From NCBI GenBank assembly GCA_017506865.1, contig JAFCMP010000514.1, positions 1,488,001-1,552,000 on the forward strand: a stretch of DNA of 64,000 nt. Direction: 5' to 3'. Below, piece by piece: positions 1-64,000 of this stretch. The translations under genes and the position numbers were made by a program. The notes under the pieces are model-generated. The model ran no database searches, was not told the DNA's origin, and saw only the letters and a list, made by a program, of their open reading frames with translations. This stretch comes from Tribonema minus. Its lineage: Eukaryota; Sar; Xanthophyceae; Tribonematales; Tribonemataceae. Position 1 is the stretch's first letter. Every line of letters starts with the position of its first letter.

Positions 1-85
1 TTTACTTTGAACTGAACTGTATACTTCAACACGTGTGCACACTACCTACAGTTTGCTAGCACAAGCAGACGAAAGCGCGCGGTGC

Positions 86-1715
86 CTAGGGCGCCACCAG
101 CATTCCCGCGTTTGACAGTATCCACATCTGGACCTCCGCGGTGGCAGCCATGGACACGCACTGCGCGGCGTTCCACGGCGCGCCATTCGGCTGCGCCCAC
201 TTGAGGATGTCCAGAAAGCCCCCCTTGGCGGCGTTGGCGCACGTCTGCGCGCCGGCGACACACAGCAGCAGATCAGCGGGGGGCATTCATGTGTGGGTAA
301 GACCGCAATTGTGAGGAGAAGTGATTTGTGCTGTGTGGTGTGTGGTGATTGCATGGTCATGATCCGCCGCAGCACAACAGCAGATCAGCGGGGACATGAA
401 TGTGCGTGCAAGACCGCGGCCGTAGTAGGGAGGTGATGGCGCTGCATGGTGACCGCATGGGGTCAACGTGCAAGGCGCCTCTCGCGACCAGGTTCAATAG
501 GGTCCCCACGACCGCGCACATACCTGCTCATCCCGCGGCGCCCCGTGCGTGCGCGCCCACTGCAGCAGCTCAGGGACCCGCCGCGCGCCGCCGCCGCCGC
601 AGTGAGCTCATTCCACGCGCAGCCCTGCGCGCGCGCCCACTGCAGGCAGCGCAGGTGCCCGCCGCGCGCCGCGAAGCAGCACATGTAGCTCGACCACGGG
701 CAGCCGTGGTCGCGCGCCCATGCGAGGACGTCGAGGTGCCCGCCGCGGGCAGCGCTGCTGCGCGAGGCGCGAGACGGCACGGTGCGGCGCAGCGAGCGTT
801 GGCGCGCAGTCGCATTTCGGTGCCGGCAGGTGACAGAGGGCTTGTATCAACAATGCCCTGCCCGCAGAGCGAAAACGACGAAGGCCTGGCACGCGCCGCG
901 TGCAGCGCCGCCGTTCGGCGCAGGCGGCGCTTTGAGGATACGGCGCGCGTTGCATGGCGTTTGAGTGAGCGTCGCCGGTTGTGCATCGCGCCTATAGTAC
1001 CACTCTGGCACGCCCTGCAGACCGTTCGCTGGGTGCGCTGCCGCACCGCTCCACTGTGACAGGCCAATGCTCCCGCTTGTTCTTGCACTGCAGCGCTGAT
1101 CAAAGTCACATGGACCCCACCTGTTCTGCCTCCCCCGGTCCTCCCCTCCCCCTCCCCCTGCCCCAAGTCCGAGCATCCCACCTGCCCCGCTAGTCTGGGT
1201 CCCCCCCCCTGCCCCCTCCTTTCATGCATGCGGCAAGCCACGCAGCGGAGCGCTGACACGCGCGGCGCGCCCCCTCCCCACCTGCACGTCCGCTTGTCCC
1301 ACGGCGCCCCGCGCGCGCGCAGCCACCGCAGTGCGTCCAGGCGCCCGCCGCGCGCCGCTGCGCCGCACGCCGCCGCGTCGAGGCGGCAGCCGCTGTCCAG
1401 CGCGCACTGCAGGACGTCGAGCGCGCCGCGCGCCACCGCCGCCGCGAGCGTCGTGCTGTCGGCGGGGCAGCCACACGCGAAGGCCCAGCGCAGGAGCGTC
1501 GCGGAGGCGGTCACGGCGCGGCGCGACGTGGCGGTGATGTGTCGCGCGTGGGCCGCGGCGTAGCCTGCGCGCCAGTCGCGGCAGACGGCAGCGACCTGGA
1601 GGAAGTGCGCGGGGCCCACCAGAGCGAAGATGCGCGCCCATATGTCTGGCGCCGCGCTGGCCGGCGCTGCTGCTGCTGCTGCCAGAGGTGGCATGTGTAT
1701 CGTGGGCAAGTTCAT
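86..1715 (-). CDS. F-box/ankyrin-repeat protein, three exons, one apparent frameshift
   Basis: Exons are 1715-1282, 757-524 and 244-86, with donors AG|GTGGGG and CAG|GTATGTG and acceptors GCAG|CAGCG and GCAG|ACGTG. Start ATG is 1715-1713; the stop is TAG at 88-86. Residues about 23-56 form an F-box-like helix set (PDIWARIFALVG...VCRDW). About 200 residues of short ankyrin-like repeats follow, with recurring AARGG(H/R)LDVL and GCPW/GAPW elements. Such proteins usually pair SKP1/cullin E3-ligase recruitment with substrate binding; that role is inferred from the family. The three exons total 827 nt, two more than a multiple of three. Near 570, within GGGTCCCTGAG, the repeat pattern drops out of frame and resumes if one G is added (CTGGAG). 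The fourth repeat then continues cleanly into exon 3. So there is either a one-base deletion (pseudogene) or a sequence error. With the base restored the protein would be 275 residues. Gene 2 starts divergently 1.15 kb away. Confidence 0.72.
260..420 (-). repeat. Tandem duplication inside intron 2 next to the acceptor
   Basis: Roughly 267-309 and 377-419 are diverged direct copies, sharing 'cagcagatcagcgggg' and then an ATG-containing segment ending in 'aagaccgc'. The unit is about 110 bp and lies immediately upstream (in gene sense) of the acceptor at 245. This is a mild example of the boundary-linked duplication that dominates genes 2 and 4. Confidence 0.6.
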
Positions 1716-2867
1716 GGGGGTCAGCTGCGGATCGTAGATGATGCGGCGCGCGGTCTGTTATGTTGATGATGCAGCCGATATTTTGGTAAGGCTGACAGTT
1801 AAGCGCAGGCGTAGGCACTACAGCAGCAGTAGGTGTTATGAGTGCTGCTCGAACGCAGTGCAGTTCCCTTTTGCTGCATGTCACTCGCAGCCCTCACCTT
1901 GCAGAATAAACAGGGGACAAGCTAGGCCGTCTCGATGAGGCAATATACCACCAGATCTGCCATCGTTGGCGTCTGACTGACAATGCGGCGAAGGACCTTG
2001 GCCTTACATAGCTTCACACACCAGCAAAGCGAAACAAGCGCGCTGGCTCATTCATGTTGTCAACAAGAAGATCTGCAAGTAAGGCAAGCAAGATCTTGTG
2101 ATCGCTGACCTTGCCTCGTTGGCATGCTGGCAGCTGTAGCAGCAATATCTCGCAGCCTCTTCATTGCTGTGCAGCCTTGCACTGGGACTCCAACCTTAGA
2201 GGGTTTGGCACAAAGTTCAACAACTTCAACTCCAGCAACTTCCGTGACCCCTTACGTTTCGCATCGACCACACGCAACAAGAGCGCACAACGCAACTGCT
2301 GCGCCACCAACGCCGACACCTCTCGCAGAGCGCAAGAGGCAGCAAGCAGCGCACCTGGCCTGGATATCACCACACATCTCGCTGAGCGAGCGTAAAGAGC
2401 ACGGAGCACGAGCAACACAGGAGAGAGAGGAGGATCAATCAATCATCCTTGCTGCAGTGAAGGCAAAGGCGAACCGGTGACACACTTGCGGCGCAGCGGT
2501 TCGAGAGCGCTTTCGCACCGGCTTTCCCGGCCGCCCGGACTGCCGCTGCGTGCTGCTGGCGCTGTCGAAAGCAGGGACACAGGTGAGAGCCAAATTATCG
2601 CTGATGTGATGTGTGAGGGCAGTGCACCATCTCTACGATCTTAAAGATGTCGTGGGAGGTGATTATTGGACGCAGTTGAGGACCGATAAGTTGCTTCAGT
2701 CTCCATACGTCGTTGCACTTGCGAGCACATCCGTTTCTGCATCAGGGGGGAATTGGCGCCTTCGTTACTGGCTCCTTTCGCACCCCCTGACTCTCAGGCC
2801 AGAACCAGCAGCACCACCGGAGCAGCCAGGGCCCAAGCACAGCGAGCAGCAGCCTGCACCAGCAGCC
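1716..2867. promoter_or_regulatory. Divergent intergenic region between genes 1 and 2
   Basis: This 1.15 kb stretch separates the start of the F-box/ankyrin gene (minus) from the start of the glycosyltransferase gene (plus), so it must hold both promoters. I see no clear TATA box. At 2579-2581 the sequence CACAG|GTGAGAG resembles a 5' splice site, so the plus-strand transcript may have a spliced 5' UTR. Short open frames here are not convincing genes. Confidence 0.4.
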
Positions 2868-5800
2868 ATGGGTGCGGGTTCAGGGCCCCAGAGCCTGCCC
2901 ACCATCAAGACCCTGCACTCGAGCGCGCAACCCGAATGGGGCGTGCAAGACGAGGCCGGTGGAGGCTCCCAGGCGGGAGCCATAGAGCGCGGCTGCAGCG
3001 GCAGCGGCGGCGGCGGCGGCGGAGGCACGAGCAGCAGCGGCCACGACAGCGACGACGACAAGCACAGGCGGCGGCGCCGGTTCCGGCTCGGCGCACGCGC
3101 GGACGCGCACCTGCGCGCGCTCGCGCTTCTCCGCGCGCGCCTGCGGCCGCGCGATTACCTCCTCCTCGCGCTCGGCGCGCTCGTGGCGCTAACAGTGCTC
3201 AGCAGGGCGGCGCGCGGCGTCGCGCGGCTGGCGCGGCGGCGCGGCCACGGCGGCGGCGGCGGCCTGCTGGGTGGCCTCGGCGGCGTCGGCGCGGGGGCGT
3301 TCGGGGGCGGGGGGTCCGAGTACGCGCGCGTGTACGCGCTGCCGTACCCGCCGCACATGTACGCGGTCGCGCACACGGTGCACGTGCTCGTGCCTGCGTA
3401 CAACGCGGAGGGCTACGTCGTGGAGGGCGTGGAGAGCGTGCTGCGCCAGTCGCACGCGCGCGTGCGCGTGTGGGCGTACAACGACGGCTCTACGGACAAC
3501 ACGGGCGCGCTGCTGAACATCAAGTGAGTGCGGGGGCTGAGGTTCTGGTGTGCGATTGAAGTTCTGGTGTGTGTCGCGTCAGGCGGTTTGTGGTACTTTT
3601 GGTATGCGATGCTCTAGTTAGTGTGGCCTTCATGCGGCCTGGCTCTGTTGTGCCATCTCAGCGACACAGCTAGTGACGATGTTGAATGCGCCGCGCCCGG
3701 ACTGCACGCATGCAATAGAGCCGGCGCGTCAGTCGACGAAAGCACGAAGCAGGCGCGGATGGACTAGACTTTCTGAGTGACGCAAGCAGAGTTGAAGTTG
3801 TGCGCTGCACAAGTTCGCATCTGGTGACCGAAGCTCACGGATCATAGATGCATTGCATGAGTATAGCAACTCAAGTCAAGACCATTGCAGCTGCACGACA
3901 AGTAATGTTGCGGTAATGCGCAACAGATACTTGTGGGCATTCACCAAAGTCTGTGAGAACAGGTTTTGGGCGCATCGCTGATCGAAGTCCGCCAGTTGAG
4001 GTTCAAACCGCCTCTATTGCAGTTCATACTGCCAGCGAGAGCGCCCTGAGAGCCAGGAGAGCTTGTGCCTAGAATAGGTGCCCATTCAACGACAGATAAA
4101 TGCTAGCACAGTGCGCTTTGGGGTTATGGTACCTCCGCAATTGTTGCTCTCGATGAAAAGTTGATTTGCAGTCGTTTTGAGCCTGCATGCATCTCTTCAT
4201 TTGATTATCAATAGGTTGTGTTTGAACCCGCAGGCTCAGTGATATTACATGCAGCTCATGGCACAGCTGGCTTCTTGCATACCAGCGCATTCTTTGACGT
4301 GCTTCTTTTAGCTAGTGAGGAAGAGTAATACTCTGCTCGATTCTTCAAAGATCTGGTGCACGGTATTGTGCGCGTTTCCTGTCATTGCCGAAGGATCGAG
4401 TGCAAACATCAGGTCCCACTCAATTCGGCAATTCCATCGTGCAGTGATTGCTGTTGTAGTTAGAGCTTTATCACATGTTGCCAGATAGTCATGCTGCCTC
4501 GGCAGTACGTCCGAGTGCTGCAATAGTCCAACGCGCTCTTGCGCTGCCTATGGTGTATGGGAGGGTTAGGGTTAGGGTGAGTGTTGGGGTGGGCGTGGTT
4601 GTCATCTCACAGCATTTCTCGTCATGGATTGACTGGGATGTTAACCGTTGGCGCAGGGTGCTGCCACTGGTGATATGGTCACTGCACCGCACCTAACTCA
4701 ACCCCAAGTTCAACCCTAAATGCTGCTGCTCTAACTAACTTCAAGCGCAGCGCCGCGCCCAGGCGCCTGCCTATCCGCCATGAGCTGAGAGGGCGCCCCA
4801 TAGACAAATCTCTGACAGTTGGCAACATCTGATGCTGAGCCGTGCATCTTTATAATCCCTACCCTAACCCTAAACCTAACCCTAACATCATCATCGTTGT
4901 CGCGCAGATTCAAGGCGGACCCGCGCGTAGTACTGCTCAGCAACAAGGTCAACCTGGGCCCGGCGCAGACCAAGTGGCTGGGCTTCCAGGCCATCTACAA
5001 GGTAATGCCGCCCCCTGCATCTCTGGCGCGATCTGTCATCTCTGACGCAGCTGACCACAGTCGATTGCGGCGACCCTGCAGGGCCGCAGCTCTGCAAGTG
5101 GAGCGCAACTTCAACTTCACTGGGACTTCCCAGCGCGCTGGGCTCCTTTCGACCGCAGCGCTCGCGATGCGGAGCCGCTGGCGGTGCTGCCCCGCAGCAT
5201 GTGTGGTGCGCACGCAGCCATCTTATCGGACTATCAGACAACCTCTACCCTTCATAAGGTCGGCGCAAGAGTACTCGAGCGCTGCTGCGGCTGTGCTGCA
5301 GCGCTGCACGTCATAGTGGCGCTACTACAGAACCTTCCTGCCGACCGCCACATCAGCGCGTGCTGCGGCCGCGTGCCGAGCGCTGGCGCAGCCTCAGTGC
5401 TCTGCGCAGCCCGTCCCCCAAGGCCTGAACATCGCGGGCACACGCGGCGCACAAGCGTAGGCGGCCAGGGCGCAGCATCTGCGCGACTGTGATCTCGCTC
5501 TGCGCCCGCCTCCCCAGGGCACGCATCGCGCCGCCGAAATGGCCCTGATTGCGCCTTCAGCGTGGTCGCTGGTGTAGCTGCAGTGCTAGGCGCGGCCCAT
5601 CCCGTCAAGCGCAACTGCAATGTCCCATATGCACGGCGTGCGAGCGTTTCGCGCGCAGCGCCGTCCGTAGGGCGCAGGGGCAAAGTCTTGTCCTCGCTTC
5701 GCGCCCCCCTCGCTCCCCTCCCCATGGGTACATGCTACATGCCGGCCCAGCCGATGAGCACTGCTGCTGCCACGACGGCACCCCTGCGCAACGCTCAGAG

Positions 5801-8800
5801 CACTACCCCCATGGGCGCCTCATTAAGACTCACACTCACGACTTAGACTCATACCCACCCCCGCGCTTGCCTCGTCAGGCCTCGCAATCAAGGTATGGAC
5901 CCGTACTCACCCGCTCACGACTCAGACTCATGCACTCTCGCGCGGCCGCTTGTGCCCCCCAACCCTCCTCTCGAGGAAGCCCTCCCCAACGACATGTTTG
6001 CCTCGAGACTCACAATTACGACTCAGGCTCATGCTCACTCGCTCGCTGACCCCCCCCCCCCCCCCCCCCCCCTTTCCAGGAGGCCCTCCCCAACGACATT
6101 GTCGTCGTGCTAGACGGCGACGACCACCTGCTGAGCGATGACGCGCTGGCCGTTGTGCACGGCGAGTACCTCGCCAAGAAGTGCTGGTTCACGTACGGCT
6201 CGTACGTCGGCGCGTTCTCGCGCGAGGTGCGCGCGCTCGACGCCGACACGCACCTTGACTTCCGCGCCGCCGCGTGGCGCTACGGGCACCCGCGCAGCTT
6301 CAAGGTGCGAGTGATGCCCCTGTTATGTGTGGCGACTGCTACTGAGATGCGTCGACTCACCTGTTTTGTGTGACTGCTAAGTCGCGTTGGATCGTAAACT
6401 TCAAGTTGAAGTTTGTGAGAGGTGCGCGCGCTCGACGCCGACACGCACCTCGACTTCCGCGCCGTCGCGTGGCGCTACGGCACCCGCGCAGCCCCAAGGT
6501 ACAACTCCCCTCTGGTGCGACTCCCGTCTTGTGAGTGTGTGTGCTGTGACGGACGCATTTGTCGAGGCACATTATAACTTCAAGTTGAAGTACAGAGGTT
6601 GCGCGCGCTTTATGCCGACGTGCACGTCGACTTCAGCGCCGCCGCGAGGCGCTACGGGCACCCGCGCAGCAGCTTCAACGCGCGGTGCCCTGCCGAGCTC
6701 ATCGAAGCGTGTTTGTTGCATAGAGAACAGAGCGGTGTTCGCTTGAAGTCTCAGGATGCACTATTGCACTATGCACTGGGCGCCGACACACACCTCGGCT
6801 TCCGCGTGGTGCTACCGACGCAGCTTCAAGGCGCGACGCTCCTCCCGAACGCAGACTTGCTTGAGAAGACTTGCTCGCATTGAAACCTCAGAGCTACACA
6901 GGTGCCTCTAATTTCCTAGCCGCGCCGCGCGTGGGCGCAGCCTGACCTAACCCCAACCCTAATGGCGCAGCCGCTGAGGATCGCAGCGCTCATCTGCACA
7001 TGCCCCTGCGCCGCCATCGTGCATGGGCGCAGCCGCCGACCGCTGCGGTGCCCGTATCGCGCATGCCCATGAGCGTTTGCGATCGATCCCCCTGACCGCA
7101 CTGAATCTCAGAGCTGCAAAGGGGGCTTAAAATTTACAGCCGTGCTGCGCGCGGGCGCGCGCGCGCAGCCGCCGACCATTGCGGTGCCCATCTTGTGCAT
7201 GCCCATGAGCGTTTGGGAATGCTACCCCTGACAGCACGCGCCGAAAGGCGCGCCTCGTGGCAGACATGCCCCCCCCCCCCCCCCCGCATACATGCACTCC
7301 CCAAAGCAGATGCGTCAGGCTGCGCACGTCGTGGAGCATACGCACTCACGATCACCCCGCTCACAATCCATACATGAATTCTGAAAACGGGCGATGACAA
7401 ATAAACGCGGCTGTGTTGCCGGCGCGCGCAGGCCTTCCTCATAGGCCACCTCACAGAGGCGGACTTCAAGCATGCGGACGGGACGTGGCTCACCAAGGGA
7501 ACGGACCGCGGGTTCATTCTGAGGTTCCTGGAACTGTCCGGGCCCGCGCGCATCTCCTTCATCCGCGTGCCCATCTACTTCTACCGCAAGCACGCGAGCA
7601 ACACGTACTCGGTGAGTGAGAACGCTGAGCGCTGCTGCTGCTGTTTGCGCGCGTCCCCAAAACCGTGCTCAGTGCGTCATTCATCGAGTGCAGGGTGCAC
7701 TCTATGGAGAGCGCTGCTGCTTGGCGTCTGGTGCGTTGGGCGTCGCGCGGCGCGTGCTGGCGAACGTTCCGGAGAACGCGGCATGTTGGCGCCCCAGCGA
7801 ACACGCACAGATGCCTGGATATGATTACACACCGCACAGACATTCATCCATGCAGCGCGCCTCTACCGTCATCCCTCATGCGGTATTCATCCGTGAGGCT
7901 TGAATTTTGTTTCTTCTAGGGACCTCACAAAACTAATGAAGGATACTATACTACCGAACACGTGAGACCTGTCTATACTGAACACCCTTGCCTCGAACGC
8001 TAAAAAGCTTGCACACAGAAGTCTTATCTACTGTGGTTATGGTGGCACTGTTTGACTCGTGGCCAATGACTGCAGCAGCGGCGACCACGTTTATTGGTGG
8101 AAGGCACTTGCGGCTAACCATCCCTTGTCACTTAGAGCTCAACGATCTTTTTGATTCGTTTTTCATACAAACTTGCTTCAAAGATCCGTTTAACACTCAA
8201 GACAGTTGTGTACCTACCCTGATACGGTGCATCTGTGCTGCACCTGGGGCAAGCAGCCGCGAGCGGCGGACTGAACTGCATGTCTCCCTCGCACCTCATC
8301 CGCCGCTCGGTGCTGTGATTTTTGCGATGACGCTGTCGCGCAGACTCGTCTCTGGGAAGTCATACTTGAAGCTGGATAACTTCTGATGCCGTTGCGCTTC
8401 GTGAGGCGTCTGCACATGTTCTTTGTCACCAGTTCATGTGCAAGAGCATTTCTTTCATAACTTCAACTTCAATATCACTTCAACTCCTGCAGCTGATCAG
8501 CAAGGAGTCCAAGATGGCGCAACTGGAGCACGTCAACAGCCTGCCGCGGTCGTCGGAGATGGAGGAGGTGAGAAAAGCGCTGAGCACTGCAACCTCAAGT
8601 AGTTGAAGTGCGTTCCTTCCAGCGCTTCTTTCACGAGCAGGCATGCGGCTGTCAATCGCCTTGGCATATGGTTGCTGCACTTCTTGACGCGTTGAGTGTG
8701 CATTTCATAGTACTGCAGCAGGAAGTACGGACCACGCATACATGCGGAGCGCGGAATGCTGGGCGGTGTCGCAGCACCGGCGCCCCAGCTCTCGGGCTGC

Positions 8801-11800
8801 GGTGCAGATGCGATCGCTGCATATGACATAAGCGCACATGCTCAGGACGGACATCGCCCCCCCTTGTCAACATTACAATCATTGGATTTACTTCCGCATG
8901 AGGGGCGCAAAGTCCTATGAAACATGGAAGATATGCAGCTCTTGTGCTTGTGCAATGCGCACGCTCACAACGCCTCTGTAAGCTCAGCTGCAAGCGCAAC
9001 CTACGCTTGGCCAGGCCAGCTGCAGATGTGGAGTACAACTTGGCGGCGTCGTTTGAGTGGTTGTCGTTGAGACACTTACAATGACACGTGACATGCTGAT
9101 TCCGTACACAAGCTTAGATACCATTCATCTGGGCTTTTACGCGCCCTGAGCGAGAATAAATAAGAAAAGTACAACTCCATGATAACAGACACCTACCGTA
9201 CCTTGTTTTTCCCACTTCGTGCAGGACATCCACGTGTTCCTGGTCACGTGGGGGCGCGTGCACCTGCTGCACGAGACGATCCAGTCGCTGGTGCAGCTGC
9301 AGACGGTCGCACACCGCGTCAGGCTCCACATCTGGAACAACAACCCCCTCATACGCGAGCAGGTGAGAGGTGTAGGTTGAAGTATACTTCTACAATTGAA
9401 GTCATACGCGAGCAGGTTAGATGTGTAGGTTGAAGTATGTACTTGAAGTACATCGTGCCAGGCTGCACATCTGGGACAACAACCCCCTCATACGCAAGCA
9501 GGTAACGCATGTAGGTTGAAGTACGTACTTGAAGTACATTGTGCCAGATTGCACACCTGGAACAACAACCCCGTCATACGCGAGCAGATAAGCCATGCAA
9601 ATTGAAGCATGTACTTCAAGTTCAAGTACCCGTGCACACATCTACTACGGAAGTTTGTGTTGGTGTTCCACAATCTTGAAGACACATGGGGGGGGCAGAG
9701 GACTTGGAGGGGGGGGGGATGTAATTTGGCCATGTCGTTCAGAAGTGATTGGCAGCGCATTGAGACACTTTCAAGGTGTTCACAAGACACATGTTGATGT
9801 GTGTTGCACGCTAAACATCCCCCATCTGGGCTTTTTCGCGCCCTGAGCGAGAGTTAATAAGAAGTACATGTGGAAGAGCAACTCCACCAAGCGCCAAACA
9901 CACGTTCAAAGCATCTGCTTTGTTGTTATGAGTGCCACATGACGACTGTGGTCTCAGTGGGACCAAGTGCGGCGTTGCTGCCACACATCTTGACAACGGT
10001 GGCGGTGGGGGATACGGCTGCCACCGAACTAACAACGCACCAGAAATAAACACCGCATGCTACAACCTCATGATAAACTTCCAACATGCTGTGGCAGTGC
10101 TCACACGTACCCCATTTGATTGCTCACGTGCGCGCTCACAGGTGGACGCCATCGTGACCCTCTTCCCGAGCATTACGCTCGACGTGATACACTCCAAGAT
10201 TAACCTCTTCAGCTACGCGCGCTTCCTCCACATCAAGAAGGTGAGCGCTGCCACTGAAATGCCTTATTCAGCAGCTTCTGGTGGCAGAATTCATGCACTT
10301 TCGAGGTGCTTTTGTAATCCCAGGCACACTCTAGACTAGTACCGGCTGCTGAATGTATGTATGCATGTGCATACCTCATGGTAACGCTTGGCGTGCTGCA
10401 GCCTCTGCCTGGCCTGTCGTCTCACTTGTGCACATGTGTGCGCAACAACCCATGTGCAGCCCTAGCACTGCGTGTACAACTCGGCAGTCACAACGCTCGC
10501 GCTTGCCTCTGGGATGGCATGGCAAGGCAAGGCTTCCAGCGTGCGCATTTACCAAGATCAGCAGCCAGCGCAGTCAAGTCCCTGCGCGCATGATTGCACC
10601 TGTCTCTGTCTGCTGCTGCGTGCACTCCACTGACCCTGCTGCCAGCTTGACGCCTGTCGCTACGACAGCTAGCGTCAGTCACCTCACCCTGACTTACCTA
10701 CCACGCTGCATCATTCTGCCGCGCTCACGCCAGGTCATGGCGCAGGAGCAGCTGGACTACGTGGTCATTGTCGATGACGATCAGCAGCTCCCTCTTTTAC
10801 AAATACCACCACTTTCATCAGCCTTGAGCACTGCCGCACAGCAGACTCGCAACCAACTCACCTCCGCTGCGCCTCGTGTGCGTTACAACAGGTCATGGCG
10901 CAGGAGCAGCTGGACTACGTCGTCATTGTCGACGACGACCAGCAGCTCCATCTCTCACAAATACCACCATTTTCATTATCCTTGAGCACTGCCACAAGCA
11001 CAGCAGACCACCACTTTCATCATCCTTGAGCACTGCCTTAAGCACAGCAACCAACTCACCTCCACTGCGCCTCGTGTGCGTTACAACAAGGTCATGGCGC
11101 AGGAGCAGCTGGACTACGTCGTCATTGTCGACGACGACCAGCAGTTCCCGCCCGACTACCTAGAGCAGCTGTGGAACGACCGCCGCCCGCGCACGTACAC
11201 GTCTTGGTGGGGCCGCAAGTTCAAGGGGCAGTCGTACTTCAAGGGCGTTCCCGACTACAAGGAGCTCGCCAACGGCGCACGGCCCGACATCAAGGACTTT
11301 GACTATGCTGGTGCGTGCGTGGACACTTCCTCGTCACCATTTCAAACGATGCCTGCATGAGTGGTCGCACTTACTCAGTGGGGGGTCCAAGCTGGACTGG
11401 CATCGCATTTTGCCTCTGGTGCGTGCACTGCGGCCATGTCCGCCCGCTGCATCTTCCATGCTCAGCGAAGTTCACCTGCTCTGTACATCATGCACAGAGT
11501 GCTACACCAGACAACAAATTCAAAGAACTTCAAGAAATCGGCAACCACATACAGCAACAGCCCACCGCTCAGCCATTCCCCCCTGCCCCCTTCCCCCCCC
11601 GCACCCGCAGGCCCCGGCGGCTGCATCATCGACGCCAACGCGTTCGCGATGGCGGCGACGCTCGCGATACCGCAGCGCTACGCCACGCTCGACGACCTGT
11701 GGCTGTCCTACGTCATGCACATGGCGCACTGGAGTGTGCGCCGCACACTCGTGCGTCCGCGCACCATTACGGACGACCGCACCACCAGCGTCGCGCTGTG

Positions 11801-11867
11801 GTCGCGCCTCAAGGACCACAAGGACGAGTTCCTCACGTACCTGCGCGACGGGGGGTGGAACGTGTGA
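2868..11867 (+). CDS. Type II membrane protein with two tandem GT2-like glycosyltransferase domains
   Basis: Nine exons: 2868-3523, 4908-5001, 6080-6304, 7432-7611, 8493-8567, 9225-9362, 10142-10240, 11091-11310 and 11611-11867. All phases agree; the total is 1944 nt, or 647 residues. The start ATG lies in the context GCAGCCATGG. The Gly/Ser/Asp-rich cytosolic tail (1-95) is followed by one hydrophobic anchor (about 97-111) and a Gly-rich stem. Domain 1 starts near 171 (HVLVPAYNAEGYV) with the GT-A nucleotide-binding DGSTDN at about 206 and a DGDD metal site at about 262. Domain 2 starts near 411 (IHVFLVTWGRVHLLHE) with VDDDQ at about 502 and a DDLW motif near 589 where GT-A enzymes carry their catalytic acid. 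The likely role is Golgi transfer of sugars from nucleotide-sugars to glycans or polysaccharides; the substrate is unknown. Two domains in one chain suggest alternate linkages, as in dual-domain polymerases; this is inference. Its introns carry partial copies of exons 3, 6 and 8. Confidence 0.85.
4857..4887. repeat. Interstitial telomere-type tract in intron 1 of gene 2
   Basis: Degenerate CCCTAA repeats lie 20 bp upstream of the exon 2 acceptor. A second short TTAGGG-type tract lies at about 4564-4578 in the same intron. Confidence 0.8.
5960..6840 (+). repeat. Boundary duplications around exon 3 of gene 2
   Basis: Exon 3 is 6080-6304. A head copy precedes it at about 5967-5997 (shared 'gccctccccaacgacat'). 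Three tail copies follow in the next intron: about 6421-6500, 6590-6685 and 6775-6840. The first tail copy keeps the segment encoding VRALDADTHLDFRA and ends in CCCCAAGGTAC where the true exon ends TTCAAG|GTGCGAG. Later copies are more diverged. Two tail copies are each preceded by the palindromic motif AACTTCAAGTTGAAGT (about 6398 and 6579). Confidence 0.8.
8051..8160. repeat. Dispersed repeat family R2, copy 1
   Basis: About 110 bp shared with 24206-24352 and 59583-59690. Core strings are 'gcagcggcgaccac' and 'cttagagctc'. The copy is bounded by near-identical 10-mers (tttgactcgt at one end, tttgattcgt at the other), which could be terminal direct repeats or target-site duplications. It lies in intron 4 of gene 2. 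Confidence 0.75.
9060..9180. repeat. Dispersed repeat family R1, copy 1
   Basis: About 120 bp sharing 'catctgggcttttacgcgcc' and 'ctgagcgagaat-aataa' with 9744-9888 and 57036-57160. It lies within the intron that ends at exon 6 of gene 2 (acceptor at 9224). Confidence 0.8.
9395..9595 (+). repeat. Tandem copies of the exon 6 tail and its 5' splice site
   Basis: Exon 6 ends ...WNNNPLIREQ|GTGAGA at 9362. Copies of the tail and donor occur at about 9448-9505 (CAAGCAG|GTAACG) and 9537-9592 (GAGCAG|ATAAGC), with a short remnant at about 9405-9420. Each is followed by 'aggttgaagta' or a variant. In the last copy GT has become AT, so that donor is dead. Confidence 0.85.
9744..9888. repeat. Dispersed repeat family R1, copy 2
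   Basis: Second R1 copy, more diverged on its 5' side. It keeps 'cccatctgggctttttcgcg' followed by 'ccctgagcgagagttaataa'. It lies in intron 6 of gene 2. Confidence 0.75.
10731..11090 (+). repeat. Tandem copies of the exon 8 head with its 3' splice site
   Basis: Exon 8 starts at 11091 (GTCATGGCGCAGGAGCAG, encoding VMAQEQLDYVVIVDDDQQ). The same first 54 bases occur at 10734 and 10892, each preceded by CAG. The true acceptor is the weaker AAG. The 10892 copy is identical over this stretch; the 10734 copy differs at three positions, all synonymous. The intron segment containing 'acaaataccaccactttcat' is copied with them. Confidence 0.9.
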
Positions 11868-14800
11868 GCGCTGCCGCTTGTGCTCTCCTCCCTTCCCCCC
11901 TCCACACAGCGTCCTTAAGCCGCGGGGGGGGGAGGGGGAGGGGGTCATGGAGCTGTGACCCCCCCACCACCATCACCACCCCGCAACATTCGGCAGCAGG
12001 GGCCGGAAGGGGGGGGAGGGGGCTTCAAGTGGCAGAGCCGCCGCTGCCATCCGTTCTTCAGTGCTTCTCGCAGCTGCGGTTTGTGTCTGGCGCTGGGCAG
12101 GGTCGCCAGAGCGGTTCCACCGTGTTGGGCATGTGTGCCGAAAGCTGCGTTCAGCCCATGGTTCGCCCCTCCGCGGTTGCGCTGCCGTCCCTTCTCGGTG
12201 CTGCCGTATGCTACCGACCTAGAAGACACACCCACAGCGAGACTGCATGTGGGCGGCAGGGCAGAACCCTTAACACTCCTGCCCCGTTGTGCGGGAGCAG
12301 CAAGCAGCAGCCCCCCCCCGCTTTCCCCTCCCGGGGGGAATCTCTGAGCAGGCTTTTGCCCTCGGAGCGCCTGTTGGAGCAAGAGTTGAGTGAGGGGGTG
12401 GAGAGCAGCACTCCGCTTGCGTGCTCTGGTGTTACAGTCGTCAGGCGACGCCGCACCACACGGTGGCGCCGCCGTTAGCGTTGCTGCCGCTGCCAGCATC
12501 ACCTGCTACTGCGGGTGCCGAACACCTGCGCTGCCGCCAGCTGCTGCACCGCGCGCGTGTCTATCTACACCTGCTGCGCCGTGCCACACACGCTCGCAGG
12601 TAGCGGCGTCACCTTCCTTTCGCATCCCTTGAACAAACACCGCGCTTCGCTCGGGAAGTGGCGTGTAGCCCCTTCTTGAAGTTCGGCACGTGGATGGTGG
12701 GGGGGGGTCCTCGACGCCCCTGTGAAACCGCCCTCACATTTATCGTCCGGTGCTTTGTGTGCAGTAGCGGGCAGGCGCCATTGCGCGCGACCGACCGTGT
12801 TTTGGTGCAGGGCGCAGCCACACCGTGGTAGCTGGCTGCGACCGGAGACCTTTTCCAGGGCGTGATGGTGGTGGTGTGTCACTGTGCATGTGTGGGGGGC
12901 AGTAGTATTAGACGGGAAGATAATCTGAACTGAGTGTGCCCGCTTTCCTGCTGTCGCGTTTAAGCGCACGCTTTTGCCTCTGCCGCTGCTTTGCTGTTCT
13001 GCACAGGCTTATGCGAAGGCGATTATGCTGTTTGAACTTTGCTTCAGCATCTTCTTGTTGAAAAGCGATGATGGCTGTATCTGGGGTCGTTTATGCTTGC
13101 GGCGGATGCGTGGTGTGCTGCACCTGGGTGCAGAGTTTGCAATGCACATTACTTGAAGGTTGTGATGACAGGTGTGCCATTCATGCCCTTCGCGCGCTTG
13201 CGCTACCTGGCATGCCTTACCGCAAGAGCTGGCACGGCCTGCAGGACCTACATGAGAAGCGGCGGTATCTGCATCAGACTTTTTCGCAGAAAACATGCAT
13301 GCGCCGACTGTGAAAATTTATCTATGCTCATGATTATATTGCATTTAGAGGACATTGAGGGTTCTGACCGCTGCGCACAGGGTTCGTCAATGGTGACGTC
13401 CATCAATCATAGCTGCAGCAGTGCTCATACTCACATGCATTGCTCAGCAAGGGGCGTCAAAGCCACCAGCAAATGCGTCTGCCCCGATGTCACCAGTCAG
13501 GCAGACTGCTGCAGTAGTGCTGTTCATTACCTATTTGTCAAGCCGTGCTTGGTGTGTGCTGTACTACGTGTAAATTACACATTCAACATGGAATTGCGCA
13601 TGCAACGTTGCAAGCGTGCGTGTGCTTCTACTGCATGGAGCATAGATACTGGTGCACATCATTATGCCCCTCGTGTGCTTCAGAGTACATATGATTGAAT
13701 CTCACAATTATATCAAGCAGCAAGAACGGCAAATCACTGTGCAGTAGCACATGATGCGGGCGCAATTCAGCTGTGACCGTCAAGATGAAATGCGCATTCA
13801 AATGCAAAAGTGCAGTCAGCGGGAACATGAAAGGCCAATGACGCGCAATCCGTCACTCATGGCGTTCATTCACAATCTCAAACCAATGCTGCAGCTGCTG
13901 ACATGCGCACTATCACAGCATTGGAGTCCGCTCGTGTGCTGTTCTCTGGTTGAGTGGCACATGGCATGATGGGTCTTGTTTTCCTGGTAGATCTGAATTC
14001 ACAATCGCTGAGCCGTGCCACGAACGAGTGAAACTGCCTGTACCTGCCGCGGGCGACACATGGCGCCCTCCTACAGTCCCGCTCTGCTCTGAGGACCTGT
14101 ACGAATACAAGTCCATGAGTCCATTCGAAGACTACGCAGAGCAGCCTGAGGTCCATAGGAGGCCGCGTATGCCGCGCCGCTGCTGCTAGCAGGTGTAGGG
14201 CTGCCTCGTCGTTGTTGCTGAGCCATCGATAGTGTCGTTGCAGGGGCATCTGTCGACATAGCATGCATCAGCGCAGCAGCAGGCAGTATATGTGAGTACG
14301 AAGTTGGAATTGAAGACGTTACAGGTTGTGTGTGTGCTTGGTGTGAATGCAATGGCATAATTGCGCGAGCGCAAGTATGCACATGTGCGAATTCGATACT
14401 TTTACGTGAAAAAAGTGCAACTGCGAGTGTACAGATATGCAAGCACATTGAGTACAATGCATATGAGCGCGCAGTAGGGTTTGCGTACGTTACAACTTGT
14501 ATGTGTGCATGGTGTGCACGCACGTATGCCCAAGACATACAATACTTCAAGTGCAACTACGAGTGTGCGTACCTGCAAGCGCATGAATGCACTGAATTGA
14601 GCACACAATCATGGTAGGTATGTAAGACCCAGCTTGCTTACACATCATACATACACTTGATATCAGTACATACACATGTAAACCAGGACTTCAAAGCAGC
14701 TGCCCCCTTTGCTCACCTTTGCATCTGCTGCTTGAACTTGCAGTCACCACCTCTGATGCCGAGTTGAACACTGGTTGATGCCCTTCGAGTCAGGGGAAGG

Positions 14801-15482
14801 GGGGGGGGGGGGCTTGCTTGTTTTCTTGGTAGTCGTCGATGCTTGGGGGCTATCTAATATCGCCATTGCTGAGCCATGCCGCGAACGAATGCAACTGCCC
14901 GTACCCCTGTAACTGCCGGGTGCGACACATGGCGCCCTCCTACGTTCCCGCTCCGCTCTGAGGACCTGTATGTATACTAAGTCCGTGAGTCCATTCAAAG
15001 ACTACGCAGAGCAGGTCCGTAGGAGGCCGCGTATGCTGCGGCTGCTAGCAGGTGTAGGGCTGTTCCACCGTTGTGGCCAAGCTGCTGATGGTTTTGTCTT
15101 GGGTATATTCTGTGGTGGAGCCGTGCATCAGAAGAACAGAACAGACAAGACATTGAGAATTACGTATTTAAGTACACTGCAGTAATCACATACACAGCAA
15201 ACTGTGCATGTCATATGTGCACAAGTGAGCACTTGAGTTCATGTGCATGTGCGAGTACGCGCAAGTGCACTTGCACTGAAACTGCACTGCAAGTGTACTA
15301 CCAGGGTAGGTACGCATGCATACATAGCCTAGCACAACTTGTATACACACTGCACACGGCACGTCAACTGAAGACAGAGTATCCCACATTACCTTTCGCT
15401 CACCTGTCTAAAGGTCTTGTGAAGTTTAGTGCCCCCGACCCCCCCCCTCAATCCCCCCCCCCCCCCTAATCCCCCCTTGTGC
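11868..15482. other. Convergent intergenic region, no supported gene
   Basis: Lies between the 3' ends of genes 2 and 3. It contains poly-G and poly-C runs (11926-11942, 12011-12020, 15436-15468) and a diverged direct repeat (13970-15075). Open frames here have no recognisable domain or coherent exon structure. A stretch near 13170-13290 can read PGMPYRKSWHGLQDLHEKRR on the plus strand, but it is isolated. Confidence 0.5.
13970..15075. repeat. Diverged direct repeat of about 255 bp
   Basis: Copies are about 13970-14225 and 14813-15075. They share 'gacacatggcgccctcctac', 'ctctgaggacctgta', 'gagtccattc' and 'gcaggtgtagggctg', about 850 bp apart. Neither copy has a convincing intact reading frame. 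Confidence 0.75.
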
Positions 15483-15986
15483 TCACCCCCCCTGCACGCC
15501 GCCAACGCCCCCCCCGACGACGTCGATGATGGCGGTAGCGGTGCGAAGCAGGTGCTCAAAGTTCTTCTCCCCCGCCGCCAGCACCTGCTCGAGGGGCGCC
15601 CCCTCAGCAGCCTGCAGCAGCGGAGGCGCCGTAGCCAGCGCCGCGGTGGCGAGCACCCGCACGAGCTCCTGCTCTGCTGGCGAAGGCTTGTCGGCGGTCT
15701 CGTTGCGGCCGCCTTTGGAGCCCCCCATGGGCTTGCAGACCTTGGTCTTTGGGTGCAGATCAGGCAGCTTGTTTCGCTTCGTCATGTCGACCTGCAGGAT
15801 CCCCTCGCCGAGCGCTGTTGCCTGGGCACCCTCAGCCGCAGGCAGCCCGCTGGCGACGGCGGCAGCGGCGGCGGCGGCGTCGGCGGCGTCGGCGGCGTCG
15901 GCGGCAGCATCGGCGGCGGCGGCGGCGGCGGCGGCGGCCTCCTCCGCAGGCAGCTCACCGTCAGCAGCGGCAGCGGCGGCAGCGGC

Positions 15987-16017
<31 letters not shown>

Positions 16018-17935
16018 GAGGTGGCCCCCTCGGCGAAGGCCTCCAGGCGACCGTAGGTGCGCACATGGACTTTCTCGCAGAATTGCACGCACGCAGGCGT
16101 AGTCGCCGCAGCTGCGCTCCTGGTGCGGCGGTGCTGCGCCTGTGTGAGACCGGGTACAGACAGACAAACAGCAATGTGAACTGGAAGCTCATATGCAACT
16201 TCAACCATCAATATGGGCAGCTCTGTGAAGAAGCTGAACATGTGCTGTGGACTGATGTTGATATTTTACATGACGGTGCTCCTTGTGATAATGCTGAAGG
16301 GTATGCTGTGATGTTACTTACATGATCACGTGCATCACACGCAGCAGTGAACAGCGCGCATGCCGTAGCAGCGCTTGCCACAATCCCGGATGGTACGTCA
16401 TGCGATGTTGTGATGCTGCACGCGAATCTGATGCTCAGCAGTGAGCTGCGCGCGTGATACACCAAGGCTAGCTGCCTACACACCGCATGAGCCGAGATGC
16501 AAAGCATGTATGCACAACTTCAAGCGGTGACATGATTCGCCAACACACTGCGCACAATCGCATTCCACTTGCACGGCCTTACCTGCTGCGGCAGCCCCAT
16601 GGTTGGCAGGCTCGCGGCGCGGCAGTGGCGCTTCTCGTTCTTCACCGCCGCCGTCTCGGTGGCGGCGGCGCCCTTCAGCAGGACCGCCGCTGTGAAGGCG
16701 GCGCGCGCCTGTGCCACGCAGGCGTTCTTGACGTGCTTATCGAGGGCGGGTGGGGCGGCGGGCTTCAGGTCTTCAAGTTGAAGTTGAAGTTGAGGCTGCT
16801 GAGGCTCCTCCGCAGGCGCCGCCTCGCCACGCGCCTCCCTGAGCTGGCGGCGCAGGTCCGCGATGAGTTGCTTGGCGTCGCTGACCTCCCAACTGGTCTG
16901 TGTCAGCTGCATGCGGAGGTTGGCATTCTCGCCGTTGAGCCGCGCCTGCCACGCGTCGAACTCGTCCGCTGCCGCCATCGCCGCCTCCGCCGCCGCGCCG
17001 TCTCCGTCGGCGTCAGCGAGCAGCAGCTGGTTGGCATTTGCCAGCTGTGCCGTGCGCATTAACAGTTCATCGTGCGCGTCCCGCAGGTCCTCGTGCGCGC
17101 CCTCCAGCTCCTGAAGGCGCTCCACTGCGTTGCCGCGCGCTATCACCTCTGCCTCGTGCACGCCGGTCAGGTGGGCGACGACCAGCGCCTTGTCGGCGTT
17201 GAAGGCGCTGGCGGCGGAGAGGAGGGCGGCATTGCTAAGCTGCACCCTCTCCCGCGCGGCGCGCTCGTCACAAAGCTGTTCCTGCAGCAGCGCACATCGC
17301 TGCAGAGCCGCGTCACACTCGTGCTGAGCACTGATGCGCAGGGCGCGCTCCCGGATGGCATCGCCGCCGACGTTGATGTGGTCGTTCTCGAAGGTGGCCT
17401 CGAGCTGCTTGAGGCCCGCCTGCGCTGCGCGCGTGAGCATCGCGATGTTGCGCTCGGCAGCCGCAGCAGCGCTGACCTGTTGAACACGACAGCGGAAATC
17501 AGAAGAGAAGGGGAAGTTGTGGGGTCGAATCAGGAGTGCATGTGAATCATCGGCGGTAGCTTGCGCGCAGCTGCTCTGCAGATGCTTTGGTCGACCATCG
17601 TGTGTAAAACATTTTACCTACCTACCCTGTACAGCGCAAAGAGAAAAGACGCAATGCTCAACAACATATGAACCGGTGCATTTTGACTTGACATGTGGCG
17701 GGTGCGAGTCCGACACAGCACTGCATCAAGAGCTGAATGTTGTCGCATTCACCGGCATGCTGCCAAGTGTGAAGCAGCGGCTCAACATCATTGGTGATGA
17801 CCACGCACAGAAAATTGAGAAAACTGCCATCATTACCTTGTTGTACACCACCTTGCCGACCACCAGCGCAGCGCCGCCGCCGATGACGCAGGCGGCCGCA
17901 GCCGTGGTCCTGCTCTTGCTGAAGTTGGTGAACAT
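15483..17935 (-). CDS. Membrane-anchored coiled-coil protein with poly-alanine tracts
   Basis: Exons are 17935-17837, 17476-16583 and 16139-15483 (TGA at 15485-15483). Junctions are AAG|GTAATG to CAG|GTCAGC and CAG|GTAAGG to CAG|GCGCAG, all phase 0; the last acceptor follows a good pyrimidine tract. The total is 549 residues. Residues 1-33 (MFTNFSKSRTTAAAACVIGG...) contain one hydrophobic segment, a likely signal anchor. Residues about 34-300 form long heptad-like coiled coil rich in Ala, Glu, Leu and Arg, then a proline-rich stretch. The last exon has two alanine runs around 370-420, then a charged segment (MTKRNKLPDLHPKTKV) and a Gly-rich C-terminus. I do not recognise the family; a structural or tethering role is only a guess from the coiled coil. 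It lies downstream of gene 4 on the same strand. Confidence 0.7.
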
Positions 17936-20900
17936 GGCGCCTTCCCTAGTAGGCCGGCGCGCAAAGACACAAAAAAATTGATGTGTCAAGAAAAGGTTAT
18001 GAAGTTCAAAGGTGATGCATAGACCTGTTCAGTGCAGCAATGGTAATGCAGCCTGCACCAGCGAGTGTCACAAGGTTCAGCATTCGTTCGCAGCTGCATA
18101 ATTGGGGGTGTTCACCATGCCATGACCAACTCAGAGCTTCGCAAATTGCAGTGCAAAATGGTCACTGCTGAAGGCAAACAGCTCCAAACCTTTGATGCCT
18201 GATGAAGGGAAAGCACTCAAACTGTGCTGAATCAGCTATCAGACAGCAGTTGCACTCAACATCAGGGCTGGTTGCTCCTCTCTTGGCCACCGCTTTCGCG
18301 AAATCAACTGGCCCTTCGATTCAGGGCGCTGAAGGTTGCTTCTGGCCAGCTCTGATGTTGCTTGTGATGAAGCAAGAGGTATATCTGATGATATTGAGAG
18401 GCTGCAGGTGCTGACAGCCCTTGTGCAGCGCGCAAGCACGTACCTTAGCGCTGCTTCCGAGGTTTAGTAAACAGCGCCGCGATGTCCCAGCGGTCTTCCC
18501 TGCCGCTTGTTACAGAGGTGTTTCCTCACCTCTGCAGTGCCTGAAGCCTCTAAACCTGTTCTTCTACTACGCTCACTCGCCACTAGCCGCCCTGCTTGCT
18601 GCTCGGATTGCTGCTTACTCTGCTGTTGAGTAAGAGGTGTCTGGCGCAGGCTTTCGGGCAGCTCGTGCGTGGTAGCTGCGACGAGATGAAAAGAGAGCAG
18701 TTATTTCTCGCTCGCCGGGGGAAGTCAAGGGGAACCGTCATGGTTGAAGCGAACATCGCAACGATGTGTGCATGCTGGCGATACGCGCAATGGCATGCAC
18801 GACGGCGTGCCGGCGAGCCGCCGAGGGACGCATTACGGTTCAAAACGGGCACAGCAGCAGCCGCCAGCACATTGGCTGCGTAGATCGACACAAATCAGGC
18901 TCAACGACGTTGGCGAGTAGATCGCCACCAAGCACAGCGGTTGAGCCTGCTGTCTGCTGCGCGATGGCTATCGCCAGGAGCGATTCCAGCGAGCATTTTG
19001 GATGCATGCCATGTGCCATGCTCGTGTGACAAGGTCGGACTTGACCTGTGTGCGACTGGCAGGTCAAGGTCACGGGTAGATGTAGGTTCGGGGACACTGT
19101 GACCGGCGGCCTCAATCTAGACGCAGCACTGCCATTGCTGCTGCATCACGACAAGGCATGTCACCGTTACGTCAACATCACTTCAACCCAGATTTTGTGA
19201 TCGGTGATTTGTGAAATCCGCCGATTGCATTGCGCGGGTCTTGTTTCCGGAGCGGCGGTTGAGATCATGCCATCATGTCGGTGCCCTTGGCTGCTGCCTG
19301 TAGCGCACGCAGTACCAGTCACAGTATGGCTGGTGCAACAACACCAAACATCGAATGATTGCGCGCCACAGATCACGTGCAGCTCAGTCAGCGGCTGAGG
19401 ACAGTCAAAAGCAGGACAAGCTTCCAGCAAAGCAGCCTAAGCAGTGGAGACCTTATTGGTTGGCAACTGCTTCCAGTGACACTCTGTGCACTGGTGCTGG
19501 CTATTACACAGGCTGCGCTCTCAAGTGTTAGGAGTGCAATCAGGCAGGACAAAGGAGCTGGAGGTCAAAGCTGTGGGAGCCCCGTGGGTGTGGAGCTGCG
19601 TCTGATGGTGGTCTCATGGGCAAATGGGGCACTGGCACTGCAACCTCGTGGTGAGATGAGCAAGTGCTGCCTGCCAACTGCACATATCTTGTTGCTTGTG
19701 GGTGTGTGAGCACAAGTTGTAAGCCCTCTGCATTTTTTTCGCACCCCTGCTGCTGCACACGCAGCGGCAGTTGCCTCCGTATTCATCTGGTGCAGCAAAC
19801 ATCGCCACTTGAGATGCAAAGCGCAGACCACTTCTGTGTCATTTAACGCCACCCAGGAGGTGCTTCAAGTCAGCACTGCAGAGCACAGCTGGCAGTGAAT
19901 TAATGCAGAATTTTATTGCGTGCTATCTGCAGCCTCTTTTACAGCCGGGCTGGCGTGCATTGAGTCGTGTGACTTTGACAGCAGAAACTGCCGCCGCACG
20001 GTAGCCTTCAACAGTCGTCCATCATTGTATGTGCGTGGTGGTACAACGGTTTATGAGGGTAAGCTGGCGCCAGGTCCATGTTGCCAACAACTCACAGCTT
20101 ACTCTATACCAGTGTACTCTCCGACCTGGTCATGTCGCGGCCCGTATTGCCTTTTTGTGCATTATGATGCAAATGCGCATCACGTGCAACGCCTTGTATA
20201 CCAGCAACCTCAAGCCATCAAGGGTGCAACGTACGGTCACTGCCCGCATTCATCCCCTGCGCATGCCTACAAATGAGTATGCTGCGTGTTTGGAACCGAC
20301 AGAGCAGGGAGCGGTGGATTCATAGACTATATCAGGGTGCATCATTCACGTCGGTGTAGTAGATTCAACAGGGCATCATGATTTGGTCTGTTGGTGCTTT
20401 CCTTTCCTTTTTGCTCCAAACTTCATGTGTGACGCTTTCACTGCAGCGCCAATGGCGTATTCGTCCACGTAGCAGGCGGCTTGCGGCAGACACGCCCTCC
20501 CAGCCGGGTGATTCGCGGTGCTGAGCCCACAGCAGCTGCACGAGATTGCTCATGGCCAGTGCAACAACTTGAAGTTGGACATCACGCGCGCACGTCTGGT
20601 TTTTCAGAGTGCAGCGTGCTGCCATTGCCGTACAACGACATCGAGGTGCAGTAAATGTGCGTGCTCGAGTGCTCGGTCACATGCGTCGCTGGTGCAGCAG
20701 CGGCGACAGCAGCAGCAGCAGCGGGGCGGCAGAAGCGCCAGTGACGGCCGCACCACCGGCAGCGGCAGCAGAGGCGGCAGCAGCAGCAGCGCCAGCAGCA
20801 GCTCCAGCTGCGCTGAAGCCAGCATGATTGACGTGCGTGGCCTGCTGTTCTAGCAGAAGGCGCGATAGGTTGGCACGACATTGCCGGCCACGGTACTCTT

Positions 20901-21574
20901 GCATGCATTTGCACTTTACGCAGACCTGTCCGCAATTGAGGTGGCAAGTGTCACAACATAAATGGTGGGGGACAAGTCACAAAAGTCAATACAATTCTAC
21001 ATCTTCAAGGAAGAGCTGCTATCGTGCTGCTGCTGTCCGCTCGCGGTCACAATGTGCATTTCATTTCTGTTGGATGTGTATAGTCACCTGCTGCAACTTC
21101 CTCCAGTGCCACTGGTTGCTGCACTGGCTGCGTGCATTGCATTGAAATTGACTGCGTGTAATTGTTAAAATTTCTGTGTGTAATTCAGCAATCCATGCTC
21201 CACAACCATTCAATTTGCATGGGCAGATGCGTCCATACTGCATGTGGGCGCATGTGCCATCTCGGCAAGTTGATTCATTTCTGTGTGATGTGTGCTGCAA
21301 TGAATCCAGTATGACTCGCAATGGTGTGGAGGTGTGCCCAGGCATTGCCTTTTGCCTGGGGCCACTGCTCCAGCCAATATATATCCACAGTTGAGCGCTG
21401 CTGTACCCGCGGCAGGCAACCATCCATTCGCCCTACCGGCGCCACCGCATGTACATCATGATCTCTATACATCGCTGCCTCCCCCGCCAACCCTCCGCTG
21501 CTGCCTCCCCCCCCCCCTTCCCCGCTGCTGCCCCCCCTCAATGATCAAAAAAACACTGCAGCCACAGCAATAGA
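17936..21574. other. Intergenic region, no supported gene
   Basis: Lies between the 5' end of gene 3 and the 3' end of gene 4, so it includes the promoter of gene 3. It is less GC-rich than the genes. About 20690-20820 is a degenerate CAG/CGG low-complexity stretch. On the minus strand a short Cys-rich frame near 20870-20960 (CDTCHLNCGQVCVKCKC) could be a relic of a zinc-binding or transposase domain, but stops surround it. Nothing else stands out. Confidence 0.45.
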
Positions 21575-24500
21575 CTACGAGATGTCGGGCTGGCTGCTCG
21601 CTGCTGCTGCGCCCTCCTCTTGTGCTAGCGCCTGCGCGTGCTCGCGGTCCACGAGAATGTCGTTGATTGCGGCAGCGCTCGCCTCGGTGACCTCCTCGGG
21701 GCTCACCCGCAGCTCCACGAGCGTCGCGTTGGCGCGCACCGCCGCCTCCAGCGCGATGCCGACGTCCTGCGCAGCGTGCAAGCGGTTGCAAGTGTTAGAC
21801 GCTGCGCATCTGTGGGAATGCTCTCGTTGTGGCGCAGTTTGCTGCTGCTGCTGCTGCGACGTGGGAGCGCTCTTGCTGTGATGCGGTTGACTGCTGCTGC
21901 AGTGATGTACGTGGTCCCTCGCGCACTGAGAATAAGGGTGGAATTGGAATCACTTCTTGCTCAGTTAGGCCAATCACCCGCCAGTATTCATGCAGCGCCA
22001 TGTGTCTGATGAATATGGATCTCGCGCAAACAACGTGTTGTGAGAACTGCTTGAAGCTAATCAAATACAGCCCTGCTCTGCTGTAGTCAACATGATACCG
22101 CCATCAGTGTGTGCCTGATTTTGAAATCTGTGAGCATGACCTTGTGTATCTCGAGGTGAAGCACAAGGCACTGCAGCAGACAGCCACCGGAAACTATCAC
22201 GAAGTGGGAGGCTGGAAATTTGCGCACTTCTGATGTAGGTTGACCACACTGTCTAATCTACAATCCGTCAGCCACCGCTGCCTGAGCAGACGTATAAGGT
22301 TTCGAGGTGCTGGACTTGAAGAAGTCGTGGAGCACGTCAGCGCTCCGCAGCGCATCAGCAGCCCACCTGATTAAAGCGCTTGTTGCGCAGATCCACGCTC
22401 ACGAGCGCGCCACACCAGTACCGCAGTCTACAAGACATCTCCAGCGCATCGCAGCACGCAAGCGACGCGAAACGAGACACCCGGCACACAGAGCGCCCCC
22501 CCCCCCCCTCACTCACACACCTGGTCGAACCGGTTGTTGCGCAGATCCGCGCTCACGAGCGCCCCATTCCGCGCGAGCGCGCCCGCGATTGCGACGCCCG
22601 CCGCCGGCCCCAGCCGCGCATCCGACAAATCCAGCGCCATGAGCGCGCGGTTTACGGCGAGCGCTGACGCGAGGTGGTCGCCCAGGCGCAGCGCGGCGCC
22701 GGCAGCGCCGAGGGTGTTGCCAGCAGCGCTCAGCGAGCGGAGGCGCGCGTTGGCGGCGAGCGCGCGCGCGAGCGCGAGGCCGCCGCGCCAGCCCAGCTGG
22801 GGGGGGGAGGGGGGAGGGGGGGGGGGGGGGAATCAAGGGTTGGCGCTGCTAGGGCTAGGTGGAAAATTGGTGGAAATGCTCACGCAGTGCCGTCACGCCA
22901 GCTGTGTGGAAAGTTGGTGGGGTGCGCTCGGTGTGCGCGCGCGCGAGCGCGAGGCCGCCGTGCCAGCCCAGCTGGGGGGGGGGGGGGGGGGTTAAGGGGA
23001 GGGGGGGTGATCAAGGGTTGGCGCTACTAGGGCTAGGTGAAAGGTGGTGGCAGCACTAGGGATGTGCGGGGGGAGGAGGGGGGGGGGGGGTATGTGGACT
23101 GTTGATGGCGGCGCTCAGCATGTGTGGACGCATTGCCGTTCACGCCAGCTTGGCAGTGAGGACGGCGGTGAGGCGGTCAAGGCAGGTGTGAGCGAGGGGG
23201 GGACTCAATGCAGGTGCTCAACGCGGAGGTGTTAGAGAGGGGGGGTGGGGGGGTATGCGAAGACCAGGTTGTGATGCGTGTTAATATGCAGGCGGAGATG
23301 CCTTTCAATCCACTCTGAAGATCTAACAGCCATTGCGCCTGGCTTATCTGTAGCACGACAAGGCCTTGTATGTTCATTTGCCTTCCCGGCTCTGACCACT
23401 GTCAGGCCGCAGGCCCGCTTCCAGAACCACCCCAAAGTGGCTCAACCAACACTTCACACAGGCATTTCTCCACCCCTGTGAGCATGTAGGCGGCTCAAGT
23501 GCGTTAAAGTGGTGTTGTGCGTCGCTTCGAACTGCTATTGCTGCAGAATCAAACAAGCAAGAATAGACCGTGCGAACCATATGGTTGGGGTAGGTTGGAG
23601 GCCCACCGAATAAAACCAGGTGGACAGACAGAGGCTACGGTTAGGGTTAGAGCAATGATTTGTATGACTAGAGCCTTGCATGCCTGCTCCACTAGCGCAA
23701 GAATTCAGGACAACTGTGGTGAGCCTGGCTTCACCACCGAGCGATGAACCTTATGCACACTGGCAGGGCAGTCTTGCCCTTCTGCGGTGCCAGGAAACCA
23801 CACTCTCTCAAAAGTCAAGATGTGCTTTGAATGATGCTATGCGTTCAGTCAGCACATGAATTAAACCTCGTGGTTTGCGAAACGATGAAAAGCAACCTAC
23901 GCTTTGAAGAGTGCTACGAGTTCTTCCTGCGATTGAATGAGCACCTGATTGTGCGGTGTTCTGAACAGCACAACATGCTTTGAATATGGCTCGTGAATGA
24001 GTTCGGTCGGTCCGTGTATGAGAATCTGGATGTGCGAGATTCTGCAGAGCAACTTATGCTTTAATTATTGCTATGAGTAAGTCAGTCCGCGAGTGAGCAC
24101 CTGGTTGCGCGACATGATGAAAAGCAATGTTCGCTTTGAATAGTGCTATGAGTTCCGTCTGCGCCTGGAAGAGCACCTGGTTGTGCGAGATTCTGAACAG
24201 CAAAGTATGACTGGTGGCCAATAGGGTTAGGGTTAGGGTTAGGGTTAGGTTTAGGGTTAGTTAGGCGGCAGCGGCGACCAGTTACTGGTGGAAGGCAATA
24301 TGCGGCTACCCACACCTTGTCACCTAGAGCTCTCCGATCTTTTGATTGCTTTACATGCTTCAAATATGTCATAAATTCAGTCAGTCCATGAACAAGCACC
24401 TGATTGTGGTACACGTCCAGTTCCGTGAGCTAGCAGCTGGGCGAGGACAGCTTGGTGGCTAGCGCGACGGCAACAACATCGTCCAGATTCTGAACAGCAA

Positions 24501-27500
24501 ACTACGTTTTGGATAGTGCTATGAGTCCAGTCTGCGCTTGAATCAGCACCTGGTCGTGCCACATGCTGAACATGGATATTTGCTTTGAATAGAGCTATGA
24601 GGTCAATCTGTGCTTAAATCAGCACCTGGTTGTAGGACACGTCCAGCTCTGTGAGCTGGCAGCTGGCAGAGGATAGCTTGGTGGCGAGCGCGACGGCAGC
24701 GACATCATCCATGCCGTTGCCGGCCAGGCGCAGCGACTGCAGAGACCTGCAGCAGTAGGTGCCACAGACTTTGTGAGGCGGCGTGTACTGTAGATTGCAT
24801 ATGGGATTGGGGTCAATGATGAGTGCTGCAAAGCCTTCACTGTCGGCAGCCTGCAACATCGACATCATCCATGCCGTTGCCCGCCAGGCGCAGCGACTGC
24901 AGCGACCTGCAGCAGTATAGCAGACTCCGTGAGATGGCATGTCGCCACTGAACGAGTACATTGCATGCAGGTTTGGGGTCGTTGATGTGTGCTGCAAAGG
25001 TGTAAGGGGAGGCAGCGTGATGATGCACGCTTTACAGCATTGTGTCGTGCAGCGAGTCGGAACTGAGTCAGCAGCCTGCAAAAGCGACATCGTCCATGCC
25101 GTTGCCCGCCAGGCGCAGTGACTGCAGAGATCTGTGGCGTACGGGCGCAGAGCAGACTCAGCGAGATGGCATTTCACCGTTGAACGAGTAGATTGCAGGC
25201 GGGCTCGGGGTTCTTGAAGAAAGGTACGAAGGCTTCACAGGAGGCGGCATGATGATACACAGCTCCACAGCACTGTGTGTCACGCAGCAGGTCAGAATGG
25301 AGTCAGCAGCCTGCAAAGGCAACATCGTCCATACCGTCGCCTGCCAGGCGCAGCGACTGCAGCGATCTGTGGCATACAAGCGCACAGCAGACTCAGTGAG
25401 AGGACATGTCACCGCTGAACGAGTAGATTGCCCCCGGGTTTGGGTTTGTTGCAGGCTTTACAAAAGGCGCCATGATAGCTCTCGATGCCACAGCATTGTG
25501 CCACGCAGCAGATGACGTTGAGCAAGCAGCATACAAGAGCACAGCCATAGGTGTTGTAACCCAACACAAACCGCGACGGTGTTTGAAGACGGGGTATTGA
25601 TCAATCAACGTCGCAAGCGTCCCATAGAGCGACTGCGCCACATGGCGCAGGGCTTGAATATGAAACAAAATCTGACACACAATTCACAGCCCTGGGTTGC
25701 GCGCCAGGAACCATCATTGCGCTGAGGCGCGTCGCGAATGAGTTCACGAGCACTCCAAAGACGGAAACTTCCAAGCCCTTCTTCAACTTCAACTGCACGC
25801 GGGTGCGTCACCTGTCGCGCTCGAGCCCCTCCGCCGAGCTCCACAAGGTTGATGCGCTGCGTCGCGTGAAATCTTGAAGGACTCAAACGAGACAACCTCA
25901 AGTCCTTCTTGAAGTTACCCTGCTTTGGTGCGTCACCTGTTGCGCTCGAGCCCCTCCGCCAGGCTCGCGCAGCACTCCGCGGACAGCGCGTTGTCGCCCA
26001 GGGACAGGTGCCTTAGCGTCTCGTTCATGGCCATGGCGGCTGCAACGGAGGTGCCGTGCACGGGATGCGCCGTCGCTTCTGTGCCAAACTCGGGCCCCAT
26101 CTGCGCACGCGCGGTGCAGCGGCGGGAGGCAATATGGCGGCTAAGCATGGTCACAAGGAGAAAGCCAGCATACATTGGTGGTTATTTTGGAGCAGTTACA
26201 GATACTTCTTGCAGTCTGAGAGGTGACACTCATTGCGGTCCAACTCTGGATGCAAACTGCGAGGCCCCATGAAGTGGTCGCTTCCGTGCCGAAGTCGGGC
26301 CTTATCTGCGCGCGCGCGGCATAGCAGCGGCAGGCACAATGGCGGCTAAGCTTGATCGTAAGCAGAAAGCCAGCATACGTGGGTGGTGATCTGCTGAGAA
26401 TTTACAGATACTTCTTGCAGCGCGGTCGCTTCGGTGCCGAAGTCGAGCCCCATCTGCGCACGCGCGGCGCAGCGGTGGGAGGCTTTATGGCGGCTTAGCG
26501 CGATCACAAGGGGAAAGCCAACATAAGTGGGTGGTGATCCGCTGACAAAAGTTGCAGGTACTTTTGACAGGAATGCGATGTTGCTTTCGTGCCGAAATCG
26601 GGCCCCATCTGCGCGCGTGCTGCAGGTGCGGGAGGCACTGTGGCGATTAGGCATACATTCAAAGAGAAAGCCAGCATACGATGGTGGTGATCCGCTGAGA
26701 AGGCACAAATACTTATCGCAGAGGTGCGCAGCCGCTACCGTGCCGAACTCGGGCCCCGTCCGCGCGCGCGCGGCGCAGAGGCGGGAGGCACTGCGGCGGT
26801 CAGCGTCGCAAGGCGTGCTCACGAGTGTGCTTGGTACGTGCTTGTCATGCCAACTTCAATATCCTATGTGATGGTAAGTTTTGACTATGATGCAACGGCA
26901 TGGGCGCTCGGCGCTAGTACGGTGTCGGAGCAGGTTACGGGTTCTCTGAGACGACTGCAACCACCGCAGCATTGTGCTGCGGCTCACGGCATCTACGCGC
27001 GGCGTTTGACACAGGCAGGCGAACCTCAAGCTGGGGTTAGGCGCCGCTGCCGTCTCCACCTTTCGTATTACAGCGCGCTGCCGCACCTGGTTATCGGTGA
27101 GATCCAGCATGACGAGCGCGGCGTTGCGGCGCAGCAAAGAGGAATTTGCGATCTCAAACTGGAACTGATTTGTGCTGGCTGCGCCCTGTGCAACAGGGCC
27201 TTGCGAAGAGGCGCCCCAGAGCCCCGTCCTGCACTCTACAGACCTGCACCCCGTTGGCCGTGACCACACACGGCCTTGCCGTTTTAACTTCTGTTTGACT
27301 GCGCGCCGCCGCACCTGATTGTCGGTGAGATCCAGCGTGACGAGCGCGGCATTGCGGCGCAGCACGCAGACGACAGCATCTCACAGCGCTTCCACGCGTC
27401 GCTAGACAGGCAGGCAAATCTCAAGCTGGGGTAGGTGCCGTCGCCCTCTTTGCCTTCGTTCTTACTGCGCACCGCCGCATCTGATTGGCCGTAAGAGCCA

Positions 27501-30500
27501 GCGTGACAAGCGGGCAAGTCCCACGCAGCCAGCACCTTCGCCCCCCCCCCCCCCCCTCCCGCCTCCCCCCGCCCGCTGCGCACTACAAACCGTCACAACC
27601 GTCATGCTAACCCCCCCCCCCTCCGTCCCCCCAATTCCCCTGCAGCCTGTTTCAACTCCTTTTCTACTGCACACCTGATTGTCCGTAAGATCCAGCGTGA
27701 CGAGCGCGGCGTTGCGGCGCAGCGCCCAGAAGACGGCGTCGGCGCCGCGCTGCGCGAGCGCGTTGCGCGCGACGCGCAGGTGCCGCAGCGCCGCGGTGCG
27801 GTTGCGCAGCAGGCGCGCGATGGCGGCGCCCGTGTCTGCGCCGAGTCCCGTCGCGCTCATGTCCAGCTGCCGCGTGGACAGCCAGGCAGAGCGACAGCGC
27901 GTGTTGTGAGTCCAGAGCAGGAGATAGCGCGGCTTTTTTCAATTCCTCCGGGCATCGTATGACTCAACCTATGTGCAAAAGACTGCTAACACAGGTGCCT
28001 GAGCGCAGCTGTCCGGTGGTACAGCAGCCGCGCGATGGCCGCGCCCGCGTCCGCGCCGAGCCCCGTCGCGCTCAGGTCCAGCTGTCGCGTGGACAGCAAC
28101 GCGGAGCGACAATGCGTGCTGTGAGCCGCTGAAAATTGGGCATTGTGTGACTCGTGACGTGAGTGAAAGACCCATACTTCAAGTAGTACAGGAGCCTGGG
28201 CGCTTGCTGTCCAGTGGTGCAGCAGGCGGCGCGTCGGCCCCGTCGCGCTCACGTCCAGTGGCGCGGCGCAAGTGATGGCAGCGCTTCTGCGAGTCCAGAG
28301 CGGGAAGTAGTGCTGGTTTCCGTTCGGTATCATATATCTCATAACCTGAGCACTGCTGTTTGGTGAATCAGCAGGCGCGCGATGGCCGCGCCCGCGTCCG
28401 CCCCGAGCCCCTTCGCGCTCATGTCCAGCTGGCGCAGCGCAAGCAATGGCAGTGCTTCTATGAGTCCTGAGAGGAAGTTGTGCCGGGTTCCGCGTAATAC
28501 ATGACTCGTAATGTGAGTGAAACACGCGCACTTTGAATATTTCAGGAGCCTGAGCGTTTGCTATCCGGTGGTGCAGCAGGCCGCGCGTCGGTGCCATCGC
28601 GCCATGTCCAACTGGCGCAGCGCAAGCGATTGCAGCGCTGTGAGTCCAGAGCGAGAAGAGTGCGTGGTTTCCGCGGGTAATATAATTTGTGGTATGAACA
28701 AAGAACTGCTAACACAGGTGCCCGAGCGCTGCTGTGTTGTGGGTCCGCAAAGCTGTCATGCCTTGTTGCCTTGTTGTGTCATGCCGCGAAATGCCAGATA
28801 CATCAAGACTGCTCAAGTCGGGAGCGGTGCGGCGCCGCCGCTGCTCTGAATTGCGGCGCTCGAAGCTCTGATCCTAACCCTAATCCTAACGCTCACCTCA
28901 ACCCTAATGCTAACCTCAGCCCAACCCCTGACCCCTACCCCCCCCGACCCCAACCCACATGTACCGTGACGTTGTTCACCAGCGCCGTGCCGAGCGCGCA
29001 CCCCGCCGCTGCACCCCAGCGCGCTGCCGCCAACATCCATATGTGCTAGCCAGCTCGCATCCCAAGTGCAACCCAACCTCGAAACCCAACCCCAATGTTA
29101 ACTATTAAATCGACCCTGACCTAATTCGCATCCCTCAACCCAGACTCACGTGCACCGTGACGTCGTTCACCAGCGCTGCGACGAGCGCGCACCCCGCTGC
29201 CGCGCCCAGCGCGTTGCCGCTGACATCGAGACGCGTCAGCCGGCACGGCCGCGCTGCGCGCCCGCCCCTGTACAGGACCCTGAGCGCTGCTGCGAGCGCC
29301 GCGCCGGCCGTCGGCCCCAGGCCGCAGGCGCACAGGCTGAGCGATGTGACGGAGGCGCCCTCACCGAGCGCGCGCGCGAGCGCGGCGCCGCCGGCGTCGC
29401 CCAGCGCGCAGCCGCCGAGGTCTAATGTCTGCGAAGGGGGTTCGTGTGGGCGGCGCAGCGGTGGGTGGGTGTCGTGACGGTTTGATGCAGCGTCAGCAGC
29501 GGTAACCCTGCATGATTAAGTTTCATAATAGGCGGTGACGCCTACGGCGCCTTGCGTCAGCGCGCAGCCGCCGGGGTCTTGGGTCTGCGAAGGGGGCGCG
29601 CGCGTGCGAGAGGGGTGGGCGGTGGTCAGCGTAGCGGCGCAGCGCCGGCGCAGTTGTTGAGGATCCGATGTGAGCACTGACAGTTTTGCAGACGGTGCGT
29701 CGTCAGCGCGCTGGTGGTGCTGCTGCTGCAACTGCGGCTGTAGCAAGCACGTGTGCGGGAACAGCAGCTCAGCAAACTGCATCACCAATCATCGTCGGTG
29801 CTCAAAACAGGAGTGACTGGCCCCTGCTGCCGCAGCAGAAGCAGCAGCAGCAGCAAGCCACCAACCCCCCAACACTCATCAGCGCCGCTGCGTCGCTACA
29901 CCTACACTAAGTAGCCAACTCGCGCCGGCGCAGCGCCACGTAAACGCTTCGTCGCCCCACTGCCGCATCAGTCGACGTGCCCTGATCAAACGCGAGCGGC
30001 ATGTACGTACATGCAGAGTGAGCCCGCCGCGCGGCAGCAGCGCGGCAGCGAGCTCCACCGCTGCCCCCGCGCCCAGCGCCGCGTTGCCGCTCAGGTCCAG
30101 CTGCGCCAGTTGCTGAGCGCTGCCAACGGCGCGCATCAGCGCGAGCTCCGCGCCGTCGCCGCCAATCGCCGATCTGTCCAGGAACAGTCCCTGAACGCCG
30201 CCGTCGCCGCCGCCGCTGCTGCCCATGTCTTTGCCATTGACGCTGGCGCTTGTGTTGTCCCCGTCGCCGCCGCCCCCAGCGCCGCCAACGCCCTCGCGTG
30301 ACAGCATTGTGCCGCTGCCCGCTTGAAACCGCGCGGTTGAGGCACCGGGGATGTTGCCACTTGCGCTGGTCGACCATGCCATCGATTGAGCGCTGCTGCT
30401 GGCGGCAGCGGCGGCGGCGGCGGCGGCGCTGCCGCGCAGCAGATTGGCGACGTCCATGAGCGCGGCGCCGCGCACGGGGAGGCCGCCGAGGCGCAGGCGC

Positions 30501-33500
30501 CGCAGCGAGGGGTGATCGACGAGCGCTGAGCACAGCGCCTGGACCTGGTTATAGGGTTGAAGTTGAGGGGGGGGGCATGACTGGTTAGAGTTGAAGTGTG
30601 CAGGCGCCGCAGCGAGGGGTGACCGGTTAGAGTTGAAGTGTGCAGGCGCCGCAGCGAGGGGTGACCGACGAGCGCTGAGGACAGCGCTTGCACCTGGTCA
30701 CAGGGTTGACGTTGAGAGGGGGAGGGGGGGGTGCGGAAGTCGAAGAAGGGTGAGGTTGTGTTTTCTACAGTGGGTTGCTTCGCGCTGCGGAGGTGTATGC
30801 ACAACAGGATGGAGATGAAATTGGACGGCGCGCTTTGAGAGGGATCGTGCACAATGCCGCGAGTGCGCTGGCGGCCAACGAGTGCTGCAAGCCAGGTCAC
30901 AATGGGGGCTGGCGAAGAAGGTCGCAGTTCAAGGGCGGGTGGTACGAGCATCAGAAAGTCAGAATTGAAGTACAAGCATAAGAGCTGCAGGACCAGCGCG
31001 AAGCGCAGAGGGCCTTTCACTGACACGCTGAAGCGCTGCCGATCCTGTGAGCATAACACAAACCATAACCTCACCTCATGCAGTGCGCAGTCGTGCTGGA
31101 CTTGCGCAAAGCAGGACCTGACATCGATGCTTGCTGCAATTCTGCGCTTGTCAAACCATGTGCGAGAGCGCGCGGAGCATCGCAGCGCGCCATATCTGCT
31201 GAGCGCTGTCACGAGCAGGCCACGCCGCGCGTGCGCCCGCCGCACCACAGCAGCGCAGCGCCGGTGGTGCTGTTGTCGTCGTAAGGCTGCGAGATGCGCC
31301 ATGTTGGCAAACGCAAGCAGGCGTGGGGCAACGCAACGCAGCGGCGCAAGTGGCGACGTGCGGCCACCCACACCCACATGTATACATACATACATACACA
31401 CATACCTCCGCGGCATCCATGCCGCTGTTGCTCAGGTCCAGCGCCGCGATGACGGCATTGCTCCGAAGGCCGCGGCCGAGGCGCGCCCCCAGCCCCCTCG
31501 CCTCCCCCGCCGCGACCCCCGCGTCCCCCAGACCGTTCCGCGCGAGTTCTAGAAGCTTGAGCGCCTTATTAGCGGCTAGCGCGTCGCCGAAGGCGCCGGC
31601 GGCGGCGGGCCCGACCGCGTTGTCTGCCAGGCGCAGCTCGGTCAGCGCGGCGTTGCTGCGGAGCGCCGCCGCGATGGCGAGCGCCGCGCGCGGGCCGAGC
31701 GCGTTGGCGGCGGCGTCGAGAACGCGCAGCGGGCAGCGCTCGCGCTTGAGCGCTGCTGCGAGCAGCTTGCCTGCGGCAGCGGCGGCGGCGGGGAGAGCGG
31801 CGCACGCGTGGCGCTCGTCAGCACAGCAGACAGAATTGATTGTCTCAAAGGGGCGCGCGCTTGAGCGCCGCCGCGAGCAGCTTGCCTGCGGCGCGGCGGC
31901 GGCGGCGAAAGCGGCTCGCGTACGGTTCTTGTCAGCGCAGCAGACATTAAGAGAGGCAACTTCGAAGTGCGTCTCAAGAGGGCGGGCATTGCGAGGTAGC
32001 GGACAAAGAAAAACAATGCTTCAAAGTACATGTCTCGAGGGGGCGGGGGTTGCGAGGCAACGTGCTGTGCGCGATGCTCCGGCACGTGCTGAGCGCATTG
32101 CAGGATGCCCCGGCGTGGATGCACAATGTGAAGAACTGAGAGTGATGTGCCGAACTGGCGGCGACGCTGCGCCGTGTCAAGGGCACGATGTGCAAGCACG
32201 CACGTGCAGAGGCATTGGAACCCCGTCTGGATAGATTTATGCGCACTGCGGATGGCGTGATGTGCGGCATAGGCGGCAGCGCTGTGGCCGCCGTGTCGAG
32301 GCGCGCAGTGCGCGAACGGGGGCATGAGGGAGTGCAGCATGGCTCAGCTATTGGCGCATCGTGGTGCGCTGCAACTAGCGAGCAACATAAGCCTACAATG
32401 TAGCATGATTGAGATTTTGAGCAAGGCGACAACGCTGACGCCGCTCCTCGCGTTTTTATTAGCGCTGCGGGCAGGGCAGTAGGCGCCAGCGCACAGGTGC
32501 GCCCCAATACTTAATATATGCGCATACACGAACGCATCAACGAGATACTGTATTTGCTATACTAGCAGTGCGTGTAGGCCAGTGACAGCCAACGCACAGG
32601 TGTATGTGCCTTGAAGAATCATGTCCATGTAAGAAAATATGTCGAAGTACATGATGTATACTGCAGCAAACCACCAGTCCGCGAGGCCGGGAGCGCATGC
32701 ATCGATCATCATGCCGTGCTTCAATGTCAAAATCACAGTGCACTCAGCCTCCCCACCTGCTGTGCTGCCGAGCTTGTTGCGCGACAGGTCCAGATGGGTG
32801 AGCGCTGGCGCGCAGCTGCGCCTCGACATACAATAACGTGTAATCATATGCTTGCAGTACTTGCAAGGCGAGCTCCTTCAATGCATCCTAGAACACAAGC
32901 TCAGGAGGAATCATAGCGCATCTTCAACATTGAAGTACATCTTCAAATGTCACATTCCTCAAATAACGCGCAGCGTCACCTGCCGTGCTGCCCAGTTTGT
33001 TGCGCGACAGGTCCAGGTGGGTGAGCGCTGGCGCGCAGCCGCGCTTCGACAGCGCCATGGCGATGGCCTTGCCGCCTTCCGGCAGCAGCTGAGATCACTC
33101 GAGTCGCATAGAGCGGGAGAAGTGGATGTTGAAAATGCTGCCCGTCGGAGAATGCAAGGAAGCGACTGTAGCAGGACGCAGAGACGCAACACAGCGCACT
33201 TGCATTTTTTTTTCTATGTAAACTTCAGAGTACGCGCTTCGGGTTAGGGTCAGGTTGTAAGAAAACTCCACATCAAGCATAATTGTAAAATACAAGGAGA
33301 ATACGCCAGAATGCGCCATATAAGCCCATGGGTAGGCATACGGTTGCTGTTACCAGCCAGCGCAAATACTTGTGGCAGTTTCGATCATCAAAGCAAATGC
33401 ATGTCAACCTGTGCCGGATTGGAATTATTGATGGCCGACACACGAGACCGAGTGGCCTCTCGAGCGCTGCCACGAGGCCGCCTCGCCTACTTCAAACATG

Positions 33501-36387
33501 AAGTAAGGCAGCAGCGCTCACCATGTTTGTCGCCCAGATGCAAGCGTGTCAGCGTGCAGTGCGGCCTTTCAAGCGCTGCCGCAAGGCCGTCTCACCTACT
33601 TCAAATATGAAGTCAGACAGCAACGCTCACCATGTTGTCACCAAGATCCAGGCGCGTCAGCGTGCGGTGCGGCCTTTCGAGCGCTGCCGCAAGGGCGATG
33701 CCACCCTCGGGCCCCAGGCGGCAGCCTGTGAGGCCCAGATGCGTGAGGCCCCTGTTGGCCGCTAGTGCGACCCCCAGGGCCTCCCCCGCGCCAGTGATGA
33801 CGATCATGCTGTCGGGCCGCGCGTCTGAAATGGCGATGCATGAGGGGCACGGCATGATCATTATGCGAACAGCGTCAGCTAATCCTAACCCTAGCCCTGT
33901 TACCCTCACTTTGTTTTGATGGCGCGTCTGGTACAGGCATACATCAGAGCGTCAATATGTTCAACCGCTGCTGCAGCATTTTGTTGCATCACCAGCGGCG
34001 AAGAAACCAACCATGTACTGCTCCAGCATTTTTGTGGCTACTAGAGTCATCCTAACAACAGCACGGTCAGCGCTGTACTGTAGAAAAACTAGCCGCATCT
34101 TCGCCCTTTGGCTCACCCAGAAAACCATGTCAGTGCTCAGCGCACAACGCACTGCACTCTTTGTGATGGTGCACTTCTCAACAGCAGTAAATGGGCAAGT
34201 GCATACGCCTGACCTCACTGCTCAGCATGGGTCAGCTAGACGTAAATAGCACTTCTAGCAAACATTTACAGCGGCTGGCGCAGCTGCGACAGCGTACCGT
34301 CCCAGGAGCGCCTCTCTCCCATGGCCTGACCTCATTGCTCAGCATGGGTCAGCCGGACGTAAACAATACTTGGAAGCAACATTTACAGGGCTGGCGCAGG
34401 TGCCTCAGCATGGGTAACCCAAACGCGAAAAGTGCTTCAAAAAGCGTTCAAAGCAGCTGGCGCAGCCGCGACAGCTCACCATCCCAGAAGCGTCTCTCTC
34501 CCATGGAGTTGCCGCCGACATTCAGCGTCTGCAGTGCGCGCGCCCTCCTGAGCAGCTGCGCCAGCGCCGGCCCAGCCTCCGGACCGATCCTGAAACGATA
34601 GCGCAGCCGGCGGAATACGGTGTGAGGAGCCTGATGTGGGAGCATATAAATTCACTTTATCAACGCAAGATACAGAGCAGTCAAGTGCCTCAATTGATGC
34701 AATGTGCGGAGAGCATTGCTCTTGAACATATGGAGTTGCCACCGATGTTTAGCGCCTGCAGAGCGCGTGCCCTCCTGAGCAGCTGCGCCAGCGCCGGTTC
34801 AGACTCCGGACCAATTCTGAAGGTCAGCGTAGGCGGTGGAGCGCAGCACGCTGATTGCGATGTGAAGCACTTGAGCAGATTGATGGATGCAAAGAAAAGC
34901 TCTCAATGACATGTGACGCAGTACCGCGCTCGTTCGCTTCTATGTGATCAGCACTGGCATACTGTCAAAGAAAATTTACTGGATGTCCCAGAGAGAGTAA
35001 CGCCACGGGAGGTGCAACGCTGACGGCCTCTGCAGGGATGCGAGCGAGTATCACCAGTTCACACTACACCTGTACCGATTTTTTCTTTAAACATGGCAAG
35101 AGCACCATACCAACACTCCATGGCGCAACAATTGAAGGACGCAAACTCGGCCATTGCTGACACATTCTTGCAAAGTGACACACTTGCGGGAAAAAATCTG
35201 CACAGTTCAGTAGAATTGGAAATGTGTGACAAGGTCATTTAAATGCACTTCAACTTCCGCAGTTACAACCCTGCCTGTTGTCCGCCAGGCTGAGCGTTGC
35301 GAGGGGGGCAGCGCTCGCGGCGACCGCCAGCGCGATCGCGGCGGCAGAGTCAGAGTCCAAGTCGTTGTCGCTAAGGTCCACCGCCTCGAGCGTGCGGTTC
35401 GCGTGGAGCGCTGCTGCCAGCGGAACGCTGGCGGCGGTGCCGAGCCTGCACAATGCAATGTAACCGTAAAATAAGACGCCAAGCGACAGGAATTCACGTC
35501 AGCAGATACGCATGCCTGACAGTAAACAACAGAGCTTGAGCGATGGACGTAGTGTGCGGCTGCCTGTTGCAGGTGGTGTGGAGAGACGACGGGACAGCAT
35601 CTCGCTAGCAGTCGCGGCGTGATGTGCGCTCCGCTGTGCGCCTCGACGCGTGCGGACTCGCGCTCTTGATTGGGTACATGGAGCGGTGCTGCGCGCGGCG
35701 GCGTTTGTACAGTGCTGGCGGTGCGCAGGGAATACGGCTGGTGCGCTGGACGCCTTGCGCCACTTGCGGAGCGCTGGTGCCACCTTCGGCAGGAGCTTAG
35801 TGCAGTGTCAAATTCACGTGCTGTAGTCCTTCTCGGACCGCAGCACTCACCTGCTGGCATTGAGGCCGTCTTTAAGCACAGCAAAGGCCCCGAACCATGT
35901 CTGTGATTGCCGCACAAGCGCAGTGATAGTCGTAGCGCCCAGCAGTGCAGCTGGTCAGAGTTAGCGGTACGGTGCGGTGTAGGTTAGAGCAAGGTCAGGT
36001 CAGACTTCATCATGGCTGCTTCCGACGGCTCTGGAATCAAGCGTGCGCGCACGCGCACATGCGTCACTGTCGGACACACTGCCTGCGAAGCACAGCACGC
36101 ACGGGGTGCGCTGACTGCTGAACCACAACTTCAATGATATGACGCCTCAACAAAACAGACGCTTTCTCGCACGGCAGCGCTCACCGGTTGGCCCGCAGGT
36201 CGAGCATGCGCACAACGACGGGGTACGCGAGCCGGTCCAGTGAGGGGGGTATGAAGGGTATGTCGCGCGCGGCCAGCACGTGACACAGCGCGCGCAGCGC
36301 AGGCAGGCCGCCGTCGCCTAGCCCCGCTGATACGAGGCTCACGTTCGGATGGCATGCGCAGAGCGCCGCTGCCAGGAACTCCTGCAC
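21575..36387 (-). CDS. Gene 4, leucine-rich-repeat (RNI-like) domain exons
   Basis: Fourteen exons from 36387-36185 to 21766-21575, residues about 1157-2126. They carry repeats of the ribonuclease-inhibitor type with consensus LxxLDLSxNxLGxxGAxALAxAL, for example LEAVDLSDNDLDSDSAAAIA, LTRLDLGDNM, LTHLDLSRNKLGSTAG, LTELRLADNAVGPAAAGAF, LRHLSLGDNALSAECCASL and LTELDVSYNQ. Most introns interrupt a repeat at the same place, right after the LDLxxN(x) strand, so each exon carries one or a few repeats. Exon 30544-30011 has a Gly/Ser/Ala-rich insertion of about 100 residues. The last exon ends in an acidic, Ala-rich tail. Such domains usually bind proteins; here it would project from the membrane region. 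Confidence 0.82.
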
Positions 36388-39300
36388 CTGAGGGTGCATT
36401 GACGGCGACGGTGGGCAAGATGTACCGGCGAGGGTTTGTCTGTGGTTGGCTGCTGCATTAGATCAAGCAGGCCGATCGCATGAGATGCTGTACTTTGACT
36501 GCATGAGCAGTGGTATGCATCACGCACACCTTGTCACCTGAACCATCATCCCAGCTCCGATGTCACCGTGGCTTTGAGCGCATTGCTTGCGCGAGGCAGA
36601 CCGCAAAGCGCGGCTAAATATGTAAACTTCAAGGGTGTACCTCCGGCACGTACGCCGCCCAGCGCGACATGTGCAAGTGCCCGCGCGGCGGTCGCAAATC
36701 ACACGCCTCCGCGAGGTGCTGCTTGAGGTTGTTGTAGCAGCTTCAAGCATGCATCTGCCACGCGACGCCGTCACCTGCGCGACCTCAACACATAAACTTC
36801 AACATACAAACTTCAAGTACCTCGGGCGCGTACGCCGCCCACCGCGACTTGCGCGAGTACCCGCGCGGCGGATTCAAGTCGAATGCCTCCGCGAGGTGCT
36901 GCGCGAGCTCCGCGGCCTCCGCGCCCGCGCGCGCGCCCATGGCGGCGTACTGGTGCGCATCCCACACAATAGGCGCGGCGCGCAGCGGCGGCGACAGGAA
37001 CAGCCTGAGGAACTGTCCCGCCTTCCAGCGCGCTTCCGTCATAACGGCGCCGTCAGACGCGGGGGGGGGTGCGGTCGCCTGCAACGGACGACGGTGATAC
37101 AGGGGCAGGTTATGGCTAGGGTTTGGGGGGTTGATAATAACTGTTAAGGGGGGGGGGGGGGGGGGGGGCGTTGCTGCATAGCGCGTCCAAAGGGCCCCCC
37201 CCCCCCCTGTCGGCATGACAAAGTGTGGCTGTTGGGTGCTTTAATATCAGCGGAGCTGTTGAGTACTGCTTGCTGGGACTGTTTCAGTCTTGAAGAAATA
37301 ATGAAAATTTCGTATTTTTCAACATGCTTGAAAAAAAAGGTTGAAATACATGGGAAAAAAATATATATATATAATATATATATATATACATCTGGAAAAA
37401 AACAAGAAAAACTACATGTGCCTTTGTGAACGCCTTTAAGAGTGTGTCAATGCGCTACTTGTACCTGCGTTTCTTTCCCGCAATGATACATACCTGGGAG
37501 TATGCAATTGTCTGTTGCAGTATGACCTGAGGCATATCTCACAACCTCAACAAAAATCAAAGCCCTGTACAGATCATGAAGCCTTTGTACTGACGCAGGG
37601 TCAACTTGGGTAGGGCAAGCTACCTGTACAGTCTCTCAGGGTTAGGGTTAGGGTTCGTTCACGCATCACGACCTCGCAGTCACGACTCACGAGTCATCCA
37701 TTGCAGGATGGTTTGATTATAATGCACGGCAAAGATCTTGTAGGGCTGTCTGAAGCACCGCGACAACGCTCGGTGGCAGCGTTGCGTCACGGTGTTAGGG
37801 TTAGGGTTGAGCCCAATTCATTCCTAATATCAAGCTCACCTGTTCGTCCGCAAGCCTCAGCAGTGTGCTGGCCATCTCCAGAAGCCCCTGCAGAACGGAC
37901 GCCGCATGACGCGTCAACACTTGAAGTGTGGATTGAACATGACAGCATCACTACCGCTTTTGCATCTTGGTGCAGCGGTGGTCAGCAAAAATCGCCGCCA
38001 TAACAACAATGATAACCTGCCGCTGCCCAGCGGCACGTGCTCTTCACAATGATTTCATTGTGGTATTTGTCTCACGTACGGCAAGAGCACGCAGATAGCT
38101 CCCTGCAAGTACTACAGAAGCAGTATTGTGCCAAGTGTACCTTGCCAACACAGCTCTGAAGCTGAACGAAGGGTTAGGTTAATATTCATGTACTGTTTTG
38201 CTGCTGCGCCACTGTGCGCTTTGCAAGCCACGTTTAGCCAGTCCATGCTGTCCAGACTTTGATCGCAACCAGCAAGGCCAACGCTGCTGCGCGCATCGCT
38301 TTGCAGCAAATACTTGATATCTTGAAATTTTCATGTGATGAAAAATAAATCACTATTTGATTAAAATAAATTATTATTGATTCTGAAATTCAAATTAGTC
38401 CGACCGCGTGCTGCGTCCGCAGCCGTGCCACTCGCCAAGCCATCCAATGAGCAGTGATATGTTTGCTCTGCAGGGGGAGCGGAGACTTCAAACAAGCTCG
38501 TGTTGAACCTTGTGTTGAACTTGTGCATCAGCTCAATGTTTTCCATGCCGCATAATCATGACCACATGCTTTCGTGCACTTGCACCATGGGCTTCGAAGC
38601 AGGACAGCCAGGACGGCTTTCAATGCGGCCGCCTGCGCTGTTGAGTCACTGCCAGCCCTGACGTTAACTGTGACCCTCAACATTCATCCTGACTCTACTC
38701 TGCGGCCCAGGCTGCAGAAGCGGCGGTTGTGCACCTCGGAAACTGACGCTTCTTGAATAACTGTGATACTTTCTTGAAAACCTTCCAATAAACACATCTC
38801 TCCCTCACCAGATACACAGGGCCCTCCCGTGTCACGGTCTCTGACGACAGTAGTTGCGGATGGTGGTGCATGAGCCAGCGCGCGGCCTCCACCTCAGCCC
38901 TGCACGTATGCACAATGAGCCGCCGCGTCTTAATCGTCGCCATCGGACAACGCACACAGCATACGCTGGCTCCACCTCAGGACTGTAGGACATTTCCAAA
39001 ATTGGCGCCCGTTGTGCGTCATGTCAGTCAACAAGACACAGCATGCTGCTCCAGTAGACGTGTTAAGAATGCTCAGTCTTGCGGGCCAAAGAGGTCGTGT
39101 GAGCCAGCGAGCTGCCTCCACCTCCGCCCTGCATGTATGCACAACAAATCGCAGCATCTTGTCGTCATCATTTGAGACACACATGCTGCTCGAGGAGACG
39201 CGTTGGCAGTGCCTGTTGCCGGGGATGAGAAACAGAATGCACGTGCGTCAGAGTGCCGCAGCAACCAGCGCGCCACCCATCTGAACGCTGCAGTGGACCA

Positions 39301-40210
39301 GTGCATAATACTTCCGAGTGCAAACATTTTTGTCGGCTGGCAGAGGCACTGTCCACGGGCTGCGACTTGGACTTTACCTGCGACTCAGCACATTCGCACA
39401 ACTGGGCTTTGTTAACAATGACACAACGTTTCTCGAGCAAAGCTCCTCTGTAGCCCACTGGGAGAGTGCACAAACGCGGAGGTGTAAACTTGATTGATTT
39501 CTTTGGTCTGGCCCTGACGTACAAGTTCAAATGCACCCTGCAGCAGCGTCTGCCCGAATGAGGCCAGTGTGGTATTGATGCCAGGTTTTCCACGAAGTTG
39601 GGCCTTGAGCTACCTTCAACCAGTGCTGGTCACTGCCATCCAGTGTTTGCGCTCTGGGGATCAAATGCACGCGCATACGCATCTGCATTACAGTGTTCGT
39701 GCTACGTTTTGAAAACGCACCATGTGCTTCAAAGTCTGCTACGTACAGAACTGCCACGCTCTCCGTTCTCACCTGCCAAGCATCAATCAACGCCTGCTGC
39801 TGTCTTTGACATACCCCCAGCACGGGGGAAGGGTATATGCACGTGTTTGCAGGAATCACTTGGGCTACTGAAGAGGGGACGTACATGACGCCACGTAGAG
39901 AGCAAACGGCAATCAGCATGTAATTGCCGCATGCCCCAACAGCGTACGTTGAAGCATATACTTCTATACAATTGGTGCGATAGCGCCGTTCTGACCTGAT
40001 GAAGGCGTCGTGCAGCAGTGACAGCGTGGTGGAGGTGCGCATGGCATCGATGCTCAGCCCCCGCAGGGCCGCCCAGCGCACCGTCATCACCTGTCAACAG
40101 AGGGGCACAACAGCAGTATGTAATACTTCGAAGTAGTGGAGTGCGAGTGAGCTCTTGCCGATAATAATACTAGCCAATGTCCCCAAAGGCGCGCGCTGTC
40201 GCGCTCCCGG

Positions 40211-40252
<42 letters not shown>

Positions 40253-43200
40253 ACATGGGGTACACAAGCAGAGACCCAGACAAGCATCGCCATGAGACAG
40301 AGTGTCAGCAGAAGGCACATGTACAGTGCAACAGGCCTGCCGCGGGAGCAGGATTTGAACCTGCGATCTTTCACGCGTTTCCTAGCACTCAGGCTTGGGG
40401 TTGGCAAAATCGGTACGCTGCACACCACAGTCATGGCCACAAATGCGCAACACGTCCATAGTTTACCGGGCTGCCGACGCCAGTGCAACACAACGTCATC
40501 TTCTTCTTCAACAAGTGTACTGCTACCTCGATGAGCCAGGAACGGAGGTGCACGTCACAACCACTGAGCATTTGCAGGCGCTGCTGACACCACGGCGACA
40601 GGCGAGAAGCAGATGTGGGCTTTGTTTTGGTGATCAATCACAACACCCAGCACTCATTTGAGCTGTCATGCAAGCTGAAGTAAACTCTGAATGATTTTCT
40701 AAAATTCTGAATGTTTTTATAGATGTCAAAAGTATTATTGGACTTGAGAGCTCTGCTCCATATATTCATAAGCGAGGTCAATCGTGATCATGAGCCAGCA
40801 TCATCTTCAACAAAACATACCAGGTGCAACAGCGTCAGCAGCAAGACGGCAACAGCTACTCAGCGTGGACAAAGCCCACGCCATGAATCCGCTCCACCTG
40901 TGGTCCTGCAGCAGGTCGTCCCACTACGTGCGCGATACCTACATGCCTTGTTTTGCAGGCAAAGAAGGGTCCCAGGAACGGACGCAGGCCACGCCATGAA
41001 GCCGTTCCACCTCTGGTCACATGGTTACAGCAGCGCTCAACAATCTGTTTTCATGCGCTATGCCTACCTACCTTGTTCTGCAGCGAGAGAAGGGTCCCGG
41101 GAACGGGCGCGGGCCACGCCACCCTGGTCACAGCAGCGCTCAACAAATTCGTTTCATGCGCTATGCCTACATACCTTGTTCTGCAGCGAAGAAGGGTCCC
41201 GGGAACGGGCGCGGGCCACGCCATGACGCCACACACTCTGGTCGCATGGTTACAGCAGCGCTCATCGATACATATACAATACCTACATACCTTGTTCTGC
41301 AGCGAGAGAAGGGTCCCGGGAACGGGCGACGGCCACGCCATGAAGCCGCTCCACCTCTGATCCTGCAGTAGGTCGTCCCACTGTGACAGCAGCAGCACGC
41401 CCTCGTGCCCCGTCTCGAGGCCCAGCGCGTGGCGGTGGACCTGAGCGCACAGGGAATGCATACGTACTCCGTTCAGAAGTATGTATATACCGTCTTGTCT
41501 ATAATCATCGACACTGGACGGCTTTGTTGTGTACGCGTAAAAAGAGGGGGTGGACTTCCTTTTTGCGGAGCTAATTAAGAGGGGTGGACGCAAATCAGGA
41601 AAGTACAAAGATCGACTCCTATGCACATCGCTCTTCTTGACAGGTTGATTAGCTTGCTGTTGCTACGCAGCACGTAGCGAACCCAAGATCGCACAAAATA
41701 AAACGTTTCATCTGTCGCCAGTCTGGTGAGGGTCCGGTCAGCAGACGTGCAAAAAGCAGTAGCGTGACAAGAGTAAAGCGGTAAGCGCCTGCCAGGCTTC
41801 AAGTCAGTCACGCAGCAGTGTACTACTGGTAGTACAGCACTTTCACGCTCAGCGAGAAATAGTAAAATGCACAGCACCAGTCGCAGCACCGCCAGCTCCA
41901 GCACTACAACCAGCCGCAGCAGCTGTGGTTGACCTTGCTGAGATGAAAGCGATGTGTCATTATCGTCCTCTGACTCAGAGTCGAGGGACTCAGACATTCA
42001 GGCAGGTGGTGGCAGAATTGCCGATACCCCTGGAGTACTTCCAATCAATACAACCACACTGCACAACGTACGGGGATGCGCTGCTTGGCACATTGGCTAT
42101 TTACTTTGTTACTTTATTTACTCCGCTTGGAAGGGGCGGAAACCCAACAAAGTACTTTTGTGGCTTACTTGAAAAAGCATGAATATAGTAAACAACGCGA
42201 CTGTGGCACAGAGAAGGGGGGTGGACATCTCTTTGGCGAGGCAATTAGAAAATGATGAAAATCTTTTTGGCGAAGCAATTGGAAGGGTGTCCTACTTCTG
42301 AAGTATGATTTGGTGTTGCCATTCAAATCAACAAAAAAGTCGTCCAGTGTCCTTAATTACAGACACGCTGGTATAGAGGCCCAGCGCGTGACGGTGGACC
42401 TGAGCGTGCAGAGAATAAATACATAGTGCAGAAGTATACATACAGGCCCAGCGCGTGGTGGTAGACCTAAGCGCGCAGGGAATACATACGTACCCAGTTC
42501 TGAAGTATATGTGTAGCAGTATAAATCGACTTCTTGAGCACCAGCTATAGATAACATGTTGGCAACAATATATCTTCAGGAAGTAATACTTCTAAGTAGC
42601 TCTGTCACGCCAGTCTCCAGTTCACCTGGGAGAAGAGCAGGTCTTCGACGCCTCTGTCCACCATAATTACTATGAATAAACATTTCGACACCAATATACT
42701 TCAGAAGTATGTTAGTTACTTCAAGTAGCTCGTCATGCCAGCCTTCACTTCACCTGGGAGAAGAGCAGGTCTTCAACGCCGCTATCGACAAAGGCGCGCA
42801 GGCCGTGCACAAAAGCCATCAGCAGCGAGCCCAGATCCGCCAGACGCAGCAGCACCTGAGCGTTGACAGCAGCGTTGCAGCTGGGTTGAGTGTTTGCATG
42901 TGGGTGAAACGAATACAAGACGCAGCACATGGAGGCTGTTGGATTGAGTGCTCTAGGTGGGCAAAGCTGACATGGACTGAGGACGTGGGGGCTGTGATTA
43001 GAGGCCTAGTGCAGCACAATGTTTTCAGACCGGGCAGTGATGCGCTGTCGGATCTGCAAGTCAACTAATTCTACTTGGATAGCGGTCAACCTGAACTAAA
43101 ATTTGGTCAAACGTGAGGGCTGTCCCAGCGTACTTTAAATACTTCACTTCAAAGTACATGCCAGCTACCTGCGAGTGTTTCAATGAAACGCAGTGCAATG

Positions 43201-45748
43201 CAATGGCTCAATAAATCCAGCGCCGCTTTCATGTCTCACAGTCCGACCAAGTAGGCAAGAAGCACTTGGGTGATTTTGGCGCCATGGCTGAACCGCAATG
43301 GAGTCAGGTCTATGCCATGGGTGCCCACGACATTTCAAAACAGCAGCGGTCACTCGGCAAGTACCTCGAAACCATACATTACGATCGGCTCCGTCACGTG
43401 CATCACTTAAAAGAAACAAACCACAAAGACTGGTGTGAGTGGTCAGGAATGCAGCCGACAGACTATCGCCAGTCTGATTTCCTCGCTGTCGCAATGTCAA
43501 TGTAGTTTTTCCGGTGCCACATTGACGGCGCAACCGCATTAACCCTAAACCTTAACCCTAACCCTAACTCTAACCCTAAGCCGCATGCGCCGCAGCCCCA
43601 GAGTGACTGCGACCAGCGCCACGGCAGCAAGTCCGCGGTTTCTACTCACTCCCGCTCAATGCACCTACTTGGGTCACTGCACACATTCCACTGCTGCCGC
43701 AATGCCAAAATAGCATTTCTGCTGCCATTTTGCGTGGTACGACACGCGCATGTCTCTGCGCACGCACCGCGGCGGCGGCCAGCGTGACTGCGACCAGCGC
43801 CGCCGCAGCGAGCCAGCGTATTTTACCTACTCCCCCTTGGAGCGCCCCGTCGCTGTACACATTGCGCGCTGCTGCAACGTCAAAACAGCATTTCTGCTGC
43901 CATCTTATGAATGTAGAGCGGTACAAGCAAATCTCTGCACACGCGCCGCCGCAGCGGCTAGCGTGACTGCAACCAGCACCGTCGCAGAGAGACAGCGTGT
44001 TCTACGTGCTCCCGCTCGAGGCACCTAGTCAATGTACACACTCCGCCCTGCTGCAATGGCACAAGCGAATTTCTGCGCACGCACCGCGGTGGCGGCCAGC
44101 GTGACTGCGACCAGCGCCGCCGCAGCGAGCCAGCGTATTTTACCTACCCCCCCTTGGAGCACCCCGTCGCTGTACACATTGCGCGCTGCTGCAACGTCAG
44201 AGCAGAATTTCTGCTGCCATCTCATGATTGCCGTCTCATGAATACAGTGCGGCACAAGCTTATATAGTTTTTGGCACGCACCACGGCGGCGGCCAGCGTG
44301 ACTGCGACCAGCGCCGCCGCAGCGAGCCAGCTGGGCATGCCGCCCGCCTGCGCTGCGCCAATGAGTGTCACCCACAGCAGCAGTGACCTGACAATGAAAG
44401 GAAAGAAAGGGATAGAGAGAAAGACAGCGAGACTCCTGTGCAGTCCGTACATGTGGCACAGAGCTCTGGTACACGGCCGGTCTGGTACCAATGCTGCACA
44501 TACTCTACGTACGCAATGATTGGGGTTTTTTGCCGCTTAAGTGAAAGCCTCAAGTGAAAGAATACCTCAACAAGCATCATGAGACTGCGCTGCGCCGATG
44601 AGCCTCATCCACAGCAGAAGCGACCTGACCGAAGGAGCGAAAAGAGGGGGGGGGAGAGAGATTCAGACGCTTCAACAGTTTGTAGCATGGCGCACATACA
44701 GCGCAGAGTGCCGGTACAGTACTCCCGAGCACGTCACTAAATGTGTGAGCCCGCAGGCACCTGCCTGCGCATCTTCGGCTGAAAGAGCTTTTTAAGGTGT
44801 TCAGTGGGCCATGTTTGCTGATCAAGGGTTACGAAAGTCCAGATCAGTGTGTGTGTGTGTGCGTTCATGCGGAGGTATTTGGGATGCAGTGTGAGCACTG
44901 GTGGCCTCGTTCATTGAGTATCGCGGTTCTGCAGCCTGCTGCAGGATCATCGTGAAAGCTTAGGGGACGGGGAGTTCTGTGGCAATGACACTCGACAGGT
45001 TTCAGCAGTGTGCCATTTCGTGATGAACCATAAACTCCTGTTGCGACACGTGCGATCATCACTCCTCAGGAGATTATTTGCGCTTGCCGCTGACAGCTGT
45101 AATGAAAACCAAATCGGATTTGCTGATCACAGCACACATACTTCTATATGCATGCAGTGCAGCTGTTTTGCACCTGCCGTTCACAGCTGTAATCAAAACA
45201 ACTACGCCGAACTTCCTCATCATAACATACATTATGTATTATGCTTCAAAGTAAAGTTATGTACTTCCGAGTACATAAATGCATGCAGCGCAGCACGTCT
45301 CAGCGCGCGCGCTGACCTGAGTGACGAGTCCAGGCGCGCCTCCTGCTCGTGCAGAAACGGCTGCGCGCGCGCCGTGTGTGCCGCAGATGCGCCCAGCACT
45401 GCTGCCATGCCCAGCAGCTGAGCGCTGGCGCTGCACACGCGCACAACAGCAACAGGCAGGTAGGTCCCTTGTGAGTTTCCTAGACGCAGAGAAACTCTGC
45501 TGCCAAGATTTGTTGATGATCCAGCACAGCAGCAGCGGCGGCGGCGGCAGCAGCAGCAGCAGAATGCTGAGCGCTGGCGCTGCATATGTGCGCACAACAG
45601 CATCAGGCTTAAGTGAATTAGAAGTACAATGTGATTGATGTAGCTGGTGTTTAGGGGTCGTTAGTTGGTTGCCTACATGCGTAGCTGCTGGGCCAGTACA
45701 TGTGACTGGTCCAACAGCAACAACGGCAGCAGCGGTAGGAGCAGCAGC

Positions 45749-45808
<60 letters not shown>

Positions 45809-45816
45809 GGCAAAGT

Positions 45817-45851
<35 letters not shown>

Positions 45852-48800
45852 TTACTGCAGGACGCTGATGCTGCAGACGGCACACCGGCGCTGGTGCGCA
45901 TCAGCACGCGCTTTTGAGCAACTTGCGAAAAGCTGGCACTACACAACATGAACACGCAAGATGGAAGGAGCACCTCCGAGTACCTGATGTCGCCCACTGT
46001 GTTAGCATTACATACAAGGAGCTCATCAGTCACCTGCATCGATACCCCAGGACGGCGGCAACCAGCGACAGGCATGCCTGCTCCAGCTGCATGGTGCGCC
46101 GTGACATATGTACATGACCAATACATACATGTGGCACACGTGAACTGCAAAACGGCACGGTCTGTACGATTGCCTGATACTCCAGAGTCACCCGCATGAA
46201 TGCCTGCGGATGGTTCTGATCAGTACCATGCTCACGGTGTTGAGACCACTGCTGCACAACTATGTACTTCGAAGTATTGCGTTTGAAGCACTTGGGATTA
46301 TTGCCTGCGAGTTCTGATATTACCTGCATCGATATCCCAGGATGGCAGCGACCAGCGCCAGGCACACCTGCTCCAGCTGCATGGTGCGCCGCCACAGCGG
46401 CTGGCGCCAGTCAAAGGGGTCGACAAGGCGCAGCAGCCCTGCGGTGTCCACCACTGCGCAAGACCTGAGCAATGAGGAAAAGCAGGGAGTGACGCGCGTG
46501 CCGTCACGTGTGAGGTCAAGCACAGCGCCTACATCATCCTTCAGGAAATCAATTTTCTTTGTCTGCGAACGTCAGCCCTGTGATTCAGCCCCGCGGTATC
46601 CACCACTGCGCAAGACCTGCAAGCGAAAGGCGATCAAGATGGCAGGGGCAAGGAAAGTGCGCGCGCGGTGACAGTTTCTGCTGTCGACCTGATGCGCGCA
46701 TTAAGCGGCATTCCGTGGTCGCTGAGCGTTGATGCAGTCATGTGTCCGAAGTGAAGTGCGGAGATCTTATCAACGGCTCTTACAAAGTAGATTATGCGCA
46801 AATGCCCAGAGACGGCGGCCGGCGCCAGTCGAGGGGGTCGACGAGGCGCAGCAGCCCTGCAGTGTCCACTACCGCGCATGACCTGAGCAGCGATGAGGAA
46901 ACCAGCGAGCGACGCGCGAATTCGAGCCGTCATGTGTGATGTCAAATACAACGACCACACCATCAGCCTTCAGAAACTGTTGTTCTTTTCCTGCGAGAGC
47001 CCTGCAATTACAGCCCGGCAGTTTCCACCACTGCGCATGACCTGAGCAATGAGGAAGACAGCGAGCGATGCGCGGAATCGCTGAGTGTTCGCGCCATCAC
47101 GTGTGACGTCACATGCAGCGAGTACTGTACACCATCGGCCTTCACAATAATGAATCAACTCCTGTGTCACTACGACGCGCAAGGCCTGCGAGCCGCAGGC
47201 AGTGGAGAGAGCAAGTGGCAATTTGAAGCTGAGTGTGCAGAGGACTATGCTCTTTTAGGGGAAGTGAGGATGCACACTCTGGTTGCGGTTCGAGGGGGTG
47301 CACATGCACACCTACCCCTAAGTTTTTTTAAGTTCCGACCTACAGTTACATTGACCCATACCCTTCGTGCACGGCTGCAAGGCGTGTCGCCGCATTTCGA
47401 GTATGACATTTAGCCTACACCCTATGTATTGCTTTGATTTTATCATTTGATTCTGGCAGTTTCCAGATGGCAGCGCTCAGTGGTAAGGGTGAACCCACTG
47501 CACGGGGGGTTACAGACACAGACTGTATGCGTGGAAACCATCACGCCGACGCATCTGAGCCGGTAGGGTGACCCATTCCCACGTGAGTACTTGTTGCAAG
47601 GCAGAGCTGCGTGCGGAGCATCGCCACAAGCCATAAGGACGGGCTACCACCGTGCGTTTACAACCGCAAGAGCAGGCCTTGGCACGCTCCGGCAGCCGTG
47701 GCATCACTCTGGACACCACCATGGGTTACTGCAAAACTCACTCCTAATTGCAAGCGTGTGCATGCACTCAAAGCGTGCCAGTGTCAGGATGTAGTCCGCC
47801 CGTGCGGAGCTTCACCACGAACATCAGGTTGAGCATCACCCGACAACCCACTTTGTGATCTCGTGCGACGTCGCAGTCATCAGTTCCGGCAGTCGTAGCA
47901 TCCCCGCACACACAGCCACGGGCTACATATTACAGAACTCACTCTGTGATCTCGAGTGTGTGCATGCACTCAAAGTCTGCGAGGGCCAAGATGTAGTCCG
48001 CCCGTGCCGCTTGGTACGCGTGCCTCTCCTGCATGCACCGCATAGGATAGGCATGCATATACATCAGGTCGTATTCAGCGACCGGGAAGCAGACGATGTG
48101 GAGTGAACCACACCTTGCCACATTGTCGAGATGATTATTTCATGAATGCAGTACCGTCCTGTTGATGATTGAGGAACAGGCCTTTTTAAAAAGTGCGAGG
48201 TTTGTGCTGATACTCTGGGAGACGCAGCAGCGTGTGCAGCACTCCTTGCATGACGCCGACCAGCAAGGATAGGCGCATGGCTGCAGCAGGGTGCTGGCTG
48301 GTAAGCTAGCACTGAGAGCAGTCATACAATACACCCGCGACACATCTGCGCGCCCCCCACAGGGGTAGGCATGTACATGTATCATGGAGTATGTAGCAAT
48401 ACGTACTTGCATTACTGTGGTAGAGGATATGCATGTATGCATTGAGCGGTAACCACGATGAAACACATGAGAAGTAGCCAGTGGCACCACAGATTCGCCC
48501 TCGGCTATACAGCTATACACCGTGCACAAAAGTGGCAAGCGTGTGCGGAGATTCTGTGCCCGGCCGTGCGCCTGCGCAGGCACGGGAGTGCCGCTTCTGC
48601 AAGTGCTTCCGTAAGTGCAGCGCATAAATAATGTCTGCAGTGCGTTGACGTGGGCGAGGACTCAGAAGACACCTGCAAGAGCAGTCCTCAATTATCAGTG
48701 TTTTGCAAGTGAGGTCACCCTCCGCTCATTTGACACATGGGCCAACTCATTTCGGTGTTGGACGACGTTTTCTAGTGACGGTAGAGGGGGGTGAGGGACC

Positions 48801-51800
48801 GAGCGCACTACACAAGTACAGAAAAGTACACGTTTTCGACCCTGCACAGTCAGGCTTGTGTCAGCATTGCACGTGCGCCTCAACTGCTTCAACAAGAAAA
48901 GAGAAGAAATAACTATTTCCTGCATAGTACAACTGAAATGTTTAAATCCTGCAGAGGGCATGCCAAGTGAGTCACGATACGACACGTTAGCCCGTAGTGT
49001 AACGTACCTCTTCAAGAGCCTTGCGCAGCTCCACAACCAGGGCGCTGTCAGGGTTGTGCACGCGCCGCAGCCACTTCAACAGGCGACTCTCCTCCTGCCC
49101 CCTCCCCCCTGCCGCCGCCACCACAAACCCCTCTACAGTGCCCTCTGGGTCCCCCCATGCCGCTGCTTTCCTCACTGCTGAGCCACCAAACACCGCAGCA
49201 GTTGGAAGAGGCAGCCATCAATTAGTTTACCCGGCCGGTGTACAACAGGCACAACTCCAATCGCGCCGTGGTACAGTGCACATGATCGCGCTTTGAAGGT
49301 GAAAGGGGGGGGGGGACTCAGACCCGGGCACTTGCACCATTGACATATGCCAACTTCAACTTCAAGTACTCATATGACGTGCTCTGAACGCGATCGAGGG
49401 AAGGGCACCCACACCTGAGCACTGACACAGATGCGCTGAGCCGTGCCCCACATGCGTGCGCAGCGTTGCCGCAGCACCAATTTTGGTTTTCTGCATATCT
49501 CTTAAACTTGATCTCACAAATCCATGAACTCCTGTGATTCCTGTTATGATGCGCACGCCCGCCGAACGCCGAGCACGCCTGTGCGCGCTGGAGCCAATAC
49601 TGATGGCAGTGGGCATGGTCACCGGTACGCGCACCCCCGCCCCCCTGTGCGAATGCGGTGTCGAGCGCTGAGCGCCCTTCTCGCGCGCGCGCCCGCAGCG
49701 GCCCGAGTCGTACCTCAAGTATCCAATGCGCTTGGACCCTAGCCAAATCCACTCAATAGTTAATAATGACTACTTCTGTACGGTGGTACCCCCAACTGCT
49801 AAAAGTAATCAAACACCTACTAAATGACTACTCCTGTATGTGGTATGACCCCTAACTGTTGAATTAGCTACATGTACCTGAAGGCGCCGGCGTCGACAGC
49901 GCCACCTCGACCCGAGGAAAATCGCCGACGGCCATTGGTGTGTAATACATACCTACGTTCCGGCCCTACGTCGCACATGTGCGTCTGCAATGACGGGAGT
50001 CGTACCTGCCCTACACCGTGGCGTCGTCCGCTCAATACTTCAGAAACAACTACTCCTATACTGTGGTACGCCTTCTAACGGCGTAAGTCATTCAAAAGAC
50101 TACGTCTGAACCACTACTTCTAGATAATGTACTTCGAAGTATGACCCTTACATGACTGCTCAATAGCTACATGTACGTAAGGACTTGTATTTATAAAGGC
50201 CCAAGGGAGGCCGGGTTGCCTATGCTATCGAAAAGCTTGCGTCAACGCAGCAGCCTAGTCTGCGCTCTGCCCTAGGAGCCTGGATACCGGCGCTGCAACA
50301 CAGCCCAGCATTCGCGCTTCGCGTGTGTACGCCATGACGCGCTCCGCCAACTCCCGCGCCAGCGAAACGCTTAGCTCAATGAGGATCTGACGCTTAGCTA
50401 ACCCGGCCTTGCATAACACATCCGCCTTCCCCCCCCCTGAGCACAGTACCTGCAGGGTTGCTAACCCTAACCCTAACCCTAACCCTAACCCTAAGTTGAC
50501 GGCGCCACCGCGGACCACTCAATACTCAAACAACTACTTGGGCACCATGGTCTGACCCCTCACGGCGTAAATTAGTTTATTTTTCAGGACAGCTGCCTTT
50601 AAACACATACTTGTAAATATAATATATGACCCCTACGTAACTGCTAATTAGCTAGTTGTTAACTACTTCTATATTATGGTATGACCCCTAACTGCTAAAA
50701 ATGGTTGTAATACTTTTTCTTCAAACTACTTCTTCTACATGAGGTATCACACCTAATTGCTAAATAGCCACATGCACCTGCGGGCGTCGGCATCGACGGC
50801 GCCACCGCGGCGTAGTCCACTCAATAATTAAACTACAACCTCTGTGCCGTGGTATGACCCGGAACGGTGTAAATCGAAGAAGAAAAAAAGCTCTTGCTGA
50901 ACAGCCGCCTTTAAACGACTACTTCTACCTCAGGTATGACCCCTGACTGCTAAATAGTTGCGCATACCTGCGGGCGTCGGCGTCGACGGCGCCACCGCAG
51001 CGTAGTCCGCGCGGCGGCCGCAACGCGCGCAGCGGCGGCGCGCCGTGCGGAGCGCTGCCACAACACGCGCCCTGCCGCGCCGCAGCGACTGCCGCAGCTG
51101 GATCGCCTCCAGTCGCCGCCTACAGAAGGTGCGGGGACGGCGTTTTTTTCTTGAGGTTGGTCGGCGGGGCAACGTTAGTTGATGTTCTGGTGTGCTCCAG
51201 AAGTCCAAAGCTGGTAGAATTTGTTGAATGCGGCATGCCGTGCGGTCTTGCAGCGTGTCTGCAAAGTGCCTTTGCAAGTCCTTGACGCTTTGCGCGATGC
51301 GTTCTCTGCAGCGTGACAAAGTTGGGAACACTGAAAACCACACAACGGCTGGTTTCTTTGACAAAGGAATAAAACTTTTGGTTTGTTAAACTTCTTGTAA
51401 ATTGTCAAGGATTTTGTTTCAAAAAGAGCAACAAAATACACTTTTATCATTTGATAAACTCTAGTGTAGGAAATTCATCGTATTATAGTGGGGCAATTGT
51501 TTACAAGATGGCTATGGGGCGTAAGTGGGAGTGAACGATAGAATCCGCATGTGTGGACAGAAAACATTTTCCCAAAAAAGGGGTCACCAATTGACGAGTG
51601 TCACCGACACAAACTTGATGGCTATCCAAGAACTTGAGTAATTGAAATTGAATTGCTCGTGCATCTTTTATTTTTTCTGTGACATGATTTTAAAGAAGCA
51701 ATCATGAGATCCAGCAGATAATTCATTATCTTCCAATCAGCATCGCATAGTTCACACTTCCTCATTTACTTTTCTTGGGTCGTGTATTTTCTGTTGCCAT

Positions 51801-54800
51801 TGTTTCAATTGCAGTGTGGTGTAAACACGAACAATATCGAACCTGCAGCGGGAGGGAGCTGCACCACATATTGAAGTTCCAAGACCACTTGAATAGTTTG
51901 TGCATGCGTATCGCACCATGAAACCTCACAATTGCACTAACAGCATCTAGTCCTCTACATGCATGCACGTGAAAAAAAAAAACACGCATGCACGTGAAAA
52001 TAAATCACATGCATGCACATGAAAGAAGAAATCACAGCACCCAGGTGTACATTATCCCCTTTATAAATACAAGTCCATAAGTACATTATTCCCTCGGGCC
52101 TTCATAAATGCTAGTTCATAAATAAATATAAGGCCACAAGTACATATTTCCTTGCACTTGACCTCCGTTTGTCGCACCTTTCTAGCCATATCGTCTGTGC
52201 GGGGAATGCGGCATGAAGGTTTGCCTCTGCCGCGCTGTGAGAATCCCTGCAGGTGTCACCAAGAATAAATATGAGCGATTAATGAGGAATGTCCCAGATG
52301 GGCGCCGCATGTGGGCGGACTTAGCAGCTTTGATTTCAGTGTTTTCGGCAAAGTCGGGGCCAGAAACCAGGAACCAGCAGGGGGCACAGAAATGGGGGGG
52401 GGGGCAAGCACTTGGTAGACACTCTGCTTGACCACACGACAGCATCGACTGTTTTTGGTTTACATTGCACCCCGCTGACTTGTCTGAACCCTTGCTAGTT
52501 GCCAGGATATCCAGTGTCACCTACCGTAAGCCCTTGCATGCACCAGGCCGAACAACTTCAGGGCCTGACCCCAACCTAACCCTAGCCCTAACCCTAACCC
52601 TAACCCTAACCCTAACCCTAACCCTAATCCTAATCCTCCGGCTAACAGTTCCGCAAGATGCCGCCATTTTTGGCTGAGGTCCCTTTAAAGGCACAATACA
52701 AATGCCAGTGGAAGAGTGTACGTGGAGTGCTGGGCAAACGTCAATGCGGGAGTGCACGTGAGGCACTACTTGTACTTCAATTCTTGAGGCATGAGATTGT
52801 CTACATCTATTCATAGATACAAAAAACAGGTGCTAACACCAGAAACCCTACGGACGTGCTTCCATTTGATATTGACTCTTGAAGTACACCGCGCAGACGT
52901 TGCCCCCGCCTGGTGAAAGCTCTGCAGTGCGACACTGGCATCACCACATTCGCCTCTTTTGAGCGAACGCACAGCTGCTTTTCGGGCGCACCGTAACGCC
53001 GGGCCTCGATGCAATGATCGCGGCAGCATTCGCGAGTGCCGCACTTTCACACGCCGCGGCAGTTACACTTGTGGTGCCTGAGCTGTGGGGCTCACCGCAC
53101 CTGCTGGAAGCTCGGCGTTGCTGCTGCCGAAGGCGCGCACCGCGCACATAGCATCGCCAGCAGCGTCAAGACAGAACCGATAGAACTTCAAATCAAGTGA
53201 CGCGCCGCAGCGGCTACAATCTGTGTTTGTTTACTGAGCACTGGTGTGCTGTACTCACCGCGCCTGCTGGAACCTCTGCAGCGCGGCACCGCCGCTGCAA
53301 CCAAATAGAGCTCTGAATGAAGTGATACATGGACATGCCTGATTGAGCACTGGTGTGCCGTGCTCACCGCGCCTGCTGGAAGCTCTGCAACGCGGCGCCG
53401 CCGCTGCCGAACGCGCGCAGGCACAGGTGCGCGAGATACGCATTCAGCGCGGGCAGCCCCCCCAGGTAGAGCGCCAGCAGCACCGACGACAGCGCGTAGT
53501 TGCACAGACCGCTGCGGCTCGCGCAGCCCATCACGGCGACCGGCGCAGCGCCGCCCGGCAGCACCTGATTGGGTCAGGGTTTGAGTCAGGGGTTAGAAGT
53601 AGGGTATGATTAGGTTTAACATTAGGGCCAGGAGTGACTGCTGCAGCTTGTGCACGTTGTGACGGTGACCGGCGCAGCGCCGCCTAGCAGCACCTTGGGT
53701 GTTGAGGGTTGAGATAGTGTTTTTGTGGGCAGGTTTAGTTCAACGGCAACCGGCGAGGCAGCACCTGATTGGGTCAGGGTTTGGGTCAGGGGTTAGAAGT
53801 AGGGTTTTTCGTTAGGTTTAGGGTTGAGGTTAGGTGCGACCGCTGTGGCTGGCGCAGTCCATGATGGCGACCGGCGTGGCGCCACCTGGCAGCTTCTGAT
53901 TGGGTCAGGCTATTCAGGAGTTAGACTACAAGAAGGGTTTTGCACAGGTTTAGGTTAGGGTTAGGCGCGAGTGGTGCGGGCGGTGCAGTCCATGACGGCG
54001 GCCGGCGCGGCTGCGCCTGGCAGCAGTTGATTGGGGGATTGGAATCAGGGTCAAGCCTGAACGAGAATGTCAAATAAAATGCACAGGGGGCAGTTGGATC
54101 AGGCCGCCTTGAGTGGCGCACTCTGTTACTGGCGCCAAGTCGCGGCTCCTGATTGGGTAGCGCGAGTGCGTTTGCGCCATGACATTGTAGCTGAATCTTG
54201 ATGTTTTGTCAAATCATCAACAGGAGGTGGTCAACAGCGTGCTACAATCTGTGCCGTTCACCTGCACTCTTTACCGCGTGTGGGAAACCTGGACCATGGC
54301 GCCGGATTATATCATCATGGACGGGCAACATGATGTTTTGCATATTCACAACGTTGTACGGACTCAAATGCACACCAGCGGTCAAACAATAACGCAGCCC
54401 GACTCAGCATGACAAGCGCGCACCTGCGGCGGAAAGGCCGCGTAGTAGCACGCGATGTTGAAGTTGTGACGCGCGCGCACGGGGATCGCAGTCGTGTCGT
54501 TCCAGTCCACCATGGGCGACAGCGCTTGCAGGACGGAGACGCTCACGGGCAAGTAGATGATGCTCAGCACCAGCAGGCACATGCGGACCTGCAGACAAGG
54601 GCACACAACGCATCCCCAAGATTAGCAGGGGTTATCATGACTCCACAACATCTGAATGACTCCGACTTCGCTCCGTGGAGCTGTGACTCATGGTCTTACG
54701 ACTTGTACTCTGCTCCGGGGAGCTGGCACCAAGAAGCGGAGCTGGCGACAACTCCAAGAGCGGAGTCGGAATAACCCCTGGAAATGAGGTTTCCTTGCGC

Positions 54801-57800
54801 ACTGATAGCACCGTGGTTAGCTGCGTACGATCTCTTGCGCAGTGAGTTGAAGCTGTGATATCTATGGCTGGGCTCACATAGACAACCTCATCATGCCTTG
54901 AGCAGTTATATTTAGGGGTGCGCTGAAAACTTAACGCTTTGAATTGGCCAAGCCAACGCACAACTCGCGTGCGTTGGCTTCTGTGGAGGTGACCATGTAC
55001 GCAAAGTGCAGCCGTACTCAGTACATTGTGTTTCGGCGGTCCAAAACGCCAGTGGGGGCACCTCTGACCAAATGAAAGCACTACTCGTACTTTTATAAAA
55101 GTAAATACGCACAAAGAGGCAGGCCATACAACTGTGACCCCTTGTGGCCAATGATTCACGAGCAACGAGGCATCCCGCTTCAAACCACCTGCGACTACCT
55201 TGTGCAACCCTGCCTGTTGCAAATGCATCCACCTAATCTCCACTTACCTACACGCCTCATTGCTACGTGTACCTGCCTATTCTGCTTTGCGCATACCCAT
55301 GCATGCCTAAACCTACCTTGCCGCCGCCATCAGCCTGACCCTCATTCTGCACGACAAATTAGCATCGCGCCGTGCGTACCAAACTGAACCGACTACTGAA
55401 CCACCCCATCTACTCACTGAAGACCTGCACACCTGCGCCTACCTTCGTCGCCACCTCCGTGACCATGGTCTTGACAAAGACTCGGAGGCGTACCGTGCAG
55501 TGTCGCATAACCTAAGTGACATATAAGTATACCTACCTGCCTATGACTATGACTATACCTACCTATGCCTACGTCCATATCTACCTTCCCCGCCACCACC
55601 GCCCTGACCATGTTCCCAAATGAGTACTTGGCAGTGTGCCGCGCGGCGTCGCGCATACCCCAGGTGATATATACCTACCTACCTATGCCTATAGACCTAT
55701 ACCTACCCACCGTCCTAACCATGATGCCGAACGAGTTTGCGTCGTGCCGCGCGGCGTCGCGCATACCTAAGTGATATACACACTTACCTACCGATGCCTA
55801 TAGACCTATACCTACCCACCGTCCTAACCATGATCTTGAACGAGTACTTGTTGTTGTGCTGCGCGGCGTTGCGCATACCCCAAGTGATATATACCTACCT
55901 ATGCCAGCGCTCAAACGCACCTTTGCCGCCACCACCGCTCTGACCATGATCCCGAACGAGTACTTGGCGTCGTACCGCGCCGGCGTCGCGCATATTTAAG
56001 TACTGTTACCTAATATATACCTACTTACCTACCTACTCAGGCCTATACCTACCTTTGCCGCCACCACCGCCCTGACCATGATGCCGAACGAGTACTTTGC
56101 GTCGTGCCGCGCAGCATACTTTTGAAAGTGACATACCTACCTACCTACGGCCTATACCTACCCATGTGTACCGATACGCACCTTTGCCGCCACCACTGCC
56201 CGAACCATGATGCCGAACGAGTACTTTGCGTCGTGGCGCGCGGCGTCGCGCAGCCGCAGATGTATCGCGAACGACAGCGCGACCACGATGCCGCCGAGCA
56301 CTGATGCCAGCGCGGCCAGCGACACGGCGGCGCCCGCGACGACAGCCTCCGGGAAGGCGAGGTCGCCATATATGCGGAGCGCTGCCACGATGGCCGCCGC
56401 TACAGACCCCCAGGCGAGGTACCGCAGCAGCTGCGCGGGGAAAGGGGGGAGTGAAGGATAGGGGGCTGATGCGGTGGAAGCAGTTGATGTGGAGGGTTCA
56501 AGTTGAAGTGTGGGTTGAAGTGCGGTGAGGCGTGCGTGACAAAGTCGCCACGCAATAGAGGGCAGCGCCGCTGACAAATAGAATTCAAGGGTGCTCTGCT
56601 CACAGCTATGTCCACACTTGCTCAACGCTGCTTGCCGCTCCTCCACAGGGAAGTAAGCAAACTATATATGCTGAGGCGTACAAGATGGAGCTGAGACTGA
56701 AAAAATTGTCATGCACGGAGGCCAGGAGCTCTGACCATAAGCACATCACACAGAACTGCAGAAGAATTCAAACAAATCAATGACGCATTTTCTGCAGTGT
56801 ACATGTTTTGTACAAACCTCAACGTAAACGCAGTGTCTTCTGCGAAGCACTCACGCTGCGCGTGTACCAGTGCGTTAGGTACAGCCGCTCCCAGCAGCGG
56901 CACGCCGCGGGGTCCGCATAGTCAAGTACTTTGCAAACAAGTATTTTAAAGAATTCAACGACACACACAAAATCTGCAGTGTATATTTTTCAGACAAACC
57001 CCTATGTACACGCAATTTGATCCATGTACATACATAGTGATTGTCGTTGAGACACTCTCAGACTGTCACACGACATGTAGATTCCGTACAGCAAGCTTCA
57101 AGTTAGATGCCATTCATCTGGGCTTTTATGCGCCCTGAGCGAGAATTAATAAAAAGCACATACATAGCACTCACGCTGCGCGTGTACCAGTGCGTGAGGT
57201 ACAGCCGCTCCCAGCGCCGGCACGCCGCAGGATCTGCGTAGTCGGGCATCGACAGCACGTGCAGCAGCACAAAGACCGCAAACGCCGGCACCGCCGCCTC
57301 CGCCGTGTAGCCCACTACGGACCGGTAGTGCCAGAGGCTGAGGCCATCGGGGAGGGTGTAGCCGGCGCGATGCTCCGCCCAGCGCAGCAGCCACGGCAGC
57401 GGGCTGCAGCATGTACATGCGTAAGGACACACATGGTGCGTGAGCCGCGCGCGCATTTACGCAGCGCTTGGAGGCGCGGTGCTCCGCCCAGCGCAGCAGC
57501 CAGGGCAGCAGCCTGCGGCGGCGATGTACCATTTATTTCTTGAAATGGTACTGCTTGAGCTGACGAGGAGTGCTGTCTGTTGTTAACGATGAACAACAGA
57601 GAGAGTGCCCGTATTGGGAGTAGTACCTTGACCAGGAGCAACTTTTCCAACTTGTATACATACGCACGCGTGTCTGGTGTCGGCGGTACTTCAAAGTAAG
57701 TATGTGTGAAAACAGCGCCTGTCAACCTTGGACAACTCTTGTGACCTGACAAGTAAGAAACCCAGCGCAGCAGCCAGGGCAGCGGCGGCGATGCATATGG

Positions 57801-60728
57801 GCTTACATACGCACACATTTGGTGCATGACCTGTGCGCGCAATTGCGCAGCGCGTGAAGGCTCGCACTTGGTTCACAGACGACATGTTTATTTCTTTGAA
57901 CAAGAAACCGGTGCGCGGCAACAAGGGGGTCTAGGCCCCTCGGCGGCGACCAGCCAGAGGACCACGCTGAGGGACGCTGCATGCTGATGAGAAACAGCAC
58001 GGCACAGCAGCGCTCACCGCAACAAGGGCCTGCAGTCATCAAAGCGCCTCCTGCCGCGTCAAGGGAATTCTGTACTGCGGATTGCAGGCCCCCCTGCATT
58101 GGGCCAGCAGGACCTGACATTGTGGCCTAAAGGTTTCACATTGTGCAGGGCATGACATGGGACTTTGGAATGAAGCTTTGACTGAGGATTGTTGACAGCC
58201 TTCACCAGCTGCGCCTCTGCCACTTGTGTGTGCTTGAATCCAAGCATGGATGTCAAATGGTAGCCCCTCATGAGGTCTGCAGTATATTGGCCATGCAGGT
58301 CATGACTGGCCGGGGGTTTGAGGTTAGGGTTAGGAGGTCATATGACTTGCCAGTTCAGGCTGCGTCGCAGATTATCTGGTCTCTCCCAACACTTTCCTTA
58401 GGCACTTTTTCGCCCTTCCTTCTTCAGGCTTGAGAATTACACAAGATATCACTCTCGCTCTACACGCAATGCGTGTCTTCTCTTCCTCTGCATCGTGCTT
58501 GCCGCGATCCTCACTTTCGACACGGAGGTGATGCTCAGCAGCGTTGCTCGCTGCCACTCACGTGCGCGCGAACGGCGCCAGAGCATGGAGGTGATGCTCA
58601 GCAATGTTGCTCGCAGCCATCACTCACGTGCGTGTGAACGCAACCAGAGCATGGAGGTGATGCTCAGCAATGTTGCTCGCTGCCACTTACGTGCGCGCGA
58701 ACGTCGCCGCCCACGAGCTCCACCCCCACAACGCGGTGAACACGGGTGGCCATGAGTCCACCGGCACCTGCCGCGCCAGCCACAGCACCTGCAACGCAAC
58801 ATCGGTACAGTGCACTTGGAGTTAACCTTGAAGTACTTGGCAGTTGACGTTCGTCCCAGATCGCGGACCACGGAGCCACTTTTGGAAGTGGCACACAGCG
58901 TTGTTCAAGGTTATTGGCGGCATGCGCACGGTGCCGCGCCAGCCACTGCACCTGCGGCGCAATAATATTGGTGCACGGGAGCGTAATTGAGATTTTGAAT
59001 AAATATGCTTTGGAAGTTGACATGCTTTGAGAGTGTGTTTTGAGAGTGGATGTTCATTCCACAGCGGCGTGTGAAAGTTGAAAGTTGAAGTAATTTGAAG
59101 TTGAGGTTTGTCTCAGATTGCGGACCACAGCAGCACTGTCGGGAACGGCAGATGTGTTTGAGTTGGCTGCGTGCGCGCGTGAATAGAGCTGACGGCAGCT
59201 GCAGCTGCACTGTACTGCGCCGCCGATGTTGACAGCGTTGCCTTCCTCATCCATACGTAATGCGTGCATGCTGTGGACCAATCGGTTGCACTGCATGCAG
59301 TCACAGCACCACTCGGCTACCCGCTGCATAACGACAAAGGCAACTGTGGCAGCATCGCTCGCTTGCACGATGCCACAGGGAGCATGCGCCCGTTTCGGCA
59401 AAGTGCCGCTCTTGCACCAGCATCTGTTGCATACTTCAGACAATCAGCATTTTGCTCTGCGCTGTTTGGCCGAGCCCCACCGCAACGGTCCACGAAAGTG
59501 AGCAGAGGACGGGCGCTCCCCCCCTGTCATCTTGACGCTGGCATGCATGAACACAACTCCCCGCGCATGCGCCACCATACAGTTTGATTCGTGGCCAATT
59601 GCTGCAGCAGCGGCGACCACGGTCACTGGTGAAAGGCGCTTGCGACCAACCACACCTTAGCACCTAGAGCCCTACGATCGTTTGATTTGTGTCTATACCA
59701 ACCTACCCACCTGCAAGAAGTGCACCACGCGCTCCACCTTGAACCAGAGCGTCCCCTCCGCCGCTGTGCGCTGCCGCTGCCCCGCCGCAGCAGCAGCAGC
59801 AGCAGCGCCACCGCCTCCATCCTCCTCATCCGGTCCGCCCTGAGCGCCGTCAGCGCCGCCGCCCCCGCCGCCGCCGCCGCTGTCATCGCCCTCCGCTGAT
59901 GACCACGTAATGGCGGCGGCGAGCAGGGCCAGCGCTGCTTCCGTGGACTGTGCAGCGTGCCCATCCGGCGTGGTGTCTGGATCTGAGGGTCTATGACCGG
60001 GCTGCATTGATGCCGTGTCTGGCATGAAGACTGAGTGGCTGGTGTCGAGCGCTGCCGCCGCGACGGTCGCTGCGCCGGTGCCGTGCTGATCTGCTGCAGC
60101 AGGGGCATCGCGCGACAGAGTGCTGCCAAAAGCGTGGCGCTGGCTGCCGTTGTGGCTTCTGCTGCTGCGTCTGCGCCTCAACTCCTGCTGCGGGGATGCT
60201 GCCGCTGCTGCTGGCAGCTCGTGCTGCTGATGCGGAGCTGGTGGTGTACCAGCAACGGCGGCGTCAGCTGCAGTATCCGCGGCAGTGCTGGTGCTGGCGG
60301 ATGGGAGAAACTTCAATAGTGGTGACTGCTGATGTGGGGATTCAGCGCTGCCACGGTCACCTTCGTCGCTGCTGATACTGCCAGCTGCGTCATCTTGGCT
60401 TTCTGCAGAAGTATCGCTGTCGAGAGACTGTTCCTCTGTTGCGCCAACGACGTTTTGATGGTGCTCATGTTTTGTTCCACCAACATGCACGCCTGCAGCA
60501 GAGTCAAGGCTGGCGTGCACGTGTGTAGTTGAATGCTGACACTGCTGTTGCTGACCGCCATCATCTTCATCGTGAACCACGTACACCTTGGCCTTCTGCT
60601 TGTACTTTTTGATCCGCATAGCAATTGAGGTGGTCGCGTCCTTACATGTCTGTGACTTGTGCCTGAGGACAATACTGCAGGCGCCAAACTGCTGTACCAC
60701 AGCGTGCCTTGTGCACTCAATCACTTGG
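21575..60728 (-). CDS. Giant multi-exon gene: polytopic membrane protein with C-terminal leucine-rich repeats
   Basis: 31 exons, all phases compatible: 60728-59711, 58788-58691, 57403-57175, 56430-56182, 54588-54424, 53564-53368, 51119-50968, 49177-49008, 48028-47943, 46464-46324, 45430-45317, 44387-44282, 42855-42754, 41440-41291, 40090-39996, 38899-38809, 37887-37840, 37078-36821, 36387-36185, 35445-35275, 34589-34480, 33824-33631, 33088-32980, 31770-31406, 30544-30011, 29428-29150, 27866-27675, 26100-25937, 24746-24626, 22796-22521 and 21766-21575 (TGA). These total 6379 nt, about 2,126 residues. The true start is not found: the first listed exon opens at an acceptor (TGCAG|CCAAGTG), and the first ATG in it is 60619. 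All donors are GT except one GC (35274). The architecture suggests a membrane sensor or scaffold; I do not recognise a named family. The weakest links are the joins 53368/51119 and 50968/49177. A split into two genes cannot be excluded, although phases run through without a break. Confidence 0.72.
22362..22985 (-). repeat. Boundary copies flanking LRR exon 22796-22521
   Basis: A tail copy with donor (AATCAG|GTGGGC) lies at about 22362-22405; a head copy with acceptor lies at about 22940-22985. The head copy is preceded by its own G-run in the plus-strand view and shares 'aagggttggcgct' and 'gggctaggtg' with the intron next to the true exon. Confidence 0.8.
23940..24636 (-). repeat. Array of duplicated 5' splice sites after LRR exon 24746-24626
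   Basis: The true exon ends YNQ|GTGCTGATT. In the plus-strand view 'gcacctg(g/a)ttgt' and close variants recur near 23941, 24093, 24171, 24396 and 24545 before the real one at 24622. Most carry the same following intron text ('attctgaacagcaa', 'tagtgctatgag'). The 24396-24486 copy covers the whole second half of the exon but contains an in-frame TAG. Confidence 0.85.
24206..24352. repeat. Dispersed repeat R2, copy 2, interrupted by a telomeric tract
   Basis: Matches 8051-8160 and 59583-59690 on both sides. Between 'gtggccaa' and 'gcggcagcggcgacc' it carries about 44 bp of TTAGGG repeats (24222-24265) in place of the roughly 9 bp seen in the other copies. Confidence 0.8.
24690..25380 (-). repeat. 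Array of duplicated 3' splice sites and heads of exon 24746-24626
   Basis: The exon head, encoding SLQSLRLAGNGMDDVA, occurs at the true site (24694-24746) and again at about 24846-24912, 25083-25135 and 25316-25375. Each copy is followed by GTTGCAGG or TTTGCAGG instead of the rest of the exon. Periods are about 150-240 bp. The intron upstream of each copy is also related ('gaacgagta-attgca'). Confidence 0.88.
25803..26865 (-). repeat. Boundary copies flanking LRR exon 26100-25937
   Basis: One tail copy with donor (GCGACAG|GTGACGC) lies at about 25803-25840. Upstream, the acceptor plus head (GCGCAG|ATGGGGCCCGAG) is repeated four times in a direct array with units of about 145 bp: roughly 26275-26415, 26415-26570, 26570-26720 and 26720-26865. 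The intron part 'aaagccagcatac-tgg-ggtgat' travels with each unit. Confidence 0.88.
27080..28640 (-). repeat. Boundary copies flanking LRR exon 27866-27675
   Basis: Tail copies (LRRNAALVTLDLTDNQ|GTGCGG) lie at about 27080-27150 and 27310-27365, with a degraded one at 27477-27515. Head copies (LDxSATGLGADAGAAIARLL) lie at about 28010-28095, 28225-28270, 28375-28445 and 28560-28625. The 28010 copy keeps a good open frame; the 28225 and 28560 copies carry deletions. Confidence 0.9.
28960..29595 (-). repeat. Boundary copies flanking LRR exon 29428-29150
   Basis: A tail copy with donor lies at about 28965-29042 (GTACATGTGGG where the true site is CAC|GTGAGTC). A head copy lies at about 29540-29590, preceded by the same CCCTTCGCAG acceptor. 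Confidence 0.8.
30595..30710 (-). repeat. Head copies of exon 30544-30011
   Basis: The exon head (VQALCSALVDHPSLRRL) recurs at about 30644-30705, and a shorter piece at 30600-30620, separated by 'ggttagagttgaagtgtgca'. A head copy of the next upstream exon (31770) lies at 31855-31915. Confidence 0.8.
32760..34822 (-). repeat. Boundary copies around LRR exons 33088, 33824 and 34589
   Basis: 32760-32830 is a tail copy of exon 33088-32980 (GCAG|GTGGGG). 33440-33475 and 33519-33595 are tail copies of exon 33824-33631 in a direct array of about 108 bp. 34265-34330 is a tail copy of exon 34589-34480. 34732-34822 is a near-complete head copy of the same exon with its own acceptor. Confidence 0.85.
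35273..35274 (-). other. Non-canonical GC 5' splice site
   Basis: Exon 35445-35275 ends LADNR with AG|GCAGGG. Only this GC donor keeps phase 2 and joins the LRR strand to IGPEAGPALAQLL in the next exon. The nearest GT would break the frame. Confidence 0.65.
36640..36700 (-). repeat. Tail copy of exon 37078-36821
   Basis: Encodes HLAEACDLRPPRG...SRWAAYVPE followed by GTACACC; the true exon ends SRWAAYAPE|GTACTTG. Both donors are followed by the TTGAAGTTT motif. Confidence 0.8.
36821..41440 (-). CDS. Gene 4, helical linker exons
   Basis: Exons 41440-41291, 40090-39996, 38899-38809, 37887-37840 and 37078-36821, residues about 943-1156. The sequence is soluble and mostly helical (HRHALGLETGHEGVLLL, VMTVRWAALRGLSIDAM, AEVEAARWLMHHHPQLLSSE). 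The 16-residue exon GLLEMASTLLRLADEQ has perfect phase-0 ends. An ATG at 37042-37040 could be misread as a gene start, but the acceptor GCAG|GCGACC just upstream and the matching phases favour an internal exon. Confidence 0.65.
37146..37207. repeat. Long G-run followed by C-run
   Basis: About 20 G at 37149-37168 and about 12 C at 37195-37206 flank a 26 bp spacer. They could fold back, and are a likely spot for polymerase slippage. Located in an intron of gene 4. Confidence 0.7.
39096..39800 (-). repeat. Boundary copies around exons 38899 and 40090
   Basis: 39096-39130 copies the head of exon 38899-38809 with acceptor (CATGCAG|GGCGGAGGTGGAG). 39767-39800 resembles the tail of exon 40090-39996 with its donor (GGCAG|GTGAGAACGG against ATCAG|GTCAGAACGG). 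Confidence 0.65.
40210..40252. repeat. (CA)n microsatellite
   Basis: About 20 CA units in an intron of gene 4. Confidence 0.95.
40868..42490 (-). repeat. Boundary copies flanking exon 41440-41291
   Basis: Tail copies with donor lie at about 40935-41005 (AAG|GCATGT), 41045-41125 (AAG|GTAGGT) and 41150-41232 (AAG|GTATGT), plus a remnant near 40870. Head copies with acceptor lie at about 42374-42405 and 42449-42485 (GGTCCACC or GGTCTACC). The 41150 copy has lost one base and is out of frame. Confidence 0.9.
42618..42660 (-). repeat. Tail copy of exon 42855-42754
   Basis: Repeats GAAGACCTGCTCTTCTCCCAG|GTGAA almost exactly, about 130 bp downstream of the true donor. Confidence 0.85.
42754..57403 (-). 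CDS. Gene 4, membrane-spanning region exons
   Basis: Eleven exons from 57403-57175 to 42855-42754, residues about 373-942. Hydrophobic segments are at about 410-427 (AVPAFAVFVLLHVL), 454-470, 478-507 (AVSLAALASVLGGIVVALSF), 534-554 (CLLVLSIIYLPVSVSVLQAL), 608-632 (LSSVLLALYLGGLPALNAYL), 820-856 and 875-908. That gives roughly seven or eight candidate membrane helices. Between the two groups lie a basic segment (exon 51119-50968) and a helical charged segment (LLKWLRRVHNPDSALVVELR). A tryptophan-rich stretch (DPFDWRQPLWRR) precedes the later helices. The layout suggests an integral plasma- or endomembrane protein. Confidence 0.65.
43266..43505 (+). CDS. Unassigned open frame opposite gene 4, possibly a mobile-element relic
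   Basis: 79 codons in an intron of gene 4 on the opposite strand. Composition is unlike the local genes: less Ala/Arg, more His, Tyr, Trp and Asp (KYLETIHYDRLRHVHHLKET). I recognise no domain. It may be the remnant of an inserted element or chance. Confidence 0.2.
   Translation: MGDFGAMAEPQWSQVYAMGAHDISKQQRSLGKYLETIHYDRLRHVHHLKETNHKDWCEWSGMQPTDYRQSDFLAVAMSM
43540..43580. repeat. Interstitial telomere-type tract
   Basis: Degenerate CCCTAA repeats in an intron of gene 4. Confidence 0.85.
43590..44660 (-). repeat. Boundary copies flanking exon 44387-44282
   Basis: The exon tail (AAAALVAVTLAAAV|GTGCGTGC) recurs at about 43590-43650, 43765-43830, 43945-44010 and 44085-44150, period about 140-190 bp. 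The intron between copies repeats too ('ttctgctgccat', 'acattgcgcgctgctgcaa'). A head copy with acceptor lies at 44578-44640. Confidence 0.9.
45565..45850. repeat. CAG/CTG trinucleotide tract and adjoining head copy
   Basis: (CAG)n with few interruptions spans about 45718-45848 in an intron. At 45565-45598 lies a head copy of exon 45430-45317 with its acceptor (ATGCAG|CGCCAGCGCTCAG). Confidence 0.85.
46030..47050 (-). repeat. Boundary copies flanking exon 46464-46324
   Basis: Tail copy with donor at about 46030-46095 (LEQACLSLVAAVLGYRC). Head copies with acceptor lie at about 46595-46625, 46808-46892 and 47020-47055. The 46808 copy reads SCAVVDTAGLLRLVDPLDW, with five silent changes against one conservative change over this stretch. 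Confidence 0.88.
47740..47805 (-). repeat. Tail copy of exon 48028-47943
   Basis: Encodes ADYILTLARFECMHTL followed by a donor-like GAGTGAGTT; the true exon has ADYILALADFECMHTL. Confidence 0.8.
49740..50960 (-). repeat. Intron array after exon 51119-50968
   Basis: Tail and donor copies lie near 49870-49915 and 50765-50830, with a trace at 50496-50520. Between them 'actacttct', 'tggtatgacccctaactgct' and 'tagctacatgtacctg' recur many times in tandem. A telomere-type tract is embedded at 50461-50495. Confidence 0.75.
50461..50495. repeat. Interstitial (CCCTAA)n tract
   Basis: Five to six perfect CCCTAA units in an intron of gene 4. Confidence 0.95.
51140..52200. other. AT-rich island inside an intron of gene 4
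   Basis: About 1 kb whose base composition contrasts sharply with its surroundings, containing A/T runs and palindromic 'gcatgcacgtgaaa' repeats of about 24 bp at 51957-52030. No long open frame. It may be an inserted element; I found no clear terminal repeats. Confidence 0.55.
52572..52638. repeat. Longest interstitial (CCCTAA)n tract
   Basis: About ten CCCTAA units, perfect in the centre and degenerate at the edges, in an intron of gene 4. Confidence 0.95.
52903..54040 (-). repeat. Boundary copies flanking exon 53564-53368
   Basis: Tail copies with donor (ALQxFQQAR|GTGAG and variants) lie at about 52903-52940, 53088-53140 and 53255-53305. Head copies with acceptor (CAATCAG then a Pro/Gly/Ala-coding head) lie at about 53655-53700, 53745-53780, 53845-53905 and 53965-54035. 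Degenerate TTAGGG-like text lies between the head copies. Confidence 0.88.
54656..54770. repeat. Short inverted repeat
   Basis: Arms TCCGACTTCGCTC and GAGCGGAGTCGGA, about 85 bp apart, pair with one mismatch. It could be a small hairpin or MITE-like relic in an intron. Confidence 0.5.
55430..56120 (-). repeat. Six-copy array of exon tail plus 5' splice site
   Basis: Exon 56430-56182 ends AKYSFGIMVRAVVAAK|GTGCG. Tail copies with donors lie at about 55430-55508, 55582-55668, 55690-55765, 55808-55880, 55917-55995 and 56050-56118. They are separated by 'acctacctac' and 'tatacctaccc' text. This is the longest such array in the window. Confidence 0.92.
56830..57800 (-). repeat. Boundary copies flanking exon 57403-57175
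   Basis: Tail copy with donor at about 56840-56935 (DYADPAACRCWERLYLTHWY). Head copies with acceptor lie at about 57480-57525 and 57755-57800 (LLPWLLRWAEHRA). Over 23 codons the tail copy shows six silent changes and one replacement. Confidence 0.9.
57036..57160. repeat. Dispersed repeat family R1, copy 3
   Basis: Shares 'gattgtcgttgagacact', 'attccgtaca' and 'catctgggcttttatgcgcc' with copy 1. Here it lies just inside the 5' end of an intron of gene 4 and is antisense to that gene, whereas copies 1 and 2 are sense to gene 2. Confidence 0.85.
58520..58955 (-). repeat. Boundary copies flanking exon 58788-58691
   Basis: Two tail-plus-donor copies at about 58543-58590 and 58615-58640, in units of about 85 bp containing 'gagcatggaggtgatgctca'. 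One head copy with acceptor lies at 58918-58955. Confidence 0.85.
58691..60728 (-). CDS. Gene 4, N-terminal part: acidic low-complexity region and membrane-proximal exon
   Basis: Exon 60728-59711 starts with an ordered-looking basic stretch (VIECTRHAVVQQFGACSIVL, then MRIKKYKQKAKVYVV). It continues for about 250 residues rich in Asp, Glu, Ser, Gln, Ala and Gly, including a Gly run and an Ala run. It ends TLWFKVERVVHFLQ|GTGGGT. Exon 58788-58691 (VLWLARQVPVDSWPPVF...) follows in phase 0 and ends AC|GTAAGT. The aromatic content (WGWSSWAATFART) suggests the start of the membrane region. A 20-base micro-exon at about 61138-61119 (ACGGTGCTCGATATGTCAAG) has an acceptor, a donor and the right phase to precede 60728, but this is unproven. 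Confidence 0.68.
59583..59690. repeat. Dispersed repeat family R2, copy 3
   Basis: Bounded by tttgattcgt and tttgatttgt. It lies 20 bp downstream of the donor of exon 60728-59711. Confidence 0.8.
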
Positions 60729-61751
60729 CTGCACTACTATCGAGAGAGATCTTCCGAAAGATTTTCTGGTTCGGCAGTTAAACGCACTTCAAGTACTTGA
60801 AGTAGACATGTTTTAAAACCCATCACAAGCGCTGATATTGGGGTTCATGTGCCGCCATTGACATCCATTTGGGCAGGTGGCATTCGTACACTTCGAGTCT
60901 CAAAATGAGGTTGGACATCATGATAACCAGCCAAATGGCCAATGTGTGAGCATGTCCAGGCAGCATATGCAGGCAGCAAGTCAAGTAAGTTTTCGGCGCA
61001 CCGTGAGCGTTGTCTATGATACACGCAGCAGGAGAACGCTGCTGCCTCGATGCCAGCGCGACAGTTTGAAGTACACACAAACTTGAAGATGCACGCTCGC
61101 TTTGCAATAGTCGCGCCAGAGTACCTTGACATATCGAGCACCGTCTGCAGGCGACCAGCTCCACAGCGAGTATAAACTCACACGCTACAAGTTGAACTTG
61201 ACACATGCAAATATTGACCCTGCCATCTGCAATACCGCAAGACGTCAGCAACGCAATGGCAGCAGCAGGCAACAAGTGGCAGTTGCACATCACACATCCG
61301 CACAGCGGCCACACGCCTTCAATCGCACTAGATTCATGTACTCAGTTACCCGCGGGGAGACACGTCACACTGTAGTCCACGCAGTGTCACTGCCATATAG
61401 ATGGCGCCCGCAACGGCAAGGGTGCCGCACGCGCTTGCACGACACGCAGCCATGCACACCTTGCAACACGGCGGACGGTGTGCAGTAACGGCGGCAGGAG
61501 CGACTGGCAGCGCCTGTCGCCCAGTGCGCGCAGGGCCGCCCGTTCAACTTATATGCGTACGGATCGCTGCACCGGCTTCGCGAACGTGACACGTACGCCA
61601 ACTCTAGGTTACGCTGCCGGCTCTGCAGCCCTTGGGCGCAAAACGCGTTCGCTGTGCGGCGCCGCCGCAGCCAGCGCAATTACCGCAGCGCCTACAGAAT
61701 ACAGTGCACGGGAGGGTCCATCAACTTTGAAGAACGGCTTGCGCGCGCGCG
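60729..61751. other. Gap between genes 4 and 5; first exon(s) of gene 4 probably here
   Basis: The first exon and promoter of gene 4 should lie here. Candidates are a 20-base micro-exon at 61138-61119 and a GC-rich open frame at 61365-61679 on the minus strand; neither is convincing. Confidence 0.35.
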
Positions 61752-64000
61752 TCAGTCGTCGGAGGAGCTGCCGCTGTCCGCCTTGGCCGCGCCCTTGGAG
61801 CTACCGCTCTTCTTTTTCTTCTGCCTCTTCTTGTCAGACGCCGATGGCGCAGCGGCATCGTCGTCACGGTGGTGGCGCTTGTGCTTCTTGGAGTCCTTGC
61901 GCGCGCGCTTCTCCCTGCGCGCCTTCTTGGCGCGCCGCTCCTCCCTGCGGCGCTTCTTGTCGGAGCGCTGCTGCGCTGCTGCTGCTGCTGCTGCCGGCGC
62001 CGGCGCGGAGTTGCCGTCCGTCTGCGGGCAGCCACCGCGCGAGGACAGGTTGGTATGTTGGTGACAGATGGCCAGCTCCTGACACAAACGAGTGACCTGC
62101 AAATGACGGCTTGTGCGAGCTGCTGGCTGACAGGCTTGCACCGTGCGTTTCCCGTCAGAAGTAGAAGCACTTCAAAGTTGAAGTATAACAGTCCGGACAG
62201 TATGGCATGTGCGCGATGGAACAGTTGACAGCGGCTCGAATGCCACGGGAACCAGAAACAGTGCGCGTCCGGTGGCTAGTGTGCTGAGATGAAGGAAAAT
62301 GGAAGATTGCCCTCACGCGTGTGGCACAAGGCACAGTGTGACTGTGGAGGCAATTGCAACTGTGAAACTGTCTGCAGATGCCACACAGTTCTTCATCAGT
62401 TTTCATGGCTAGCTGGGCCCTGCCCAGCATGAAGAAGACAGCATCGCATTGTGGCTTGACGCATGTCGTGCATCTGCATCAGGCGTGTCAGCGCCACAGA
62501 GCATGCATGCTTCATTGTGGCTGTTGGCGTCATGATGATGCCAATGTGCACATCGAGAATTGTCTGTTTGTGTTGCCCGGCCGTATATGGCGCCCGCAGC
62601 TGCTGGCTTCACTGCCATCGCTGGCTGCAGCACTGTAACTCTAACCCTAAGTGCGTTGTCTTCTCACCAAAGTGGGGTCCCCACGGAACTTGGAAAAACC
62701 CTTCACTGGTTTATTTTCGTCTTTTACAACGATCCATCAGCCTTGAACTTACGTGAAAACGTCAAAACCTTACTTTTCTGCAGGTCTCCAAAAAAAGGGT
62801 CTTGGTTACTGTCAACATCAATGAGACTGCTTGAAAGAGAGATCAGGTGCACCTGCTGGCACCAGTATATGTGCAGCACGGCGTTCCGCATGCGGTCACT
62901 GCGCGATATACCTGCATACCTTCCACACGCTGTTACTTGGCCGCTGATGTACGACGAGGGGGACATGAGCACGGCGCACCACCACCCCCTCAATCACCTC
63001 GAAGATCACGGCATCATGATGGGCACAGTTCCGCTGTTGAGGTCAACTGCCGAGCCAGATGCGTCAGCGACAGTTACTTCCAGCCTACATCAGCAGTATT
63101 ATCAGTTACATGCGCACTGCATCTCACCTCTGTGCTGCTGCCGTCTGCGGCCTCCGCCGCGCCCTCCCGCGCCGCAGCAGCGCTCGCCCCACCGCCACCG
63201 CCCTCCTCCTCAGTGCTGTCGCCATCGCTCTCCCGCCCCTGCTGGCCCCCATTCATCATTTGCTCAGCTCCGGCCTTTGGAACAGCAGCGGTGGCGGCGG
63301 TTTCTTCATTGGGCGGAGCTGCTGCTGCCTCAGCCTTCTGCTGTGCGCCGCTGCCGCTGCTGCTGCTGGATCCGCGCTTGGCGTGCCCGTTGGCGGCGCT
63401 GCGCGCCTTGGCGGCCGCGGCTGGCGAGTCTGACTCAGACTGCGACCCATCGCCGCCACCAGCAGCGCCAGCTGCAGCTTTCGACGCTTCCTGCGCCGGC
63501 GGGGACGCGCTACCGCTTAACTTGGTCTCCGCTGCAGCGGTCGGCGGTTTGGCGGCAGCAGCCTTGCCCTTTGCGTGCTTGGCCTTGAGAGCTGGCAACG
63601 GCAGATCGGAATCCGACCCCGCGGCCTCAGCAGCAGCGGCAGCAGGCGGCGGCGGCGCCTGCTCCTTCTGCTTCGCTGCTGCCGCCGCCGCTGCAGCCCT
63701 CTTGGCGGCGGCGACGCCTGCCGGCCGGTCCGCCTTTGCGGCGCCCTTTGCGACAGCTGCGTCGGCTGTCCCTGGTGCCGGCGCATCCGGCGCCACCGCA
63801 TGCTGCGCCCCGACAACCGTGGAGGCAGCCGCCGCCGCCGCCGCAGCCTTCTGCGGCAGGCCCGCCTCCCGCGCAGCTTTCGCGGCCACTTCCGCGTCGC
63901 CGTCTGCGGCAGCAGCAGCGGCGGCAGTCGGCGCCGCTGCTCCGCTGCCGCCGCCGCTGCCATCGCCGCCGGCGGTGCCGGCCGGCGACGGCAGCGCCGC
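61752..64000 (-). CDS. Ala/Lys/Ser-rich, probably nuclear protein (5' end beyond the window)
   Basis: Exons seen: 64000-63128, open across the window edge, ending AGCACAGAG|GTGAGA; and 62096-61752, starting after TTTGCAG and ending TGA at 61754-61752. Both junctions are phase 0; a further exon in the 1 kb intron is possible. The first part is low complexity: Ala runs, KAKHAKGKAAAAK, SDSD and SESDS acidic-serine clusters, QQ and GGGG. The second starts with an ordered stretch (VTRLCQELAICHQHTNLSS) and ends with a strongly basic segment (DKKRRREERRAKKARREKRA) and KKRQKKKKSG, typical of nuclear localisation or RNA-binding tails, then SGSSSDD. The acidic-serine clusters look like CK2 sites. Specific function unknown. 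Confidence 0.6.

Follow-up and report, generated by a model that had tools for sequence, protein, structure and literature searches.

The host gene

The window, a 64,000-nucleotide stretch of the Tribonema minus genome, carries on its minus strand a 39-kb gene of 31 exons (21575..60619), traced as a chain of reading frames and by comparison with a homologue, P0001. The model was set by eye from frame, splice dinucleotides and homologues, and runs from 60619 down to 21575: E1 (59711-60619), E2 (58691-58788), E3 (57175-57403), E4 (56182-56430), E5 (54424-54588), E6 (53368-53564), E7 (50968-51119), E8 (49008-49108), E9 (47943-48028), E10 (46324-46464), E11 (45317-45430), E12 (44282-44387), E13 (42754-42855), E14 (41291-41440), E15 (39996-40090), E16 (38809-38899), E17 (37840-37887), E18 (36821-37078), E19 (36185-36387), E20 (35275-35445), E21 (34480-34589), E22 (33631-33824), E23 (32980-33088), E24 (31406-31770), E25 (30011-30544), E26 (29150-29428), E27 (27675-27866), E28 (25937-26100), E29 (24626-24746), E30 (22521-22796) and E31 (21575-21766). 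Together these exons form one frame of 6201 bp with no internal stop, and 29 of the 30 introns are bounded by GT-AG, the intron after E20 being GC-AG. GC donors are noticeably frequent among introns; besides the E20 donor at 35274, they occur at exons 1 and 6 of the dynein gene L042 and at exon 1 of a second dynein, L043 (exons set by eye).

The predicted product, 2066 aa long, runs collinear with P0001 (2174 aa, EukProt), and 29 of the 30 exon joints align to this homologue under the rule that 14 or more of the 16 residues around a joint be ungapped. Hydrophobic stretches are seen by eye in the N-terminal half and leucine-rich repeats (PF13516) in the C-terminal part. Searched over its first 1519 of 2066 residues, the spliced chain gives matches to LRR families in Pfam; none of six single ORFs searched against Pfam gave a match, and no Rfam family reached its gathering score in the window. 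A protein search with the 2066-aa chain returned no near-identical entry among the 8000 best candidates, suggesting that a public model of the gene may be broken or missing. A second coding region, recognised by eye, occupies 61754-64000 on the minus strand and contains an intron at roughly 62.0-63.1 kb. It contributes no repeat pair to the self-comparison of the window, and TRF reports two short tracts of 30-bp period there.

Repeat arrays at exon ends

Repeats were accepted as local arrays if they passed a 3-mer entropy filter, spanned at least 45 columns, scored at least 46 bits and lay no more than 2 kb apart, low-entropy repeats being dropped. Local repeats cover 21% of the window, and three of three order-3 Markov versions of it contain no repeat pair. 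The host gene holds 34 arrays, 32 of which include an exon end, 19 at the donor side and 13 at the acceptor side. Arrays are borne by 22 of the 31 exons, in agreement with a preliminary description of this DNA that had put the number of exons with copied ends at 20 or more.

All of these arrays are listed here on the minus strand and, unless indicated, were delineated by array detection together with a segment search. At donors, copies of exon tail plus donor accompany E3 (56846..57243, period 320), E4 (55529..56252, five copies and a sixth by eye), E6 (53090..53419), E7 (49769..51008, enclosing a pair scored as intron-only at 50498-50874), E12 (43588..44331, four copies), E13 (42553..42789), E14 (40867..41382, four copies), E18 (36624..36902), E21 (34207..34506), E22 (33454..33697, period 108), E26 (28941..29227), E27 (27011..27740, three copies), E28 (25772..25966) and E29 (24377..24711). 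The E2 donor array (58521..58708) and the E9 tail-plus-donor array (47688..48007) were found by repeat-array detection, and tail copies complete the set at E10 (46032..46391), E23 (32754..33051) and E30 (22364..22566). At acceptors, copies of acceptor plus exon head accompany E3 (57364..57864), E6 (53507..54035), E10 (46394..47147, three copies), E12 (44348..44659), E14 (41417..42509), E16 (38871..39160), E21 (34503..34840), E24 (31738..31946), E25 (30493..30722), E27 (27777..28682), E28 (26062..26799), E29 (24697..25511, three copies) and, by repeat-array detection, E30 (22754..23050). A further array downstream of E29 (23877..24633, array detection) was scored as intron-only, and by eye its units repeat the E29 donor motif.

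Copy number ranges from 1 to 5 per array, the highest being at E4. The range of 1 to 6 units originally given thus holds up to 5, the sixth being a weak E4 copy seen only by eye, and the unit length of 75-190 bp given with it proved too narrow: 31 of the 32 junction rows have periods between 63 and 418 bp and the remaining one a period of 959 bp, the median being 186 bp. Exon reach is short, at 24-92 bp among 55 exon-derived segments and 13-18 bp in the E2 array. At most 0.78 of an exon is copied, and no copy contains a whole exon. Under a stricter rule, 28 of the 60 splice junctions of the host gene are straddled by a repeat interval, compared with 15.1 ± 3.2 (maximum 25) upon rotation of the exons against the repeats; none of 2000 rotations reaches 28. 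More local repeat pairs lie to the left of the host gene, at 526-754, 6224-6684, 7027-7237, 9311-9624, 10731-11149, 13991-15062 and 15830-16044.

Polarity and anatomy of the repeat unit

A search of each exon against both of its flanking introns, at a threshold of at least 34 bits, gave the 55 exon-derived segments, which are distributed over 25 of the 30 introns. Their placement is strictly polar: 26 are exon tails lying downstream and 22 are exon heads lying upstream, with 7 internal segments and no head downstream or tail upstream. Tandem exon duplication copies whole exons, unlike the arrays of this gene, where none of the 55 segments reaches both exon ends; nor does any of the 29 segments from four other genes described below. 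These counts uphold the initial statements that whole exons are hardly ever copied and that ordinary exon duplication is not involved. Whole-exon duplication and mutually exclusive exons were likewise rejected, as no segment of either set is a complete copy with acceptor and donor.

The tandem nature of the copies shows in regular multi-copy arrays and was assessed by comparing the piece of intron that separates exon from copy with the piece lying past the copy. The two intron parts are alike at z ≥ 3.5 relative to letter shuffles in 27 of 32 junction rows of the host gene, the five rows below this level being the E3 acceptor side and the tails of E10, E23, E29 and E30, and in 15 of 20 rows of the four other genes. 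With homologous intron parts in 42 of 52 rows overall (10 of 52 lack clear likeness), most repeat units are therefore DNA-level tandem duplications that straddle a splice junction and include the adjoining intron, as the preliminary description had proposed. Exon sequence makes up more than half the period in only 1 of 32 host-gene rows and 2 of 20 rows in the other genes.

The arrays were also said to be unique to their exons and not to represent a mobile element of fixed sequence. Self-comparison of the window agrees, in that distant pairs (>1.5 kb) join no two exons' arrays, and an introner-like or mobile element was rejected on this basis together with a genome search restricted to 29-36 kb of the window, whose best candidates were for the most part short hits in a triplet-rich part of E25. 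The window does contain dispersed repeats at 80-81% identity (8047-8172/59579-59702, 9056-9173/57036-57160 and 50173-50396), and they are also shared with another locus, L022 (94%).

One case runs contrary to the tandem pattern. In the dynein gene L041, the tail of exon 1 recurs 198 bp downstream at 98.5% identity over 67 bp, and its intron flank is unlike (z 2.1). This most exact long pair is unlike what a fresh tandem duplication should give. A part of the stretch separating exon and tail copy (query 774-880, in minus orientation) has about 100 bp that recur at 83-94% in many parts of the genome. A dispersed repeat of about 215 bp (query 1885-2101) is also present in the introns of this gene, recurring at 90-93% in nine other places.

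Divergence and condition of the copies

Array pairs are mostly well diverged: 193 of 243 differ by 10-25%, and only 9 of 243 fall below 5% substitutions. Most copies are too diverged for the original breakpoints, whether blunt or with microhomology, to be read. A k-mer count for a breakpoint motif returned telomere-like, triplet-type and donor-like words and a few others; a satellite-like region, L015, was left out of this count, of the divergence histogram and of the coding-overlap test on unselected DNA given below.

Differences between exon and copy are unevenly distributed over codon positions 1, 2 and 3, at 69/918, 56/918 and 188/923 (7.5, 6.1 and 20.4%), as are those between copies, at 62/585, 57/584 and 131/586 (10.6, 9.8 and 22.4%). 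Among ungapped copies, 164 synonymous changes are observed versus 75 expected, 109 nonsynonymous versus 180, and 1 stop versus 5.5; gapped copies, left out of these counts and of the conserved-residue comparison below, include five frameshifting gaps. The third-position excess does not derive from CpG hypermutation, as it persists at non-CpG sites (4.9, 4.8 and 14.5%). Within the same hits, introns differ by 21.0%, positions 1-2 by 8.8% and position 3 by 21.4%. Since third positions are as diverged as introns, homogenisation is not evident, and gene conversion was rejected as an explanation.

We estimate that a dead copy of the same exon should give a ratio of position 1-2 to position 3 differences near 0.6, and the observed ratios are 0.33 in the host gene and 0.44 in four conserved genes. 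Synonymous sites have probably changed more on the exon side than a simple clock for dead copies would allow; an origin from a diverged allele or a faster synonymous rate would fit. Coding constraint on the copies themselves finds no support at conserved residues: nonsynonymous changes affect 42 of 356 residues conserved in P0001 and 58 of 402 variable ones (p 0.33, a comparison of modest power). PRP8 and dynein proteins should be under stronger constraint than the host gene, and their copies differ at 26/423 and 27/422 of first and second positions (53/845) and 60/417 of third positions, similar at positions 1-2 to the 125/1836 of the host gene. The lack of depletion at conserved residues, together with this similar rate, suggests that the copies are probably not retained for their protein.

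In the window, 24 of 31 tail copies carry GT and 20 of 22 head copies carry AG. The GT columns match their exon counterparts in 26 of 31 copies, within the 18-29 of 31 found for neighbouring exon columns, and the AG columns match in 21 of 22; no special donor retention is seen. In the four conserved genes, tail copies show GT in 6 cases, GC in 6 and CT in 1, some parent exons themselves using GC, and 12 of 15 head copies show AG. By eye, at the inner borders of copies in the window, tail copies are not regularly preceded by an acceptor, nor head copies followed by a donor. Alternative exons were rejected for want of such signals, and from their sequence the copies look like relics instead.

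Arrays in other genes and in unselected DNA

The assembly sampled comprises 158 Mb in 554 contigs. A PRP8 gene (L040) and three dynein heavy chain genes (L041-L043) were located with Pfam models and their exons set by eye, giving 24 exons and no stops in any of the four chains. These fragments yield 29 exon-derived segments (14 heads upstream, 13 tails downstream, 2 internal and none in the opposite arrangement), and 21 of 48 exon sides have segments. The PRP8 chain spliced over six introns and human PRP8 have equal spans of 589 and 589 residues, which argues that the exon ends are right and that the mRNA can do without the copies; the one PRP8 alignment displayed, to 9r8v_A, has no gap. The self-comparison proposed at the outset for the window and other genes thus reveals junction-straddling repeats in both, and arrays are present in five of six multi-exon genes with mapped exons. 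The exception is a small light-harvesting gene just outside the window (L045), which has no arrays. Spliced by hand, this gene encodes a protein 99% identical to P0005 of Tribonema minus across the whole query, the single visible difference falling at the hand-made splice, so that the DNA belongs to T. minus or its nearest kin. No local repeats were found at five of eight kinase loci (L001-L008).

Local repeats also occur in 17 of 20 regions picked by coordinate on mostly large, already known contigs, at a mean coverage of 13%, and are absent from Markov controls. In the 19 unselected regions used for the overlap test, 48 of 65 arrays touch a coding-like stretch versus 32.6 expected (p 5e-5), and 17 of 65 have no link to coding-like DNA as judged by a rough detector. 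The arrays had been introduced as running throughout a giant gene; this is true of the gene itself but not peculiar to it, given PRP8, the dyneins and the coordinate-picked regions. As far as sampled, the feature is genome-wide, and it is unusual in its density and its restriction to splice borders.

The survey of loci also turned up a block on contigs C90 and C179 (L007, L044) that is 95% alike and has long open frames on both strands. Differences in its kinase domain show a strong third-position bias (6, 1 and 32 of 258 each). The block is perhaps duplicated and possibly virus-derived; its interpretation as haplotypes was dropped.

Origin of the arrays

With a probability of roughly 0.57, the copies are relics of short tandem duplications of DNA that crossed splice junctions, their formation or survival being tied to exon-intron borders. 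Each event would duplicate a unit, mostly of 63-420 bp, lying across a junction and made up of no more than about 90 bp of exon end and a usually longer piece of intron. Were the first donor or the last acceptor of the resulting array used, the transcript would be unchanged and the extra copy spliced out with the intron, while duplications inside or over whole exons would alter the protein and be purged. The strict polarity would then arise because spliced-out junction copies are tolerated and exon-altering duplications are not. Copies would afterwards decay as non-coding DNA, with the exon remaining under constraint.

Random duplication with selection explains the polarity but leaves unexplained the near-absence of arrays away from junctions, since uniform duplication filtered by selection should place most arrays inside introns. 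An account without any border-directed process, in which duplications were random and uniform at a time when introns were short, or in which only exon-anchored repeats are now recognisable, would suit the concentration of divergences at 10-25% with few young pairs, as in an old wave. Introns with arrays are also longer than those without (median 1190, n=25, versus 921, n=5; Spearman 0.58, p 0.0007), and pairs of exon and copy should decay more slowly than pairs of intron sequences, biasing detection toward exons. Intron parts found without any exon letters are nevertheless nearly all at junctions: after masking of exon-derived letters, 36 intron-intron pairs are left, 30 in exon-touching arrays and 6 in the group at 23.9-24.6 kb, and with relaxed thresholds the array spans, which occupy 13560 of 30082 intron bases (45%), contain 65 of 75 near pairs, the other 10 being outside. 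Detection bias is therefore not the whole cause of the junction bias, and pure ascertainment was rejected as its sole cause. The median non-array intron core, at 711 bp, has space for whole units, and array-bearing and array-free introns overlap in length. On balance we judge the uniform account unlikely.

A source in a diverged allele or homologue, with unequal exchange or template switching that needs conserved exon ends for recombination and so generates the junction bias, would mean that exon and copy differed from the outset, in a coding-like manner in exons and freely in introns. It would account for the substitution pattern numerically: about 10% neutral divergence beforehand and about 5% per lineage afterwards fits introns at 21%, positions 1-2 at about 7-9% and position 3 at about 21%. 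The scarcity of near-identical arrays also speaks for it. Arrays of 3-5 mutually diverged units would, however, require several source alleles. Moreover, the best candidates in the assembly include no other, diverged version of the 29-36 kb part of the window, and a 4.9-kb dynein stretch finds there, again among the best candidates, other dyneins and dispersed repeats but no second copy of itself; the 5%-diverged C90/C179 block, with its long open frames, is uninformative on intron-bearing alleles. Such a source thus seems quite unlikely. That the copies are functional, as alternative exon ends, spare splice sites or decoys under selection, is improbable: the third-position bias, the single stop among ungapped copies and the frequent AG and GT dinucleotides in the window are what it would predict, but whole-exon copies and consistent inner splice sites are lacking, frameshifting gaps occur, donor matching stays within the range of neighbouring columns, and the tail copies of the four other genes are as often GC as GT, with AG in most but not all head copies. 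Nor are nonsynonymous changes depleted at conserved residues, and PRP8 and dynein copies are no more conserved than those of the LRR gene. Concatenated haplotypes or misassembled reads are scarcely credible as a source; the assembly does contain contigs with equal-scoring duplicates, but units are mostly 10-25% apart and in register with splice borders, and arrays extend to five of six mapped multi-exon genes and to contigs of up to 2.1 Mb.

Returning to junction-crossing duplication, the very small number of arrays in intron interiors means that formation (or survival) must be tied to borders, and biased formation at borders is most likely. As its repair route we infer breakage near borders followed by fill-in and end joining. 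A broader proposal, that a process in this xanthophyte lineage directs tandem duplication to borders, for example where co-transcriptional R-loops or sites bound by the spliceosome break or are nicked and then filled in, and that it has been a main genome-wide route of intron growth, is conceivable but doubtful.

Relation to known duplications

The basic event, a duplication crossing a splice junction, is known, and the density and border bias are the unusual part. In a potato RdRp gene, a single tandem genomic duplication across an intron-exon boundary created a new intron, as outlined in PMC4974935. The unit likewise crosses one boundary there, its splice signals being, by the same outline, mostly inherited from the parent junction. 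Unlike that single case of intron gain, many junctions are affected here, and skipping the copies would apparently leave the mRNA as it was. The gain of introns when an AGGT-bearing exon segment is duplicated (Rogers 1989 and Hellsten 2011, as cited in PMC4974935) shares with the present arrays a tandem duplication within a gene that is tolerated because it is spliced out. In the model as conveyed by that source, the unit is exonic and, by our reasoning, the intron would start with a copy of the downstream exon head and end with one of the upstream exon tail, whereas here the copied tail, carrying a donor of its own, is found downstream of the genuine donor. Copies adjoin their own exon in a splice-site order opposite to the Rogers model, old decayed cases of which would escape the search. 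Internal gene duplication is cited in the same paper (Gao and Lynch 2009), with duplications inside genes being common. At the DNA level, small tandem duplications can arise when Pol alpha-primase fills in broken ends that are then joined (PMC8355091); the abstract of that paper makes no tie to splice junctions, and for the present arrays this is a putative route. Among the openly licensed papers listed by literature searches, no title or abstract opening describes a genome with such a density of junction-crossing duplications, and none presents the Tribonema minus genome. The preliminary remark that no described system of this density is known is consistent with this but has to allow for single junction-crossing duplications such as that in PMC4974935.

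If splice borders are indeed favoured by tandem duplication, mutation gives introns an inherent means of lengthening from their ends, and exon relics in introns would then be a fossil record of that growth. For gene finding, the true exons are surrounded by fragments of exons, many of which keep their splice dinucleotides intact, and automatic models may err.

Telomere-like tracts

Telomere-like (TTAGGG)n tracts are scattered through the same DNA. Six lie in introns of the host gene (24227-24244, 37642-37653, 37795-37806, 43556-43567, 50465-50494 and 52586-52627) and none in its exons. Two further tracts are found elsewhere in the window (4566-4577 and 4862-4873), and such tracts are present in 8 of the 20 coordinate-picked regions. 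Interstitial tracts of this kind are possible footprints of break repair.
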